Virus record (IMG/VR): IMGVR_UViG_3300020202_000133
Coordinates: 1-42,607 of that record
Reading direction: 5' to 3' (one strand)
Source of the DNA: a virus
DNA: 42,607 nucleotides
In this document: in pieces, positions 1 through 42,607 of the stretch
Layout: every line of letters starts with the position of its first letter
Position numbering within the stretch: the stretch's first letter is position 1
Notes under the pieces: generated by a model
What the model was told of the DNA's origin: nothing
What the model saw: the letters and a program-made list of their open reading frames with translations, nothing else
Databases searched by the model: none
Position numbers and translations under genes: made by a program

Positions 1-38
1 CCCTCCACCAACTCCAACAGGGTCTTAGGTGTGTTCAT
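1..38 (-). CDS. 5' end of a small gene that continues at the right end of the window
   Basis: An ATG at 38-36 opens the frame MNTPKTLLELVE and runs off the left end with two bases of a codon left over. The right end of the window (42607 downward) supplies the third base and continues the same frame to a stop at 42469. The joined product would be 58 aa, acidic and helical, of unknown function. Its ATG overlaps the stop of the next gene upstream (35-175) as ATGA, the coupling seen throughout this operon. Confidence 0.7.
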   Translation of the reverse strand, partial: MNTPKTLLELVE

Positions 39-175
39 TTGGTTTTGCGGGCGATCACGCCCAATTTAGAAATACGTTTGTAGTGAGCTTTTGAGCGGCG
101 CTTCTTCTTGCCGGCCCCCCGCGCCCCCCCAATCGCCCCCCACCTCTTAAACTGCTCAGTAGTGAAGTCGGTCAT
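35..175 (-). CDS. small basic protein, 46 aa
   Basis: The frame MTDFTTEQFKRWGAIGGARG continues into KKKRRSKAHYKRISKLGVIARKTK. It is strongly basic, with an Ala/Gly turn between a short N-terminal helix and a lysine/arginine tail, like the tiny basic helical proteins common in phage accessory operons that may bind nucleic acid. The stop overlaps the next ATG (38-36) as ATGA. The start lies inside the end of the 156-455 gene (20-base overlap). The function is unknown; reality rests on the coupling and composition. Confidence 0.65.
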   Translation of the reverse strand: MTDFTTEQFKRWGAIGGARGAGKKKRRSKAHYKRISKLGVIARKTK

Positions 176-455
176 TGGGGGTTAATTGGCCCCCCCCCTG
201 CGGGTTGATCCCCTGGGCGTCCTCCGGCAGGAAGTATTGCGTCGGGGTGAACGGGAAATGGCCGCTGTAGCGAACCGCGATGACGCGGGCTCTGTTGTGA
301 TTGTTATAGTATTCTGTGACGTAGCCCCGGCCGTAGCGCTCGTATTGGCTGACGATCGTCCCGGTTCCTGGCGACGGGTTCACCGCCTTGTAGTAGGCAT
401 CTTGGTCGACCTCCTTGAAACCGGCTGGCGGTGGCGATTTGGTTTCGTCATTCAC
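156..455 (-). CDS. hypothetical protein, 99 aa
   Basis: The GTG start at 455-453 overlaps the TGA of the upstream gene as GTGA. The product is soluble and rich in Tyr/Asn (YYNNHNRARVIAVRYSGHFPF) with a proline-rich start. Tandem aromatic residues and alternating polar residues suggest a small beta-rich fold. I do not recognise a family. It is a mid-operon member of the long minus-strand accessory set. Confidence 0.65.
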   Translation of the reverse strand: MNDETKSPPPAGFKEVDQDAYYKAVNPSPGTGTIVSQYERYGRGYVTEYYNNHNRARVIAVRYSGHFPFTPTQYFLPEDAQGINPQGGGQLTPNDRLHY

Positions 456-610
456 AGCGCACCCCCTTTCGCCTGGGCGAGGGCGGCCTTGCGTTCATTT
501 TCAATTCGGCGAGCCTTGCGGGCCATAGCCTGCCACTCTTGAGCGGCACACCACCGTCCAAGCTCGATGCATGCGGCGGCCTTGCGGGAGTAATACGATG
601 ATGATTTCAT
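452..610 (-). CDS. small helical protein, 52 aa
   Basis: The frame MKSSSYYSRKAAACIELGRW runs on to end ERKAALAQAKGGAL. It is a single alanine-rich amphipathic helix pair with charged residues. The last codons (LAQAKGG) are encoded by a 30-base segment (458-487) that is identical to 1457-1486 at the end of the 1451-2050 gene, so the two genes share a duplicated C-terminal piece. The stop overlaps the following GTG as GTGA. Function unknown. Confidence 0.65.
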   Translation of the reverse strand: MKSSSYYSRKAAACIELGRWCAAQEWQAMARKARRIENERKAALAQAKGGAL

Positions 611-632
611 GGGATGGGCGAGGTTCACTGGG

Positions 633-1454
633 TTACGCCTTGGCGCGGGTGAGGGCTGCGCGATTCTCGTTTAGTATCTGCTCGCGCAAGCGCACGACCT
701 CCCCCAGCTCGCAATCCGGCTTGCGGCCATCGAGCGCGATCAATCGGCGGTCGATTTCGGCAGCCCGCCGCATCAGGTCGTGCGCGAGTCGCTCCGTGTT
801 CTCCAGCGCCGCCACCAACTCCTCCTTCACCGGGTCCTGCGCGGGCTTGGTCCCGGCGTAATAGTGGCCGAGTCCGTTGCAGTCTTGGCATGGCCGACTC
901 CCCGGGCCTTCATCGTTGGGCAGCGTGCCGCCCCCGTGACACGACTGGCAGCGCAGCCGGCGCGATTTCGGTGCATCCTGCACGGGCTGGCCGGGGGTTG
1001 CGTTGAGGAGGGCGCGGGCGTGAGCCAGTGTGTCCTTCACGCCATCAAAAGCCCCGACAGGAAACTCGTTGCCTTCTTCGGCAATGACCGCCTCCCAATG
1101 AGAGATCAGCTTCTTGCAGAGCGCCGACAGCTCCAACTTTGATGGATTGCTGATGGGCTGGCCATCGAGGAGGGCGAATGCGCGGGCCGCCGCAGCGCGA
1201 CCTGCTGGCGAGTTGAACGTTGAGCCGTGGCTCATCACGTCCCGCAGTCCCTCCCGCAGCGACGCGTTCTCCGCTTTGAGCTGGTCGTGGGAGTCCGTGA
1301 CGTGTTGCACATGCAACAGGTCGGCGAGCCCCTGCGCATCGTCCGGAAACTGCGCCACGAAGCGCTCGCCATCCGATTGCTTGAGATAGTTCTTTTTTAT
1401 GCCCTGGACTTGCAGCCAAGGCGTCGGCGTATGCGCAGCTTCTCCGGAGCTCAC
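633..1454 (-). CDS. zinc-finger-containing accessory protein, 273 aa
   Basis: The GTG start at 1454 forms a GTGA overlap with the preceding gene. The N-terminal half is helical; around residues 168-196 there is a DnaJ-like cysteine cluster, CQSCHGGG then CQDCNGLG (two CxxC pairs about 20 residues apart), which would hold one zinc ion. The tail is a helical segment with DPVKEELVAAL. That piece is encoded by a 37-base segment repeated exactly in the next gene upstream (1577-1613). Such CxxCxGxG modules occur in many small phage proteins; the role is unknown. Confidence 0.75.
   Translation of the reverse strand: MSSGEAAHTPTPWLQVQGIKKNYLKQSDGERFVAQFPDDAQGLADLLHVQHVTDSHDQLKAENASLREGLRDVMSHGSTFNSPAGRAAAARAFALLDGQPISNPSKLELSALCKKLISHWEAVIAEEGNEFPVGAFDGVKDTLAHARALLNATPGQPVQDAPKSRRLRCQSCHGGGTLPNDEGPGSRPCQDCNGLGHYYAGTKPAQDPVKEELVAALENTERLAHDLMRRAAEIDRRLIALDGRKPDCELGEVVRLREQILNENRAALTRAKA
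804..840. repeat. 37-bp direct repeat shared with 1577-1613
   Basis: The 37 bases here are identical to 1577-1613. Both copies encode QDPVKEELVAAL-type sequence in two neighbouring genes on the minus strand. A second 30-base repeat pair (458-487 and 1457-1486) encodes the shared C-terminus LAQAKGG. Together they show segment exchange or duplication between adjacent genes. Confidence 0.9.
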
Positions 1455-2050
1455 GACGCACCCCCTTTCGCCTGGGCGAGGGCGGCGCGGGCAATCGTCT
1501 TCATGGCCTCAATGGTGTTCGAGGCGTGCGTGAGTGGGTCTAGGCTGAATGGGCCCTCCCCCCTCGCGATTTCCTTCAGCGCCGCCACCAACTCCTCCTT
1601 CACCGGGTCCTGCACGGGCTGGCCGGCGAGGAGGGTACGGGCATTGCCGATGGCCCGCATGATAGAGGGTTTCGTTGCGATGCGTTGCTGAGAAATCCCA
1701 ACCAAAGCGGAGAGCTGGTTGCTGGTTTCTTTCAGCCCATCCCGCAGCGCCGCAATCTCGCCCTGCGCGGCCTGTAGGTCCGCCGTGAGTTGGGCGTGGG
1801 CGTTGGCGACGATCCCGGGGATGATCGGGAATCGCCGTTCAAGGAAGGCGCGGATTTCGGCGGCATCCCGCTCGGAGATGACCTGCCGTTGAAGCTCGAC
1901 CGACTGCCCGTTGAAATCGGGACCGGCGAGACGATAGCCGCCCCCATTCTGCTCAATGGCGATTTGATAGCCCTTCGGGTTGTTGCTGCGATAGAGCGCG
2001 AGCGAGACTTGCGCAGCTTCTCCGGCTGCTTGGGATTGGGTGGAGTTCAT
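1451..2050 (-). CDS. accessory protein with coiled coil, 199 aa; first gene of the operon
   Basis: The start at ATG 2050 (MNSTQSQAAGEAAQ) is preferred over an upstream ATG at 2137 because CGCAAGGGTGTTGCC precedes it and the upstream codons look non-coding. A beta-rich N-terminal part (YQIAIEQNGGGYRLAGPDF) is followed by a heptad-like helix (LTADLQAAQGEIAALRDGL) and the repeated DPVKEELVAAL and LAQAKGG pieces. It is soluble and unknown. It is the promoter-proximal gene of the long minus-strand operon. Confidence 0.75.
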   Translation of the reverse strand: MNSTQSQAAGEAAQVSLALYRSNNPKGYQIAIEQNGGGYRLAGPDFNGQSVELQRQVISERDAAEIRAFLERRFPIIPGIVANAHAQLTADLQAAQGEIAALRDGLKETSNQLSALVGISQQRIATKPSIMRAIGNARTLLAGQPVQDPVKEELVAALKEIARGEGPFSLDPLTHASNTIEAMKTIARAALAQAKGGAS

Positions 2051-2168
2051 GGCAACACCCTTGCGGTCAGACTCCCCATTGGCGATCCAATAATCACCAA
2101 ATGGAGAGAAACACTCGCCATTGTAATGCTTGCGCACTCCCCAAGGGCAGTACTAGACCCTATTGGCA
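2051..2168. promoter_or_regulatory. divergent intergenic region
   Basis: These 118 bases separate the minus-strand accessory operon from the plus-strand 2169 gene and must hold promoters for both directions. On the minus strand TACAAT (2125-2120) resembles a -10 box about 70 bases before the 2050 start, but I see no good -35 at the right spacing. Promoter placement is an inference from layout. Confidence 0.4.
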
Positions 2169-2453
2169 ATGATATCTAGGCGTAGCTTCTTCGGTCGGCT
2201 GTTCGCTGGTTTGGCCGTTCTGCCATCAGCAGTTAAGGCTTTCGCCCACCCAACCAAGAAGAGCCTGAGGGATTGGATCATCGAGACCCCGCCCCGGCCG
2301 ACAGAAATAACCGAGGAAGACTTCAACGCCCTCCTCCAACAAATCTACGAGCGCACCCCCTCCCGGCAAAACCATCCCGCCTTCAAGACCGAGCCAAAGC
2401 CAGGACGGTTGATTCGCCCAAACAATTTCAGGAGAGGACGGAATGGTGCGTGA
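2169..2453 (+). CDS. twin-arginine signal protein, 94 aa
   Basis: The start ATG 2169 gives MISRRSFFGRLFAGLAVLPS. This is a classic Tat signal: SRRSFF motif, hydrophobic core, and an AHP cleavage-like site near residue 25. The mature part is about 65 aa, proline-rich and charged, without a domain I know. A phage protein with a Tat signal should be exported folded across the host inner membrane, or the sequence may act as a membrane anchor. It overlaps the next gene by 11 bases. Confidence 0.75.
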   Translation: MISRRSFFGRLFAGLAVLPSAVKAFAHPTKKSLRDWIIETPPRPTEITEEDFNALLQQIYERTPSRQNHPAFKTEPKPGRLIRPNNFRRGRNGA

Positions 2454-3108
2454 GGGAGATCCCACGACAGGCCCAGTGGGGCCGCATGAAACACCGTCCT
2501 CTGCCTGCCCCTCTACGGCTCCGGCGGTTGGTGCCCCTGTCGACGTATCAGGAGGCCCCGATGCCCCCCCGAAGCCACCCCTACGACTAAACAAGAAGGG
2601 ACAGCCCGATGGGAGATACAAGAATGGGGGATATCGACCGGGAGCAGGTATCAAAAAGGGAACGCAGCTCCGCACCAAGCGCACTTACAACGCGGATGCC
2701 CTAGCCGAGGTTGTTGTGAACAAAATCATCACCGGGAAGCCCATCGCCCCCACACCCCAAACCGGCCCCATAACCAAGGAAACCCACTCCACGCTCACCA
2801 GAATTGCCGGGGAATCCATGGCAGTTTTCGACGCCCGCATAGCTGAAAAGCTATCCCGCATCGCGGACAAACTCGCCGACCAGATTGAGGCCACCGTTGA
2901 TGGGGGGAAGTTTAAGCCGGGCGAACTCGGCTTCATCTTCTCGGTGATGCACGACAAGCGCCAGTCCCTCAACGGCCGCACCTCCCTCCAAAACGCCTCC
3001 ATAAACGTAGTCGTAAACAACTTCGGCTCCGCCCCCAAAGAACAACTCCTCTCCGAGCTCGATGGGCTAACCCACGCCAAAAACGTAACCGAGGTCCCCA
3101 CCGCATGA
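2443..3108 (+). CDS. DNA-packaging small subunit candidate, 221 aa
   Basis: One of the few plus-strand genes with a Shine-Dalgarno sequence (AGGAGAGG, about 6 bases before ATG). Residues 1-50 are disordered and Pro/Gly-rich. Residues 55-70 are basic (KNGGYRPGAGIKKGTQ), followed by a helical region and a C-terminal VVVNNFG segment. Its length and the order disordered-basic-helical fit a small terminase or DNA-binding protein, but it lies 3.7 kb from the large terminase and no clear helix-turn-helix is visible. The call is tentative. Confidence 0.35.
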   Translation: MVREGDPTTGPVGPHETPSSACPSTAPAVGAPVDVSGGPDAPPKPPLRLNKKGQPDGRYKNGGYRPGAGIKKGTQLRTKRTYNADALAEVVVNKIITGKPIAPTPQTGPITKETHSTLTRIAGESMAVFDARIAEKLSRIADKLADQIEATVDGGKFKPGELGFIFSVMHDKRQSLNGRTSLQNASINVVVNNFGSAPKEQLLSELDGLTHAKNVTEVPTA

Positions 3109-3755
3109 GAGAAGACCTCATCATCCTTGCCCTCTACGGCCACCAGGAATGCCGCTCCTGCCACACCACCAAGCTAATCTGCAAATTCTCTGCCTATCAA
3201 GGCATGCTCGCAAACGTCTGCAACACCTGCCGAGCCGCCCGCCCCACCTCAAAGATAGCTCAGGAAAACAAAAGAATCATCGAGAAGGCCAGAAACGTCC
3301 CCTGCAAGGACTGCGGCAATCACTTCCCGCCGGTATGCATGGATTTCGACCACCTCCCCACCCACAAGAAATCCTTCAACATCTCCACAGCCCTCTCCCG
3401 CCCAACCCAAGCCCTCCTCTCCGAATTAGCCAAATGCGAAGTAGTCTGCTCAAACTGCCATAGAATCCGCACCCTCGCCAGGCACGCAGACAAGCGCACC
3501 CCAAAACCTCCCCAAACACACCTCCTCCACCTCCCCAAAGCCTCCCTACAACACCTAGCATCCTTCGTTAAGACCCATCCAAAGACTCCAGATAAGGCCC
3601 TGGCTTGGATAGATTCCTCCGGGATGGAGTACTACCCCAGTGTTCGGAGAGCCCAACTATTACGCTCCAAAGGACTGAGGGAACTACCCCATCCAGTAAT
3701 TGAGATTAAGCTTACAGAAATGGGAATGTTGAATATCAACACATTGCAATCGTGA
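3105..3755 (+). CDS. HNH endonuclease, 216 aa
   Basis: ATGA overlap with the preceding gene. Two zinc-binding CxxC pairs occur early (CRSCHTTK and CNTCRAAR), then CKDCGNHFP, then the HNH core: MDFDHLPTHKK followed by CEVVCSNCHRIRT (CxxCH). The C-terminal 60 residues may form a DNA-recognition part. Free-standing HNH proteins are common beside terminases, where some help packaging cleavage, and as homing enzymes. The presence of the family is clear; the role is not. Confidence 0.85.
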   Translation: MREDLIILALYGHQECRSCHTTKLICKFSAYQGMLANVCNTCRAARPTSKIAQENKRIIEKARNVPCKDCGNHFPPVCMDFDHLPTHKKSFNISTALSRPTQALLSELAKCEVVCSNCHRIRTLARHADKRTPKPPQTHLLHLPKASLQHLASFVKTHPKTPDKALAWIDSSGMEYYPSVRRAQLLRSKGLRELPHPVIEIKLTEMGMLNINTLQS

Positions 3756-3900
3756 CTACTACCCATAATGCTTTTTATGTCTACTATTGGGCCATTGTTT
3801 TTGAGATTGCTCAGACTACCCGGGGGAGGGGGTCTGACCGGGGCCTATACCTGGAAGTGTGATTCAATCCCCACCCTAAAGTTAAAATCTGAAGTCACTT
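3756..3900 (+). promoter_or_regulatory. intergenic region with two ACTACCC elements
   Basis: 145 bases without a gene. TACTACCCA occurs at 3757-3765, starting right after the HNH stop, and GACTACCC at 3814-3821, 57 bases later. The same element recurs at most operon borders in the window. The stretch after 3820 is G-rich. A promoter for 3901 is likely here but I cannot place its boxes. Confidence 0.5.
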
Positions 3901-4419
3901 ATGAACCAACTAGCGATCATCCGTAAGCATGTTAAGGTAATTGAGAAGGTGTATGGGGAGATTAGGAGTCCTGAGACGAGGGGGAGGGCGAGGGAGATGG
4001 TGGTGGATATGGTCTCGAGGATGTTGCCTGGGGAGACGAGGAATGAGGCTCCTACGGTTGTTTTGTCTTCAGGGGGTAGTCAGACCCCTGTAGATGGGGA
4101 TATGGGCTGTAATGCAAAAGAAGCGGCCCCTGAGGTCATCCTGACACCGGTGTCGGATCATGAGGTGGAGAAGGGGGGCGAGGGGTTGGTGGTGAATGCT
4201 GAGCCACGGGTGGAGATGATTGGGGGGTGGCCGGCGGTTAGTCCTGTGACGCTTTACGGGTTGGCGCCCAATCGGAGGACGTTCATTGGGCGGCTGCCGG
4301 ATAATCGGGGGGTTTTGGTTGAGAGGGGGCTGGGGCAAAACTGGAAGTGTGGGGATGGGGTTAAGTGTAGACTGATCAGGGCGGGGTCTCATCCGCTTTA
4401 CCGGACGGTGATGTTGTGA
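3901..4419 (+). CDS. hypothetical protein, 172 aa
   Basis: Two parts are visible. Residues 1-45 are helical (MNQLAIIRKHVKVIEKVYGE), then there is a low-complexity linker, and a compact C-terminal domain from about residue 105 (WPAVSPVTLYGLAPNRRTFIG, then GQNWKCGDGVKCRLIRAG) that looks like a small all-beta fold. The gene uses G-rich codons and AGG arginines more than its neighbours, hinting at separate origin. No family recognised. Confidence 0.65.
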   Translation: MNQLAIIRKHVKVIEKVYGEIRSPETRGRAREMVVDMVSRMLPGETRNEAPTVVLSSGGSQTPVDGDMGCNAKEAAPEVILTPVSDHEVEKGGEGLVVNAEPRVEMIGGWPAVSPVTLYGLAPNRRTFIGRLPDNRGVLVERGLGQNWKCGDGVKCRLIRAGSHPLYRTVML

Positions 4420-4502
4420 ATCAAGATCCCGACATGGCCGGATTCAGGAATGGCTGGTTCGTAGGGACGAAAGACATCCGCATCGAGCGGCATCCACGGT
4501 AG
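4416..4502 (+). CDS. possible tiny coupled gene, 28 aa
   Basis: GTG at 4416 overlaps the preceding stop as GTGA and opens MNQDPDMAGFRNGWFVGTKD, ending at TAG 4502. The overlap type is that of real genes in this genome, but the product is very short and has no recognisable features, so it may be chance. Confidence 0.3.
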   Translation: MNQDPDMAGFRNGWFVGTKDIRIERHPR

Positions 4503-4540
4503 CCGGGCTGCCGGCTGAGTCCGCTTGACCCTGGTCATCC

Positions 4541-4559
4541 CCCCTGCCATTAGGCGGGG
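4541..4559 (+). promoter_or_regulatory. hairpin abutting the 4560 start codon
   Basis: CCCC (4541-4544), bulged T, GCC, loop ATTA, GGC, GGGG (4556-4559) folds into a strong stem whose last base touches the ATG at 4560. The right arm would serve as a G-rich ribosome-binding region, so folding could hide it. A second perfect stem (AGCCGG/CCGGCT) lies at 4501-4516. Confidence 0.45.
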
Positions 4560-4883
4560 ATGAAACAGATTCTCCTGTTCCTGCTGGTTGTCGGGGTGGT
4601 TTTTGCCGCCCCAGTCAAGAAGGTCGGCCCCGCGGAGATCCAGAAGGTCGTTCAGTCGGCGATTCCGGGGTGGCTCGCTAAGAACCCTGTGGCCGAGAAT
4701 AATACCGGCAAGCCATCGAAGCTAATTTCCGTGACGGTGACGAGCTGCGACCCGGTTCCGGGGTGGACGGACACCTGGAGGGTTTCGGGTAAGGTAAAAC
4801 TAAGCAGCGGGAGCCGATCGTTCGACGCCCGCGTCTCAACCAAAGACGGGATAAAGGTGACCGATATCAGTCTTGGATTTTAG
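4560..4883 (+). CDS. secreted small protein with Sec signal peptide, 107 aa
   Basis: MKQILLFLLVVGVVFAAPVKK is a clear Sec signal: Lys, a leucine/valine core and an FAA-P cleavage site near residue 17. The mature protein is about 90 aa with a helix (EIQKVVQSAIPGWLAKNP) and a beta-rich rest with one cysteine. The composition suits an exported or periplasmic protein carried as lysogen cargo. Its end overlaps the convergent 4867-5049 gene by 17 bases. No family recognised. Confidence 0.75.
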   Translation: MKQILLFLLVVGVVFAAPVKKVGPAEIQKVVQSAIPGWLAKNPVAENNTGKPSKLISVTVTSCDPVPGWTDTWRVSGKVKLSSGSRSFDARVSTKDGIKVTDISLGF

Positions 4884-5049
4884 GGGAGGGTTCGGGAAGG
4901 GTCTCCCGGGCCTTGATCCATTCCTCCCCGATCTTCTCCAGTCGTTGAATGGCCATCAGAAGGGAATGCCGTTCTGCCGGGAGGATGGGGGCGCGCTGGA
5001 GAACCGGGACGATCAGGTCCAGGCAGTCTTTGGGTGTTAGTTCGTTCAT
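4867..5049 (-). CDS. small helical protein, 60 aa
   Basis: MNELTPKDCLDLIVPVLQRA begins an all-helical, acidic protein. Its ATG overlaps the stop of the methyltransferase gene as ATGA, so it is the last gene of the 6762-4867 cargo operon. It may be a partner of the enzymes upstream; the function is unknown. Confidence 0.65.
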   Translation of the reverse strand: MNELTPKDCLDLIVPVLQRAPILPAERHSLLMAIQRLEKIGEEWIKARETLPEPSPKIQD

Positions 5050-5648
5050 GGTTTGCGGATGATCCAGTGGGGGTCTTGCGTTTTGAAATTGAGGTTCATC
5101 TCACAGGAGAAGCGAATGACGGCCGCAAACACCCCGGAAAAGACAAGATGGTCGTCCCCGAACATCACGCCGCCTTTCTCCAGCAGGGGCCAAAAGTTCT
5201 TCAAGTCTTGGTAGCAGTCCTCCATGTGGTGCGAGCCATCGATGTAGATGAGTTGGGCTGTGGTTCCCTTGTGGGCCAGGTATCTCGCCCCGTCCGAAGA
5301 AGTCATCGGATAGGGGGTAATCTGGTCATGTAACCCAGCCGCCTTCACGTTTGTGAGGAATTGGTGGTAGAGTTGCGACCCACCCCACTTGTCCCGTGGA
5401 ATCTTATCTCCGTTGATCAGGTGATAGACATCACCCAGCCAGGTATCGACACAATGGACGTGGGAATCGTAGGGCCTTCCTAGTCTGGCCATCACCATGG
5501 CCGAAACCCCCTTCCAGGAACCGACCTCGATAATGGTCTTGGGCTTCAGCTCATCGATCAGTTCCTCGAAGATTGGGGCGCTCGAGGAGTGCCAGGTCTG
5601 GTTATCTACGGCGAGCCCCATGGACTCGATGTCGTCATAGGGGTTCAT
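5046..5648 (-). CDS. SAM-dependent methyltransferase, class I, 200 aa
   Basis: Motif I is visible as TIIEVGSWKGVSA (residues about 34-46), followed by HCVDTWLGD (acidic residue binding the ribose) and LIYIDGSHHMEDCYQDL (post-II region, typical of Methyltransf_24 and cephalosporin-hydroxylase-like proteins). This group usually methylates small molecules or sugars rather than DNA. It is ATGA-coupled to the glycosyltransferase-like gene upstream, which suggests joint work on a glycan or nucleotide-sugar. The substrate is unknown. Confidence 0.85.
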   Translation of the reverse strand: MNPYDDIESMGLAVDNQTWHSSSAPIFEELIDELKPKTIIEVGSWKGVSAMVMARLGRPYDSHVHCVDTWLGDVYHLINGDKIPRDKWGGSQLYHQFLTNVKAAGLHDQITPYPMTSSDGARYLAHKGTTAQLIYIDGSHHMEDCYQDLKNFWPLLEKGGVMFGDDHLVFSGVFAAVIRFSCEMNLNFKTQDPHWIIRKP

Positions 5649-6550
5649 ACGTGGTTCGGTCCGAAAATCCTTTTGAGGACTTCAATCGTTTGAAAAACCT
5701 CCTCCGGCTTGGTCTCATCCTTCCACCTCCACTCCTTTGCGACCTCGGCAACCAAATCGCTATTCGTCACCGGGAGGAGGACTTCCGAGGCGTGGGGCAT
5801 GATGAGGTTGTTGTCGATGTAGAGCTTCAGTCCCGCCTCCCGGGCCATTTTGCAGAAGTAAAAGTCCTCTCCGAGCATGTAGTTTCCCGAGTAGTCGGAA
5901 TCTGCGACGATCTCACGGATCTTGTCCGCCATCGCTTGCTCCTCGGCGTCGTTTATACCGGGATAGTTTTCTCGCTCTCTGATTAGAGCGGCAATCCGCT
6001 CAACCTTCCCCTGTCCCGTGTTCGGCCCGACGATCCCGTTGGGGAAGAACTCAAACATCGCCGGCCGCGCCACCTCATCGTCGGTCTGCTTCATCACATA
6101 GGTGAAGTGGGGGTGGGATGACTGAATCTTTTTGAGGGCATCGACCTTGATCAGGGAAAAGCCGATCGGAATCTGTGTCATCTCCATCAGCCCGTCGGGG
6201 CGAATCTCGGTGGCATCGGCAGAACCGTGAAACTTCGAGTTCACATTATGCCCCACGTAAGGGGCGCCAACGATGTCCACGTCGTGCGAGAGGAGCCGTG
6301 CGAACATGGAAAGCATCTGCTTGGAATCTTTGGAAACGACGTCCTTGTCCCAAAAGAGAAGCCCATCGAACTGTCCGTCGATCGCTACCTTCGCCAGCTC
6401 GCACCTGGCCATCGCCACAGAGGTGCCTTTCGTGACTGCCCACTGAAAGGTGTAGTTTGACTGGCGCCACATCATCAGCCGCAAAAGGGCGCCAACGTAT
6501 TCGGAGGAAAGCCCTCCCTTGAGGGGAGTTGCTACGAGGATTTTCTTCAT
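5645..6550 (-). CDS. GT-A type glycosyltransferase-like protein, 301 aa
   Basis: The start at ATG 6550 (MKKILVATPLKGG) is chosen because it overlaps the upstream stop as ATGA; an ATG 36 bases earlier would enter the previous gene. GLLFWDKDVV carries a DxD-type metal/nucleotide-sugar motif, and GEDFYFCKMAREAGLKLYID resembles the ED...R acceptor region of GT-A enzymes. It is probably cytoplasmic. Its neighbour is a sugar-type methyltransferase, so host surface or virion glycan change is the likely theme, though DNA base glycosylation cannot be excluded. Confidence 0.7.
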   Translation of the reverse strand: MKKILVATPLKGGLSSEYVGALLRLMMWRQSNYTFQWAVTKGTSVAMARCELAKVAIDGQFDGLLFWDKDVVSKDSKQMLSMFARLLSHDVDIVGAPYVGHNVNSKFHGSADATEIRPDGLMEMTQIPIGFSLIKVDALKKIQSSHPHFTYVMKQTDDEVARPAMFEFFPNGIVGPNTGQGKVERIAALIRERENYPGINDAEEQAMADKIREIVADSDYSGNYMLGEDFYFCKMAREAGLKLYIDNNLIMPHASEVLLPVTNSDLVAEVAKEWRWKDETKPEEVFQTIEVLKRIFGPNHV

Positions 6551-6762
6551 GCGAGTCGAGTACCGGACCATCCGCACTTCCGGCATTTGACCGACTTCTT
6601 GGCGGGGATGGTGGCTAGGATTAGATTGGGCGTTACGTCCACCAACTCCCTGGAGCAGCGAGGACAGGCTATTCCACAGGGACGGGGAGAGTTCAAGAGC
6701 GGGTCGGCGACACTCTGCCTGACGATCTCGTCATGCTCCCGAAGTGAAATAAGGCCCTTCAT
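6547..6762 (-). CDS. zinc-ribbon protein, 71 aa
   Basis: The start at ATG 6762 (MKGLISLREHDEIVRQ) is preferred over GTG 6798, which would put the N-terminus in the promoter region. Two CxxC knuckles (CPRCSREL and CRKCGWSG) 25-30 residues apart make a zinc ribbon. It is the first gene of the minus-strand cargo operon and is coupled to the glycosyltransferase-like gene. It may be a nucleic-acid-binding or adaptor protein. Confidence 0.7.
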   Translation of the reverse strand: MKGLISLREHDEIVRQSVADPLLNSPRPCGIACPRCSRELVDVTPNLILATIPAKKSVKCRKCGWSGTRLA

Positions 6763-6853
6763 ACGAAAGAGGACACAATGGGGAGTAATACTACCCACAA
6801 GTAAACAATAGGCTTGTGCTGTTGGGTATTAGTTTCGTTTATGTACTACCCAG
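6763..6853. promoter_or_regulatory. divergent control region before the terminase
   Basis: This region separates the cargo operon (-) from the late operon (+). It holds two TACTACCCA elements (6789-6797 and 6844-6852), 55 bases apart; the second ends one base before the terminase ATG. A partial inverted copy (GGGTATTAGT) lies between them. The 10-mer GCTTGTGCTG also occurs at 32753, in the gap after the 32503-32745 gene. No Shine-Dalgarno sequence precedes the ATG. Confidence 0.6.
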
Positions 6854-8530
6854 ATGGCAAAGGTTTACTTCGCGGACGACTTCCAGCCGGCATTCGGCCT
6901 TCCGTGGCGTCCTGTTCTCACCAGAGAACAGGTCAAGGACTGGGACTCGGAACGTCTGGCCCACTATCTGACCCTGCGAAAGAAGGTGGAGGCCGATGCT
7001 ATCAGCAATCCCGTGGGGCAGGGATGGTCACTCCCCATGTGGGAACGGGTGATGGCAAATTGGAGGAAGTACCCAATCCACGTCTTCCTGGGGGGAAACC
7101 GTTCAACCAAGAGCACTCTCGCCAGCCGTTTGGCTTTGTGGGGAGGCGCAACCATTCCAGAGGCCGACGTGCGCTGTTACCACGTCAACGAGGAGCGAAG
7201 CGTCCAAGACCAGCAGATGATGATCTACGACGCGCTCCCCGCCGCGATCAAAAACCTTCCGACAAAGAAGGGGCAGAATCACTCCCTGCAATACTCGCAG
7301 AAAAACGGGTTCACGGACAATATCTGCATCCTGCCCCCGCTTCCTGGATTTCGTAAGGGAGGCTCGATCAAGTTTGGAAACTACCGGCAGTACCAGCAGG
7401 ACGCGCAAACCGTCGAGGGGTTCAAATCCCACCTGATATGGGGAGACGAAGAAATGCCCCTCAAGATGTTCGAGACTCTTCAGTATCGAACGGTCGATTA
7501 CCATGGGCGGATTATTCTCTCCTTCACCACCCTGGCCGGATGGACGCCGCTCATTCAGGACATCCTCGGGAAAACCCAAACCATCGAGAAGCGTTACGCT
7601 CCGTTGGTCGGCCGCGAGCTTCCCATCATCCAAGAGAGCCTAAGCCGCCCCGGCACCTGCATCTACTATTTTTGGACCGAGGATAACGTCTTCATCGATA
7701 CGGCTGATTTCATTACGAAGATTCGTAGCCGGCCCAAGGACGAGATTCTGGCTCGAGCTTACGGCGTCCCTACGAAATCGGTTTCCTCTGCTTTCCCTGG
7801 GTTCAACAAGGACATCAACGTAATCCCCCACGAAAAACTCCCCTGGCTTGAGGGGAATTTGAAGAAGGACAAGCGGGGGGCGCCGGTGCCGTACAAAGTG
7901 ACGCCGTACATGGCGATCGATCCCGGCGGCTCCAAAAACTGGTTCTTGCTCTGGGTTGCGGTGGACGCCGCCGGGACGCGGTGGGTGTATCGGGAGTGGC
8001 CCGACTACGACGATTGGGCGCTTCCGGGTAACACAGCGGAGGGAAAGCCGGGCCCCGCACAGAAAGGATCTAAGAAGGGAATCAAGGATTACGTGGAGTT
8101 GATCCGGGATCTAGAGAAGGAGGACGGTCTCGATCCTTACGAGCGGTTCATAGACCCCCGGATGGGGGCCGCTGAGAAGCAGAGCGAGGACGGCGCCACC
8201 ACAATTATTTCGGACCTCGACGACGCCGGCATGACCGTGATCCCAGCGCCAGGCGTGGACATCGAAAACGGCGTACAGCTCATCAACAACCTCCTCAGCT
8301 ACGACGAGGACAAGCCCATCGATTCGCTAAACGCCCCAAAGCTCTACGTGTCGGACCGCTGCCAGAACTTCATCTACGCAATGCAGGAATATACCGGACA
8401 GGGGGGCAGGTCCGAAGCAACTAAAGACCCGATCGACTGCATGCGGTATATCGAGGTCAGCAATCCGGACTTCATCGAAACCGCCCACATAACCGACCGT
8501 TTAGCCTACGGGCGAACGGGTAGTTATTAG
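6854..8530 (+). CDS. terL: terminase large subunit, 558 aa
   Basis: The ATPase/nuclease motor that packages DNA. FLGGNRSTKST (residues about 78-88) is the Walker A motif in the GGNRSxKS form common in phage terminases. LIWGDEEMP is the Walker B region with its catalytic glutamate. MAIDPGGSKN opens the RNase H-like nuclease domain, and RFIDPRMGAAEK and ATKDPIDCMRY carry further nuclease acidic residues. The length is normal. It is followed by the portal gene as in most phages. Confidence 0.93.
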   Translation: MAKVYFADDFQPAFGLPWRPVLTREQVKDWDSERLAHYLTLRKKVEADAISNPVGQGWSLPMWERVMANWRKYPIHVFLGGNRSTKSTLASRLALWGGATIPEADVRCYHVNEERSVQDQQMMIYDALPAAIKNLPTKKGQNHSLQYSQKNGFTDNICILPPLPGFRKGGSIKFGNYRQYQQDAQTVEGFKSHLIWGDEEMPLKMFETLQYRTVDYHGRIILSFTTLAGWTPLIQDILGKTQTIEKRYAPLVGRELPIIQESLSRPGTCIYYFWTEDNVFIDTADFITKIRSRPKDEILARAYGVPTKSVSSAFPGFNKDINVIPHEKLPWLEGNLKKDKRGAPVPYKVTPYMAIDPGGSKNWFLLWVAVDAAGTRWVYREWPDYDDWALPGNTAEGKPGPAQKGSKKGIKDYVELIRDLEKEDGLDPYERFIDPRMGAAEKQSEDGATTIISDLDDAGMTVIPAPGVDIENGVQLINNLLSYDEDKPIDSLNAPKLYVSDRCQNFIYAMQEYTGQGGRSEATKDPIDCMRYIEVSNPDFIETAHITDRLAYGRTGSY

Positions 8531-8577
8531 CTTGAACGTCATATTAGGGGTACTAATGCGATGACTACCCAAACTAA
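8531..8577 (+). promoter_or_regulatory. gap before the portal gene with GACTACCCA
   Basis: GACTACCCA lies at 8563-8571, six bases before the portal ATG, with GGGTACTAAT at about 8548. The arrangement GGGTAyTArT...ACTACCCA resembles that before the terminase gene, so both genes share a bipartite leader element. No Shine-Dalgarno sequence is present. Confidence 0.5.
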
Positions 8578-10737
8578 ATGTCCAGCTACACAGCCCCTAG
8601 TTCAGTTCTACCCAAGGCCGACTTGCAGTTGGCCCCGATTGGGGAGTCTGGGCCGGACTTTAATCAGCTTAAGCTGTCGTTTCAGAAAACCGTAGCCGAC
8701 TGCAATCCCTACGTCACCCAGACATCGGTCAATTACGCCACACGCTACGCCATTTGGGGCGGCCAGTCGGCGGACGGCAAGAAGCACTCTCGCGGCCCCA
8801 ACGGACAAGTAGAACCCGTTCCGTGGGATGGCGCGAGCGATCTTCGGGTCTTCCTCGTTGATAACCTGATTAACGACAAGGTGGCGATGATCCTAGAGGC
8901 GATCAACAAAGCCTCACTTGTCGCTCAGCCGGTGGAAGGGAACGACATAAAACGGGCTAAGCAGGTTTCCACTTTCATGAAGTGGATGATCAAAACGCAG
9001 ATGCCCGACTTCGACCGGGAGGTCGAACTGATGGCGCAGTATCTCCAGGAGAAGGGCGCTGCGGTGATGGGGCAATTCTGGGAGACGTCTCAAGAAAAGA
9101 TTCTGACGGCGATCCGCCTCTCCGACCTCCAGCAGCAATTTCCCGACATCGACCTTCAACAGCTTTTGGCGTCTGGGGACGCTGACGATTACCTGAAGAC
9201 AATCTTCGAGGAAATCTACGGTGTGGGCCGGGCGAAGGCGGCGAAGATGGTGAAGGAGTTGAAGGACGAAGGCGAAACCACGGTTGCCGTTGTCGGCCGC
9301 GAGCGAAGCTATCCGGTCATGCGGGCGTTCAATCTGGACACCGATCTTTTTATCCCTCCGGACACAACCGACATTGAGCAGGCCACCGGGATTTATCGGG
9401 TCCAATATTACACGCCCGAGAAGCTCCGGTCTCTGGTTAATACGGACGGCTGGGATAAGAATTGGGTGGAGAACGCTATTGCCACCATGAAGGGCAAAAT
9501 GCTCTCGGTGACCCCGATCGAGTACATGCAGCCGATGTCGCGATCGTTCGTTTATACGCAACAGCGGTTCACGGACAAAATCGGGGTGGTTTGGGCGTAT
9601 CAGCGGCTTTCTGACGAGGATGGGGTTCCGGGAATCTACCTGACGATATTCAGTCCCGACCTTCAACCGAGCGAGGGCGGCGTATCCTGGGGCAAGCATA
9701 AGGGCTACGCGAAATTCTCGCTCTACGGAGATACCGATGGGCGCTACCCATTCGTTTTATATCGGCGCGAGTATCTGAGCCGGAAGCTTCATGACTCCCG
9801 CGGCCTCCCTGAACCACTGAAGCCACTTCAGGATACGATCAAAGCCCACAAAGACGCCAGGATCGACACGGCCAGCTACAATATCATGCCGACGATCTTC
9901 TATCCGGTGGGGCGGCCGATCCTGAAGTGGGGTGCGGGGGCGCGGGTGCCGGAACGTCGGCCTAACGAATACCACTACGGACAGCCCATCCCGTTTGACG
10001 AGACCACCGAAGCCTCTCTTGCCACTCTGAACAATGACGCCCGCGACTACGCCGGATTCGCCAAGTCAGATTCAGACGAGCCGATCAACCCGACCAAGAA
10101 TCAGGCCGAGATAAACAAGATCTTCGCCTCCTTGGCCGCATCGCTCCACCAAATTTGGAACCTTTTCAAGAAATACGGCAACGAGGTGGTCTACTACAGG
10201 GTGGTTGGGGTGCAGTCGGAGGAGGCGACCCGTTTCGAGCGAGGCCCCGAGGACGAGGATTTTATTTTCGAGTACCGCTACAACCTGCGGGACGCGGATT
10301 CCGACTATTCCTTGGAGAAGATCAAAAATATGATGGAGATTGCGGCAGCTATGGACCGGACGGGTGCCGTGGACTGGACGGAGTTCTTGCAGGTCGCGCT
10401 CGAGACCCAAGACCCGAATATCGCGGCTCGCGTTCTCCGGCCAGCCGAGGTCGGTACCCAGAAGGTCATCAACGAGGTTCAGGAAGACCTCACCAAGCTC
10501 TTTGCCGGCGTCGCCGTGAACGTGAAGCCGAACACCCCGCCTCAAATAGCGATGGTGACGATCCAAAATTGGGCTCAATCGCCCGATGTGGTCGCTCGGT
10601 ACCAGGCGGACGCGGCCTTCAAGGAGCGAGTGGACGTGTACGTCCAGCAGGTTCAGATGCTCCAGGCCCAACAGGAGAACAAGGTCATCGGTCGCCTGGG
10701 CGCTGTTCAGCCCACACCGGTAATAAACGGTTCCTAA
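8578..10737 (+). CDS. portal protein, 719 aa
   Basis: Directly after the terminase and before scaffold and capsid, with the length of podovirus-type portals. The N-terminal part has the typical PWDGASDLRVFLVDNLINDK segment, a long helical region with acidic/basic alternation, a beta-rich wing (residues about 250-400) and a helical C-terminal crown region. It forms the dodecameric ring at one capsid vertex through which DNA enters and leaves. Assignment rests on position, size and general pattern. Confidence 0.85.
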   Translation: MSSYTAPSSVLPKADLQLAPIGESGPDFNQLKLSFQKTVADCNPYVTQTSVNYATRYAIWGGQSADGKKHSRGPNGQVEPVPWDGASDLRVFLVDNLINDKVAMILEAINKASLVAQPVEGNDIKRAKQVSTFMKWMIKTQMPDFDREVELMAQYLQEKGAAVMGQFWETSQEKILTAIRLSDLQQQFPDIDLQQLLASGDADDYLKTIFEEIYGVGRAKAAKMVKELKDEGETTVAVVGRERSYPVMRAFNLDTDLFIPPDTTDIEQATGIYRVQYYTPEKLRSLVNTDGWDKNWVENAIATMKGKMLSVTPIEYMQPMSRSFVYTQQRFTDKIGVVWAYQRLSDEDGVPGIYLTIFSPDLQPSEGGVSWGKHKGYAKFSLYGDTDGRYPFVLYRREYLSRKLHDSRGLPEPLKPLQDTIKAHKDARIDTASYNIMPTIFYPVGRPILKWGAGARVPERRPNEYHYGQPIPFDETTEASLATLNNDARDYAGFAKSDSDEPINPTKNQAEINKIFASLAASLHQIWNLFKKYGNEVVYYRVVGVQSEEATRFERGPEDEDFIFEYRYNLRDADSDYSLEKIKNMMEIAAAMDRTGAVDWTEFLQVALETQDPNIAARVLRPAEVGTQKVINEVQEDLTKLFAGVAVNVKPNTPPQIAMVTIQNWAQSPDVVARYQADAAFKERVDVYVQQVQMLQAQQENKVIGRLGAVQPTPVINGS

Positions 10738-10740
10738 CTT

Positions 10741-10932
10741 ATGAATCAACTCAAGATCCGAGAATTGGATGAGCTGCTCTCATTCGTAAGGCGCTTATGG
10801 CTGTTGTCTGTCAGCGATGAAGAAGCGCAGTGCTACTTGGATAGCATTAACAGAATTCTGGACTATCGGATCGTATTAATGAAGCGCAGGGATGAACGCT
10901 TCCCATGGAACGATAGTTATATTCCTCGTTAA
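10741..10932 (+). CDS. hypothetical protein, 63 aa
   Basis: MNQLKIRELDELLSFVRRLW begins a small helical, charged protein lying three bases after the portal stop. It ends two bases before the next start. Its position between portal and scaffold suggests a head-morphogenesis helper; no family recognised. Confidence 0.65.
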   Translation: MNQLKIRELDELLSFVRRLWLLSVSDEEAQCYLDSINRILDYRIVLMKRRDERFPWNDSYIPR

Positions 10933-10934
10933 TC

Positions 10935-11225
10935 ATGCCCAAGAAGTCCCCGCAGAAGACGGCGCGTGATAGGGTGGAGGCGGCGATGCTTCCCCTCGCG
11001 GCCCTCCCCGAGTTTGGGGAGTTCATGGAGTTAGTCCGTCAAATGAAGGACTACACCGTCGAATCGATGGTTCACACGACGACCGTTGCGAGTGAGCGGG
11101 AATCCCTCTGCCACAAAGGAGAGGTGAGGGCATACCTCTGGTTTCTAGAGACTCACCGTGCCCAGAAGGAGCAGTTGGAGGAAATGGCGAGAATCCAAAG
11201 GGAACAGAATGGCCAGACCGGCTAA
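10935..11225 (+). CDS. hypothetical helical protein, 96 aa
   Basis: A basic start (MPKKSPQKTARDRVEAA) is followed by two long helices, ending in a charged coiled-coil-like tail (AQKEQLEEMARIQREQNGQ). Between portal and scaffold genes such proteins are often chaperones or minor head components. No family recognised. Confidence 0.65.
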   Translation: MPKKSPQKTARDRVEAAMLPLAALPEFGEFMELVRQMKDYTVESMVHTTTVASERESLCHKGEVRAYLWFLETHRAQKEQLEEMARIQREQNGQTG

Positions 11226-11343
11226 TACTACGTCTTCTCAGTATTCAAAATACTTATTGACGGTCTGAGTGGGTAGTACATGGGGAGAACCACTGGGGAG
11301 TATTTCTCCAGGTCTCCGGCCTAATGGGGCCAACCAATAAACC
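11226..11343. promoter_or_regulatory. intergenic region before the scaffold gene
   Basis: The 118 bases contain TGTACTACCCA on the minus strand (11280-11270), part of a 12-base match in inverted orientation to 6841-6852, and a hairpin around 11293-11311 (CTGG..GGAG/CTCCAG). TTGACG at about 11257 looks like a -35 box but no matching -10 is evident. It probably controls the scaffold-capsid genes. Confidence 0.45.
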
Positions 11344-12456
11344 ATGTCACAACAGTCTAACGAGGCCACGTCACAGCCTGCTCCGTCAGGAGCGAACACG
11401 GAAGAAAAGAAAGGCGCGGGAAACGCTTCGGTGAGTGATTTCGCTCGGAAACTGGCCGCTAAACAGGCCCCGATTCCGACGGCCCTCCCCTCAGCGGTTC
11501 AGCAGGAGGCGAAAGCCGCCGACGCGCAAAACACAGGAGAAACCAAAGAATCCCCTGTTGCCGAAGTGAAGGAGCAAGTGGAAGCGGAGGCGAAAGCCGA
11601 ACCCGAGGCCACCGAGACCCAAACTGAGGAGGTTCTTTCCCCCGAGACCAAGACTCTCGACCCAAAGCTACAAGAAATCCTTGATCGCAAGATCAACAAG
11701 GAGGTCGCCAAGCGGTACAAGCTCAAGGCGGAGATGGAGGCGAAAATTGCGGAGCTAGAGGCCCGCATTACCCAATCCCCCACGGTGGAGGAGAAGGAAG
11801 TCGTCGTCCCAGTCCCCGAGAACGTGCCACTGGCAACGATCAACGACATGGCCGCACTCGAGCAATTGAAGGTGCAGGCCAAGACGGAGATCAGATGGGC
11901 GGAACAGTGGTTGGACGAAGATATCCCCCCCGAGGGAATCCAGACCGACCGCGGCGTAGCGACAAAGAAGCAGCTCAAAGAGCTTATTCGCAACGCCCGC
12001 GTAGTGCAGGAAGACCTGATTCCCGCCCGCGAGAAGTTCCTGAACGCCCGCGACACCTCCGTGAAGACGGCCCAAGAGAAGTTTCCCTTCTTGAAGGACC
12101 CGTCTCACCCCGGATACCAAATGGCTCAAGCCGCTCGCCGCGATCCGGCGAATGCCTGGCTTCGCAGCCTCCCCAATGGGGAGTACGTCTTAGGCGTACA
12201 GATCAAGGGGTTGTTGGCGATGCAGGAGGATGAGGCAAAAGCGGATGTGAAACCATCCAGACCCAAGCCGAAACCGACCAGTGGGCAGGCAGAAATCGCA
12301 TCCGATGCGAGCATGTCCCGGGCCCCGGTTGGGGTACTGGACAAAGTAGCGATGGCAGCTGAGAGAGCGAAAATCACGGGTGGGAAAAAGAGCCTCGGGC
12401 ACAAGGACTTCGCGGCGCTTCTTCTGGCCAACCAGAAATTTCGCAACTCCCAGTAA
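11344..12456 (+). CDS. capsid scaffolding protein, 370 aa
   Basis: Highly charged and Glu/Ala/Lys-rich, with a disordered first 110 residues, then a long coiled coil (EMEAKIAELEARITQ, residues about 125-145) and a basic C-terminal tail (KPSRPKPKPTSG). This is the usual make-up of scaffolds. It lies immediately upstream of the major capsid gene. It would guide procapsid assembly and leave before maturation. Low sequence conservation is normal for this class. Confidence 0.75.
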   Translation: MSQQSNEATSQPAPSGANTEEKKGAGNASVSDFARKLAAKQAPIPTALPSAVQQEAKAADAQNTGETKESPVAEVKEQVEAEAKAEPEATETQTEEVLSPETKTLDPKLQEILDRKINKEVAKRYKLKAEMEAKIAELEARITQSPTVEEKEVVVPVPENVPLATINDMAALEQLKVQAKTEIRWAEQWLDEDIPPEGIQTDRGVATKKQLKELIRNARVVQEDLIPAREKFLNARDTSVKTAQEKFPFLKDPSHPGYQMAQAARRDPANAWLRSLPNGEYVLGVQIKGLLAMQEDEAKADVKPSRPKPKPTSGQAEIASDASMSRAPVGVLDKVAMAAERAKITGGKKSLGHKDFAALLLANQKFRNSQ

Positions 12457-12457
12457 G

Positions 12458-13456
12458 ATGATTGCAGCCACCTACAACACCGCCGGCGACCGTGAAGACC
12501 TCACGAATGCGCTGACGATTCTCACCCCGGAGGACTGCCCCAAGACCAGCACGTTCTCCAAGTCCACCGATGCATTCAACATGCTTCACGAGTGGCAAAT
12601 GGACACCCTTCTCCCCGTCACGTTTTCGGGCGTGGTTGAAGGCGCCGACGTTTCGAGCTTCACGGATCAGGTTGCCCAACGCGCTCGTGTTGGCAATCGC
12701 CAGCAACTTTTCAGCCGCACCTGGGCTGTGTCCCGTAGCCAGATGGCTTCGGACCCGGCTGGTGTGACGAACGAAGTTGCGAACTCGAAGACGAAGGCTG
12801 CTCGCGAGATGAAGCGCGACATCGAGGCGATGATCGGCTCCGACAACGACCTCCAGGTCGGTACGGGCCTGGTTCCCTCGAAGTGCCGAGCGCTTGGCAA
12901 GTGGATCTCCACGTCGCCTGGTTCCGATGTTCCGCCCACCTACACGACTCCCGCGGCCTCGATCTCGACGGCCACCTCTGGCGCTCTGACGGAATCCGTC
13001 TTCAACGACGTGTTTCAGTCGATCTTCCAACAGGTCGGTGGTCGTCGCAACTACACGCTGTACGCGGGACCGACCCTCAAACGGTCCATCTCGAAGTTTC
13101 AGCGCAACGCCTCGGGCACCACGGCAACGCAGGTCTACTTGGTCAACCAGGACGCTACGCAGCATCAAATCGACCTCAACGTCACGATCTACGAGGGCGA
13201 CTTCCACCACGTCGTCATCATGCCGGACATGTTCAACGGCCTGACCGACGGCGCGAATCCGCAGACGGTCACGGCGCAGCAGCAGAACCGCGGCTACGTT
13301 ATCGATCCGGACCTCGTGGCGATCAGCTACATGTACGGTGTCGAGCCCGTGGAGCTGCCTGACTTTGGCGGCGGCCCGAACGGCTACCTCCGTTGCTCGC
13401 TCACCCTCGAAGTCAAGAACCCGCTCGGCCTCGGCAAGTTTGCCGGTGCGAGCTAA
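12458..13456 (+). CDS. major capsid protein, SU10/DUF5309-like, 332 aa
   Basis: The start at ATG 12458 is one base after the scaffold stop; the longer in-frame opening upstream lies inside the scaffold gene. MIAATYNTAGDREDLTNALT, then VGNRQQLFSRTWAVSRSQ and the helical KAAREMKRDIEAMIGSD (spine helix), followed by a P-domain-like beta region and YMYGVEPVELPDFGG near the end, fit the HK97-fold capsid proteins of the SU10 (DUF5309) group. GC-rich, optimised codon choice differs from its neighbours, as expected for the most abundant protein. Confidence 0.85.
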   Translation: MIAATYNTAGDREDLTNALTILTPEDCPKTSTFSKSTDAFNMLHEWQMDTLLPVTFSGVVEGADVSSFTDQVAQRARVGNRQQLFSRTWAVSRSQMASDPAGVTNEVANSKTKAAREMKRDIEAMIGSDNDLQVGTGLVPSKCRALGKWISTSPGSDVPPTYTTPAASISTATSGALTESVFNDVFQSIFQQVGGRRNYTLYAGPTLKRSISKFQRNASGTTATQVYLVNQDATQHQIDLNVTIYEGDFHHVVIMPDMFNGLTDGANPQTVTAQQQNRGYVIDPDLVAISYMYGVEPVELPDFGGGPNGYLRCSLTLEVKNPLGLGKFAGAS

Positions 13457-13471
13457 CCGGAGGCAACGACC

Positions 13472-13963
13472 ATGGCTGCATATTCAACTACCCTCACGGC
13501 GTCTTATACTTCCCCCCTCAATGACGTGGAACGTCTGCAAGGGTGGAACAAGAAGTTCGTCATTCCCTACACGTTCGTGGCGCAGGCCTCGGCCACCACG
13601 GCGACCGACGTTGTTACCGTCGTCCTTGGCGATACTCCCGCCAAATGGATGGTGGACAAGGCTCGCGCCGTTGTGACGACTCCGTTCACCGCGACCGGAA
13701 CCCAAACCCTGACCCTCCAGGTCGGTAGCACGACCTCTATCGCCGCGTTCATCTCGGCTCAGTCCGTGTTGACTGCTGGCGCGCTGGGCCAGGCCTCGAC
13801 CATCGATCAGCTTACGAACGCCACTGGCACGTCAGCGGTTTCGTTGGTTGCGACGTTCACCAACGCCGCGGCCGGATCGCCGTCCCTCACGACCGCGGGC
13901 TCCGTCACGATCTTGCTCAACGTGCAGGATCAGGCGGACGGCACGTTCCAGCCGAACAACTAA
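13472..13963 (+). CDS. capsid decoration or minor head protein, 163 aa
   Basis: The only structural gene here with a clear Shine-Dalgarno sequence (GGAGG, 10 bases before ATG). It is Thr/Ala/Val-rich and beta-dominated, with no charge clusters, typical of trimeric decoration proteins. Its place right after the major capsid gene and the strong codon bias shared with that gene suggest high-level expression. A strong terminator follows, so the scaffold-capsid-decoration group may be a separately transcribed unit. Confidence 0.65.
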   Translation: MAAYSTTLTASYTSPLNDVERLQGWNKKFVIPYTFVAQASATTATDVVTVVLGDTPAKWMVDKARAVVTTPFTATGTQTLTLQVGSTTSIAAFISAQSVLTAGALGQASTIDQLTNATGTSAVSLVATFTNAAAGSPSLTTAGSVTILLNVQDQADGTFQPNN

Positions 13964-13984
13964 CCCTGATGGGATGAGACAATT

Positions 13985-14026
13985 GGCGGGCGCGGAATAA
14001 AACCCGTCGCCCGCCTTTTCCCTTTT
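13985..14026 (+). terminator. rho-independent terminator after the capsid genes
   Basis: GGCGGGCG (13985-13992) pairs perfectly with CGCCCGCC (14008-14015), with an inner CGG/CCG pair and an A-rich loop, followed by a pyrimidine-rich TTTTCCCTTTT tract. It ends directly at the ATG of the next gene (14027). Confidence 0.9.
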
Positions 14027-14464
14027 ATGGAAGCGATCACCAAAGAGAACTTGCTCGTCAACAACGAGCATTCTGCCCTCGCGGCGGAAATCACGGATTT
14101 CGTCAAAGCAAACCTTCCCCGTGAAAAGGCCGTGGCTGAACAGCAGATGGCTCAGACTGCGGCCGAGGTTAAGCAAGGCTTGGCACCAACGTCCGGTGAC
14201 GGTCGGGGGCAGGCCGTGGCGTCGATCCCCCCGATTCTCTACATCCGCTGGCAGCAAGAGTATCCGGGCTGCTGGAAGGACAAGGGGTTCATTGAGGAAT
14301 TCCTTTTCGACAACCCGCAATGCCGGCTTCCCGGATACAAGCCCCGGGCGAAGCGCATGTATTTCGACATGAAGCACGGGAATCTCAAGCAGGGCAATCG
14401 AGGGGGAGACCTCTACCATGAGCGGAAGCTTAAGGTTCTCCAGTCAATCGAGGGGCTAAGCTAA
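14027..14464 (+). CDS. hypothetical structural protein, 145 aa
   Basis: MEAITKENLLVNNEHSALAA starts a helical protein; the second half has PILYIRWQQEYPGCWKDKG and a basic stretch KPRAKRMYFDMKHG. The start lies on the last base of the terminator T-tract, with no ribosome-binding site. The true start could be an internal ATG, or translation may rely on read-through transcripts. It lies between capsid and adaptor genes, hence a head or neck protein. Confidence 0.65.
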   Translation: MEAITKENLLVNNEHSALAAEITDFVKANLPREKAVAEQQMAQTAAEVKQGLAPTSGDGRGQAVASIPPILYIRWQQEYPGCWKDKGFIEEFLFDNPQCRLPGYKPRAKRMYFDMKHGNLKQGNRGGDLYHERKLKVLQSIEGLS

Positions 14465-15799
14465 GTGGGAAACATCAAATACACCTCCTACTCTGCGTAC
14501 CTGAATACGCTGGGCGGTCTTATCAACTGGTCTTCGTACACGGGGCTTCCGGAGACGCAGCAGATCGCCCTAAAGCAGTATTACGACAACAACGCTACGA
14601 AGGGGTGGATCGCATCCAATTGGCTGGCGGTATGCCCCAACGGCGAGGCGCGGTTCGTTGGAAATCTCGGCCAGTATCCAAACAACCTCGCAAACACGAC
14701 CTATTGGACTTCGACCGCTGTAACACCCACGGCTAACAGCATCGCGAATCCGGCGGACGGAAGGGTGACGGCAACGAGACTTTTAGAGACGGCCGCTAAT
14801 AGCACACACACCTGCCTTCAAAACTACACCTTCATTCCCAACGCCACTTATCAGCTCACCTGTTACGCTCGTGCGGTTGGCGGACGATGGCTTTTCCTTT
14901 CGGCGAACGACGGGACCACAAATTACTTTTCTACCTTCGATGTAGTGAACGGGGTGGTCGGCACTGGCAGTTCCGGCCTCACGTCTCCCTCCACCATTAC
15001 GCAGACCGCCAATGGATTTTGGGTCTGTTCTATTTTCTTCACCGCCGCAGCTACTGCCGGCTCCGGAACCTTTGGACCCGGAATGTCCACGGATGGCACA
15101 TCGGTTTCATATGCGGGGGATACCTCTAAGGGTCTGTACGTCTGGGGGAATGTTCTCTCTCAGACGACCTACGCGGCTCCCACGGCTCTTCTGATTCCCA
15201 ACGATCAATTGGGGGAGGAATTCATCGATGCGGTCTTTCAAGTGTGGCAGATGAGTCCGATCGGGGCCGGGGCTCCAGTACCGCAGGGCTACGAGATGAT
15301 GCCGGATGGGGTCCAGGTCATCGGCACGAACGCCTGGGTTTGGAATGGGTGGATGTGGACATTCCCCACCTGGTACACCGCGGGATGGCCCGTCTTTCTG
15401 TATTACAGAAAGGGGAAGCCGAGCTTCACGGGAGACGACTACGACGCGTCAGAAACCTACGCGGTGGACGAACAGATTCTATTCACGGACTCGAGCGGCG
15501 TTCAGAATTTCTACAAGTGCATCGTCGCGACCCTGGGCGGCCAGTCTCCCGACACGCACCCTAATTCCTGGCAGATTCTTCAGCTCCCGGAATTTCTATT
15601 CCAGTACGTCTGCTATGCAGCCTTCGCGGATTACCTCCGGATGGACTCACAGATGGAGAAGGCGCTGACCGTCGAAGCACTCGCCCAGGCCGAGCTGGAT
15701 CGCCAGCACGACCGCGAGGAGCGGCAAATGGCGATCCAGCCGACGTTCCGGGTGCAAACGCACGTTGCCAATCAGGCCCGCGGTTGGCCCTCACGCTAA
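14465..15799 (+). CDS. head-tail adaptor with inserted carbohydrate-binding-like domains, 444 aa
   Basis: The GTG start follows the previous stop directly. The C-terminal 70 residues (FLFQYVCYAAFADYLRMDSQ and a charged helix) and the first 60 look like a podovirus neck/adaptor protein. Between them, residues about 75-240 form a jelly-roll like CBM4/9-type modules in tail fibres (ending GLYVWGNVLSQTTYAAPT), and residues about 330-370 (YDASETYAVDEQILF...FYKCIVATLGGQSP...NSW) match the chitin-binding CBM5/12 pattern. It would be a neck ring that also carries outward sugar-binding domains. Confidence 0.6.
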   Translation: MGNIKYTSYSAYLNTLGGLINWSSYTGLPETQQIALKQYYDNNATKGWIASNWLAVCPNGEARFVGNLGQYPNNLANTTYWTSTAVTPTANSIANPADGRVTATRLLETAANSTHTCLQNYTFIPNATYQLTCYARAVGGRWLFLSANDGTTNYFSTFDVVNGVVGTGSSGLTSPSTITQTANGFWVCSIFFTAAATAGSGTFGPGMSTDGTSVSYAGDTSKGLYVWGNVLSQTTYAAPTALLIPNDQLGEEFIDAVFQVWQMSPIGAGAPVPQGYEMMPDGVQVIGTNAWVWNGWMWTFPTWYTAGWPVFLYYRKGKPSFTGDDYDASETYAVDEQILFTDSSGVQNFYKCIVATLGGQSPDTHPNSWQILQLPEFLFQYVCYAAFADYLRMDSQMEKALTVEALAQAELDRQHDREERQMAIQPTFRVQTHVANQARGWPSR

Positions 15800-15826
15800 T
15801 CTCATCCCAACCAAACATCATTCACC

Positions 15827-16171
15827 ATGTCGTATAATATCACCAATCCGCTTTATCCTCGGCCGACGTCGGGCGTCGGCGGGACCTCGTTTCTTACCTC
15901 CCAGATCACATCGATTACGTCGGGAGTCACTACCGTTACCGGCTACAACACCAACGCCCCGGGTGCGGTCGATCTGGTCACCTTCGAGGTGGACGGAGAT
16001 GACGTCCGGGTCTTCTGGGAGGGCTCCACCCCGACCGCCTCTGTGGGGCACATCCTCCCGAGCGGCACGGCCTATACTTGGGCGGCAATTCAGTACAACA
16101 ACTCGAAGTTCATCCTGAAGACTGGTTCTACTGCCTCCGTCATCACGGCGTCGCCGTTCACCTCGGGCTAA
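15827..16171 (+). CDS. virion-associated beta protein, 114 aa
   Basis: Ser/Thr/Gly-rich with alternating hydrophobic strands (DLVTFEVDGDDVRVFWEG, YTWAAIQYNNSKFILK). No charge clusters or cysteines. It starts 27 bases after the adaptor gene with a C/A-rich leader. It is probably a small virion or tail component; no family recognised. Confidence 0.6.
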   Translation: MSYNITNPLYPRPTSGVGGTSFLTSQITSITSGVTTVTGYNTNAPGAVDLVTFEVDGDDVRVFWEGSTPTASVGHILPSGTAYTWAAIQYNNSKFILKTGSTASVITASPFTSG

Positions 16172-16174
16172 GAT

Positions 16175-17917
16175 ATGTCGTTTCTGGCTTGGACCCAGGC
16201 TCAGGCAAAGAAGCCGTTTGCGGAAGTTCTCCCCGACGGACGGAAGCGCCTGACCCGATATTTCCAAGTCAGCACGACCGGACAGATCCCAGCGGGGTTA
16301 GATGACCCGCCGGGAACTGCTGATGATTGGCCTGATCCTCCGTCGGGGTGGTCGGGCCTTCTCCTCACCTATAAAAAGTTCGAGGATGAGATGGCGCCAA
16401 AGGGATCGGACACGCGCCCGATTCTTCAACTAATCTTCGAGCAAATCAGCGCCAGCGGGGAGACTCGGGTGGGGGCCAATGAGTTTACCCAGCTCCCCGA
16501 TGGACGTTCACAGGTGGTTCAACGGTGGGTGATGTTTTCGACATCGAGCTACACTCCGCAGGTTCCCGGGACATCAACAGCAACGGGTCTCGGGAGCTAC
16601 TATTTGTGGACCGAGGAAGCCCCGAACGATGGAACGCTTCGCAACATCGTCAGAACTTATCAGACCGCTGGAATAGTCGCGACGGGCGATGAAATATTGA
16701 ACGGGGGAAGGCTGCACAAGAAGACGATCACCAGCTTCAAGACGGTGCCGGTGACTCCGACCGGCTACACGTTGGTCGGCACGCCGGTTCAAAATCCCAA
16801 CGGGTACCCGATATACACCTACACGTATTACTCTGCGGACCCGGGCAGCACGCCGGCGGGGGGCGGGGAAATCTCCAGGCGTTTCGTGGACGCGCAAGGG
16901 GGCACCGCGGCGTTTAATGAAAGCAGCCCGAATAGCTCTGTGGGTGCGGTGCGGTGCATCATCACCTATCTTACCCCCTCTAGCGTCACCACTGATCCCA
17001 CGACCGGGCCAACCTCATTCGTGCGTATCGGCATAGACTATGAGGACCGAGATGGGTATAGGGTTTGGACGGTAACCTACGGATTCGGGGCGGGACTGGT
17101 CATCAACGAAACGACGATCAGCGCGAGCGGCGCTCTTGTTGTCTACCATCGGGTTCAGTTCGGATCGGCCCCGACCACCCCAACGCCGACAATCGGGGGA
17201 ACCGTCACTCTCTTCGAGTCCTCAACTCGAAATGCCGACGGATATGTCGTCTATGATTATCGTTGGGCGGAGGGGGATGGGCGCGCCTCTATTACAACCG
17301 AGGGGCAGCCTGACGGGGCTCTAATCTATACCGTAACCGACTACGACGGCGTGGCTGGCACCCCCGCTTATCCGGGGTCTGGGACGGCCTATCTCATCAG
17401 GCTGACTCAGAAGCCGGAGGGTGGGTTCTTCGTCAATACGGCGATCTACAAAAAGCCTCCGGCGACAATAACGTTCAAAAAGCAGATTAATTTCACGAAG
17501 CCCGGAAACGTAGTGTTCACCGGAAGCCCGCCACAGTTGGTTTATACATCTCCTGTGACGATGACGCTCTTGGCCGACGTTGAGGTGAGCTACGCCACGA
17601 GCCAAACGACGACCGCACCGTTCACGGTAGAAAGTTACGCCACGCTCTACTTTACCTACACCCCAACCGATACAGGAATTGCGGTTCCCGGGCAACAGGC
17701 GCTCGGTGGGTACCTTGCGGGGGCGTCTTCGATTTCAGGAACGAACTCAAGCTTCAATGGAGTTCTCTGCGACGAGTGGAGCGCGACCCTGGGGTCTTCT
17801 ACGCCCAGTTCATTCTCCACCGGGCTCAAGACCCTTTCTGTGGATAATGACCCCTACCTCACGGACACGAGCGGTACAATCATCTATCGTCGCTCGGTGA
17901 CAACCTACACATTCTAA
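16175..17917 (+). CDS. large tail/virion protein with internal beta repeats, 580 aa
   Basis: All-beta, Tyr/Thr/Gly-rich. Several diverged copies of one module are visible: PNGYPIYTYTYY, RDGYRVWTVTYGFG, ADGYVVYDYRWAEG and DGALIYTVTDYDG, each following a short turn. Repeats of about 90-110 residues suggest a stalk or tail-tube-like structure. It ends ATG-adjacent to the next gene (shared base at 17917). No catalytic motif seen. Confidence 0.65.
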   Translation: MSFLAWTQAQAKKPFAEVLPDGRKRLTRYFQVSTTGQIPAGLDDPPGTADDWPDPPSGWSGLLLTYKKFEDEMAPKGSDTRPILQLIFEQISASGETRVGANEFTQLPDGRSQVVQRWVMFSTSSYTPQVPGTSTATGLGSYYLWTEEAPNDGTLRNIVRTYQTAGIVATGDEILNGGRLHKKTITSFKTVPVTPTGYTLVGTPVQNPNGYPIYTYTYYSADPGSTPAGGGEISRRFVDAQGGTAAFNESSPNSSVGAVRCIITYLTPSSVTTDPTTGPTSFVRIGIDYEDRDGYRVWTVTYGFGAGLVINETTISASGALVVYHRVQFGSAPTTPTPTIGGTVTLFESSTRNADGYVVYDYRWAEGDGRASITTEGQPDGALIYTVTDYDGVAGTPAYPGSGTAYLIRLTQKPEGGFFVNTAIYKKPPATITFKKQINFTKPGNVVFTGSPPQLVYTSPVTMTLLADVEVSYATSQTTTAPFTVESYATLYFTYTPTDTGIAVPGQQALGGYLAGASSISGTNSSFNGVLCDEWSATLGSSTPSSFSTGLKTLSVDNDPYLTDTSGTIIYRRSVTTYTF

Positions 17918-18438
17918 TGCCGTCCCCATTTGAAAGCGTGATTCGTGGGCCAGGGTTCATCAATCCAATGCCTACGATGCCCGCCGAGCAGTTCGGCAGG
18001 TCGATCGATCCTCCTATCGGCTCTGGTGGCGGCGGGGGAGGGGGCGGTAGTGAATTTATCCCGCCCTGTTATCTTGTCGGAGTCGATGACGAGAACGTGA
18101 AGGTCACCACGGCGACGGTGAATGGCATCGTTCCCACCGGCATTAACGCCAATATCGATGTGAGTGGGACGGATGGAACTTGGGCCATCTATCTCCACGC
18201 AACGCTCGGGGCAGATGGTATACCAACTGCTGTTGAGGTGCTAAGCGACGACACGGGCGTTGTCCCGCCCGATGATGCCGACAACGCCTATCTCCTCATC
18301 GGAATGGTGACTGTCGCCACTTCCGTCATTTCGGTAATAGAGCCCACACTGGCGTGGTCTCAAACTTTCTCAACGTGCGGTCGAGATTCAAGCGATCCGA
18401 TCACGACGCCGGGAACTTATTACTGGAACGTTGCATGA
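17917..18438 (+). CDS. virion protein with polyglycine linker, 173 aa
   Basis: An N-terminal segment of about 30 residues (MPSPFESVIRGPGFINPMP) is joined by a run of eight glycines (18035-18050 region) to a beta-rich domain (YLVGVDDENVKVTTATVNG to the end). Short N-terminal anchor plus glycine linker plus exposed domain is common in phage tail appendages. It overlaps the next gene as ATGA. Confidence 0.6.
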   Translation: MPSPFESVIRGPGFINPMPTMPAEQFGRSIDPPIGSGGGGGGGGSEFIPPCYLVGVDDENVKVTTATVNGIVPTGINANIDVSGTDGTWAIYLHATLGADGIPTAVEVLSDDTGVVPPDDADNAYLLIGMVTVATSVISVIEPTLAWSQTFSTCGRDSSDPITTPGTYYWNVA

Positions 18439-19604
18439 ACCCGTTTAGCGAAAGTCTGTTTTCGCAAAGCAACCCGTGCATCCCTTGCTGTGTTGAGCCC
18501 GTGGAGTGCGAGTGCGCGCTGTTCATTCCGTATTTTAACGGAGTATATGGATCGCTGGCCGACGCGGAGAACGCCTTGGACAACTACACTGCTGGATGCA
18601 GGGCATACCTAGGTGTGGCCGCCACCCCGCCCGTGTCATTTAGCGCGGACTTTTCCACGCCCAACAGCGCCGATGTATCCGTCCACGCTACGACCGGGAA
18701 CGCGATACCTGACTTCATCGATGTCTATTTCTCCATAACGGTCGTAGAGGGTACCTCTATTTCGATTCCATTCATCATGACGACGGACGGGGGCATAGGA
18801 AGCACGGGCGCTTCAGCCTACCTATATAACTGCGCCGATGCCACGACGGTGATGGAAGATACGGAGTCGGGCGTGGCGTCCGGGACGCTCAACCTTAATT
18901 CAATCCCGACGGGCACATACATTCTCCAGCTTCAGGGATTCACGTTTCTGTCAACGGACACGACCTTCGCCTTCACGGCGATGGGAGACACAACAACGCT
19001 TTTTAACCCAGTCATCGCCCTGTGGGACGACTCTGGCACGGTGCGGCAATTGGACGCGTGCCCCAAGCTATTCATCCCTCCGTTAACCGAGGGAAATGAT
19101 GAGTGGTACGAAAACCAATCTGCCGCCCAGGACGCGATCGACGCTCAAACGAGCAATTGCGTCGGATTCATCCATGACGTGACCATTACGACTGGTACCG
19201 TGTTCACGGCGACCGATGGGGGAAGCACCCTTGAGCTGGATGTCTTCTATAACTTCACCGCGGGCGGAAGCGCGGAAATGGAGGGGTCGGTAAACGCTGA
19301 GGCCGGGCAAACACTCACCATCTCGTGGACGAGCACCGATGCCCTTTCCACCACCATAGCGATCTACGATAGAAATGCCGATCTTGTTCAGTCTTGGACG
19401 GGGCAACCCACATCGGGATCAGTGACCTCTGCGGCGCTCCCCTATACCGGGAAATATATCGTGGATGTGTTCGTTTCTGGGGACCCGATGCAGCCCTCCT
19501 TTGACGCCACGTTCACGATTTCCTCGTCCGGAACGATGACGGTTAATCCGGTCCAGGCCCTCTATGATGTCGGGCTGGACTGCCCCGCTCGCCTTGATTG
19601 CTGA
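18435..19604 (+). CDS. appendage protein with two tandem PPC-like modules, 389 aa
   Basis: The start at ATG 18435 is chosen for its ATGA overlap. A cysteine-rich head (CIPCCVEPVECEC) is followed by two copies of a unit: a Cys-flanked segment (CALFIPYFNG...AGC; CPKLFIPPLTEG...SNC), then about 110 residues of beta sandwich resembling bacterial pre-peptidase C-terminal domains (GTYILQLQGF; GKYIVDVFVSG). It ends in another cysteine pair. Disulfides in an extracellular virion protein are plausible. It is probably involved in host contact. Confidence 0.6.
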   Translation: MNPFSESLFSQSNPCIPCCVEPVECECALFIPYFNGVYGSLADAENALDNYTAGCRAYLGVAATPPVSFSADFSTPNSADVSVHATTGNAIPDFIDVYFSITVVEGTSISIPFIMTTDGGIGSTGASAYLYNCADATTVMEDTESGVASGTLNLNSIPTGTYILQLQGFTFLSTDTTFAFTAMGDTTTLFNPVIALWDDSGTVRQLDACPKLFIPPLTEGNDEWYENQSAAQDAIDAQTSNCVGFIHDVTITTGTVFTATDGGSTLELDVFYNFTAGGSAEMEGSVNAEAGQTLTISWTSTDALSTTIAIYDRNADLVQSWTGQPTSGSVTSAALPYTGKYIVDVFVSGDPMQPSFDATFTISSSGTMTVNPVQALYDVGLDCPARLDC

Positions 19605-19781
19605 ATGAACCGCCCAACGGTCATCACCAAGGAACAGCGGGAGGCTCGCAAGGCTGGAACGGGGTGGCGCGGGCTTGGGGATGCCATCGCTTCGGCCACA
19701 AAGGCGGTTGGCATCAAGCCCTGTAGTGGATGCCAGAAGCGGAGAACTGCTCTTAACAAGGCATTCCCATTTGGGGGTTGA
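19605..19781 (+). CDS. small protein with CxxC knuckle, 58 aa
   Basis: The ATG follows the previous stop with no gap (TGAATG). MNRPTVITKEQREARKAGTG is followed by a helix and GIKPCSGCQKRRTALNKAF. The pattern GIKPCxGCxKR near the C-terminus is one I know from small phage proteins in tail regions, where a CxxC/KR motif sits after a helix with an A-T-K face. It could bind metal or act as a redox pair. The function is unknown. Confidence 0.7.
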   Translation: MNRPTVITKEQREARKAGTGWRGLGDAIASATKAVGIKPCSGCQKRRTALNKAFPFGG

Positions 19782-19785
19782 AAGA

Positions 19786-19793
19786 GACTACCC
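19786..19793 (+). promoter_or_regulatory. GACTACCC element before 19826
   Basis: GACTACCC lies five bases after the stop of the 58-aa gene and 33 bases before the next ATG, in an otherwise A/T-rich gap (19782-19825). It is another copy of the recurrent border element and may mark a new transcript for the internal virion and fibre genes. Confidence 0.5.
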
Positions 19794-19825
19794 CACCTAT
19801 AAGCAGCACTAATTAAAGACTCCCC

Positions 19826-21385
19826 ATGGCTGAACTCAGAAAAAGCTCCGGTTTATCCCCCATAATCGAAAGGATTAGGACGGATGGGGTATTTGGAGGG
19901 GGTGTGCAGAAGAACATCAGGTCTTCTATGCAGGGGACCTTTAATAATCTTCGTTACGGTCCTGAATCCGCCCCCTCATTCGAGGAGCAAAATACGATGG
20001 CGAATCTCGGTTCCGCAGCAGGGAACCCGTTTGCCGTCGGCATTCCTCCCGCCGGTGCTCCTGCCGGTCGGACTGTTTCTCCCTCTTTGGATGTGGCGGC
20101 GGGTAACGTGTTCGGCGGGGGACTTCCGGCTGGCGAACGCAACGCGATCCTCGGGCTTCCTCCCGAGACCCAGCTTGCAGGGATTATTTCTGGGGCAGGG
20201 GAGCAGGGGCAGATTGCCAGATTTCAAACAGCACTGAGAGATGCCGGCGTTTCACTAGACCCAAACGGACAACTGCCAGAGGACTTCGCGGCCGGGGTGG
20301 CCATTGCAAAGAATCTCTATAACAACATATTCAGTTCTTCGATTCCTCCTCCGGGTGCTTTAGCAAGCGGTAGTGAATCAATTGCCCCCACTGGACTTCG
20401 GGAGCGCGCCCTAGCGGCCAATGGTGCCCCTATTGCGGGATTCGCGGGAACCGTCGTTTCTGGCGTGCCTGGTAGCCAAGTCGCTCCGGATGGACGTGCC
20501 GTCCCGGTCAATCAGCAGACCGGCGCCCGCTTCACTCTAACCCAGAATCCCAACACCGTTCCTGGCGCTCCGGGCTATGTGCCTGCGGCGAACAAGCCAC
20601 TGGCTCCGTCTCCAGTAGTCCAATCGTCGGTCCCCAGTTCCGCGTTTGATCGTAATGCCGCCGCGTTCAAACAGGCCACGACGAAAAGCAGCGAAGTGGT
20701 CACCGCTCCAGACGGATCTAGGTTCATGCGGGATTCCTCTGGGAGGCTTCAGCCTGTGGGCGTGGACCCGGAGCTGGCTGCGAATGCCGCTGGTCTAAAG
20801 GCCGGGGCTGAAGCGGACGCCAAGAAGTCAGCCGAGAACGCCCATGCGTTAATGACAGCCATTCACGATTCCGCTGAGTCTGCGAGGATTCAATCCGGCT
20901 CTATTAAGAGAATTTCCGATCTCTACCGACAGGGCGCCGATTCGGGATTCGCCCAGCCCATCCTCACCCAGGCGAAGGCCCTTCTTCAGAGGGCGGGGCT
21001 CAAGGTGGAAGACCTGAGCACCCAACAGCAGCTCGAGAAAGAACTCGGCACCCTGGCGCTAGAGACAAGCCGGGAGCTGATGAAGGGATCGGGTACAGTG
21101 TCTAACTACGAACGCGAGCTGGTCCAGAAGGCCACGGCCAACACGGGCCTGACGCCTCAGGCCAATCTGGCGATTCTGGGTGTGCTTCAGCGGATCGCCG
21201 AGAGGAATGTCCTGCTCAACCAAGAGCGTGTGCGCCTCGATGATATGGGCGTGCCGGCGGTTCAGATCGCGAAGGAGCTTCGCCGGCTTCAGGAGCAAAC
21301 TCCGATTGGCGTCGAGGAACTTCAAGGCATCTCAGCCGCCCCGGCGGCGGTGAAGATTATTTCCGTCGAAAAGGTGTCGCCCTAA
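19826..21385 (+). CDS. internal virion (ejection-type) protein, 519 aa
   Basis: The first two thirds are Ala/Gly/Pro/Ser-rich and low in order; residues about 330-480 are helical (KSAENAHALMTAIHDSAESA, LTQAKALLQRAGLKVEDL, LGTLALETSRELMKG). Such Ala/Gly-rich plus helical proteins in pairs between tail and fibre genes are typical ejection proteins of podoviruses. The stop overlaps the next start (TAATG). No lysozyme-like motif is seen. Confidence 0.55.
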   Translation: MAELRKSSGLSPIIERIRTDGVFGGGVQKNIRSSMQGTFNNLRYGPESAPSFEEQNTMANLGSAAGNPFAVGIPPAGAPAGRTVSPSLDVAAGNVFGGGLPAGERNAILGLPPETQLAGIISGAGEQGQIARFQTALRDAGVSLDPNGQLPEDFAAGVAIAKNLYNNIFSSSIPPPGALASGSESIAPTGLRERALAANGAPIAGFAGTVVSGVPGSQVAPDGRAVPVNQQTGARFTLTQNPNTVPGAPGYVPAANKPLAPSPVVQSSVPSSAFDRNAAAFKQATTKSSEVVTAPDGSRFMRDSSGRLQPVGVDPELAANAAGLKAGAEADAKKSAENAHALMTAIHDSAESARIQSGSIKRISDLYRQGADSGFAQPILTQAKALLQRAGLKVEDLSTQQQLEKELGTLALETSRELMKGSGTVSNYERELVQKATANTGLTPQANLAILGVLQRIAERNVLLNQERVRLDDMGVPAVQIAKELRRLQEQTPIGVEELQGISAAPAAVKIISVEKVSP

Positions 21386-23007
21386 TGGCTAAATACAGAG
21401 TAAAGACCGATCAGGGGACCTACATGGTGGAGGCCGACCGCGAGCCCACCGCCGACGAGGTGCTTGCGGCCATTTCCCAGCGGTCGCAATCCCTGGAAGA
21501 AACCATCCCCAGACCGGATTCGCCGTCGGGTTTGAGCAACCGAATGGACCCATTTGCTAGGACCGGGTTTTTGATGTCCACCCCTCAGGGCAAAGAAGCC
21601 ATGGAGCAGGTGGGAAAGGTGGCGAAGAACGCCGGACTAGAGGGCGGCGGACAGGCTCTGGGTCAAACCCTCGGCGCTCCATTCGCCGCTGCTGGTGGAG
21701 TTCAAATTGGCGGCGCACTGGGCGGAATGGCCGGCAACGCCATCTCTCAACTTACCACCCGGGATAAAAAGTTTTCTCCAGGAGAAATGTTTGCTGCCGG
21801 GGTATCCGGTGCGGTCCCTGGCGCGCCGTTGGCGAAAGCCGGCGCTAAGGAACTCCTCAAACAGAGCGCCAAGTATGGTGTCACCAATGTGGCAGCGGCC
21901 AACACGGCGTCTCTAATTGACAGACGTGAACTGGCCGATTCTAGGGGAAATGTCGTCGCCGGAGCGGCCGGCGCCATCTCTCCGTTTATCGGAAAGGGGC
22001 TGGATATCGGTCGCTCCTCGTCCATAGCCGCCACCAAATCGACACAGGATTCTCTGAATCGCGCCACTCTTCGAGAAGGGAGGTCCCTGGGATTGGTGGT
22101 GCCTCCGGCCGTGGTGGCGCCAAACGCAGTCAACAACACCCTCCAGTCCCACGCTGGGAAAGCGGCGACGGCTCAGGAGGCCATCATCCGAAACCAGGCG
22201 GCGGTCAACGATGCTGTCCGTAAGGATATTTTCGGGGACTCCGTGGTCGATTTGTCCGCCCCGTTTTCCCCCATAGCCTTAAACACGGCGCGCATTGGGC
22301 CGAACTTGGTGTACGAGGAAATCTCGAAGATTTCACCGACTGCGGCAGGTCTTCTCGCCCAGTTCAAGCAGGCCAACGCGGACGCCAATGCGGCCTTTTC
22401 CGCGTATCGTGCTTCTATTGTCAAAGACCCCGCGCTGCTGGCGTCTGCCAAGGCCCACAGCGAGGTCGCGGATCAGATGGAGAAGGCGATTGCCGCGGAG
22501 GCTAAGGCCGCCGGCGCCAACCCGGATATCATCGAGCGATTGGCAGAGGCCCGGACCAAGCTGGCCCAAATCGGCCTAGCCGAAAGGGCCGTGAACAAGG
22601 GTTCCGGGAACATTGATCCAGCGATTATCGGAGACGCCTTCGACGCGGGAGAAAAGCTCACAGGAAACTTGAAGAAGATCGGCGCGTTCGAGAATGCGTT
22701 CGGGAAGTACATTAAGGACCAAGCGAACACCGTTCCATCGGGTGTAGATCACCTGAAGTACATCGGACGCATGGTTGGCGGGAGTGGTCTTGGGTACTCC
22801 CTTGGCGGTATCCCCGCTGCCGTGGCGACACCGATCGCGATCGGCGCATCCGAACAGCTCACGCGGGACGCGATCCTCTCGCCCTTCTACCAGCAGGCAT
22901 TCGCCAACCCCAGCTATGGCCCGACCGGTCCAGACTTCGCCGCTCAGCTCGCCAAATTCTCAACCATGGCCGCAGGCCGCGACGCCGCCGCCAAAAAGAA
23001 TAACTAA
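21385..23007 (+). CDS. second internal virion (ejection-type) protein, 540 aa
   Basis: Starts MAKYRVKTDQGTYMVEADRE, a small beta unit often found at the start of phage internal proteins. Then come glycine-rich stretches with membrane-active potential (PFAAAGGVQIGGALGGMAGN) and alanine-rich helices. A further glycine-rich hydrophobic segment is near residue 465 (GLGYSLGGIPAAVATPIAIG). These could insert in the host envelope during DNA delivery. No enzyme motif visible. Confidence 0.6.
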   Translation: MAKYRVKTDQGTYMVEADREPTADEVLAAISQRSQSLEETIPRPDSPSGLSNRMDPFARTGFLMSTPQGKEAMEQVGKVAKNAGLEGGGQALGQTLGAPFAAAGGVQIGGALGGMAGNAISQLTTRDKKFSPGEMFAAGVSGAVPGAPLAKAGAKELLKQSAKYGVTNVAAANTASLIDRRELADSRGNVVAGAAGAISPFIGKGLDIGRSSSIAATKSTQDSLNRATLREGRSLGLVVPPAVVAPNAVNNTLQSHAGKAATAQEAIIRNQAAVNDAVRKDIFGDSVVDLSAPFSPIALNTARIGPNLVYEEISKISPTAAGLLAQFKQANADANAAFSAYRASIVKDPALLASAKAHSEVADQMEKAIAAEAKAAGANPDIIERLAEARTKLAQIGLAERAVNKGSGNIDPAIIGDAFDAGEKLTGNLKKIGAFENAFGKYIKDQANTVPSGVDHLKYIGRMVGGSGLGYSLGGIPAAVATPIAIGASEQLTRDAILSPFYQQAFANPSYGPTGPDFAAQLAKFSTMAAGRDAAAKKNN

Positions 23008-23019
23008 CCCCAGCCGCTT

Positions 23020-24249
23020 ATGTCCCTCCCAGGAAATATTTCCCTGCTCGCTCGCATGCCCACGCCCAACTCGTCGGCGTATGGCAATGTGGATGGCCCC
23101 GCCTCCTCAACCGACAACGCCGTTGTACTCTTCGACGGTACCACCGGGAAGCAACTCAAGAACAGTTCGATGACGTTCTCGGGGACGACCCTAAGCGTCC
23201 CCAACGGGTTTACGCTTGGGTCGGCCGGGATTCTAAATCTCTCCTCCGGCCTCAACAACCCGGTTAACATCAATTCCGGAAATGGTGGGATTTACCTGGA
23301 AACTGGTACGGGGGCGGTGAACCTCCCTGCCGCGAGTGGCGGTTTGCGCCTCTCCAACACCGTAGATCAGGTCACTAACTACGAGCGATTGGAGCTGTTG
23401 TGGAGCGGTAACGTAGCAATTATCCGGACCGCTTCAGGAGGGACGGGGACCGGTCGACAGTTGCAATTTTCGGCCGCCGGGGGTGCGAACCTCAACATTA
23501 GAAACGGTGGTAATGCGAGCGGAACATTTCAGTTTCAGACTGGGTCGACCGGCACCGTCGGCGCTATCTTTGCGAGTTTCTCGGGCTGGACCTCCACCGC
23601 CACTTCGGGGACCAATGTGGGGTTTTCCCTCACCCCCACCTACAACCAGACCTCCGGCACCGCCGCCAACACGGACCTCCTCATCAACCGCACGGAGACG
23701 GCAGTGGGGAGTGGGAGTCAGTATTTGATCCAGGCGCAGGTTGGTGGCGCGAATCGGTTTCTTTTTGATACTGGCGGAAGCCTTGGAATGTCTGGTGGAG
23801 TTTACGTCGGCGGAACCTCAATCACCGGCGGAACCAGAATCGCCACAACCGGAAACTTTAGTACTGCTGCATGGGGTACCGCTGGCACGCAAATCCGGGT
23901 CGGGGCGGCAACCATCACCGACACCTCCACCGCCGGCTCCGGTACGGCTGCCTCGGCTGTATTCACCTCGTTCGCTCAGCCCACGTTGGCGGCGACGAAC
24001 AGCAGTGTGACGACTACGGATGCGGCGACGGTATATATCGCTAACGCACCGGCGGCTGGAACGAATCAAACTATTACTCGCGCCCACGCGCTGTGGATTG
24101 ATTCCGGATCGTTCCGTCTCGATGGGACAAGCGGTCCTGGCGTTGCGACGGGCACGCTTACAAACGCCCCCAGTGCCGGCGATCCAGACAAGTGGATTCC
24201 GATCAACTCCGACGGAACACAATATTGGATTCCGGCTTGGTCGGCCTAA
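23020..24249 (+). CDS. tail fibre / spike-like protein, 409 aa
   Basis: Gly/Thr/Asn/Ser-rich beta protein. A short N-terminal part (MSLPGNISLLARMPTPNSSA) is followed by FDGTTGKQLKNSSMTFSGT, a segment found in many phage fibre and beta-helix proteins, then repeating beta turns to GDPDKWIPINSDGTQYWIPA at the C-terminus, which resembles trimer-end motifs of fibres. It is likely the receptor-binding fibre or its shaft. No intramolecular chaperone domain is seen. Confidence 0.65.
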   Translation: MSLPGNISLLARMPTPNSSAYGNVDGPASSTDNAVVLFDGTTGKQLKNSSMTFSGTTLSVPNGFTLGSAGILNLSSGLNNPVNINSGNGGIYLETGTGAVNLPAASGGLRLSNTVDQVTNYERLELLWSGNVAIIRTASGGTGTGRQLQFSAAGGANLNIRNGGNASGTFQFQTGSTGTVGAIFASFSGWTSTATSGTNVGFSLTPTYNQTSGTAANTDLLINRTETAVGSGSQYLIQAQVGGANRFLFDTGGSLGMSGGVYVGGTSITGGTRIATTGNFSTAAWGTAGTQIRVGAATITDTSTAGSGTAASAVFTSFAQPTLAATNSSVTTTDAATVYIANAPAAGTNQTITRAHALWIDSGSFRLDGTSGPGVATGTLTNAPSAGDPDKWIPINSDGTQYWIPAWSA

Positions 24250-24261
24250 CCCCAAAACACC

Positions 24262-24552
24262 ATGGCCAACAAATTCACTCCTCAAGCCGAGCGCAGCGTA
24301 TCAGCAATGGTTTCTGCCTCGTGGAACGGGACGAACGTCCCGACTGGCGTCATCGTCAGCTCCCAATTCACCCGCAAGCTCGTCCACGACGACGATCCCA
24401 ATAACGTCATCGAACTAAGCAACGGGGCCATCTCCTTTGATGGGATGCGCACCGATCGCTCTGTTCAAGTTGGTGGGGGCCCGGTCCTCACCTACCGCCA
24501 GGTATCGCTCTACCTCCTTACCATGATCGGGGATGCGAGGGCGAATCCGTGA
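24262..24552 (+). CDS. small hypothetical virion protein, 96 aa
   Basis: MANKFTPQAERSVSAMVSAS starts a compact mixed alpha/beta protein ending in a helix (LTYRQVSLYLLTMIGDARAN). It is preceded by a C/A-rich leader and overlaps the holin-like gene as GTGA. It may be a fibre partner or lysis-associated; unknown. Confidence 0.6.
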   Translation: MANKFTPQAERSVSAMVSASWNGTNVPTGVIVSSQFTRKLVHDDDPNNVIELSNGAISFDGMRTDRSVQVGGGPVLTYRQVSLYLLTMIGDARANP

Positions 24553-24989
24553 GCTTCAGCGACATCCTCTTTAACGCTGCGGGGGGTGGTGTTGTAGGTT
24601 CACTCCTCCATCTCGGAACCTCCTTCTTCGAGACCTGGCAGAAGAAGAAGCAGGCGGAAGTGGAGATCATGCTCATGCAGGCCAAAGTGGCGGCGGCCGA
24701 GAAAGAGGCTGCGTGGAGTGCCTTCGCAAAATCCCAGGAAGGAGCCAATTCAGCGGGCATCCCGAAACTCCCCTCAAACGTCAGCCCCTGGATCGCCAAT
24801 ATCTACGTCATCGTGGATGCGTTCCGCGCCTTCACCCGACCCGGCCTAACTTGGTTCGGGGTATTCTTGCTTACCGTCGTCTTCTTCAAGGTCGGCCCCG
24901 CCAAGCAGGAGGTCATGGTGGACGAGATGCAGTTCGCCGTGTGGACGGCGGTTTTCTGGTGGTTGGGGTCCCGCTACTCCAAGAAGTGA
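24549..24989 (+). CDS. 3TM holin-like membrane protein, 146 aa
   Basis: A hydrophobic N-terminal stretch (ILFNAAGGGVVGSLLHLG) is followed by a charged helix (KKKQAEVEIMLMQAKVAAAE), then WIANIYVIVDAFRAFTRPGLTWFGVFLLTVVFF and a third segment before WWLGSRYSKK. The arrangement with FRAFTRPGLTW between membrane segments resembles the 3TM holin family known from phages and gene-transfer agents. It would permeabilise the inner membrane at lysis. The GTG start is inferred from the GTGA overlap. Confidence 0.65.
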   Translation: MSFSDILFNAAGGGVVGSLLHLGTSFFETWQKKKQAEVEIMLMQAKVAAAEKEAAWSAFAKSQEGANSAGIPKLPSNVSPWIANIYVIVDAFRAFTRPGLTWFGVFLLTVVFFKVGPAKQEVMVDEMQFAVWTAVFWWLGSRYSKK

Positions 24990-25011
24990 AACAGTTTCTC
25001 CTATTAGCGAA

Positions 25012-25212
25012 ATGAAGATTCTAGAGATCGCCCACGGGCATCCCAAGTTAACTGCCTGGATCGGGGCCGTCTCCGGATGGGCATCGGTGGATTGGCTGCG
25101 CGCTTCCCAGATCACAGCGGCCATTCTGGCCGCCATGGTCTCCCTGTGTGCCCTGATCCTCACCGGCCCCAAAGCAGTCGCCGAAGTGAGGAAATGGTTT
25201 AAGCGCGAATGA
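25012..25212 (+). CDS. small membrane protein, possible second holin, 66 aa
   Basis: MKILEIAHGHPKLTAWIGAV and ITAAILAAMVSLCALILTG give one amphipathic or membrane helix and one clear membrane helix, ending in a basic tail (VRKWFKRE). The size and layout fit a small holin or antiholin next to the 3TM protein. The stop overlaps the phosphoesterase start as ATGA. Confidence 0.6.
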   Translation: MKILEIAHGHPKLTAWIGAVSGWASVDWLRASQITAAILAAMVSLCALILTGPKAVAEVRKWFKRE

Positions 25213-25949
25213 AGTCCCGCCGCTTCCTGATCGTGGCCGATCCACACGGGGACATGATAGACTCGGAGTGCAGGAAGTCGGTGTTTGAGTTTAAGCGGGA
25301 TTGGAAGCCGGAGATTGGGATTCACGCGGGGGATAATTGGGACTTCCGCAATCTGAGGAGGGGGGCCACAGACGACGAGAAGGCTGAATCCCTCGTGGAT
25401 GATTGGGAGGCGGGGGCTGAGTTTATCCGGGAGTTCTTTGATGGGGTGAAGACGGGGTACTTCCTTCGAGGCAATCACGACGAGAGGCTCTGGCATTTCG
25501 CGGATTCAGCCTCCGGCCTTCTTCGAGACTACGCCACTGACGGAATTAAGCGGGTGGAGGGATTGGTCCGGCAGTCCAAGGCCAAGATGCTCCCCTATGA
25601 TTCCCGATTGGGGGTGCTCGATATCGGGAAACTCAGAACGATCCACGGCTACGCTACCGGGATCGGGGCGGCAGCCCGGCACGCCCGTATCTACGGCAAC
25701 TGCTTCTACGGCCACACCCACGACACTGCGATTGCTCCGGTGGAGAACCTGGACGGCCCATCCGAAGCCAGGGGAATCGGCCCCCTGTGCAAACTGGACA
25801 TGCCTTACAACAGCGCCCAAACGAACAAGCTCCGCCACCAAAACGCCTGGGTTTACGGACTCCTCTTCGAGGACGGAACTTACCAAGCCTTCCAGGCCAA
25901 ACGCATTAACGGGAGATTCGCCTGTGCCTCAGAAATCCAAAGCTACTGA
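25209..25949 (+). CDS. calcineurin-like metallophosphoesterase, 246 aa
   Basis: The family motifs appear in order: ADPHGD (D-x-H), HAGDNWDF (GD), LRGNHDERL (GNHD/E), an HGY-type histidine in TIHGYATG, and FYGHTHDTAI (GHxH). This two-metal site hydrolyses phosphoesters of nucleotides, nucleic acids or proteins; the substrate cannot be told from sequence. It sits in the lysis-position operon after the holin-like genes, where an endolysin would be expected. Confidence 0.88.
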   Translation: MKSRRFLIVADPHGDMIDSECRKSVFEFKRDWKPEIGIHAGDNWDFRNLRRGATDDEKAESLVDDWEAGAEFIREFFDGVKTGYFLRGNHDERLWHFADSASGLLRDYATDGIKRVEGLVRQSKAKMLPYDSRLGVLDIGKLRTIHGYATGIGAAARHARIYGNCFYGHTHDTAIAPVENLDGPSEARGIGPLCKLDMPYNSAQTNKLRHQNAWVYGLLFEDGTYQAFQAKRINGRFACASEIQSY

Positions 25950-26163
25950 CCTTTGGGCATCCTTCCAGAAGGCCCTCACCCAAAAGCCGGAGAAGCGCCC
26001 CCAGGGTACCGGGTGGATGACGCTCGAGGAACTAATGGCGAAGTTTAAGAAGGGAGAGGGGGCTGTGCGGGCCGCCCTCCGCATGACCAAGACGGAACGG
26101 TTCAGGGGGTATATCAGCCGCAACGGAAAGCTCTCCCAGCAAGTCTGGTATCGACCGTTATGA
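25924..26163 (+). CDS. small basic protein with HTH-like segment, 79 aa
   Basis: The GTG start at 25924 (PQKSKATDLWASFQKAL) is chosen because the frame upstream is a shadow of the phosphoesterase gene. MTLEELMAKFKKGEGAVRAA then LRMTKTERFRGYISRNGKL resembles a helix-turn-helix plus a beta wing. Overlaps its neighbours by 26 and 4 bases. A DNA-binding role is possible. Confidence 0.6.
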   Translation: MPQKSKATDLWASFQKALTQKPEKRPQGTGWMTLEELMAKFKKGEGAVRAALRMTKTERFRGYISRNGKLSQQVWYRPL

Positions 26164-26309
26164 ATGACGACGACGCCCCTCCCTTCTTTGTACTAGGCCA
26201 CAGTGCGCTGTGGAGGCCGCTGATCGTCCAGTCGGGGCCATTCCTCCCCAAAAAGAAAGTCCTCTTTAAATCGAAAAAGAAACGGTCTAGGACAAAGAAT
26301 AAAGCCTGA
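26160..26309 (+). CDS. tiny lysine-rich protein, 49 aa
   Basis: The ATG overlaps the previous stop as ATGA. MNDDDAPPFFVLGHSALWRP has an acidic start and a hydrophobic middle, followed by a very basic tail (KKKVLFKSKKKRSRTKNK). It is the last gene of the plus-strand late block; its stop lies in the left arm of the terminal stem-loop. Confidence 0.6.
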   Translation: MNDDDAPPFFVLGHSALWRPLIVQSGPFLPKKKVLFKSKKKRSRTKNKA

Positions 26310-26336
26310 GATTCGATTGCCGCCGCCTCTCAGGCT
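26303..26336. terminator. stem-loop between convergent operons
   Basis: AGCCTGAGA (26303-26311) pairs perfectly with TCTCAGGCT (26328-26336) around a 16-base loop. For the minus strand the stem is followed by TTTATTC, a weak T-tract; on the plus strand there is none. It probably serves both convergent operons. Confidence 0.65.
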
Positions 26337-26408
26337 AGAACGTGCTCCCCACCTCCCGTCTCTGAGCTGCGGGGCCTACGCCGAGAATAAGACGCTCGCC
26401 GTTCTTAT

Positions 26409-26429
26409 GGGTAGATATATGGGTAGTAT
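26409..26429 (-). promoter_or_regulatory. tandem CTACCCA elements at the convergent end
   Basis: Read on the minus strand, ATACTACCCATATATCTACCCA holds one full and one partial copy of the border element 12 bases apart. They lie just past the stop of the RusA-like gene (26433), in the 26337-26432 gap, which otherwise holds nothing I recognise. Confidence 0.5.
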
Positions 26430-26432
26430 CCC

Positions 26433-26795
26433 CTAGTGTGTCAATGGGGTTATTTCTATGAGGGTGCCCCTCTGGTCTCGCCCCACCTTCTTCTGAGTCA
26501 CTATCAAGTCTATGGCTGAGGGGTCGTCTGCGGGGATGATCCCCTCGTATCTAAGCGCATCGCAAACGTACTTCACTGAGCCGTAGAGGTTATCCACGTC
26601 TAGGAGCTTCGCCCCCCTCCGTTCAATGCGGACCGTAACGCGTCCTGGGCCTGCTTCTTCATCTTGTTCCTTCCCCAATGGGTCTTTCCCAGCATTTGGT
26701 TTAGGGAGGGGGTGAGGTAGTTTGGGAGCCACAGCCGCAACGGCGTAGCCGGGCCTCCTGGTGATGTCTTCGATTTGTTCAATGGTGAGGCGCAC
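26433..26795 (-). CDS. RusA-like Holliday junction resolvase, internally out of frame, 120 aa
   Basis: The GTG start gives MRLTIEQIEDITRRPGYAV. The second half is clearly RusA-like: DVDNLYGSVKYVCDALRYEG then IIPADDPSAIDLIVTQKKV, with the DxDN and DD catalytic acidic residues. The middle (residues about 25-52) has no RusA likeness; the expected RusA N-terminal sequence (LPNYLTPSLNQMLGKTHWGR) is read in the neighbouring frame at about 26630-26728. Two compensating frame changes, or sequence errors, would explain this. As written the enzyme may be inactive. Confidence 0.7.
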   Translation of the reverse strand: MRLTIEQIEDITRRPGYAVAAVAPKLPHPLPKPNAGKDPLGKEQDEEAGPGRVTVRIERRGAKLLDVDNLYGSVKYVCDALRYEGIIPADDPSAIDLIVTQKKVGRDQRGTLIEITPLTH

Positions 26796-26832
26796 GGTTG
26801 TTCAAAGCAAAGTGGAGTTTTCTTTAAGTAAG

Positions 26833-26850
26833 CGGCTTTGCTTAAAGCCG
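26833..26850. promoter_or_regulatory. hairpin with CTTAA boxes before the RusA-like gene
   Basis: CGGCTTT and AAAGCCG form a perfect 7-bp stem with a 4-base loop, just past the stop of 26854-27231 on the minus strand. The surrounding bases repeat TTTAAG/CTTAAA (26822-26858), a box also dense in the 32426-32483 control region, so this may be an operator as well as a weak terminator. Confidence 0.45.
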
Positions 26851-26853
26851 AGT

Positions 26854-27231
26854 TTAAGCAATCGTTGTCGTCTGCGTGAACTCCACCTCCACTCCGTGGG
26901 CCCGAAGGAGGGCGATGACTGCGGCGCGGGGGAAGGTTTTGTCGGAACCAACGCAATCGGCCATCTTTCGTGGGCCCGGCGGCATTTCTGATACCCACAC
27001 TTGATATCCGGTGCCCGTGAAGTCGCATTCCCACCTAAAGCGCTTCTCCAACCACGGCAGCACGGCGTCGGCGGATTGGGTGAAGACACGCTCCATAACG
27101 ATATTCGCTCCATCCGGCCGCTGGTAAGTGCGCTCTCCGCTAAGGTCGTCCACGGTGCGGCATGTCCACCCCGCCACCCTCTCCGCAAAGGCTGCGTTCA
27201 ATTCGTCATCGGTGGGGTTGAGGAGTTTCAT
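26854..27231 (-). CDS. phage ABA-sandwich domain protein, 125 aa
   Basis: MKLLNPTDDELNAAFAERVA, then FTQSADAVLPWLEKRFRWEC, and TFPRAAVIALLRAHGVEVEF at the end follow the phage ABA-sandwich (BC1872-like) pattern: N-terminal ELN.A.AE, central S.DA.LP.LE, C-terminal PRAAVIALLRA. These soluble proteins are common in phage early operons; their role is not known. It lies between excisionase-like and RusA-like genes. Confidence 0.65.
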   Translation of the reverse strand: MKLLNPTDDELNAAFAERVAGWTCRTVDDLSGERTYQRPDGANIVMERVFTQSADAVLPWLEKRFRWECDFTGTGYQVWVSEMPPGPRKMADCVGSDKTFPRAAVIALLRAHGVEVEFTQTTTIA

Positions 27232-27255
27232 GGGGTGATACTGGTTTGAGTGTTT

Positions 27256-27501
27256 TCACGGTGCACCTTCCTGGGCAAGCACATCGAGACTCTCTCGGCG
27301 AAGTATGATCCGGGTGCCAATTCTCGTGCACTTTACGCAGCCATGACTGATCAGGTCGCGCAGTTTCCGTGGGCATATCCCGACATATGCCGCGCCTTCA
27401 AGCACAGTCATGTTTACTGGTGGATTCACCCGAATCATGGCAATCCTATCATCGGACAAACGGTATCTGCTTTGGCTGCTGGCTGTCTTTTTAGTGTTCA
27501 T
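27256..27501 (-). CDS. excisionase-like HTH protein, 81 aa
   Basis: MTVLEGAAYVGICPRKLRDL followed by ISHGCVKCTRIGTRIILRRE and SLDVLAQ follows the helix-turn-helix plus wing of the MerR/excisionase family (helix, lgis..., small wing with Arg-rich strand, S-L-D closing helix). It could be the recombination directionality factor for the integrase, 5.7 kb away, or a regulator of this operon. An 18-bp inverted repeat lies just upstream. Confidence 0.75.
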   Translation of the reverse strand: MNTKKTASSQSRYRLSDDRIAMIRVNPPVNMTVLEGAAYVGICPRKLRDLISHGCVKCTRIGTRIILRRESLDVLAQEGAP

Positions 27502-27547
27502 AAGGAAATTGTGGCTTTGGCTGGCTGCCCTGCCGAATACTTAGTCG

Positions 27548-27624
27548 CCTCCGACAAATCTACTTAATCCGATAAATACCTCCGTGCATCCCAATAAAAT
27601 AGAAAAAGTAGATTTGTCGGGAGG
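27548..27624. repeat. long inverted repeat upstream of the excisionase-like gene
   Basis: The 18 bases at 27548-27565 are the reverse complement of 27606-27624 apart from one extra G (27621); 15 consecutive base pairs are exact (CCGACAAATCTACTT and its complement). The loop is 40 bases and A/T-rich. It occupies the non-coding gap 27502-27699. It may be a paired protein-binding site, a transcript stem, or a plus-strand terminator (TTTT follows the right arm). Confidence 0.85.
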
Positions 27625-27699
27625 TTTTGTCCTGTGAGCCTAGACCTTTCACGTCTCGAAAGATGTTTCATTTGTAGATTACCCAAACACTGGTCTTGT

Positions 27700-27915
27700 T
27701 CACTCGGATGATTTCGTAGGGTCTATCGATCTGTATGGGTAAGTTTGGCAGTCTAATTTCCCGGTTTTCGCGTGGACGAATCCCCCCTGTGGGCCGAGGC
27801 GAGGGACGTTGAGCCTCATGGGCTGGTGGCACTGGCCGCACGTATACCCCGAACAGGTCTCCTTGTTCCCCCTCGTGGCCGCCCACTTGATTAACCGGTC
27901 CATAGCCTCCCACAT
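27700..27915 (-). CDS. zinc-ribbon protein, 71 aa
   Basis: MWEAMDRLIKWAATRGNKET starts six bases after the previous stop. CGQCHQPMRL and a later cysteine (KLDCQTYP) suggest one zinc site. An overlapping frame ending at 27668 starts only with TTG and I prefer this one, though the last 25 residues of that alternative look protein-like too. Confidence 0.5.
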   Translation of the reverse strand: MWEAMDRLIKWAATRGNKETCSGYTCGQCHQPMRLNVPRLGPQGGFVHAKTGKLDCQTYPYRSIDPTKSSE

Positions 27916-27921
27916 GTTTAT

Positions 27922-28197
27922 TCAAAGCGTTGGGGTAGTATTATTGGGGTGCGAACTAGAAATTATACTCTCCGCCCCCTGTGGCGCTAGGTCCCTGACA
28001 CCCGCACCCTGCCGTTGTTGTGCGCTCGATGGAGGACGTAGAGAAGGTTTGCGCGGCCCCCGGAAGACTATCCCAGCCTTCAGGTGACGCTTCTTGATAG
28101 ATTCTACGGATATGGTGGGGCCGGGAGGGGGGTATTTGGCCATCCCCATCCGCACCGCCCACGCCACAGCATCCTTGAACGTGACTTCTTTGTTCAT
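27922..28197 (-). CDS. hypothetical protein, 91 aa
   Basis: The start at ATG 28197 overlaps the upstream stop as ATGA. MNKEVTFKDAVAWAVRMGMA is helical, followed by a basic segment (SIKKRHLKAGIVFRGPRK) and a disordered tail. Perhaps a small nucleic-acid-binding protein. An ATACTACCCC copy in the tail (27940-27932) is coding here. Confidence 0.6.
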   Translation of the reverse strand: MNKEVTFKDAVAWAVRMGMAKYPPPGPTISVESIKKRHLKAGIVFRGPRKPSLRPPSSAQQRQGAGVRDLAPQGAESIISSSHPNNTTPTL

Positions 28198-28436
28198 TGG
28201 GCCAGGAGTTGTTCTTTCGTGTGCTCTAGAATTTCGTTCCAACAGTGATTCTTTGCGGCCTCCAGGTGGGCGCAGATGTAGGGTGTCCCGGTCTTCTCCC
28301 GGTGAGCCCGCTGCTTCATCCCCCAATCAGGACAGGTGCAGGACTCCTCCAGCCAGTCCACAAACCGATCATCACCTCCACTACGGCTCTCGACGTAGAA
28401 GCAGAAGGGGCGGCCGGTGATCGGGGTGACTTTCAT
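28194..28436 (-). CDS. SWIM-type zinc finger protein, 80 aa
   Basis: MKVTPITGRPFCFYVESRSG followed by ESCTCPDW and, after about 17 residues, YICAHLEAAK gives the CxC...CxH pattern of a SWIM zinc finger. SWIM domains bind DNA or proteins in Shu/Srs2-type recombination factors and SWI2/SNF2 enzymes. Standing alone in the Erf-SSB operon, it may tune strand annealing. ATGA-coupled on both sides. Confidence 0.75.
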   Translation of the reverse strand: MKVTPITGRPFCFYVESRSGGDDRFVDWLEESCTCPDWGMKQRAHREKTGTPYICAHLEAAKNHCWNEILEHTKEQLLAQ

Positions 28437-28984
28437 GCGCTCCTTTGCTTGGGACACTTGTCCTTCCAACTTTGGGGGAGGGCCGTCCACTGATGATTCA
28501 TCAAGGCGTATTGAAGTTGGCCGTAGGCGGGGTGTTCTTCGGAGATCGTAGCCAGTTCGGTCTCCAGCCATTGCTCCCAGCCCTCGGGGCCTTTTGGCGG
28601 AGGTAATTTCAATCCCGTGGCATGGGTGGCGCCGGCGGCCTTCAAATCCACGATTCTCTCCGCCTTATTGAGCCAGTTCACCAAAAACCGTCGGGTGGGT
28701 TGTCGCTTGTTCTGCTTGCACCAAAACTGCGCCCTACCGATCTCCTGGCGGATGTTGATACCATTGAGGGCGGGCTCCTCCTCCAAGGATCTAATCCACT
28801 CCTCATCCCCCATCTCCGAGACCTTCTTTTTCTTCTTTGGGGCGGCCTCCTCGATAAAGATTTGAACCATCCTATTAATCACCCGCTTCGACTCCTCCCT
28901 GGGAAGCGGCTTCCCCCCGATAATCCCCTTGGCATCCCTCTCCGCCTGTATCGCAAGAAGGATTCTCTCTCCGTAGTCGGTCAT
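28433..28984 (-). CDS. DnaT/replisome-organiser-like protein, 183 aa
   Basis: Helical N-terminal third, a lysine run (KKKKK), then INIRQEIGRAQFWCKQNKRQ and RFLVNWLNKAER. This NIxxEIxxAxxWcxxN...nWLnKA pattern is the domain found at the end of phage replication-initiation and helicase-loader proteins. The tail has PEGWEQWLETELATISEEHP. It is the best candidate for recruiting the host replisome, since no phage helicase or polymerase is visible. Confidence 0.65.
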   Translation of the reverse strand: MTDYGERILLAIQAERDAKGIIGGKPLPREESKRVINRMVQIFIEEAAPKKKKKVSEMGDEEWIRSLEEEPALNGINIRQEIGRAQFWCKQNKRQPTRRFLVNWLNKAERIVDLKAAGATHATGLKLPPPKGPEGWEQWLETELATISEEHPAYGQLQYALMNHQWTALPQSWKDKCPKQRSA

Positions 28985-29274
28985 ACCAATAATCTTAGTT
29001 CTCTGGCTTCAATTGGGTTTCGGTGAATCCAGTCGTGGCAATGCCTGCAGGCTGGAATCCAGGTGTCTTGATTGAGGTAGTTTCCTTGGAGGCGTCCGGC
29101 TTTGTGGTGGATGTCGCTGGCGTATTTGTGGCAACCCTCCCGCTCGATCTCGCAGAGGGGGAATTCGGTCAGGAAGTGGTGGCGCTTCTTTCGATAAACT
29201 GCCCCCTCCCGCTGTCTTTTCCGGGACACCTTTCGCAACGCCGTGCGCCGCTTCAGGAATCCTCCCCGTTTCAT
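28981..29274 (-). CDS. HNH nuclease, 97 aa
   Basis: The start at ATG 29274 overlaps the previous stop as ATGA. A basic N-terminus (MKRGGFLKRRTALRKVSRKR) is followed by CEIEREGCHKYASDIHHKAG (DIHH core) and WIPACRHCHDWIHRNP (CxxCHxxIHxNP). The small size and recombination-gene setting suggest a recombination nuclease of NinG/Rap-like role; sequence alone only gives HNH. Confidence 0.85.
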   Translation of the reverse strand: MKRGGFLKRRTALRKVSRKRQREGAVYRKKRHHFLTEFPLCEIEREGCHKYASDIHHKAGRLQGNYLNQDTWIPACRHCHDWIHRNPIEARELRLLV

Positions 29275-29399
29275 TTTACGATGGACAGGATGCCGACCAC
29301 CCACCCGGTAACACAGAACAACCCCACCCAAATTACAGCCGTGGCCCATCTATCCAGGGTGTCGATAAGGCGGGAGACTTTCGTTTTGCGTGTGCTCAT
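29271..29399 (-). CDS. single-span membrane protein, 42 aa
   Basis: MSTRKTKVSRLIDTLDRWAT precedes a membrane helix (AVIWVGLFCVTGWVVGILSIV), with basic residues at the N-side, so N-in topology. ATGA-coupled to the HNH gene. Tiny membrane proteins recur in this operon; role unknown. Confidence 0.65.
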   Translation of the reverse strand: MSTRKTKVSRLIDTLDRWATAVIWVGLFCVTGWVVGILSIVK

Positions 29400-29402
29400 G
29401 GG

Positions 29403-29630
29403 TCACTTCCATTTGAGCCCGTGCCATCCGTCCATAAGCGCAAGAAAGGAAGCGACGAACAGCCCGATGGGGCCGAAACATCCCATAAAAACTGAGAACA
29501 CGATGTCCCCGATTCTTCGCTCATCGGCAGAACGATGGAAATACCCCTGAAAATATCCGAAGGTAAGCCCATAAGCCAAAACACCGCATACGATGTGAAC
29601 GATTGGATAGACGATTAGGAGTGTGATCAT
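29403..29630 (-). CDS. membrane protein, two spans, 75 aa
   Basis: Two hydrophobic segments (ITLLIVYPIVHIVCGVLAYG and IVFSVFMGCFGPIGLFVASF) flank a short polar loop (HRSADERRIGD). The ATG overlaps the upstream stop as ATGA. It could act in superinfection exclusion, like other early membrane proteins of temperate phages; that is inference. Confidence 0.65.
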   Translation of the reverse strand: MITLLIVYPIVHIVCGVLAYGLTFGYFQGYFHRSADERRIGDIVFSVFMGCFGPIGLFVASFLALMDGWHGLKWK

Positions 29631-29830
29631 TTGTAGTTATGCCAGTAGAGGTAGTTTTCTTCTTCGGGATCGTAGATTTCTGGGGATGGGGTTGGTGGAG
29701 GGGCTAGCTTCGGGGCCGGAGGAGGCGGGGAGTAATCGTAGGTGAAGAATCTTTCCCGGTTCTCCTGATATCGCTCGAAGGAGGACCAAGCTTCGTCAGT
29801 CCTTCGCTGGGATTCTCCGGGCCAATGCAT
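29627..29830 (-). CDS. proline-rich small protein, 67 aa
   Basis: MHWPGESQRRTDEAWSSFER is helical, followed by a proline-rich stretch (SPPPPAPKLAPPPTPSPE) and an acidic/aromatic end. The start is ATG 29830 (TGATG with the SSB stop); a GTG one codon earlier is equally possible. It is directly downstream of SSB and may interact with it. Confidence 0.6.
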   Translation of the reverse strand: MHWPGESQRRTDEAWSSFERYQENRERFFTYDYSPPPPAPKLAPPPTPSPEIYDPEEENYLYWHNYK

Positions 29831-30081
29831 CACCAGGGAACGTCTTCATCGTTCGATTTCCGGGGAGCTGCGCGCCCGCCAAAGGTCTTCGCGTTGCCTA
29901 GAATCGCCCCCTTCTTGCCGGCGTCCCTCTCTTCCTTCGGGAGGCCCTGAACGATCATGTAACTATTCCCGTACCTGTCTCCAGGGGTCTCGATTAGAAC
30001 GAGGTCCAGATACTTGCCCTTCTTTCCCTCGAAGAGGTAGGACTTGTCGATTTTGGATACGTCGATTTTTGCGGTGATCAT
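29830..30081 (-). CDS. single-stranded DNA-binding protein, 83 aa
   Basis: The start at ATG 30081 (MITAKIDVSKIDKSYLFEGK) follows an ATGA overlap. An OB-like beta pattern (KYLDLVLIETPGDRYGNSYM) is followed by a basic loop and an acidic tip ending DEDVPW, matching the DDDxPF-type tail through which SSBs recruit partners. It is short compared with bacterial SSB but like small phage SSBs. Adjacent to the Erf annealase. Confidence 0.7.
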   Translation of the reverse strand: MITAKIDVSKIDKSYLFEGKKGKYLDLVLIETPGDRYGNSYMIVQGLPKEERDAGKKGAILGNAKTFGGRAAPRKSNDEDVPW

Positions 30082-30683
30082 GCGGCTTTGGTTTTGTTGG
30101 TTGCCCATTCGTAAAGCTTGGAGGCGTCTGCCTCGGAAAGATCAGAGAAGGCGAGAAGCCCCTTTGATTCGAGCGCCTTGAGAAGCTTGGTCGCCATCGG
30201 CCCGTCGGCGCAGAGGTCGTTCAGTTTGGAAAGCGTCTCTTTCGAGATCATCGGTCCCTTCGGCCTGTAGGGCTCTTGCTTGCTCTGCGCACTCGCGGCG
30301 TTCCCGTCGTCGTCCTCATCAGCAACGATTCCCAGGATCGCGGCCAGGGCATACCTGCGCCCGTAGGTGATTGCTGACCCCATGCCCTGGGGATCGGCCT
30401 TGGTCGGCTTGAGCGTGAGCGTCCCCGCCATCCACTGCCCAGAGGAGTGAAGGAGTGTCGTGGTAATGTTCAGCGTCTCGCCCGATGGGCTCTCGTTGAA
30501 CGCCTGGACGACAGAAAGTCCGTTAGGGGTGAGGACCGCCCTCGCCGCATCCCAAACGCTCTGCAACGTGGCGTAGGAGCTTTTGAAGTGGGGGTTGGTG
30601 CCGTCCTTCGAGGCCGGTTTAAGCGCGGCCTGAGCTTTCACAAGCGCGGCGGCCAGTTGTGCGATTTCTGTAGATTGGTTCAT
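30078..30683 (-). CDS. erf: Erf-family single-strand annealing protein, 201 aa
   Basis: The start at ATG 30683 (MNQSTEIAQLAAALVKAQAA) overlaps the upstream stop as ATGA. NPHFKSSYATLQSVWDAARA, then TTLLHSSGQWMAG and GSAITYGRRYALAAILGIVA followed by DEDDDGN are the hallmark motifs of the Erf superfamily. It forms rings on ssDNA and anneals complementary strands in phage recombination and genome circularisation. Confidence 0.92.
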   Translation of the reverse strand: MNQSTEIAQLAAALVKAQAALKPASKDGTNPHFKSSYATLQSVWDAARAVLTPNGLSVVQAFNESPSGETLNITTTLLHSSGQWMAGTLTLKPTKADPQGMGSAITYGRRYALAAILGIVADEDDDGNAASAQSKQEPYRPKGPMISKETLSKLNDLCADGPMATKLLKALESKGLLAFSDLSEADASKLYEWATNKTKAA

Positions 30684-30844
30684 ATGTCGAAAATCGCGTG
30701 GACCACCCCGAACAACAGGTAGAGCCACAAAGCTACCCCAGGCAGCCGCCACCCCTTTTTAAGGGTCATGCTGCACCGCATGGCTTGGGGAAAGACAATC
30801 ACCCAATAGGCTAAGAACGCGCAGACGATGGCTAGAAGGATCAT
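30680..30844 (-). CDS. membrane protein, two spans, 54 aa
   Basis: MILLAIVCAFLAYWVIVFPQ is one membrane helix; after a basic loop (RCSMTLKKGWRL) follows a second (GVALWLYLLFGVVHAIF). ATGA-coupled on both sides. Function unknown; it is probably an inner-membrane protein acting early in infection or in the lysogen. Confidence 0.7.
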   Translation of the reverse strand: MILLAIVCAFLAYWVIVFPQAMRCSMTLKKGWRLPGVALWLYLLFGVVHAIFDI

Positions 30845-31203
30845 ACAGCTAACAAGGTTTGGGTGTGGGAGGCGGCGTCCTGATAACCCCGCTCAACCAA
30901 CCAGGTTCTCACCATCCCCCGCTTCCCCTCCGGAATCCTCAGAAGACGAACAATACGCCCATGGGCTGATTTATTGGGGGAGGGGGCGAACCCCGTCACC
31001 TCAAGCAGCCCCGAGGTAAGCAAGGTCTTCACCGCAATTCCTGAGAGGTGGGCTGAGCCTTGGGTGATCTCACCGGGGAGGATCGCTCCCGAAATCTCGT
31101 TCTCGTGGAGGGCGGCCGACAACAGGAACGCCTGCGCCTGCTGCAACGCCTCCCCCCGCCACATGACATGGAGGGCGATGGCCCGGGCTAGTTCGTCATT
31201 CAT
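30841..31203 (-). CDS. hypothetical protein with winged-helix-like end, 120 aa
   Basis: MNDELARAIALHVMWRGEAL is helical; the later part (VKTLLTSGLLEVTGFAPSPN then GRIVRLLRIP and MVRTWLVERG) reads like a winged helix. It could be a small transcription regulator. ATGA-coupled to neighbours. Confidence 0.6.
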   Translation of the reverse strand: MNDELARAIALHVMWRGEALQQAQAFLLSAALHENEISGAILPGEITQGSAHLSGIAVKTLLTSGLLEVTGFAPSPNKSAHGRIVRLLRIPEGKRGMVRTWLVERGYQDAASHTQTLLAV

Positions 31204-31379
31204 TGGAGCGCCCCTCCCAACCGCAGAAGCCTAAGACTACCCTTCTGCTGTAGTTCAGATTTCCTGATCCACCTCTGTGCCTCAGAAAAGTAAGCCTGAA
31301 GCGAAGCGGTGAACTTGGATGAGGCCGATCGCTCAGCCAAAGCCACCGCGGCTTGAAGATATTTGGTGCGGTTGTTCAT
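31200..31379 (-). CDS. small helical basic protein, 59 aa
   Basis: MNNRTKYLQAAVALAERSAS then FTASLQAYFSEAQRWIRKSE is all helical and basic, probably a helical hairpin. The start overlaps the previous stop (ATGA) and the stop overlaps the next start (ATGA). A GACTACCC at 31235-31242 on the opposite strand is inside this coding sequence. Confidence 0.65.
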   Translation of the reverse strand: MNNRTKYLQAAVALAERSASSKFTASLQAYFSEAQRWIRKSELQQKGSLRLLRLGGALQ

Positions 31380-31552
31380 TCTCCCTTCGGGTCCCCCTTC
31401 CGCGTGAAGCTCCGGGCCTCCGTAGAAACCTCCGCCTCCACCGAAAGATTATGCTGCTGAATTTCCTTGGTGTGGGTCCGGGCGATGTCCTTGAGGACCT
31501 CGATCAGATCCGGAAACGGCCTCACCACTTCACAATGAGACTCGAAGTTCAC
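31376..31552 (-). CDS. hypothetical protein, 58 aa, GTG start
   Basis: GTG at 31552 overlaps the preceding stop (GTGA) and gives MNFESHCEVVRPFPDLIEVL followed by a helix and an acidic/basic tail. A longer opening reaching 31684 is rejected because it runs through two neighbouring genes and looks non-coding there. Function unknown. Confidence 0.55.
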   Translation of the reverse strand: MNFESHCEVVRPFPDLIEVLKDIARTHTKEIQQHNLSVEAEVSTEARSFTRKGDPKGE

Positions 31553-31659
31553 CGCAGCGCCCTCCGGATGTAGAAGGAGGCTTTGGAAGGACTGATCTTC
31601 AGGCGAACGCCATGGGATTTGATGGCGGCGAGGCAGGCGGATGCGATTTGGGTTTTCAT
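31549..31659 (-). CDS. tiny protein, 36 aa
   Basis: MKTQIASACLAAIKSHGVRL continues to ISPSKASFYIRRALR: two short helices, basic. It starts eight bases after the previous stop and overlaps the next GTG as GTGA. The coupling supports it; its shortness limits certainty. Confidence 0.5.
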   Translation of the reverse strand: MKTQIASACLAAIKSHGVRLKISPSKASFYIRRALR

Positions 31660-31667
31660 GGGAAAAT

Positions 31668-31904
31668 TCAGGGTTTGGCGGCAAAGTAGGCGAGGTACTT
31701 GGCCGGGATGCGGCCGCGCTCCTTGCGGATTTGGCCCTCTTTTAGCCTGCGGGTGATTGTTGAAGGGCTAAGGCCCGACTGCTTGGCGAACTCACGAATT
31801 GTCAGGTGGGGCTTGGGCTTTTCCCGCAGAAGGCGGATCAGTTCTTCCTGATTGGATTCGATCCGCATCAAACGAGCTTCAAATCTTTCGAGGTCCAGAA
31901 TCAT
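31668..31904 (-). CDS. HTH DNA-binding protein, 78 aa
   Basis: An N-terminal coiled segment (LERFEARLMRIESNQEELIR) is followed by LTIREFAKQSGLSPSTITRR LKEGQIRKERG, a clear helix-turn-helix with an excisionase-like arrangement (a helix, xxGLSPSTITR, then the wing). It probably dimerises through the N-terminal helix. A candidate early regulator. Confidence 0.75.
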   Translation of the reverse strand: MILDLERFEARLMRIESNQEELIRLLREKPKPHLTIREFAKQSGLSPSTITRRLKEGQIRKERGRIPAKYLAYFAAKP

Positions 31905-31907
31905 GGC

Positions 31908-32153
31908 CTAGGCCCTCGCCAACTTCGCCAGCCGCTCAAGGAGCTGGATTTCTTCCTGCGTGACGCGCTGATCGGCGATGACGCTTGCGATGCCGTCGGC
32001 AACCCGGCGATGCACAGAAACATCTTCTTCGAGAATCTTTCCGAGAACCCGGAGATCGAAAGCAGCCCCGTATTCCTGGGACTGCTGCGCGGCCTGAATG
32101 GCTTCGTTCGTGAAGCCTACTGCATCAGCGATCGGTGAGGGATTCGTGGTCAT
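31908..32153 (-). CDS. hypothetical helical protein, 81 aa
   Basis: MTTNPSPIADAVGFTNEAIQ and GKILEEDVSVHRRVADGIAS plus a C-terminal helix (EEIQLLERLAKLARA) give an all-helical acidic protein, perhaps a four-helix fold. It lies between the HTH gene and the first operon gene; role unknown. Confidence 0.6.
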   Translation of the reverse strand: MTTNPSPIADAVGFTNEAIQAAQQSQEYGAAFDLRVLGKILEEDVSVHRRVADGIASVIADQRVTQEEIQLLERLAKLARA

Positions 32154-32159
32154 GGAAAC

Positions 32160-32420
32160 TCAGGCGCTACGGCGGCGCTTTGCTTGGTGTGAGGCCAGGG
32201 CATCCAGGGCCTTCGGAAGCCCCATCTTCCGCCCCGCCGTCAGCAATTGGGCCTCCAGGGTGTTATTGGGGTCCACCCGGTCCTTGTATTCGCGGAGGGC
32301 GATACAAATTACGGCGCTGGCGCTTTGTTTGGGCTCCTGCTTTGCGCCGTGATCCGCAGCCCATTCGTAGAGCGAAAGCGGATTAAACGACACGCTGCGG
32401 TTCGTGGTTTTGGCGTCCAT
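32160..32420 (-). CDS. regulator-like protein, 86 aa; first gene of the recombination operon
   Basis: The N-terminal TTNRSVSFNPLSLYEWAADH resembles a beta strand plus helix, as in ribbon-helix-helix proteins (RSVSFNP as the strand), followed by SASAVICIALREYKDRVD. The C-terminus is basic. Its start lies six bases from a 19-bp palindrome (32426-32444), consistent with autoregulation. It faces the divergent 32503 gene. Confidence 0.55.
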   Translation of the reverse strand: MDAKTTNRSVSFNPLSLYEWAADHGAKQEPKQSASAVICIALREYKDRVDPNNTLEAQLLTAGRKMGLPKALDALASHQAKRRRSA

Positions 32421-32425
32421 CTTGG

Positions 32426-32483
32426 TAAGTCTTAGTAAGACTTAATGCGGCTTAATCAAGCTTTTTTCTTAAGATTTATTAAG
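32426..32483. promoter_or_regulatory. operator region between divergent genes
   Basis: TAAGTCTTAGTAAGACTTA (32426-32444) is a perfect 19-bp palindrome with one central base. It is followed by GCTTAATCAAGC, CTTAAG (32468-32473) and ATTAAG (32478-32483), the last pairing with CTTAAT (32451-32456). Dense CTTAA/TTAAG boxes between two divergent regulator-like genes suggest the lysis-lysogeny operator. Confidence 0.75.
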
Positions 32484-32502
32484 CAGCCGCTACAACCGAG
32501 CC

Positions 32503-32745
32503 ATGGGCCACCAGATAAAAAAGAAATCCGTCACGTTTTCTCTCACCGATTCCGAGCGAGAGGAACTCTTGGGAAGAGTCGCTCACCACGGCTTCGATGA
32601 TCGCAACCAGTATCTCCTGGCCCTGATGGATGTGGAAAAGAAGCTCCGGCTCGAAACGATATTCGATAAGGCGGAGCGCAGACTGTACTTCAAGCTAGAC
32701 CGGTTTTCTAAAGCAGGCGCCTCTTCGGCGGCGGCTAAGACGTAG
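32503..32745 (+). CDS. ribbon-helix-helix-like repressor candidate, 80 aa
   Basis: MGHQIKKKSVTFSLTDSERE has a beta strand (KSVTFSLT) followed by a helix (DSEREELLGRVAHHG) and a second helix (RNQYLLALMDVEKK), the order of ribbon-helix-helix repressors; the tail is basic. It faces 32160-32420 across the palindromic operator and precedes the integrase. A candidate lysogeny regulator. Confidence 0.6.
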   Translation: MGHQIKKKSVTFSLTDSEREELLGRVAHHGFDDRNQYLLALMDVEKKLRLETIFDKAERRLYFKLDRFSKAGASSAAAKT

Positions 32746-32773
32746 AAATAGCTTGTGCTGCTTCGGGGTCAAA

Positions 32774-33055
32774 ATGGATAGCGCAACAGACAGGTTCGCC
32801 AGCAACGTCTTTGAATCTCTGGGCGAAATGTACCGCATAACAATGGATGTCCTAGATGCGAAGGAGCGCCTTCGCTCGGCCACAGAGTTAACCTCTGTCT
32901 ATCCGTTCCGCCAGTTCGGACAAAACCGGTTTCGCGGATTCGTGGGAAGTTTACGGCTGGGTTGTGACAGCGTTATGTCAGGACCGCTCCGAAAAGTTAT
33001 CCACAATCGGCAATGGGGTGTTGAACCCACACTGATCTCGGGCGGTTCCCAATAA
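32774..33055 (+). CDS. possible small gene, 93 aa
   Basis: MDSATDRFASNVFESLGEMY and RITMDVLDAKERLRSATELT look like a genuine helical protein for about 45 residues; the rest is less convincing and runs over a DnaA-box-like site. It may be a short gene with a read-out tail or non-coding. No ribosome-binding site. Confidence 0.35.
   Translation: MDSATDRFASNVFESLGEMYRITMDVLDAKERLRSATELTSVYPFRQFGQNRFRGFVGSLRLGCDSVMSGPLRKVIHNRQWGVEPTLISGGSQ
32997..33005 (+). promoter_or_regulatory. perfect DnaA box
   Basis: TTATCCACA matches the classic DnaA box. Near copies occur at 33062-33070 (ATTTCCACA-like) and 33204-33213 (AATCCACA). Alone a 9-mer may be chance, but the cluster of CCAC words from 33001 to 33266 makes an origin or regulatory site worth testing. 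Confidence 0.35.
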
Positions 33056-33146
33056 ACCCACGATTTCCACAAGCTGCCACAAAACCTAAAATTAGCTCGG
33101 AATGGTAAACCCCAGTAGGGTCCACCATCCGTGCCGCAAATCGTCA

Positions 33147-33163
33147 GCTTGTGACTCACAAGC
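33147..33163. promoter_or_regulatory. 17-bp palindrome before the integrase
   Basis: GCTTGTGACTCACAAGC is a perfect palindrome with one central base, 12 bases before the integrase ATG. It is a likely operator for a repressor or an integrase-related site. The rest of 33056-33175 holds no gene I can support. Confidence 0.6.
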
Positions 33164-33175
33164 CCGATTCGAATT

Positions 33176-34456
33176 ATGTCACAATCACTCATAACGGACG
33201 CGGATAATCCACAGACTGCCACGCGATTTGCCACGGTTTCGCCACTGCCTGCCACAGATAGGCCACAGGAACGACGAACCCGACTTCTGCAACAACGTTT
33301 GCCCAAGGGGATCGTAATCGGGTCCTGGGACGATGGGAGGCCCCGGCCCTACTTCGTTCGCTTCGGCGAACATCGAACAATGGAAAGCTATGCGGACGAA
33401 GCCGAGCGCAACGACCGAGCGGAGGCGCTGGAAAAGGAACAACTGGAGAACGGCGTGTCGGCCTTGAGGTTTGATCCCAAGGAATGGCGGGAATACGCGG
33501 CATTCAGAACGCGAACCAAGGCCACCCTCCCGGAAATTGAAATAGCCTGGAGTCGATTCAGGGAGACGATCGCTCAGGCCCAGAAGACCTCCGAACTGAT
33601 CGCTTTCTACAGATCCAAAAGGAGTACGGCGGGACGATCCAAGATGGGGCTTAAGCAACGGGATCTAGCCCTCGGAAGGTTCGATGCCTTTCTCGGCCAC
33701 CACCCCTATCCCGCAGTAGACGAGGCGAAGATAGATGACTGGATTGGGTGGCTTCGGTCAAAACACGGACTCGGGGACGAGGCAGTGCTCCGGCATTTCT
33801 CCGTGATTCGTGCGATGTTCAATTTTCCGCCTATCAAGAAAATCTGTCGGACGAATCCCTGCGACTACGTTGAGCCGCCCAGGGTGAAGGAAAAGGACGA
33901 GGTTGCCGTCTTCAATCTTCGCCAGGCCTTCGACTTCTTTAAGGCCAATCGAAATCAAAGGGAGGTCGGGCGGCTTGCGACCGAGGCTTTTGGGGGGCTC
34001 CGGTTCTCGTCTGCGGCCAAGCTACTGCTGCCCGATTTGGACTTCGCAGAACAGGGCATAACCCTCCCGGGATCGAAGCATAAAAGCGAGCGGAGGCATT
34101 ATGTGGACGGCTTCCCGAAAAACCTTTGGAGGTGGCTGAAGTTCGCGCCGGCGGACTGCTGGGACATTTCTGAAAGAAATTACATGCGCCTCAAGAGCGA
34201 GGCGTTCATCCGGGCCGGTTTCTCGAACCCCGGAAATGTCCTCCGGCACACGATGCCCACAATGCACCTGTCGGCGTTCAAGAACGCCCCCGCTCTTGCA
34301 ACTATTCTTCAACACCGAAACTCCACCATGCTTTATCAGCGGTACAAGGGGCGTGGGGTTCCTCAGAGTGTGGGGCGGGCATACTTCATGATCACCCCGA
34401 AGACCGTTCTCGTGTCCTTTGAGCGTTTCTGCGCATTCGTGGGGGTGAGGCCATGA
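33176..34456 (+). CDS. int: tyrosine recombinase integrase, 426 aa
   Basis: A catalytic domain from about residue 250: EAFGGLRFSS (first Arg), PGSKHKSERRHYV (Lys region), NVLRHTMPTMHLSAF (second Arg; the usual His of HxxR is Asn), ILQHRNSTMLYQRYKG (His, then the Tyr nucleophile). A core-binding domain covers about 140-230 (WIGWLRSKHG). The end resembles integrases I recall from Verrucomicrobia, which also carry NxLRH. The exact start is uncertain; the first 40 codons carry a phased CCAC array and could be non-coding. ATGA-coupled to the next gene. Confidence 0.85.
   Translation: MSQSLITDADNPQTATRFATVSPLPATDRPQERRTRLLQQRLPKGIVIGSWDDGRPRPYFVRFGEHRTMESYADEAERNDRAEALEKEQLENGVSALRFDPKEWREYAAFRTRTKATLPEIEIAWSRFRETIAQAQKTSELIAFYRSKRSTAGRSKMGLKQRDLALGRFDAFLGHHPYPAVDEAKIDDWIGWLRSKHGLGDEAVLRHFSVIRAMFNFPPIKKICRTNPCDYVEPPRVKEKDEVAVFNLRQAFDFFKANRNQREVGRLATEAFGGLRFSSAAKLLLPDLDFAEQGITLPGSKHKSERRHYVDGFPKNLWRWLKFAPADCWDISERNYMRLKSEAFIRAGFSNPGNVLRHTMPTMHLSAFKNAPALATILQHRNSTMLYQRYKGRGVPQSVGRAYFMITPKTVLVSFERFCAFVGVRP
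33209..33266 (+). repeat. six CCAC words phased at about 11 bp
   Basis: CCAC starts at 33209, 33219, 33231, 33242, 33252 and 33263: steps of 10, 12, 11, 10 and 11 bases, i.e. one DNA turn. They fall in different codon frames, so the pattern is not simply a repeated peptide. More CCAC words lie at 33058, 33067 and 33077. Arm-type integrase or DnaA-like binding is possible. Confidence 0.5.
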
Positions 34457-34716
34457 GCAACGGAGACAAAGGCATTACAGGGCTCCTTGTGGCCCTCCTA
34501 TTGATCACTGGCGCGATATTTGGCGCCATCCGATACATCGACTGGGGCAACTCCCCCGGTCGCTACCAAGCCCTCTCTCACGGCCAAGACATCTACCTCA
34601 TCGACACCAAGACCGGGGAAGCCTGGGTCAGAAATTATGGGCTATGGGTTCCGTCGGTCTCTCCCCTCAAAACCAAACCCACCCTCAAAAACGACTTCAA
34701 CCGTATCAAACCATGA
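34453..34716 (+). CDS. membrane-anchored protein, 87 aa
   Basis: MSNGDKGITGLLVALLLITG has a single membrane helix (LLVALLLITGAIFGAIRYI), and then a periplasmic or extracellular domain (RYQALSHGQDIYLIDTKTGE, AWVRNYGLWVPS) that looks like a small beta unit. ATGA overlaps on both sides tie it to the integrase transcript, so it may be expressed in the lysogen. Confidence 0.65.
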   Translation: MSNGDKGITGLLVALLLITGAIFGAIRYIDWGNSPGRYQALSHGQDIYLIDTKTGEAWVRNYGLWVPSVSPLKTKPTLKNDFNRIKP

Positions 34717-35105
34717 CACCACTAGAACAGGCCCGGGACGCCATTAAGGCCCAGATCAGCCAGGATGAGAAGAAACTCGCCCAGCTCCAAACCTACTTGC
34801 AGGAGCAGAAGAGCCTCCTGGCTTCGATAGAACAGTCGATTTTAAGGGCCGGGGAGGCCCGGGCGGGGGTGTTGGCCCAAACAGGGAGCAAAGCCCCTCC
34901 TAATGCGCTCAAAGAGGCCATCCTGGGGGTCCTGGATAGTAAGTCGCCCATGAAGCGCGCCCGCATCATCGAACTCCTTCAGCAGACAAACTACCCCTAT
35001 TCCCTGAACCCCACCCACGTCACCAAATACTTGGCTGAGTTGGCAGAAGACAAAAAGGTGAAGACCTCCGGCAAATTCCCCCACCTGGAGTACACCAAGA
35101 AATAG
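34713..35105 (+). CDS. coiled-coil plus winged-helix protein, 130 aa
   Basis: The start at ATG 34713 follows ATGA coupling. Residues 1-50 form a coiled coil (QISQDEKKLAQLQTYLQEQK); residues 70-125 (LKEAILGVLDSKSPMKRARI, IELLQQTNYPYSLNPTHVTK, YLAELAEDKKVKTSGKFPHL) form a winged helix with a basic recognition helix. It may regulate the lysogenic genes. The stop leads into the gene-free stretch. Confidence 0.7.
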   Translation: MTPLEQARDAIKAQISQDEKKLAQLQTYLQEQKSLLASIEQSILRAGEARAGVLAQTGSKAPPNALKEAILGVLDSKSPMKRARIIELLQQTNYPYSLNPTHVTKYLAELAEDKKVKTSGKFPHLEYTKK

Positions 35106-35109
35106 GATG

Positions 35110-35140
35110 GGTAGTAATTTTCTTCTTGATTGGGTAGTTG
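35110..35140 (-). promoter_or_regulatory. two ACTACCC elements at the border of the structured stretch
   Basis: On the minus strand, AACTACCCA (35140-35132) and TTACTACCCA (35119-35109) lie 23 bases apart, just after the stop of the 34713 gene. They are direct copies in the same orientation and mark the left border of the 35159-35846 structured stretch. Confidence 0.5.
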
Positions 35141-35158
35141 TTCTCCCCATTGCTTCTG

Positions 35159-35846
35159 CCCGTTGCGAGGGCATTCGCGGCGAGAACTTTCCTTGAAGGG
35201 AGACCTTCCAGAGAGTCCCGGTTCTGAGGATGCCCCCTCGGCCGGGACTTCTGCTTTTGTAGGCCCGATGTTCTTTCTCTGTTGAGGGGCGGCGAGCGCT
35301 CCCACCGTGGGTTGCCCAGTCGGGGTGACATGGCAACATCTGGCCCCGCACTCTTTTGAGTGGCTGACGAGCATTACGCGAAACGCCGCAAGGCGTCCCG
35401 TGGAGTCTCCCAAGCGGGGGAATAACTGGAGACCTAGACCCGACACTTCCCTTGGGGGTCGCTATCGTACGAATGGCGGGCCCCAAGGGATAAACCCACG
35501 ATGAAAGCCCTCGCGCCGCCCTCTACAGAGAACGAACGTGAATCAACAGGAGCCGTGGGGAGCATCGCCCACAAAAAAGAGGGTGCCTTTCGGGTCAGTG
35601 TTCAAGCCGTAGCCCTTTCACGCACGTTTTCAGCTACGGGAAGTCCGGGGGAACTCCGGGCAAAGGGAAATCAGGGGGTGCCAACTATGGCCGGTCGTCC
35701 TCGCCGGTCGAAAAGACATCCAGCTAGCCGTGATGAGTTTCACGGATGGGCCTCACTAAAACGAAGGATGCTAGATCCGATCGACGCTTACTCCCCGGAT
35801 AGCCAGGGAGGAAAGCGTGCTGGGCTCTACTAAAACGAAGTTCAAG
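35159..35846 (+). ncRNA. candidate large structured RNA, about 690 nt
   Basis: No convincing gene, but at least ten perfect stems in order: GAAGG/CCTTC with a GAGA loop (35196-35209); AGTCCCGG/CCGGGACT with an inner GAGG/CCTC (35215-35250); GTTGCC/GGCAAC (35312-35338) interlocked with CGGGG/CCCCG (35322-35349), a pseudoknot; CACTC/GAGTG with TTTT (35350-35363); ACGCC/GGCGT with a GCAA loop (35384-35397); GTCTCC/GGAGAC (35406-35434); a 10-bp stem TCCCTTGGGG (35449-35491); GTGGG/CCCAC (35555-35572); CCGTAGC/GCTACGG (35607-35639); CCGTGA/TCACGG (35728-35745); ACGCTT/AAGCGT around CTCCC/GGGAG (35784-35818). ACTAAAACGAAG repeats at 35755 and 35829. It may belong to large ornate phage RNAs (GOLLD or ROOL type), an intron, or something new; strand is inferred from the GNRA loops. 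Confidence 0.6.
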
Positions 35847-35853
35847 ACGAACA

Positions 35854-36327
35854 ATGAATAGAAGGGAGAAGTACTCGGAATACCTGCTGGGGGAACACTG
35901 GAAGGCTCTGAAAGTTTCAATTTATCGGAGCAGAGGAAGGAAGTGCGAGGTGTGCGCGGCTGTGGACAGAATACAGGGGCACCATCTCACGTATCGTCCC
36001 AATCTAGAGTCGTGCACGGAGGAAGATATCATGCTTTTGTGTTCGCGGTGCCACGAATTGGTGCATCGCGATGCCGAACTTGATTCTTTTTTTCGTGGGG
36101 CTGCCGACAATGCCACCAAGCGACGTGCGGTTATCGAGCATTTGACCAAGGCAATGGGAGGGGTGAAGCGCCTCAACAAACTCCGTTGCATTCGCGAAGA
36201 AGGTTACACCAAACAGCGCCAGCAGCTAGACTATCGGCCGCCGCTTCGAGAAGCCCGCCCACGAAAAAAATGGCTGGATTACGCACCGGAAAAGTTTCCG
36301 GAGCCATCATCGTCTTGGTGTTCGTGA
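35854..36327 (+). CDS. HNH endonuclease, 157 aa
   Basis: MNRREKYSEYLLGEHWKALK leads to CEVCAAVDRIQGHHLTYRPN (CxxC plus GHHLTY, the first HNH residues) and LCSRCHELVHRD (CxxCHxxVH). The second half is basic and may bind DNA or RNA. It starts eight bases after the structured stretch. HNH genes travel with introns and some structured RNAs, so the two may form one unit. Confidence 0.87.
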   Translation: MNRREKYSEYLLGEHWKALKVSIYRSRGRKCEVCAAVDRIQGHHLTYRPNLESCTEEDIMLLCSRCHELVHRDAELDSFFRGAADNATKRRAVIEHLTKAMGGVKRLNKLRCIREEGYTKQRQQLDYRPPLREARPRKKWLDYAPEKFPEPSSSWCS

Positions 36328-36350
36328 CACCCGCCGCAACTCATACGAAT

Positions 36351-36384
36351 ACGGACGCAAAAGGACGATAACGGACGAAAAAGC
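36351..36384. repeat. 20-bp-period direct repeat at a convergent end
   Basis: ACGGACGCAAAAGG (36351) and ACGGACGAAAAAGC (36371) repeat with a 20-base period, past the HNH gene. ATAACGGACG also occurs near the integrase start (33190). On the minus strand the copies give T-runs after the last operon gene; they may help end transcription. Confidence 0.45.
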
Positions 36385-36632
36385 TAATCAATGACCGAGA
36401 GCATCTCTTGGATTTCTTTTCGTTCATCGGAGTCCTTGGGCCATTCGGTGAGGATTTTTTCGAGGGCGGCGCGCCTGGTGGGCCAGAAGCGATAATGGAT
36501 GAGGTCGTTGTCCTCGATGCTTTGACGCACCGATTCCCGGATGTCCTCAATGTTGTCGGCCGTGATCTCCTCTAGGTCGACGTGGCAGCAAAGCGTGCAC
36601 CACTGGCCAAGTTTGATGTCGTCGGGGGTCAT
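36384..36632 (-). CDS. acidic helical protein, 82 aa; last gene of the accessory operon
   Basis: MTPDDIKLGQWCTLCCHVDL begins an acidic protein rich in Glu/Asp (EEITADNIEDIRESVRQSIE). Strong negative charge and small size are features of many phage anti-host or DNA-mimic proteins, but that is only a possibility. The start overlaps the upstream stop as ATGA. Confidence 0.6.
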   Translation of the reverse strand: MTPDDIKLGQWCTLCCHVDLEEITADNIEDIRESVRQSIEDNDLIHYRFWPTRRAALEKILTEWPKDSDERKEIQEMLSVID

Positions 36633-37054
36633 TTAGAATCGTCCCAGATGTTGAGGGTGCGGAGGAACGCTTCGGCGCGCTGGGCGGCGGTGGCGGAGAT
36701 GTATGCGCGTTGGCGCTCGGTAGTAAGAGGGCCAAGTCGCAATGCGTAGATTCGGTACTGTTCATCCGTAAGCACCTTCTCCGCCGCGTGCATCGCGTTG
36801 AGGTCGTTGAGGTAGTCAGGGAGCGGAACTGGTGGGTTTCTCAGGCCGGAAAATACTCCTAGCGGCGGTGTGCGCGATACAATCGTCCACCCACACGCCT
36901 CCGCGATCGCTATTCTCTGTGCTTCCGGGCTCATAACATTCTTCTTCACCCGAAATCCCGGGCTGCCTGGCTTTAGTTGCTCCATCGAGCGAACCACCTC
37001 CGGGGGAAGCTGCTCGATCGGAATGGCTACCTGGTGAATCTTAGTGTCGTTCAT
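36629..37054 (-). CDS. phage ABA-sandwich domain protein, 141 aa
   Basis: SPEAQRIAIAEACGWTIVSR, then PDYLNDLNAMHAAEKVLTDE (the NDLNAMHxAEK hallmark) and ISATAAQRAEAFLRTLNIWD follow the phage ABA-sandwich pattern; a second such protein is at 26854-27231. The N-terminal 35 residues add an ordered extension (IPIEQLPPEVVRSMEQLKPG). Start context CAAGAGGATTTT contains a Shine-Dalgarno-like AGAGGA. Role unknown. Confidence 0.75.
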   Translation of the reverse strand: MNDTKIHQVAIPIEQLPPEVVRSMEQLKPGSPGFRVKKNVMSPEAQRIAIAEACGWTIVSRTPPLGVFSGLRNPPVPLPDYLNDLNAMHAAEKVLTDEQYRIYALRLGPLTTERQRAYISATAAQRAEAFLRTLNIWDDSK

Positions 37055-37356
37055 AAAATCCTCTTGGCGTACCCCAGCTCCACAGCCTTTTCAATAATCG
37101 TAGCAGCCCCCGAAGGCCAGGGAACATCAAATCCATCTTCGTAGAGGCGGCCCTCGAGTCTTTCTTTGCTTACGTCGTCGGCGGGGCGCCAGGAGGAGGT
37201 GCCGTTGTGTTCGGTGTTCCTGATCCAGAGGACCCAAACGGCATCGCCGTGGAGATCCCCGCCACCCGACAACGGCTCCACTACGAATTCATGGTGGCTT
37301 TTGGGGAAGGTCACCGTGAAGGGAGGGGGCTGGAGGAGGAGGTAGCGGCGGGTCAT
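37051..37356 (-). CDS. hypothetical protein, 101 aa
   Basis: MTRRYLLLQPPPFTVTFPKS opens a beta-rich first half (HEFVVEPLSGGGDLHGDAVW, VLWIRNTEHN), and a helical second half ending AATIIEKAVELGYAKRIL. The start shares one base with the upstream stop (TGATG); it is ATGA-coupled downstream. Unknown. Confidence 0.6.
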   Translation of the reverse strand: MTRRYLLLQPPPFTVTFPKSHHEFVVEPLSGGGDLHGDAVWVLWIRNTEHNGTSSWRPADDVSKERLEGRLYEDGFDVPWPSGAATIIEKAVELGYAKRIL

Positions 37357-37526
37357 CAGTCCTTCAGGAATTCGTCCGTCTTAGCAGTGGCGACCCCCTC
37401 CACTAATTCAACTGTCGTGTGGTCCACAATAGCCTTGATGTGGGGGTGGGCGTTTTCGTTTAACCAGCGGAGGAGGGGCTTGGCGGCTTCGAGGAGCTCG
37501 GCCTGTTGGTCGGGGGTGATTTTCAT
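37356..37526 (-). CDS. small conserved-looking protein, 56 aa
   Basis: MKITPDQQAELLEAAKPLLR and WLNENAHPHIKAIVDHTTVE then LVEGVATAKTDEFLKD. The pattern LL.AA.PLI.WL.EN.HPH....D...aeLVEG......DeFL.D is one I recall from several phage and prophage small proteins, so it is likely real despite its size. ATGA-coupled upstream. Role unknown. Confidence 0.75.
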   Translation of the reverse strand: MKITPDQQAELLEAAKPLLRWLNENAHPHIKAIVDHTTVELVEGVATAKTDEFLKD

Positions 37527-37831
37527 GATGCGCGTTTTTTGGAATCAACAAACTCCTGCGGCGTGTACCTTCTAGTCAAAAGCATGAACCGCGTTTTGCA
37601 TTCTCTCAGGTCCTCCTCCGGAAGCAATGCCTGCATCTCCTTGTGAAGTGCGGGCAGGTTGTCGTCGATGCTGGCGTCCGCCATCGCCTCCATCCAATCA
37701 ACCAAGCCATTGCGCGATCGCACCTCGTCCAGGAAGGCGTCGAGAGGGAATCCAAGTTCGTGCTTCATCCTCCACCCCCCGCCCCAGAGGAGCCTCCCGT
37801 CTTCTGTGTTTCCGGTTACGTATGCGCTCAC
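37523..37831 (-). CDS. hypothetical protein, 102 aa, GTG start
   Basis: GTG at 37831 overlaps the preceding stop as GTGA; the longer opening to 38083 is rejected because that part is Pro/Arg-rich shadow sequence. Helical, with WGGGWRMKHELGFPLDAFLD and LPALHKEMQALLPEEDLREC. Acidic. Unknown. Confidence 0.6.
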   Translation of the reverse strand: MSAYVTGNTEDGRLLWGGGWRMKHELGFPLDAFLDEVRSRNGLVDWMEAMADASIDDNLPALHKEMQALLPEEDLRECKTRFMLLTRRYTPQEFVDSKKRAS

Positions 37832-38025
37832 GTCCTCCCTCCCTTGTCGGTGGGGTCGGGCACCGCGGTGGGCGGGGTCGGTTGATCGGTGTGCCAGTGG
37901 GTATAAAGGTCGATAACAGTGTTCGGGATGCACTCCTTCCTCCACCAGCACTGGAAATGAGAATCCCACATCCAACATGGTATCGGTATGGCGCACCCCG
38001 GCGTGATGCGGTGGATGGTGGTCAC
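37828..38025 (-). CDS. Trp/Cys/His-rich small protein, 65 aa
   Basis: GTG start (GTGA overlap). PGCAIPIPCWMWDSHFQCWW is followed by RKECIPNTVIDLYTHWHTDQ. Four cysteines and several histidines could bind a metal. The Pro-rich tail is disordered. The unusual tryptophan content is notable; no family recognised. Confidence 0.55.
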   Translation of the reverse strand: MTTIHRITPGCAIPIPCWMWDSHFQCWWRKECIPNTVIDLYTHWHTDQPTPPTAVPDPTDKGGRT

Positions 38026-38912
38026 GGCTTCTTCTCCTCCGTGGTGGCGGGCGGGAGGGCGGCGCGGGCTGCCTCAAGCTCACCGTGGTTCTGAATCATC
38101 CCGCTATCGAAGGCTTTTTGCGCCATTGGCAGTACACCGCGCAACGCCTCCTCCGCCACGCGCAGCTTCTCCCGGAGCCGTTGATGAAGGGCTTTGGCAA
38201 AATCAAATCGTTCGATCACCAACCGCTCGACCTCGGCGGAGAGGCGGTCGCGGTCGGCTTCGAGGGCATCCTGTCGTTGCAGGCCGTTGCTGACCAGGTC
38301 ATGCATCTTTTCGTTCAGCTCATCCCGCTCCTTCTCCAGCCGGGCGACGGTGGCGCGGAGGTCGGCAATCTCGTGAGAGTCTCGAATCTTGTCGCCCTGG
38401 AAGCGGCGCACTTCCGCGAGGTCGCGGGCATTCTCCCTCCGCAACTCCTCGATGGTCGCTTGGGCGGAGGCGAGGTGGAGTTCGCACGCATCAGCCATCC
38501 GCTTCTGGGACTCGGCCATATGCGCTTGTCCATTAGCTCTGATCTCCAGCCACTCAATGTACGAGGGGTGATAGAGTTCGTAAGGACGTTTGTCGTCTTC
38601 GGGAACGCGCCACTTGTCCCTCCCTGCCTGCGTCGCCACGGGGGCGGGCCGACCAATTAGGAGCGAGGTCTTGTTTTCAATTTTCAACACTTCATCCAGG
38701 GACATATCCGCGAAAGGTTTGCCCTCCCCCGCAACCGGCGTGGGTGCGGAGTCGGGGAAGATGGTGGCGAGGATTTCATTGATACCGTGCTGCGCGGAGC
38801 GATATTCATCAGGCAATAGCCACTCGCGAAATCGGCCCTCCAGGTGGACGATAATAGCGTTCGCCGCCGCCCTGTGCTTATCGTTGGGCGTGGGGGTGGG
38901 TTGGGTGGTCAT
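38022..38912 (-). CDS. long coiled-coil protein, 296 aa
   Basis: The N-terminal domain has RFREWLLPDEYRSAQHGINE and WRVPEDDKRPYELYHPSYIE. From residue about 130 a very long coiled coil follows (SAQATIEELRRENARDLAEV, ATVARLEKERDELNEKMHDL, DRLSAEVERLVIERFDFAKA), ending in a helical domain. It is the largest accessory operon protein; possibly a structural or partner-capturing protein. Role unknown. Confidence 0.7.
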   Translation of the reverse strand: MTTQPTPTPNDKHRAAANAIIVHLEGRFREWLLPDEYRSAQHGINEILATIFPDSAPTPVAGEGKPFADMSLDEVLKIENKTSLLIGRPAPVATQAGRDKWRVPEDDKRPYELYHPSYIEWLEIRANGQAHMAESQKRMADACELHLASAQATIEELRRENARDLAEVRRFQGDKIRDSHEIADLRATVARLEKERDELNEKMHDLVSNGLQRQDALEADRDRLSAEVERLVIERFDFAKALHQRLREKLRVAEEALRGVLPMAQKAFDSGMIQNHGELEAARAALPPATTEEKKP

Positions 38913-39703
38913 GGTTGAAGGGCGGGTTCAGGGATTTCGACCGAGCAGCCGCAGCCGCCCCAGTCATTGCGGTCAAAGTCTTCGCCTGCTTCGATGCGCT
39001 CGCGGAGCATCTTGAGCGTGAGGGTTTTCTTTTTCCCGTCGCCGCGGCGGTCGTTGAGGATCGAGTAATCCTTACCGGTGGAGCGGCGGACGGCCTCCTC
39101 CTTCGCCTCGTGGAAGGCGTATCGTTCCGGCATGGTCCTGAGCAGGTGAGCGAAATGCGCCTGTCCAGCCTTCACACAGAAGCCGCCGCAGTTGTTATGC
39201 GGAAAGCCCAGGTCGTACAGCCGGGGCGGCTTAATCCCGATGGCGCGAAGCTCCGCGAGCATCCGACACTTATCCCAGATAGGCTCGTCCATCATCGGAA
39301 ACTCTACCCGCCACTTTGGTAGCGCGGCACGGGTCGGCGCAACGCGGTGTGTCTCTGTCCAGTCAATGCCGACGTAAACGATAGTGTCCGATGGATCGCA
39401 GTTTTTTTCGCGCCAAGCATCCAGTACCTCCCGCTTCAACTCCACCGAGCACACTGGGAAGCGGCTGTTTGCGAGCATGCCTTTGCGCTCGAAGAGTTCC
39501 CACACTGATTCGCCTTTCGAAAGGCGGGTAACGCCGACCCCGAGCTTGGCGCTGGCGTCCTCCAGGAATCGGTAGAGGTCCCAGTCCTCCATGAGCGTGT
39601 CGGCAAACAGCAGGACCACGTCCTCGGGCCCGTGCTTTTGAATCACCCGATGCGCCGCCCAGAATGAGCACGCCCCGCCGCTGAAATTGACCACATGCTT
39701 CAC
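38909..39703 (-). CDS. PAPS-reductase-like PP-loop ATPase, 264 aa
   Basis: GTG start (GTGA overlap). FSGGACSFWAA is the SGGxxS PP-loop that activates substrates by adenylation. VLLFADTLMEDWDLYRFLED, VCSVELKREVLDAW and a Cys set (NNCGGFCVKAGQ, GGCGCSVEIP) follow. The family includes PAPS reductases and the sulfur enzymes of DNA phosphorothioation (DndC type) and tRNA thiolation; the cysteines may hold a cluster. The substrate in this phage is unknown. It sits among accessory genes. Confidence 0.8.
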   Translation of the reverse strand: MKHVVNFSGGACSFWAAHRVIQKHGPEDVVLLFADTLMEDWDLYRFLEDASAKLGVGVTRLSKGESVWELFERKGMLANSRFPVCSVELKREVLDAWREKNCDPSDTIVYVGIDWTETHRVAPTRAALPKWRVEFPMMDEPIWDKCRMLAELRAIGIKPPRLYDLGFPHNNCGGFCVKAGQAHFAHLLRTMPERYAFHEAKEEAVRRSTGKDYSILNDRRGDGKKKTLTLKMLRERIEAGEDFDRNDWGGCGCSVEIPEPALQP

Positions 39704-40272
39704 GTCACCTTCCTCCCTTGGTTGGGGGCGCGGAGGCGGTTAATCTCGGCGCGGATGTTGCCGGCGACGGTGTGTGCATCCCCGTAGCAGCCCGACCCAG
39801 TAGTTGTGCCTACGGCAATTTTGATCGCAGCTTCCAGCCCACGCACAAAGTCCGCGCTCTCCTCCTCCCCATCGTTCGCCAGCAACGCTTGGAGGTTGGT
39901 GAGGGCGGTGCGGACATACTCCCGCGCATCGCACGCATGATTGCGGTAATCGGTCGCGCTGAACGGCTCGCTCGAGGCGCAACGCCCTAGGTGCATCTCG
40001 TTCGCGGTTTCAAGCGCCTCCACGGCCTCCCGGATCACGGCGCGGTCGGGGGAACTGCGAAGTTTGTTCAGTTCCTCGATGCAGTCCTTGAGTTGCGCAT
40101 TCACCCGCACCAACACCCAGTCCTCATTTCCGTGGAGGTCTTCACCCATTTTGATCCGGTCGGGGAAGCCCGCGTCCCGGAGCATCGAACGGAGGGTGTG
40201 GATTCTCCCGTTTAGCTCGTCGATCCGGCAGTGCAGGCGCTCCTGGTTGTGCTGTTCGTGTGGCTGGCTCAT
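39700..40272 (-). CDS. helical accessory protein, 190 aa
   Basis: A coiled coil at the start (HCRIDELNGRIHTLRSMLRD), then VNAQLKDCIEELNKLRSSPD and a helical tail (NLQALLANDGEEESADFVRG, HTVAGNIRAEINRLRAPN). Acidic, without known domain. Its short repeats of IREAVEALETANEM style recall other helical accessory proteins here. Confidence 0.6.
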   Translation of the reverse strand: MSQPHEQHNQERLHCRIDELNGRIHTLRSMLRDAGFPDRIKMGEDLHGNEDWVLVRVNAQLKDCIEELNKLRSSPDRAVIREAVEALETANEMHLGRCASSEPFSATDYRNHACDAREYVRTALTNLQALLANDGEEESADFVRGLEAAIKIAVGTTTGSGCYGDAHTVAGNIRAEINRLRAPNQGRKVT

Positions 40273-40778
40273 GCTCCCTCATTTTGCATGGCGGCGTCGA
40301 TGGCGGCGCGGAGTGTCCCGCCGAACGCCTTCATGCATGGTCGATCCTTTTGCATTCTAGCGTTAGTCCATACCTGCCACGCAGGGAACACGCCCACGCT
40401 TGAATCACCTTCTTCAAAGACCAGATCCAGCTCGTGCTTCTCCAACCAATCCAACCTCCGCGCCTCCTCCGACGCCTGAGTGAAGGGCAGGACGGCGGTG
40501 AGGAGTTCGTCGGTGGCCATGTCGATAATCGGAGTTAGGCGGGCTCCGCTGGACGCGAGGTTACATGCCTGAAACACCTTCTCACGAACCGCCTCCCGCA
40601 ACCCCGAGGGCGCGGGAGGACGACTCGCCTTTGCGGCAACCAGTCGATCAATGGCCGAGGCGCAGGCATATACATCAAACGCCGTGTACGCGCCTCCGAA
40701 TGCCGAGGCAATTTCGGCGCCGGTTTTATACTTCAGTTCGGCCCCTTCATTCGCGGGGGCGGGTGGTTGGGTGTTCAT
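40269..40778 (-). CDS. Eac-like accessory protein, 169 aa
   Basis: The C-terminal half, RRLDWLEKHELDLVFEEGDS then VFPAWQVW, and GTLRAAIDAAMQNEG, follows a pattern I know from small lambdoid phage proteins (Eac type): RLDWLE...W.V......LR.AIDAAM. The N-terminal half (LKYKTGAEIASAFGGAYTAF) differs. Function of the family is unknown. Confidence 0.6.
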   Translation of the reverse strand: MNTQPPAPANEGAELKYKTGAEIASAFGGAYTAFDVYACASAIDRLVAAKASRPPAPSGLREAVREKVFQACNLASSGARLTPIIDMATDELLTAVLPFTQASEEARRLDWLEKHELDLVFEEGDSSVGVFPAWQVWTNARMQKDRPCMKAFGGTLRAAIDAAMQNEGA

Positions 40779-41020
40779 GGTATTTTGTCCGCCGCCAGTG
40801 TCGGATATAGGCGAAGCGGGATGCAGAGTTTGTTGAGGGTCGAAATTTGGAAATCGGCCCCGCGTTCGATTCTGGATGGGCCGCCCTTTGAAATACCGGC
40901 AAGTTCAGCGAGTTTGGGGAGTGTTAGGCCGAGCTGTTTGCGCCGCAGTTTAATGAATTGCCCGTAATCCACGGGCATGAACCGCCGGTCGTCAGTGGCT
41001 ACTTTGAACGTGGCCTTCAT
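40775..41020 (-). CDS. XRE/Cro-type transcription regulator, 81 aa
   Basis: QFIKLRRKQLGLTLPKLAEL followed by AGISKGGPSRIERGADFQIS and TLNKLCIPLRL follows the Cro/CI helix-turn-helix (RRKQLGLTxxxLAxxAGIS...RIERG...), with a normal length. Deep inside the accessory operon, it could control it. Contact partner sites are unknown. Confidence 0.8.
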   Translation of the reverse strand: MKATFKVATDDRRFMPVDYGQFIKLRRKQLGLTLPKLAELAGISKGGPSRIERGADFQISTLNKLCIPLRLYPTLAADKIP

Positions 41021-41364
41021 GGTTGGCCCTCCCTCCCCTGCGCAGCATGACGCTCAAGGGAGCGGAGGCGTTCAATGGCGGGGCGAACGTGGTCGAACTC
41101 GGCAGCCTTGAACTTGGTGAAGTTCACGGTCCAAGTTCCATCGGGGCGGGTGCCAGTCGCCATGATAGAGGCAAGCGCACCCTCCAACGCTTGCCGCACC
41201 TCCAACACCTCCAGCGAGTCGGAGAGGAAGCGGAGCAACTCGGCTTGAGCCTGATCGGCCCCGTAATACGGTGGTGTCTTGCCGATACAGAAATCGTCCC
41301 GACTATTGATGATGGTCAGCGCCGCCTTCCGCGCCGCCTCCTCGATGCGTTGGATGGGGGTCAT
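41017..41364 (-). CDS. hypothetical protein, 115 aa
   Basis: The start at ATG 41364 is set by the ATGA overlap. MTPIQRIEEAARKAALTIIN, ALEGALASIMATGTRPDGTW, VNFTKFKAAEFDHVRPAIER make a mostly helical protein with a short beta hairpin; it looks like a small two-domain fold. Unknown. Confidence 0.6.
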   Translation of the reverse strand: MTPIQRIEEAARKAALTIINSRDDFCIGKTPPYYGADQAQAELLRFLSDSLEVLEVRQALEGALASIMATGTRPDGTWTVNFTKFKAAEFDHVRPAIERLRSLERHAAQGREGQP

Positions 41365-41537
41365 TTGTCTTGCTCCTTTTTGACCAAGGCTTGCGCGTAG
41401 GCGATGTAGTTGCCTGTTGAGTGAGAGATGCTGACTCCGCCGACCAACTCCCATCCTTGTGCCAGCGCCTGCTGAACACGTTTCTCGAACGTGCCCTGGG
41501 CATACTCCTCCATGATGACTTGATATGAGATTTTCAT
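41361..41537 (-). CDS. DUF1737-like protein, 58 aa
   Basis: MKISYQVIMEEYAQGTFEKR and VQQALAQGWELVGGVSISHS then YIAYAQALVKKEQDK: pattern V......GWELVGGVS......Y.QALVK of the small DUF1737 family, which occurs in phages and bacteria with unknown role. The start at 41537 is set by ATGA coupling. Confidence 0.72.
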   Translation of the reverse strand: MKISYQVIMEEYAQGTFEKRVQQALAQGWELVGGVSISHSTGNYIAYAQALVKKEQDK

Positions 41538-41863
41538 TTCCCCTCCCCCTTGGTGGGCGCGGGCCAGTTGAGGGCGGATTGAAGGATGGCTTCGGCGCGG
41601 CGACGGAAGTACCTCCAGTGCTTCGACACCGACTCTTGTCGTGCCAGCTCGCGAGCTACCCGCTCCACCGCATCCGGGTAATCGCGCAGGTCGAAGACGA
41701 GGACGGGGTGAGTATGTGACGGCTCGTTGCACGAGTCCGCCCCTGATTTGATAGCGTAGAGCCGGATTGATGTAATGCCGTCGTCGGCGGGGTTGGTCCA
41801 CATCACTTTGCCCAGCTTCTTCCCCTTGGGGGCCGGGCGGGGACTGTTTGCGGGGGATTTCAT
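41534..41863 (-). CDS. hypothetical protein, 109 aa
   Basis: The start at ATG 41863 is set by the overlap with the previous stop. A basic start (SPRPAPKGKKLGKVMW) is followed by ITSIRLYAIKSGADSCNEPS, VLVFDLRDYPDAVERVAREL and a basic helix (SKHWRYFRRRAEAILQSALN). No family recognised. Confidence 0.6.
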   Translation of the reverse strand: MKSPANSPRPAPKGKKLGKVMWTNPADDGITSIRLYAIKSGADSCNEPSHTHPVLVFDLRDYPDAVERVARELARQESVSKHWRYFRRRAEAILQSALNWPAPTKGEGK

Positions 41864-42093
41864 TTGGCGGTGGTGAGTTGAATGATGTCGGCCTCCGATC
41901 CGTGCCACTCGATCGCGGCCTCCTTGGAATCGAAGACGGGAAGCCAGCGGTGCGGCCCCTCCTTGGGCGTCGGGCATTCGATCCCGGCGAACGTAACGGA
42001 ACTCCACGAGTGAGCCCTCATGACGACCCAAAGGGCCTTCGGCACCTTCGCCTCCTTCCGCTTGCGCTGGGGGTGGGATGTTGGGGTTGTCAT
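41860..42093 (-). CDS. hypothetical protein, 77 aa
   Basis: The start at ATG 42093 is set by ATGA coupling. A basic N-terminus (HPQRKRKEAKVPKALWVVMR) is followed by PVFDSKEAAIEWHGSEADII, a beta-alpha-beta-like unit as in small phage proteins that carry a DSKEAAxEW motif. Unknown. Confidence 0.6.
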   Translation of the reverse strand: MTTPTSHPQRKRKEAKVPKALWVVMRAHSWSSVTFAGIECPTPKEGPHRWLPVFDSKEAAIEWHGSEADIIQLTTAK

Positions 42094-42245
42094 CGGGTGA
42101 TCGCGAAGTAAATGACGTAGAACCACGAAAAGATGCCGTGGAGGATCGCCCACAGGATGGACTTGTTGACGGACCACGAGATGGAGACGGCGAGGGCGCA
42201 CCCCATGCCTATGCCACTACTGGCGGCTGTATTTTTGGCACTCAC
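42090..42245 (-). CDS. membrane protein, 51 aa
   Basis: GTG start (GTGA overlap with the previous stop). SGIGMGCALAVSISWSVNKS and ILWAILHGIFSWFYVIYFAI suggest one to two membrane helices with a basic end. Below 60 aa but coupled on both sides. Confidence 0.6.
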   Translation of the reverse strand: MSAKNTAASSGIGMGCALAVSISWSVNKSILWAILHGIFSWFYVIYFAITR

Positions 42246-42472
42246 GACTTCTCCCCCTTCTTCACCTTCCTGATATAGCCGCAGACGGTGTAGGTGATGG
42301 AGCCGGTGCGGTTCATTGCGGGCCGAAGCGCGATCTCACCAATGAGAATGCACGGGGCTTTTGTGTTGGCGCCCTCATGGTCAACGAAGTAATCGCCAGC
42401 CTGAACAACCTCGTCTTCTTCCAACCACCGCCACCCCTTCTTCGGCGTCGGGATTCTGTGGGTGGTTTTCAT
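42242..42472 (-). CDS. hypothetical protein, 76 aa
   Basis: The start at ATG 42472 is set by ATGA coupling with the terminal gene. RIPTPKKGWRWLEEDEVVQA and GDYFVDHEGANTKAPCILIG then IALRPAMNRTGSITYTVCGY, with a basic end. The W-x-L-x-x-D-E-x-V-x-x-G-D-Y pattern is common in small phage proteins of unknown role. Confidence 0.65.
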   Translation of the reverse strand: MKTTHRIPTPKKGWRWLEEDEVVQAGDYFVDHEGANTKAPCILIGEIALRPAMNRTGSITYTVCGYIRKVKKGEKS

Positions 42473-42606
42473 GGGGTGGGGTCCGGCAGATCCCGCAGCG
42501 CCGCCAGGATGCGGGCCTTGGGGGTGTGTTGCTGATACTCTAAACAATAGCCATCATTGATTGGAGCGACTCGAAGAAACGTGATGCCGGCAGCTTCAAA
42601 TAACAC
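42469..42606 (-). CDS. 3' part of the small gene that starts at position 38
   Basis: An open frame enters from the right end (VLFEAAGITFLRVAPINDGY, then CLEYQQHTPKARILAALRDL) and ends at TGA 42469, overlapping the next ATG as ATGA. The frame agrees exactly with the 5' part at 38-1. Read as one gene across the ends, the product is 58 aa. Confidence 0.7.
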   Translation of the reverse strand: MLFEAAGITFLRVAPINDGYCLEYQQHTPKARILAALRDLPDPTP

Positions 42607-42607
42607 G

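Follow-up and report, generated by a model that had tools for sequence, protein, structure and literature searches.

The DNA analysed here, called the window, is a 42,607-nt stretch of a phage genome that includes a terminase gene, a portal gene and an integrase operon. The heptamer ACTACCC is found 18 times in the window, where shuffling predicts 2.6 copies (0 of 100 shuffles reach 18), and the extended form KACTACCC occurs 13 times against 1.07 expected from shuffles. An earlier note on this DNA estimated about five copies by chance, which is correct as an equal-base figure and conservative beside the shuffled value. Every copy that it listed is present to within one base, and further copies lie at 8518 and 27933 (both minus) and in coding sequence (Table 1).

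Table 1. Half-sites, dyads and associated features in the window.
Feature	Position	Strand	Context
ACTACCC half-site	3758..3764	+	In spacer of predicted promoter TTGCAA-16-TAATGC (-10 at 3766)
ACTACCC half-site (next base G)	3815..3821	+	Edge of conserved G-rich non-coding element
Perfect dyad TGGGGAG-TAATA-CTACCCA	6779..6797	.	Between divergent 5645-6586 gene and terminase
TGGGTATTAG ... TACTACCCA pair	6823..6852	+	Either side of terminase -10
ACTACCC half-site	8518..8524	-	Within final terminase codons
GGGGTACTAATGCGATGACTACCCA	8547..8571	+	Half-sites on both sides of portal -10; ACTACCC at 8564-8570
Three tandem half-sites TGGGTAG / TGGGGAG / TGGGGAG	11270..11310	-	Starts at 11270, 11281 and 11294
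ACTACCC half-site	19787..19793	+	Within predicted promoter TTGAAA-16-TAAGCA
ACTCCCC half-site	19819..19825	+	Adjoins ATG at 19826
Two direct half-sites (26408, 26420), 12 bp apart	26408..26427	-	
ACTACCC half-site	27933..27939	-	18-24 nt before possible start of 27700-27915 ORF
Direct half-sites 35108 and 35131, 23 bp apart	35108..35149	.	Immediately after integrase operon
Separate palindrome TAAGTCTTA-G-TAAGACTTA (19 bp)	32426..32444	.	Between divergent genes at 32420 and 32503
Coding ACTACCC copies	3631, 3683, 4074, 13487, 31236, 34990		Absent from the earlier note's list
Cox/Xis-like winged-HTH protein of 78 aa, candidate binder	31668..31904	-	phrog_575, PF13412, predicted fold

Eleven of the 18 copies fall in gaps, which make up 5.9% of the window under the deliberately gene-rich annotation used for this test (binomial p 7e-10). 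An order-2 model predicts 0.35 copies in the 2.5 kb of gaps, and the maximum of 300 simulations is 3. ACTACCC is the top-ranking 7-mer of the gaps, every other gap 7-mer being rarer, while its count in coding sequence is not above expectation. The intergenic excess claimed in the earlier note is thus clearly present. Because the sequences flanking the copies are unrelated to one another, the recurring thing is the word itself; these flanks also rule out a dispersed repeat or mobile element.

A second word, ACTCCCCA, occurs 11 times against 1.9 expected. It is the ACTACCC half-site with one base changed, missed before, and its recognition as a sister half-site makes dyads visible. The unit is a half-site, TGGGKAG(T), with the reverse complement ACTMCCCA. 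Two perfect 19-bp dyads, both with a 5-bp spacer, lie at 6779-6797 and 35131-35149, the second (TGGGTAG-TTGTT-CTCCCCA) containing the half-site at 35131. Direct pairs are found beside the dyads, with three direct clusters against two perfect inverted pairs; the tandem trio at 11270 is followed by CTCCA and lies ahead of the 11344 gene. The GGGTAyTArT half described upstream of the terminase and portal copies is real, corresponding to GGGTATTAGT at 6824-6833 and GGGTACTAAT at 8548-8557. Half-site neighbors no more than 60 bp apart form 11 pairs, compared with 1.6 under random placement. Their dominant spacings are 11, 12, 12, 12, 13, 23 and 23 bp, and the direct spacings of 11, 12, 13 and 23 bp approximate one or two helical turns. 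A post hoc test of helical phasing on all exact half-sites, coding ones included, gives a Rayleigh p of 0.0015 at 10.5 bp.

As had been claimed, gap copies of ACTACCC occur in both orientations, six on the plus strand and five on the minus strand, and the dyads combine the two. The half-sites at 8518 and 11270/11271 point against the genes that they border, and orientation overall is mixed. Together with the dyads, direct repeats, clustering and helical phasing, this supports the earlier preference for a DNA-binding protein over an RNA signal. A hairpin or translation-initiation signal acting in transcripts would account for the several copies next to start codons (6845, 19819), and short hairpins could arise from the dyads. 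However, a single-stranded signal would not be expected to form direct-repeat clusters, to face either way with respect to the following gene or to show phased spacing, which makes an RNA element very improbable; no known RNA family is found in the window. Strand and location also bear on site-specific nicking of the kind seen at the TACT/RTGMC sites of Pseudomonas phage tf and its relatives. The two systems have in common a TACT start, a similar number of sites (13-14) and a distant capsid homology, with 26% identity between the major capsid proteins of this phage and tf. Nick sites in the tf group occupy one strand only and lie throughout coding sequences, whereas both strands and the gaps are used here. 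The count of WACTRTGAC in the window is zero, and the element matches neither that motif nor TACTRTGMC. Nicking is therefore scarcely credible and was rejected on strand and location.

A strict sigma-70 scan based on the E. coli consensus found no promoter near the sites and was replaced by a promoter matrix built from relatives. The inferred terminase promoter comprises TTGTGC (6814-6819) and TTTATG (6838-6843), with the ATG at 6854, and ACTACCC at 6845-6851 overlaps the inferred transcription start. At the portal gene, where the inferred promoter comprises TTGAAC (8532-8537) and the -10 TAATGC (8554-8559), the half-site again overlaps the inferred start. At both genes the word comes after the -10, which was footprinted from relatives. 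The sites at 3758, 19787 and 26420 fall inside promoters predicted by the matrix. The first of these precedes the 3901-4419 gene, and its promoter is the best gap match of the matrix, which was trained only on relatives; the half-sites at 26408 and 26420 overlap a minus-strand promoter-like TTGACA-N18/19-ATATAT. Overlap with predicted promoters is no more than marginally above background (6/12 against 22% expected, p 0.03; 6/20, p 0.28).

This arrangement raises the possibility, also suggested in the earlier note, that ACTACCC is a phage-specific promoter part, namely a downstream or initial-transcribed element placed after the -10 hexamer. TAAT occurs within 10 nt upstream of 5/18 sites, compared with a background of 3.5% (p 3e-4), and the word directly follows the -10 of terminase and portal. 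At other promoters, however, it sits in the spacer, and promoters at the minus-strand copies would be directed against operons. The proteins searched include no recognisable phage RNA polymerase. In relatives, the promoters of terminase and portal are conserved as TTGnnn, 16 to 18 nt, and TAATnn or TAGAAG, without ACTACCC. A promoter part is quite improbable, and a conserved core element is not supported.

Among ten related genomes tested, the gap excess of the word is strongest in this phage. None of the relatives tested shows enrichment of the word, and it is absent from the orthologous gaps of the nearest relatives, for which the terminase and portal gaps of related records were compared. 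This absence counts against a conserved promoter part and is compatible with lineage-specific operators. Since no relative carries the word, relatives provide neither an evolutionary test of function nor a co-occurrence test of the binder. Apparent enrichment in two related records was discarded: the excess in G008 comes mostly from an 18-bp tandem repeat, and that in G006 is a local cluster of another word. A search of IMG/VR with the 19-bp dyad returned three contigs in which half-sites are in no clear excess, and these matches are probably due to chance. A literature search for the 9-mer found no match.

The best reading of these features, to which a probability of about 0.55 is assigned, is that the half-sites are operators, dispersed over the genome, at which one phage-specific regulator binds DNA; judged from its sites, this regulator is most likely a repressor. 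Nick sites, a core promoter, an RNA element and a dispersed repeat all fit worse. A single sequence-specific regulator, probably encoded by the phage, would bind single half-sites and would also act cooperatively on pairs one or two helical turns apart, direct or inverted. Because half-sites overlap inferred starts or sit in promoter spacers, the bound protein is proposed most likely to block RNA polymerase at several transcription units, late ones among them. At operon ends, copies could serve as roadblocks.

Dispersed operators have been well studied mainly in mycobacteriophages. The stoperators of L5-type phages are asymmetric 13-mers whose orientation is tied to transcription. The L5 repressor has more than twenty sites, located at promoters and within short stretches between genes (PMC9283540). 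As in these cluster A phages, one lineage-specific word is present here in many copies at promoters and short gaps genome-wide (PMC9283540). The element differs in being a 7-8-bp half-site, used in both orientations and in dyads, with an orientation that does not follow transcription. Stoperator-like immunity, in which a repressor on dispersed sites would silence the prophage at promoters and halt elongation, would be a special case of dispersed operators. It would agree with more than a dozen intergenic copies where transcription units start and end, with an integrase-like gene that suggests a temperate phage, and with a lineage-specific sequence such as immunity systems would have. Mixed orientation and dyads nevertheless set the sites apart from the asymmetric L5 sites, the divergent regulatory gap at 32421-32502 has none, and no repressor of such a kind was recognised, so this special case may be considered but is unlikely.

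The regulator could alternatively be a host protein whose site the phage has recruited, such as a nucleoid protein or a response regulator that recognises direct repeats spaced by one turn. The direct repeats at 11-13 bp would suit such a protein, and the candidate phage binders remain putative. Relatives with structural proteins 60-90% identical to those of this phage nevertheless lack the word, which they would be expected to share if the host group were common, and host recruitment is rather unlikely. A host search via prophage gave as its sole cellular match a 7-kb contig, low in coverage, from an alphaproteobacterial MAG.

For the dispersed operators proposed here, the favorite candidate regulator on fold and spacing, with perhaps one chance in four, is the Cox/Xis-like winged-HTH protein at 31668-31904 (phrog_575, E 4.4e-7; PF13412, E 2.2e-6). 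The nearest solved folds to its model are Pukovnik Xis and BldC, which both bind DNA head-to-tail; the match is weak (E 0.1, prob 0.98) and comes from a single-sequence model, and DNA binding by the candidate is putative. Xis/Cox proteins bind DNA mainly at head-to-tail direct repeats. Two of the best half-site pairs are inverted, unlike this mode of binding. No Cox-like protein was found in the seven records searched for it. Apl and Cox are dual-purpose excisionases and transcription regulators. Like the candidate, Apl (phage 186) and Cox (P2) are small winged-HTH proteins encoded by integrase-bearing phages, and in both cases sites lie one helical turn apart, overlap promoters and occur near the integrase (PMC7498355). 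Apl sites are confined to att and pR-pL, as direct repeats bound with weak specificity, whereas the sites here are spread across the genome, include inverted dyads and follow a strict word.

The RHH proteins named as possible binders in the earlier note are less likely, because the gap between the RHH-like gene pair (32160-32420 and 32503-32745) carries a different 19-bp palindrome of its own and lacks the element. For a master lysogeny repressor, it would be unusual to have no ACTACCC site in this integrase-proximal divergent gap (32421-32502), as is the case here. Modelling of the 80-aa RHH-like protein gave a structure of low confidence (pLDDT 68, pTM 0.34, no strand predicted), which was set aside; a search of IMG/VR for relatives of this protein and of the integrase found none.

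It is distinctly unlikely, on present evidence, that the Cox/Xis-like protein is a genome-wide regulator that acts at most transcription units through pairs of strict 8-bp half-sites, both direct and inverted. If it were, one such protein would run both excision and late gene control, in a dispersed-operator system apart from Apl/Cox switches and stoperators. Dispersed operators for a phage-specific regulator would, if confirmed, constitute a second and structurally different case of such a system, this time among uncultivated tailed phages; its half-site can be tested, and it comes with a candidate protein. Genome-wide silencing or coordination through one short site would then arise repeatedly. 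The half-site would also offer a handle on regulation in this phage, and it illustrates that a gap-restricted word can have strong support in one genome though no relative conserves it.

The word ACTACCC occurs 18 times in the window against 2.6 in shuffled sequences, and KACTACCC (K = G or T) 13 times against 1.07. Together with CTCGAAG and their extensions, ACTACCC heads the ranking of 7- and 8-mers, and the top over-represented 9-mer genome-wide is TACTACCCA (6 versus 0.17). Under a deliberately gene-rich annotation that leaves only 5.9% of the window as gaps, 11 of the 18 copies lie inside gaps (p 7e-10), where an order-2 model expects 0.35 across 2.5 kb. No other gap 7-mer matches this frequency, and the element lies inside or touches 9 of the 26 gaps longer than 20 bases. 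The recurrence in gaps described in the earlier note is solid. The genome-wide excesses of CTCGAAG (27 versus 8.6 expected) and CTCGAAGA (14 versus 2.3) probably reflect codon usage. Bases around the ACTACCC copies share no further similarity, which disfavours a dispersed repeat family.

A second enriched word, ACTCCCCA (11 versus 1.9 expected), is one base off the ACTACCC type, so that the half-site becomes TGGGKAG(T). Half-sites form both perfect dyads and direct clusters (see table); with spacers of 0 to 24 tested, exact inverted pairs occur at N5 only. Counting every exact half-site, coding ones included, 11 neighbouring pairs lie within 60 bp, against 1.6 by random placement (maximum of 5,000 trials, 9). 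Seven of these spacings are 11-13 or 22-24 bp, with a periodicity at 10.5 bp (Rayleigh p 0.0015); this test was devised post hoc on few pairs and is taken as support, not proof. Orientation and the direct clusters speak against an RNA signal, in line with the earlier preference for DNA binding; strand and location speak against nick sites. In function, stoperator-type immunity comes close, but the orientation of the copies does not fit it. Most likely, one regulator occupies TGGGKAGT half-sites cooperatively along one face of the DNA.

Coordinates of genes and sites in the window
Feature	Position	Strand	Remark
Terminase	6854-8530
Presumed portal	8578-10737		named by position and relatives
Major head protein	within 12380-13456
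ERF recombinase gene	30078-30752	minus
Cox-like 78-aa protein	31668-31904	minus	winged HTH
Two small RHH-like proteins	32160-32420, 32503-32745		divergent genes; by-eye sequence resemblance
Integrase-like gene	33176-34456		PHROG integrase, E 5.7e-9
Perfect dyad TGGGKAG-N5-CTMCCCA	6779-6797
Perfect dyad TGGGKAG-N5-CTMCCCA	35131-35149
Direct half-site cluster	11270/11281/11294
Direct half-site cluster	26408/26420
Direct half-site cluster	35108/35131

The window (an IMG/VR virus record of 42,607 bases, 58% GC) resembles other uncultivated viruses, with 62-75% identity in the terminase and up to 93% in the head protein; a family search with the portal gave no match. Similarity to named phages is low, the head protein sharing 40% identity with that of phage C75C1 and 26% with that of Pseudomonas phage tf. 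The sole match of two prophage searches is a 7-kb alphaproteobacterial MAG contig (coverage 1.8). Direct repeats of 94-96% identity (801-847/1574-1620 and 452-487/1451-1486), within or at the ends of adjacent minus-strand genes, suggest a recent gene duplication.

The terminase promoter is conserved in relatives, as TTGnnn-18-TAATnn in seven of eight with the same gap type and with TGGACA in the eighth; most carry TTGACA/TTTACA-16-TAATnn or TAGAAG before the portal. The window keeps both layouts (TTGTGC-18-TTTATG and TTGAAC-16-TAATGC), and in both ACTACCC starts 1 or 4 bases past the -10, covering the inferred start site, while the GGGTAyTArT half noted earlier sits on the far side of the -10 or shares bases with it. 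When a promoter matrix is built from relatives only, its top gap match is at 3766, with ACTACCC within the spacer, and further matches at 19800, 8554 and 26419. Half-sites overlap predicted promoters only marginally more often than the 22% background (6/12, p 0.03; 6/20, p 0.28). In 1-20000, E. coli-type sigma-70 sequences are scarcer than in shuffles (0 versus 7.9). Start codons closely follow the conserved promoters and gene starts in the window and in the related records G001-G016 show no evident Shine-Dalgarno sequence, so near-leaderless transcripts appear likely.

In no relative tested is the word over-represented between genes, it is absent from their gaps orthologous to those before terminase and portal, and an IMG/VR scan for the dyad returned three contigs without clear additional excess; the element is therefore lineage-specific among the sequences compared. 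This eliminates the phage-specific promoter part of the earlier note when read as a conserved core element; a promoter part also fails on the variable position of ACTACCC. An operator survives non-conservation because repressor specificity and operators diverge fast between phages (compare PMC9283540, PMC6550527). The related record G006 carries a distinct recurrent gap element, CCCTGCGTT, clustered in both orientations at 957-1096 between two convergent genes.

Both HTH and RHH proteins had been put forward as binders. TGGGKAG is missing from the gap between the RHH-like genes (32420-32503), which has a perfect palindrome of its own, 19 bp long (TAAGTCTTA-G-TAAGACTTA), so this pair more likely acts there. 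The divergent genes with their palindrome resemble the P22 mnt/arc arrangement. A family search with the pair gave no match, a single-sequence model of one member has two helices and no strands, and neither the 80-aa RHH-like protein nor the integrase has relatives in IMG/VR. The HTH candidate fares better: the 78-aa protein matches a Cox-like excisionase/repressor family (E 4.4e-7), and its predicted fold most resembles those of Pukovnik Xis and BldC (E 0.1, prob 0.98). The seven records searched contain no relative of it. In such proteins the protomers bind at intervals of one DNA turn, and several double as transcription regulators (PMC7498355; PMC11963761). The half-site spacing agrees with this, but Cox/Xis-type proteins prefer direct repeats and have weak specificity, whereas in this phage the word is strict and the best pairs include two inverted ones. 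A host factor may instead be the binder.

Two other non-coding stretches stand out; Rfam has no match in the window. One (3819-3900, before the 3901 gene; GGGGGAGGGGGTC ... GATTCAATCC ... AAGTTAAAATC), recognisable in three relatives (G002, G006, G012), is possibly a structured RNA or a packaging/att-like element. At 26300-26449 (minus), a promoter-like TTGACA-N18/19-ATATAT reads into 100 nt whose folding is better than that of shuffled sequence (z -2.7), with a long hairpin at the end. This is possibly a small or antisense RNA located where the late operon ends.

The earlier interpretation was thus partly right. We infer that the bound regulator, perhaps the Cox-like protein, would obstruct RNA polymerase at the terminase and portal promoters and at those of other units, and operon-end sites may serve as roadblocks. 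The elements would belong to a known kind, dispersed phage operators.

Follow-up and report, generated by a model that had tools for sequence, protein, structure and literature searches.

A conserved double-pseudoknot RNA of phages and plasmids with an embedded hammerhead motif, most likely a self-nicking element

The virus record IMGVR_UViG_3300020202_000133, analysed here over its whole length of 42,607 nucleotides (hereafter the window), contains at 35159-35846 a hairpin-rich stretch without a convincing gene, which raises the question of what this stretch encodes. The original prediction saw in it one large structured RNA of about 690 bases, comparable to GOLLD or ROOL and perhaps of a new class. 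Comparison with shuffled sequences showed that the + strand of 35120-35860 folded far below expectation (z -8.2, and -3.3 for the minus strand), which agrees with strong structure. The excess was centred on 35278-35531 (+; z -6.4), the outer parts were weak (35110-35277, z -2.8; 35690-35853, z -2.1) and 35532-35690 showed no excess folding over shuffles (z +0.8). The proposed length did not hold, as the conserved unit comprises only about 144 bases (see below). A GAGA tetraloop (35200-35203) and repeats of ACTAAAACGAAG (at 35755 and 35829), which had also been pointed out, are present as letters. The region at about 32901-33150 (-), immediately upstream of an integrase-like gene, gave the second strongest folding signal (z -5.1) among the sampled positions of the window.

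A sensitive DNA search revealed noncoding matches in the Arthrobacter phages Karkharias and Constance, in Mycobacterium phage Gaia and in an Enterobacter phage, all of them confined to the middle of the stretch. A covariance model (R1) built from 26 other members, with both the window and its nearest relative L033 held out, matched exactly 35305-35448 (+) with 114.7 bits (E 1.7e-29). When the window was compared with the collected loci by BLAST, no alignment extended past about 35293-35453 among the matches listed, not even for L033, the nearest relative among these matches, which shares 90% identity over 145 bases and is unrelated beyond. Thus, the unit measures about 144 bases, and 35305-35448 (+), comprising a scaffold and a hammerhead, is almost certainly a member of an undescribed RNA family of phages and plasmids.

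Searching the stretch against Rfam 15 at E<=10 returned nothing but two chance-level scores to unrelated families, and GOLLD, ROOL, group I and II introns and HEARO, all named as candidates, were absent even at this threshold. The idea of a large ornate RNA of the GOLLD or ROOL kind over about 690 bases could draw on the strong folding energy of the stretch and on the tRNA-island habitat that the family shares with GOLLD; yet the missing match to either model, the limited extent of conservation and the structureless segment 35532-35690 make it very improbable. The GOLLD model worked as a control, finding a true GOLLD as a separate gene in the tRNA island of one relative (L045). Equally improbable is that the HNH gene at 35854, which had been predicted to be part of the unit, serves the stretch as a mobile intron or RNA-guided element. 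An HNH gene does follow the element here, and one also lies downstream of it in Karkharias and Constance, without detectable relation to that of the window. However, HNH-like frames were near only 2 of 64 non-redundant relatives among the matches listed (one within 1.2 kb downstream, one upstream), no intron or HEARO model matched, and the element is intergenic; an HNH partnership was therefore rejected. A scan of viral contigs revealed no relatives of the window's HNH protein or of the upstream protein.

A protein-coding reading was likewise rejected: relatives keep the RNA helices and not a reading frame. Two frames in the window, 35307-35504 and 35501-35833, have a third-position G+C of 0.59 and 0.50, compared with 0.67-0.74 in most phage genes measured; it should be noted that the HNH gene itself reaches only 0.58, so that composition is a weak argument against coding. 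No Pfam match was found for the longer frame (35501-35833). Hypothetical-protein genes have been deposited that overlap or touch the element in Constance (gp67 and gp68; L005 3877-4076), Pappous (CDS0014; L162 3013-3129) and Gaia (gp147; L003 3049-3342). Those inside the element are probably spurious, and Gaia gp147 touches only its 3' end.

The alignment divides the element into two similar halves, whose coordinates, all on the + strand, were checked in the window. Half 1 (35305-35349) comprises C and CGUGGG, hairpin A, AUCUGG and strand D5, and half 2 (35398-35444) comprises C and CGUGGAGU, hairpin C, GAAUAACU and strand B3; between them lies a linker (35350-35397) that carries the hammerhead and is absent or decayed in some relatives. 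Helix A pairs 35311-35316 with 35332-35337, and its loop (35319-35324) pairs with the 3' tail of half 2 (35439-35444), forming helix B. Helix C pairs 35405-35410 with 35428-35433, and its loop (35414-35419) pairs with the tail of half 1 (35344-35349), forming helix D. A thus crosses B and C crosses D, giving four helices in two crossing pseudoknots, and all four are complementary at the expected places in the window. The family order is N-CGUGGG, hairpin A with strand B5 in its loop, CAUCUGG, strand D5 and the linker, followed by N-CGYGGAGU, hairpin C with strand D3 in its loop, GAAUAACU between D3 and C3, ACC and strand B3. Both halves are accordingly built alike, from a conserved NCGYGG and a hairpin with a loop that pairs to the opposite half's 3' tail, and this topology suggests an internal pseudo-dimer. 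An H-type pseudoknot proposed earlier was right in its hairpin (35311-35316/35332-35337), but covariation assigned other partners to its remaining strands, joining the loop at 35319-35324 to 35439-35444 and the downstream 35344-35349 to 35414-35419. The best version of a pairing between this loop and the nearby downstream strand was complementary in only 62% over the family and was rejected in favor of helices B and D.

These assignments were examined in a scaffold alignment of 65 divergent non-redundant members among the matches listed, from which the linker was cut out. On the basis of this alignment, 94.1% of cells in the four helices were paired (68.1% when shuffled), and the covariation score was 0.648, compared with 0.165 after shuffling and at most 0.143 when partners were slid, these shuffle controls ignoring the relatedness of members. 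Within the same 65 members, helix A was 99.5% paired with double changes in five of its six pairs, helix B 80.9% paired on the sequence alignment with double changes in all eight family pairs, helix C 100% paired with double changes in three pairs, and helix D 99.2% paired with double changes at its three variable pairs; overall, changes on both sides occurred in 19 of 26 scaffold pairs. An unguided column-by-column scan of mutual information gave a similar picture, 14 of the top 15 column pairs being predicted base pairs. Because the relatives were collected via a half-2 pattern, GGAGU and GGGGAAUAACU are invariant in part by design, which does not apply to helices A and B, to those portions of C and D that vary, or to the hammerhead. 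With compensatory changes so abundant, the idea of a structured RNA of an apparently new class is borne out.

The linker revealed a second layer of conservation. In 69 relatives among the matches listed, a type I hammerhead core was found in register: CUGAnGA was exact in 67 of these 69 members and GAAA in all of them, and the scissile site was UH throughout, with U invariant and H17 being C, A or U, never G. The core of the window (35360-35401, +) is in register as well, with CUGACGA, GAAA and GUC. It consists of stem I (35360-35363/35398-35401), CUGACGA (35364-35370), stem II (35371-35379), GAAA (35380-35383), stem III (35383-35396) and H17 (C35397), which by the hammerhead rule UH^ places the predicted self-cleavage site between C35397 and C35398. 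The GCAA tetraloop noted previously (35388-35391) is present as letters, and its hairpin is reassigned as stem III. The first bases of half 2 form one strand of stem I, which changes along with them; in Gaia, U3/A8 stand in place of C3/G8, by which the pair would be kept. We consider it likely that the hammerhead is active in the family, and somewhat less so, though still more likely than not, that the copy in the window is active too. On paper the latter is weak: stem III has five pairs, stem I four (two G-C and two wobbles), and stem II two pairs plus A.C. Natural hammerheads often have a stem II of only two pairs (PMC3088659). At 35349-35362 of the window, a CACUC-UUUU-GAGUG hairpin, also present in L033, could compete with stem I. 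The Rfam hammerhead models had no match in the window, and an Enterobacter relative (L004) scored 28.7 bits, below the gathering score of 34, which is a cut-off of the model and not a mechanistic feature.

Some members have no ribozyme at all, their linker being one to a few bases long, and keep the scaffold; in L036 the hammerhead has decayed with all scaffold helices intact. Thus, the scaffold probably functions without cleavage and has a role of its own.

A further regularity connects the two halves. The base before CGUGGG is identical to that before CGYGGAG in 64 of the 65 members among the matches listed (C in 37, G in 23, U in 3 and A in 1), the exception being L110 with A/G; a second exception, L161 (also A/G), was found after this count. 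This coupling, which differs from ordinary base pairing, ranks seventh of all column pairs; the other 14 couples in the top 15 are predicted base pairs. It might be explained by strand exchange on a common partner or by a contact at the pseudo-two-fold axis. The former leads to a ribozyme switch, in which the scaffold, a bound tRNA or a ligand would set the partner of the stem I strand: pairing to half 2 would permit the cut, pairing to the equivalent bases of half 1 would prevent it. In hammerhead members, the stem I partner base complements both identical bases (C/C/G, G/G/C, U/U/A in L165 and L184, and A/A/U in L148, a relative of L161), as such a switch would need. However, identity was also kept in 18 of 18 ribozyme-less members among the matches listed, where no such strand exists, and L110 and L161 break it; we regard a switch as unlikely. 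If it were true, the phage would use the state of the scaffold, perhaps coupled to tRNA, to decide whether a transcript is nicked, and the enforced identity of two repeat bases would be a trace of strand exchange.

Two scans of IMG/VR with the half-2 pattern gave at least 100 loci. Carriers of the element include phages of Mycobacterium, Arthrobacter, Enterobacter, Pectobacterium and Microcystis, many metagenomic viruses and Acinetobacter plasmids. A scan of prokaryote genomes yielded 16 contigs, several of which were chance matches; the family is therefore regarded as borne mainly by phages and plasmids. Searching isolated phages with the AT-rich member of L045 found nothing. In T7-like Enterobacter phages (L004, L016 and relatives) the element is circularly permuted: half 2 precedes half 1, the halves are joined by a hairpin, and the new ends lie inside the hammerhead linker. 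The same permuted arrangement was found in a Pectobacterium phage and in the Acinetobacter plasmids; in an Aquitalea phage-plasmid the halves stand in their usual order. On large Acinetobacter plasmids (11 plasmid records matched), a tRNA-Asn is followed directly by the permuted element, as seen in L183 (5885-6140; A. baumannii plasmid pAbNCIMB8209_134) and L182. One locus, L141 (2562-2877, -), contains the element in two tandem copies.

Neighboring tRNA genes were counted against random positions in the same loci. Among the matches listed, a same-strand tRNA lay within 100 nt in 11 of 37 non-redundant hammerhead members (1.1 expected), in 6 of 19 ribozyme-less members (2.6 expected) and in 1 of 8 permuted members (0.7 expected), and antisense tRNAs within 250 nt were absent from every class. 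Many ribozyme-less members reside in large tRNA islands, and many relatives lie away from tRNAs. The element abuts an upstream tRNA in L002, L003, L027, L081 and L107, where the T-loop motif ends 11-12 nt before N, which places N two bases past the acceptor stem; a tRNA directly follows strand B3 in L027, L054, L081, L091, L117 and L121. In the M. abscessus phage phiGD24-3, tRNA-Ser ends at 2902, the element occupies 2903-3050 and tRNA-Trp starts at 3053. The sequences directly upstream of the element in L002 (3943-4004) and L003 (2843-2909) are tRNA-like, with a T-arm and acceptor-like pairing; ARAGORN called neither, and that of Gaia is annotated as tRNA-Ser. The tRNA island of L045 also contains GOLLD and a permuted tmRNA (4754-5180 and 12697-13051), and L037 and L075 carry tmRNA.

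No tRNA lies near the element in the window, and no promoter-like site was found. According to the minimum-energy fold of 35278-35531 (+; z -6.4), the element may instead be closed by a long, near-perfect outer stem (35278-35294 with 35514-35531), which has no homologues and is thus specific to the window. A shorter stem beside the core (35296-35304/35453-35462) could close the element instead, but it did not exceed shuffles (p 0.41) and was rejected. Of 57 linear members among the matches listed, 28 had an outer stem E above shuffles (p<=0.05), and this stem is therefore optional in the family.

Taken together, the element is most likely a self-nicking RNA of mobile elements, and on balance we favor the following proposed mechanism. 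The scaffold would fold as the transcript emerges; each hairpin loop would reach over to the 3' tail of the partner half, and the two crossed pseudoknots thus formed would lock the molecule. The type I hammerhead embedded in the linker, with stem I borrowing the first bases of half 2, would then cut between C35397 and C35398, leaving a 2',3'-cyclic phosphate and a 5'-OH, and helices B and D would hold both halves clamped after the cut. Such a device could serve to divide long transcripts of phages or plasmids, above all between tRNAs, and at the same time to protect the ends that the cut creates. This processing or insulating, end-protecting role is put forward tentatively, and it is no more probable than an RNA that acts in trans on a host target. 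In that case the scaffold would bind the ribosome, RNA polymerase, an RNase or a defence factor that attacks tRNAs; the hammerhead would do no more than mature or trim it, and flanking tRNAs would supply its ends. The many invariant unpaired bases (CGUGGG, CAUCU), the loss and decay of the ribozyme with an intact scaffold, the co-occurrence with GOLLD, tmRNA and large tRNA islands, and plausible excision via tRNA processing where tRNAs abut both sides all fit a trans-acting RNA. On the other hand, the hammerhead has been kept in most sampled members and in many lineages, which is more than a trimming device would need.

As for known systems, the self-nicking element shares its catalytic core, UH rule and three stems with the type I hammerhead (RF00163), including the phage hammerheads of Perreault et al. 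(2011; PMC3088659), but here a conserved double-pseudoknot scaffold surrounds the core and contributes one half of stem I. The hammerheads of phages PaP3 and Bcep176, tested in that study, were considered as family members and rejected: the scaffold motif is absent, and the held-out covariance model had no match in either phage. Theta ribozymes, which are HDV-like, are likewise self-cleaving RNAs beside phage tRNA genes, for which a role in tRNA processing has been suggested (PMC10879173); they have another fold and cut at the tRNA 3' end, whereas the cut predicted here lies mid-spacer. The topology of helices A and B recalls HDV P1/P2, yet none of the HDV-type Rfam models matched the element, and an HDV-like fold was rejected. 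GOLLD (RF02032) and ROOL are also phage RNAs that favor tRNA islands, but they are unrelated in sequence and structure and several times larger. Hammerhead cores combined with pseudoknots are also known from the non-circular permutations HRIMA-1 and type SGC (PMC10085705), where the order of the core itself is changed; in the present family the core is arranged as in a classic type I hammerhead, and it is the scaffold around it that is permuted. Neither Rfam 15 nor the freely accessible literature searched describes the scaffold. Hammerheads in phages are a kind already known, and what is new is the scaffold, which is apparently undescribed. The family provides a case of natural circular permutation, includes members suited to laboratory work and links two questions: for what purpose phages keep tRNA islands, and how they use hammerheads.
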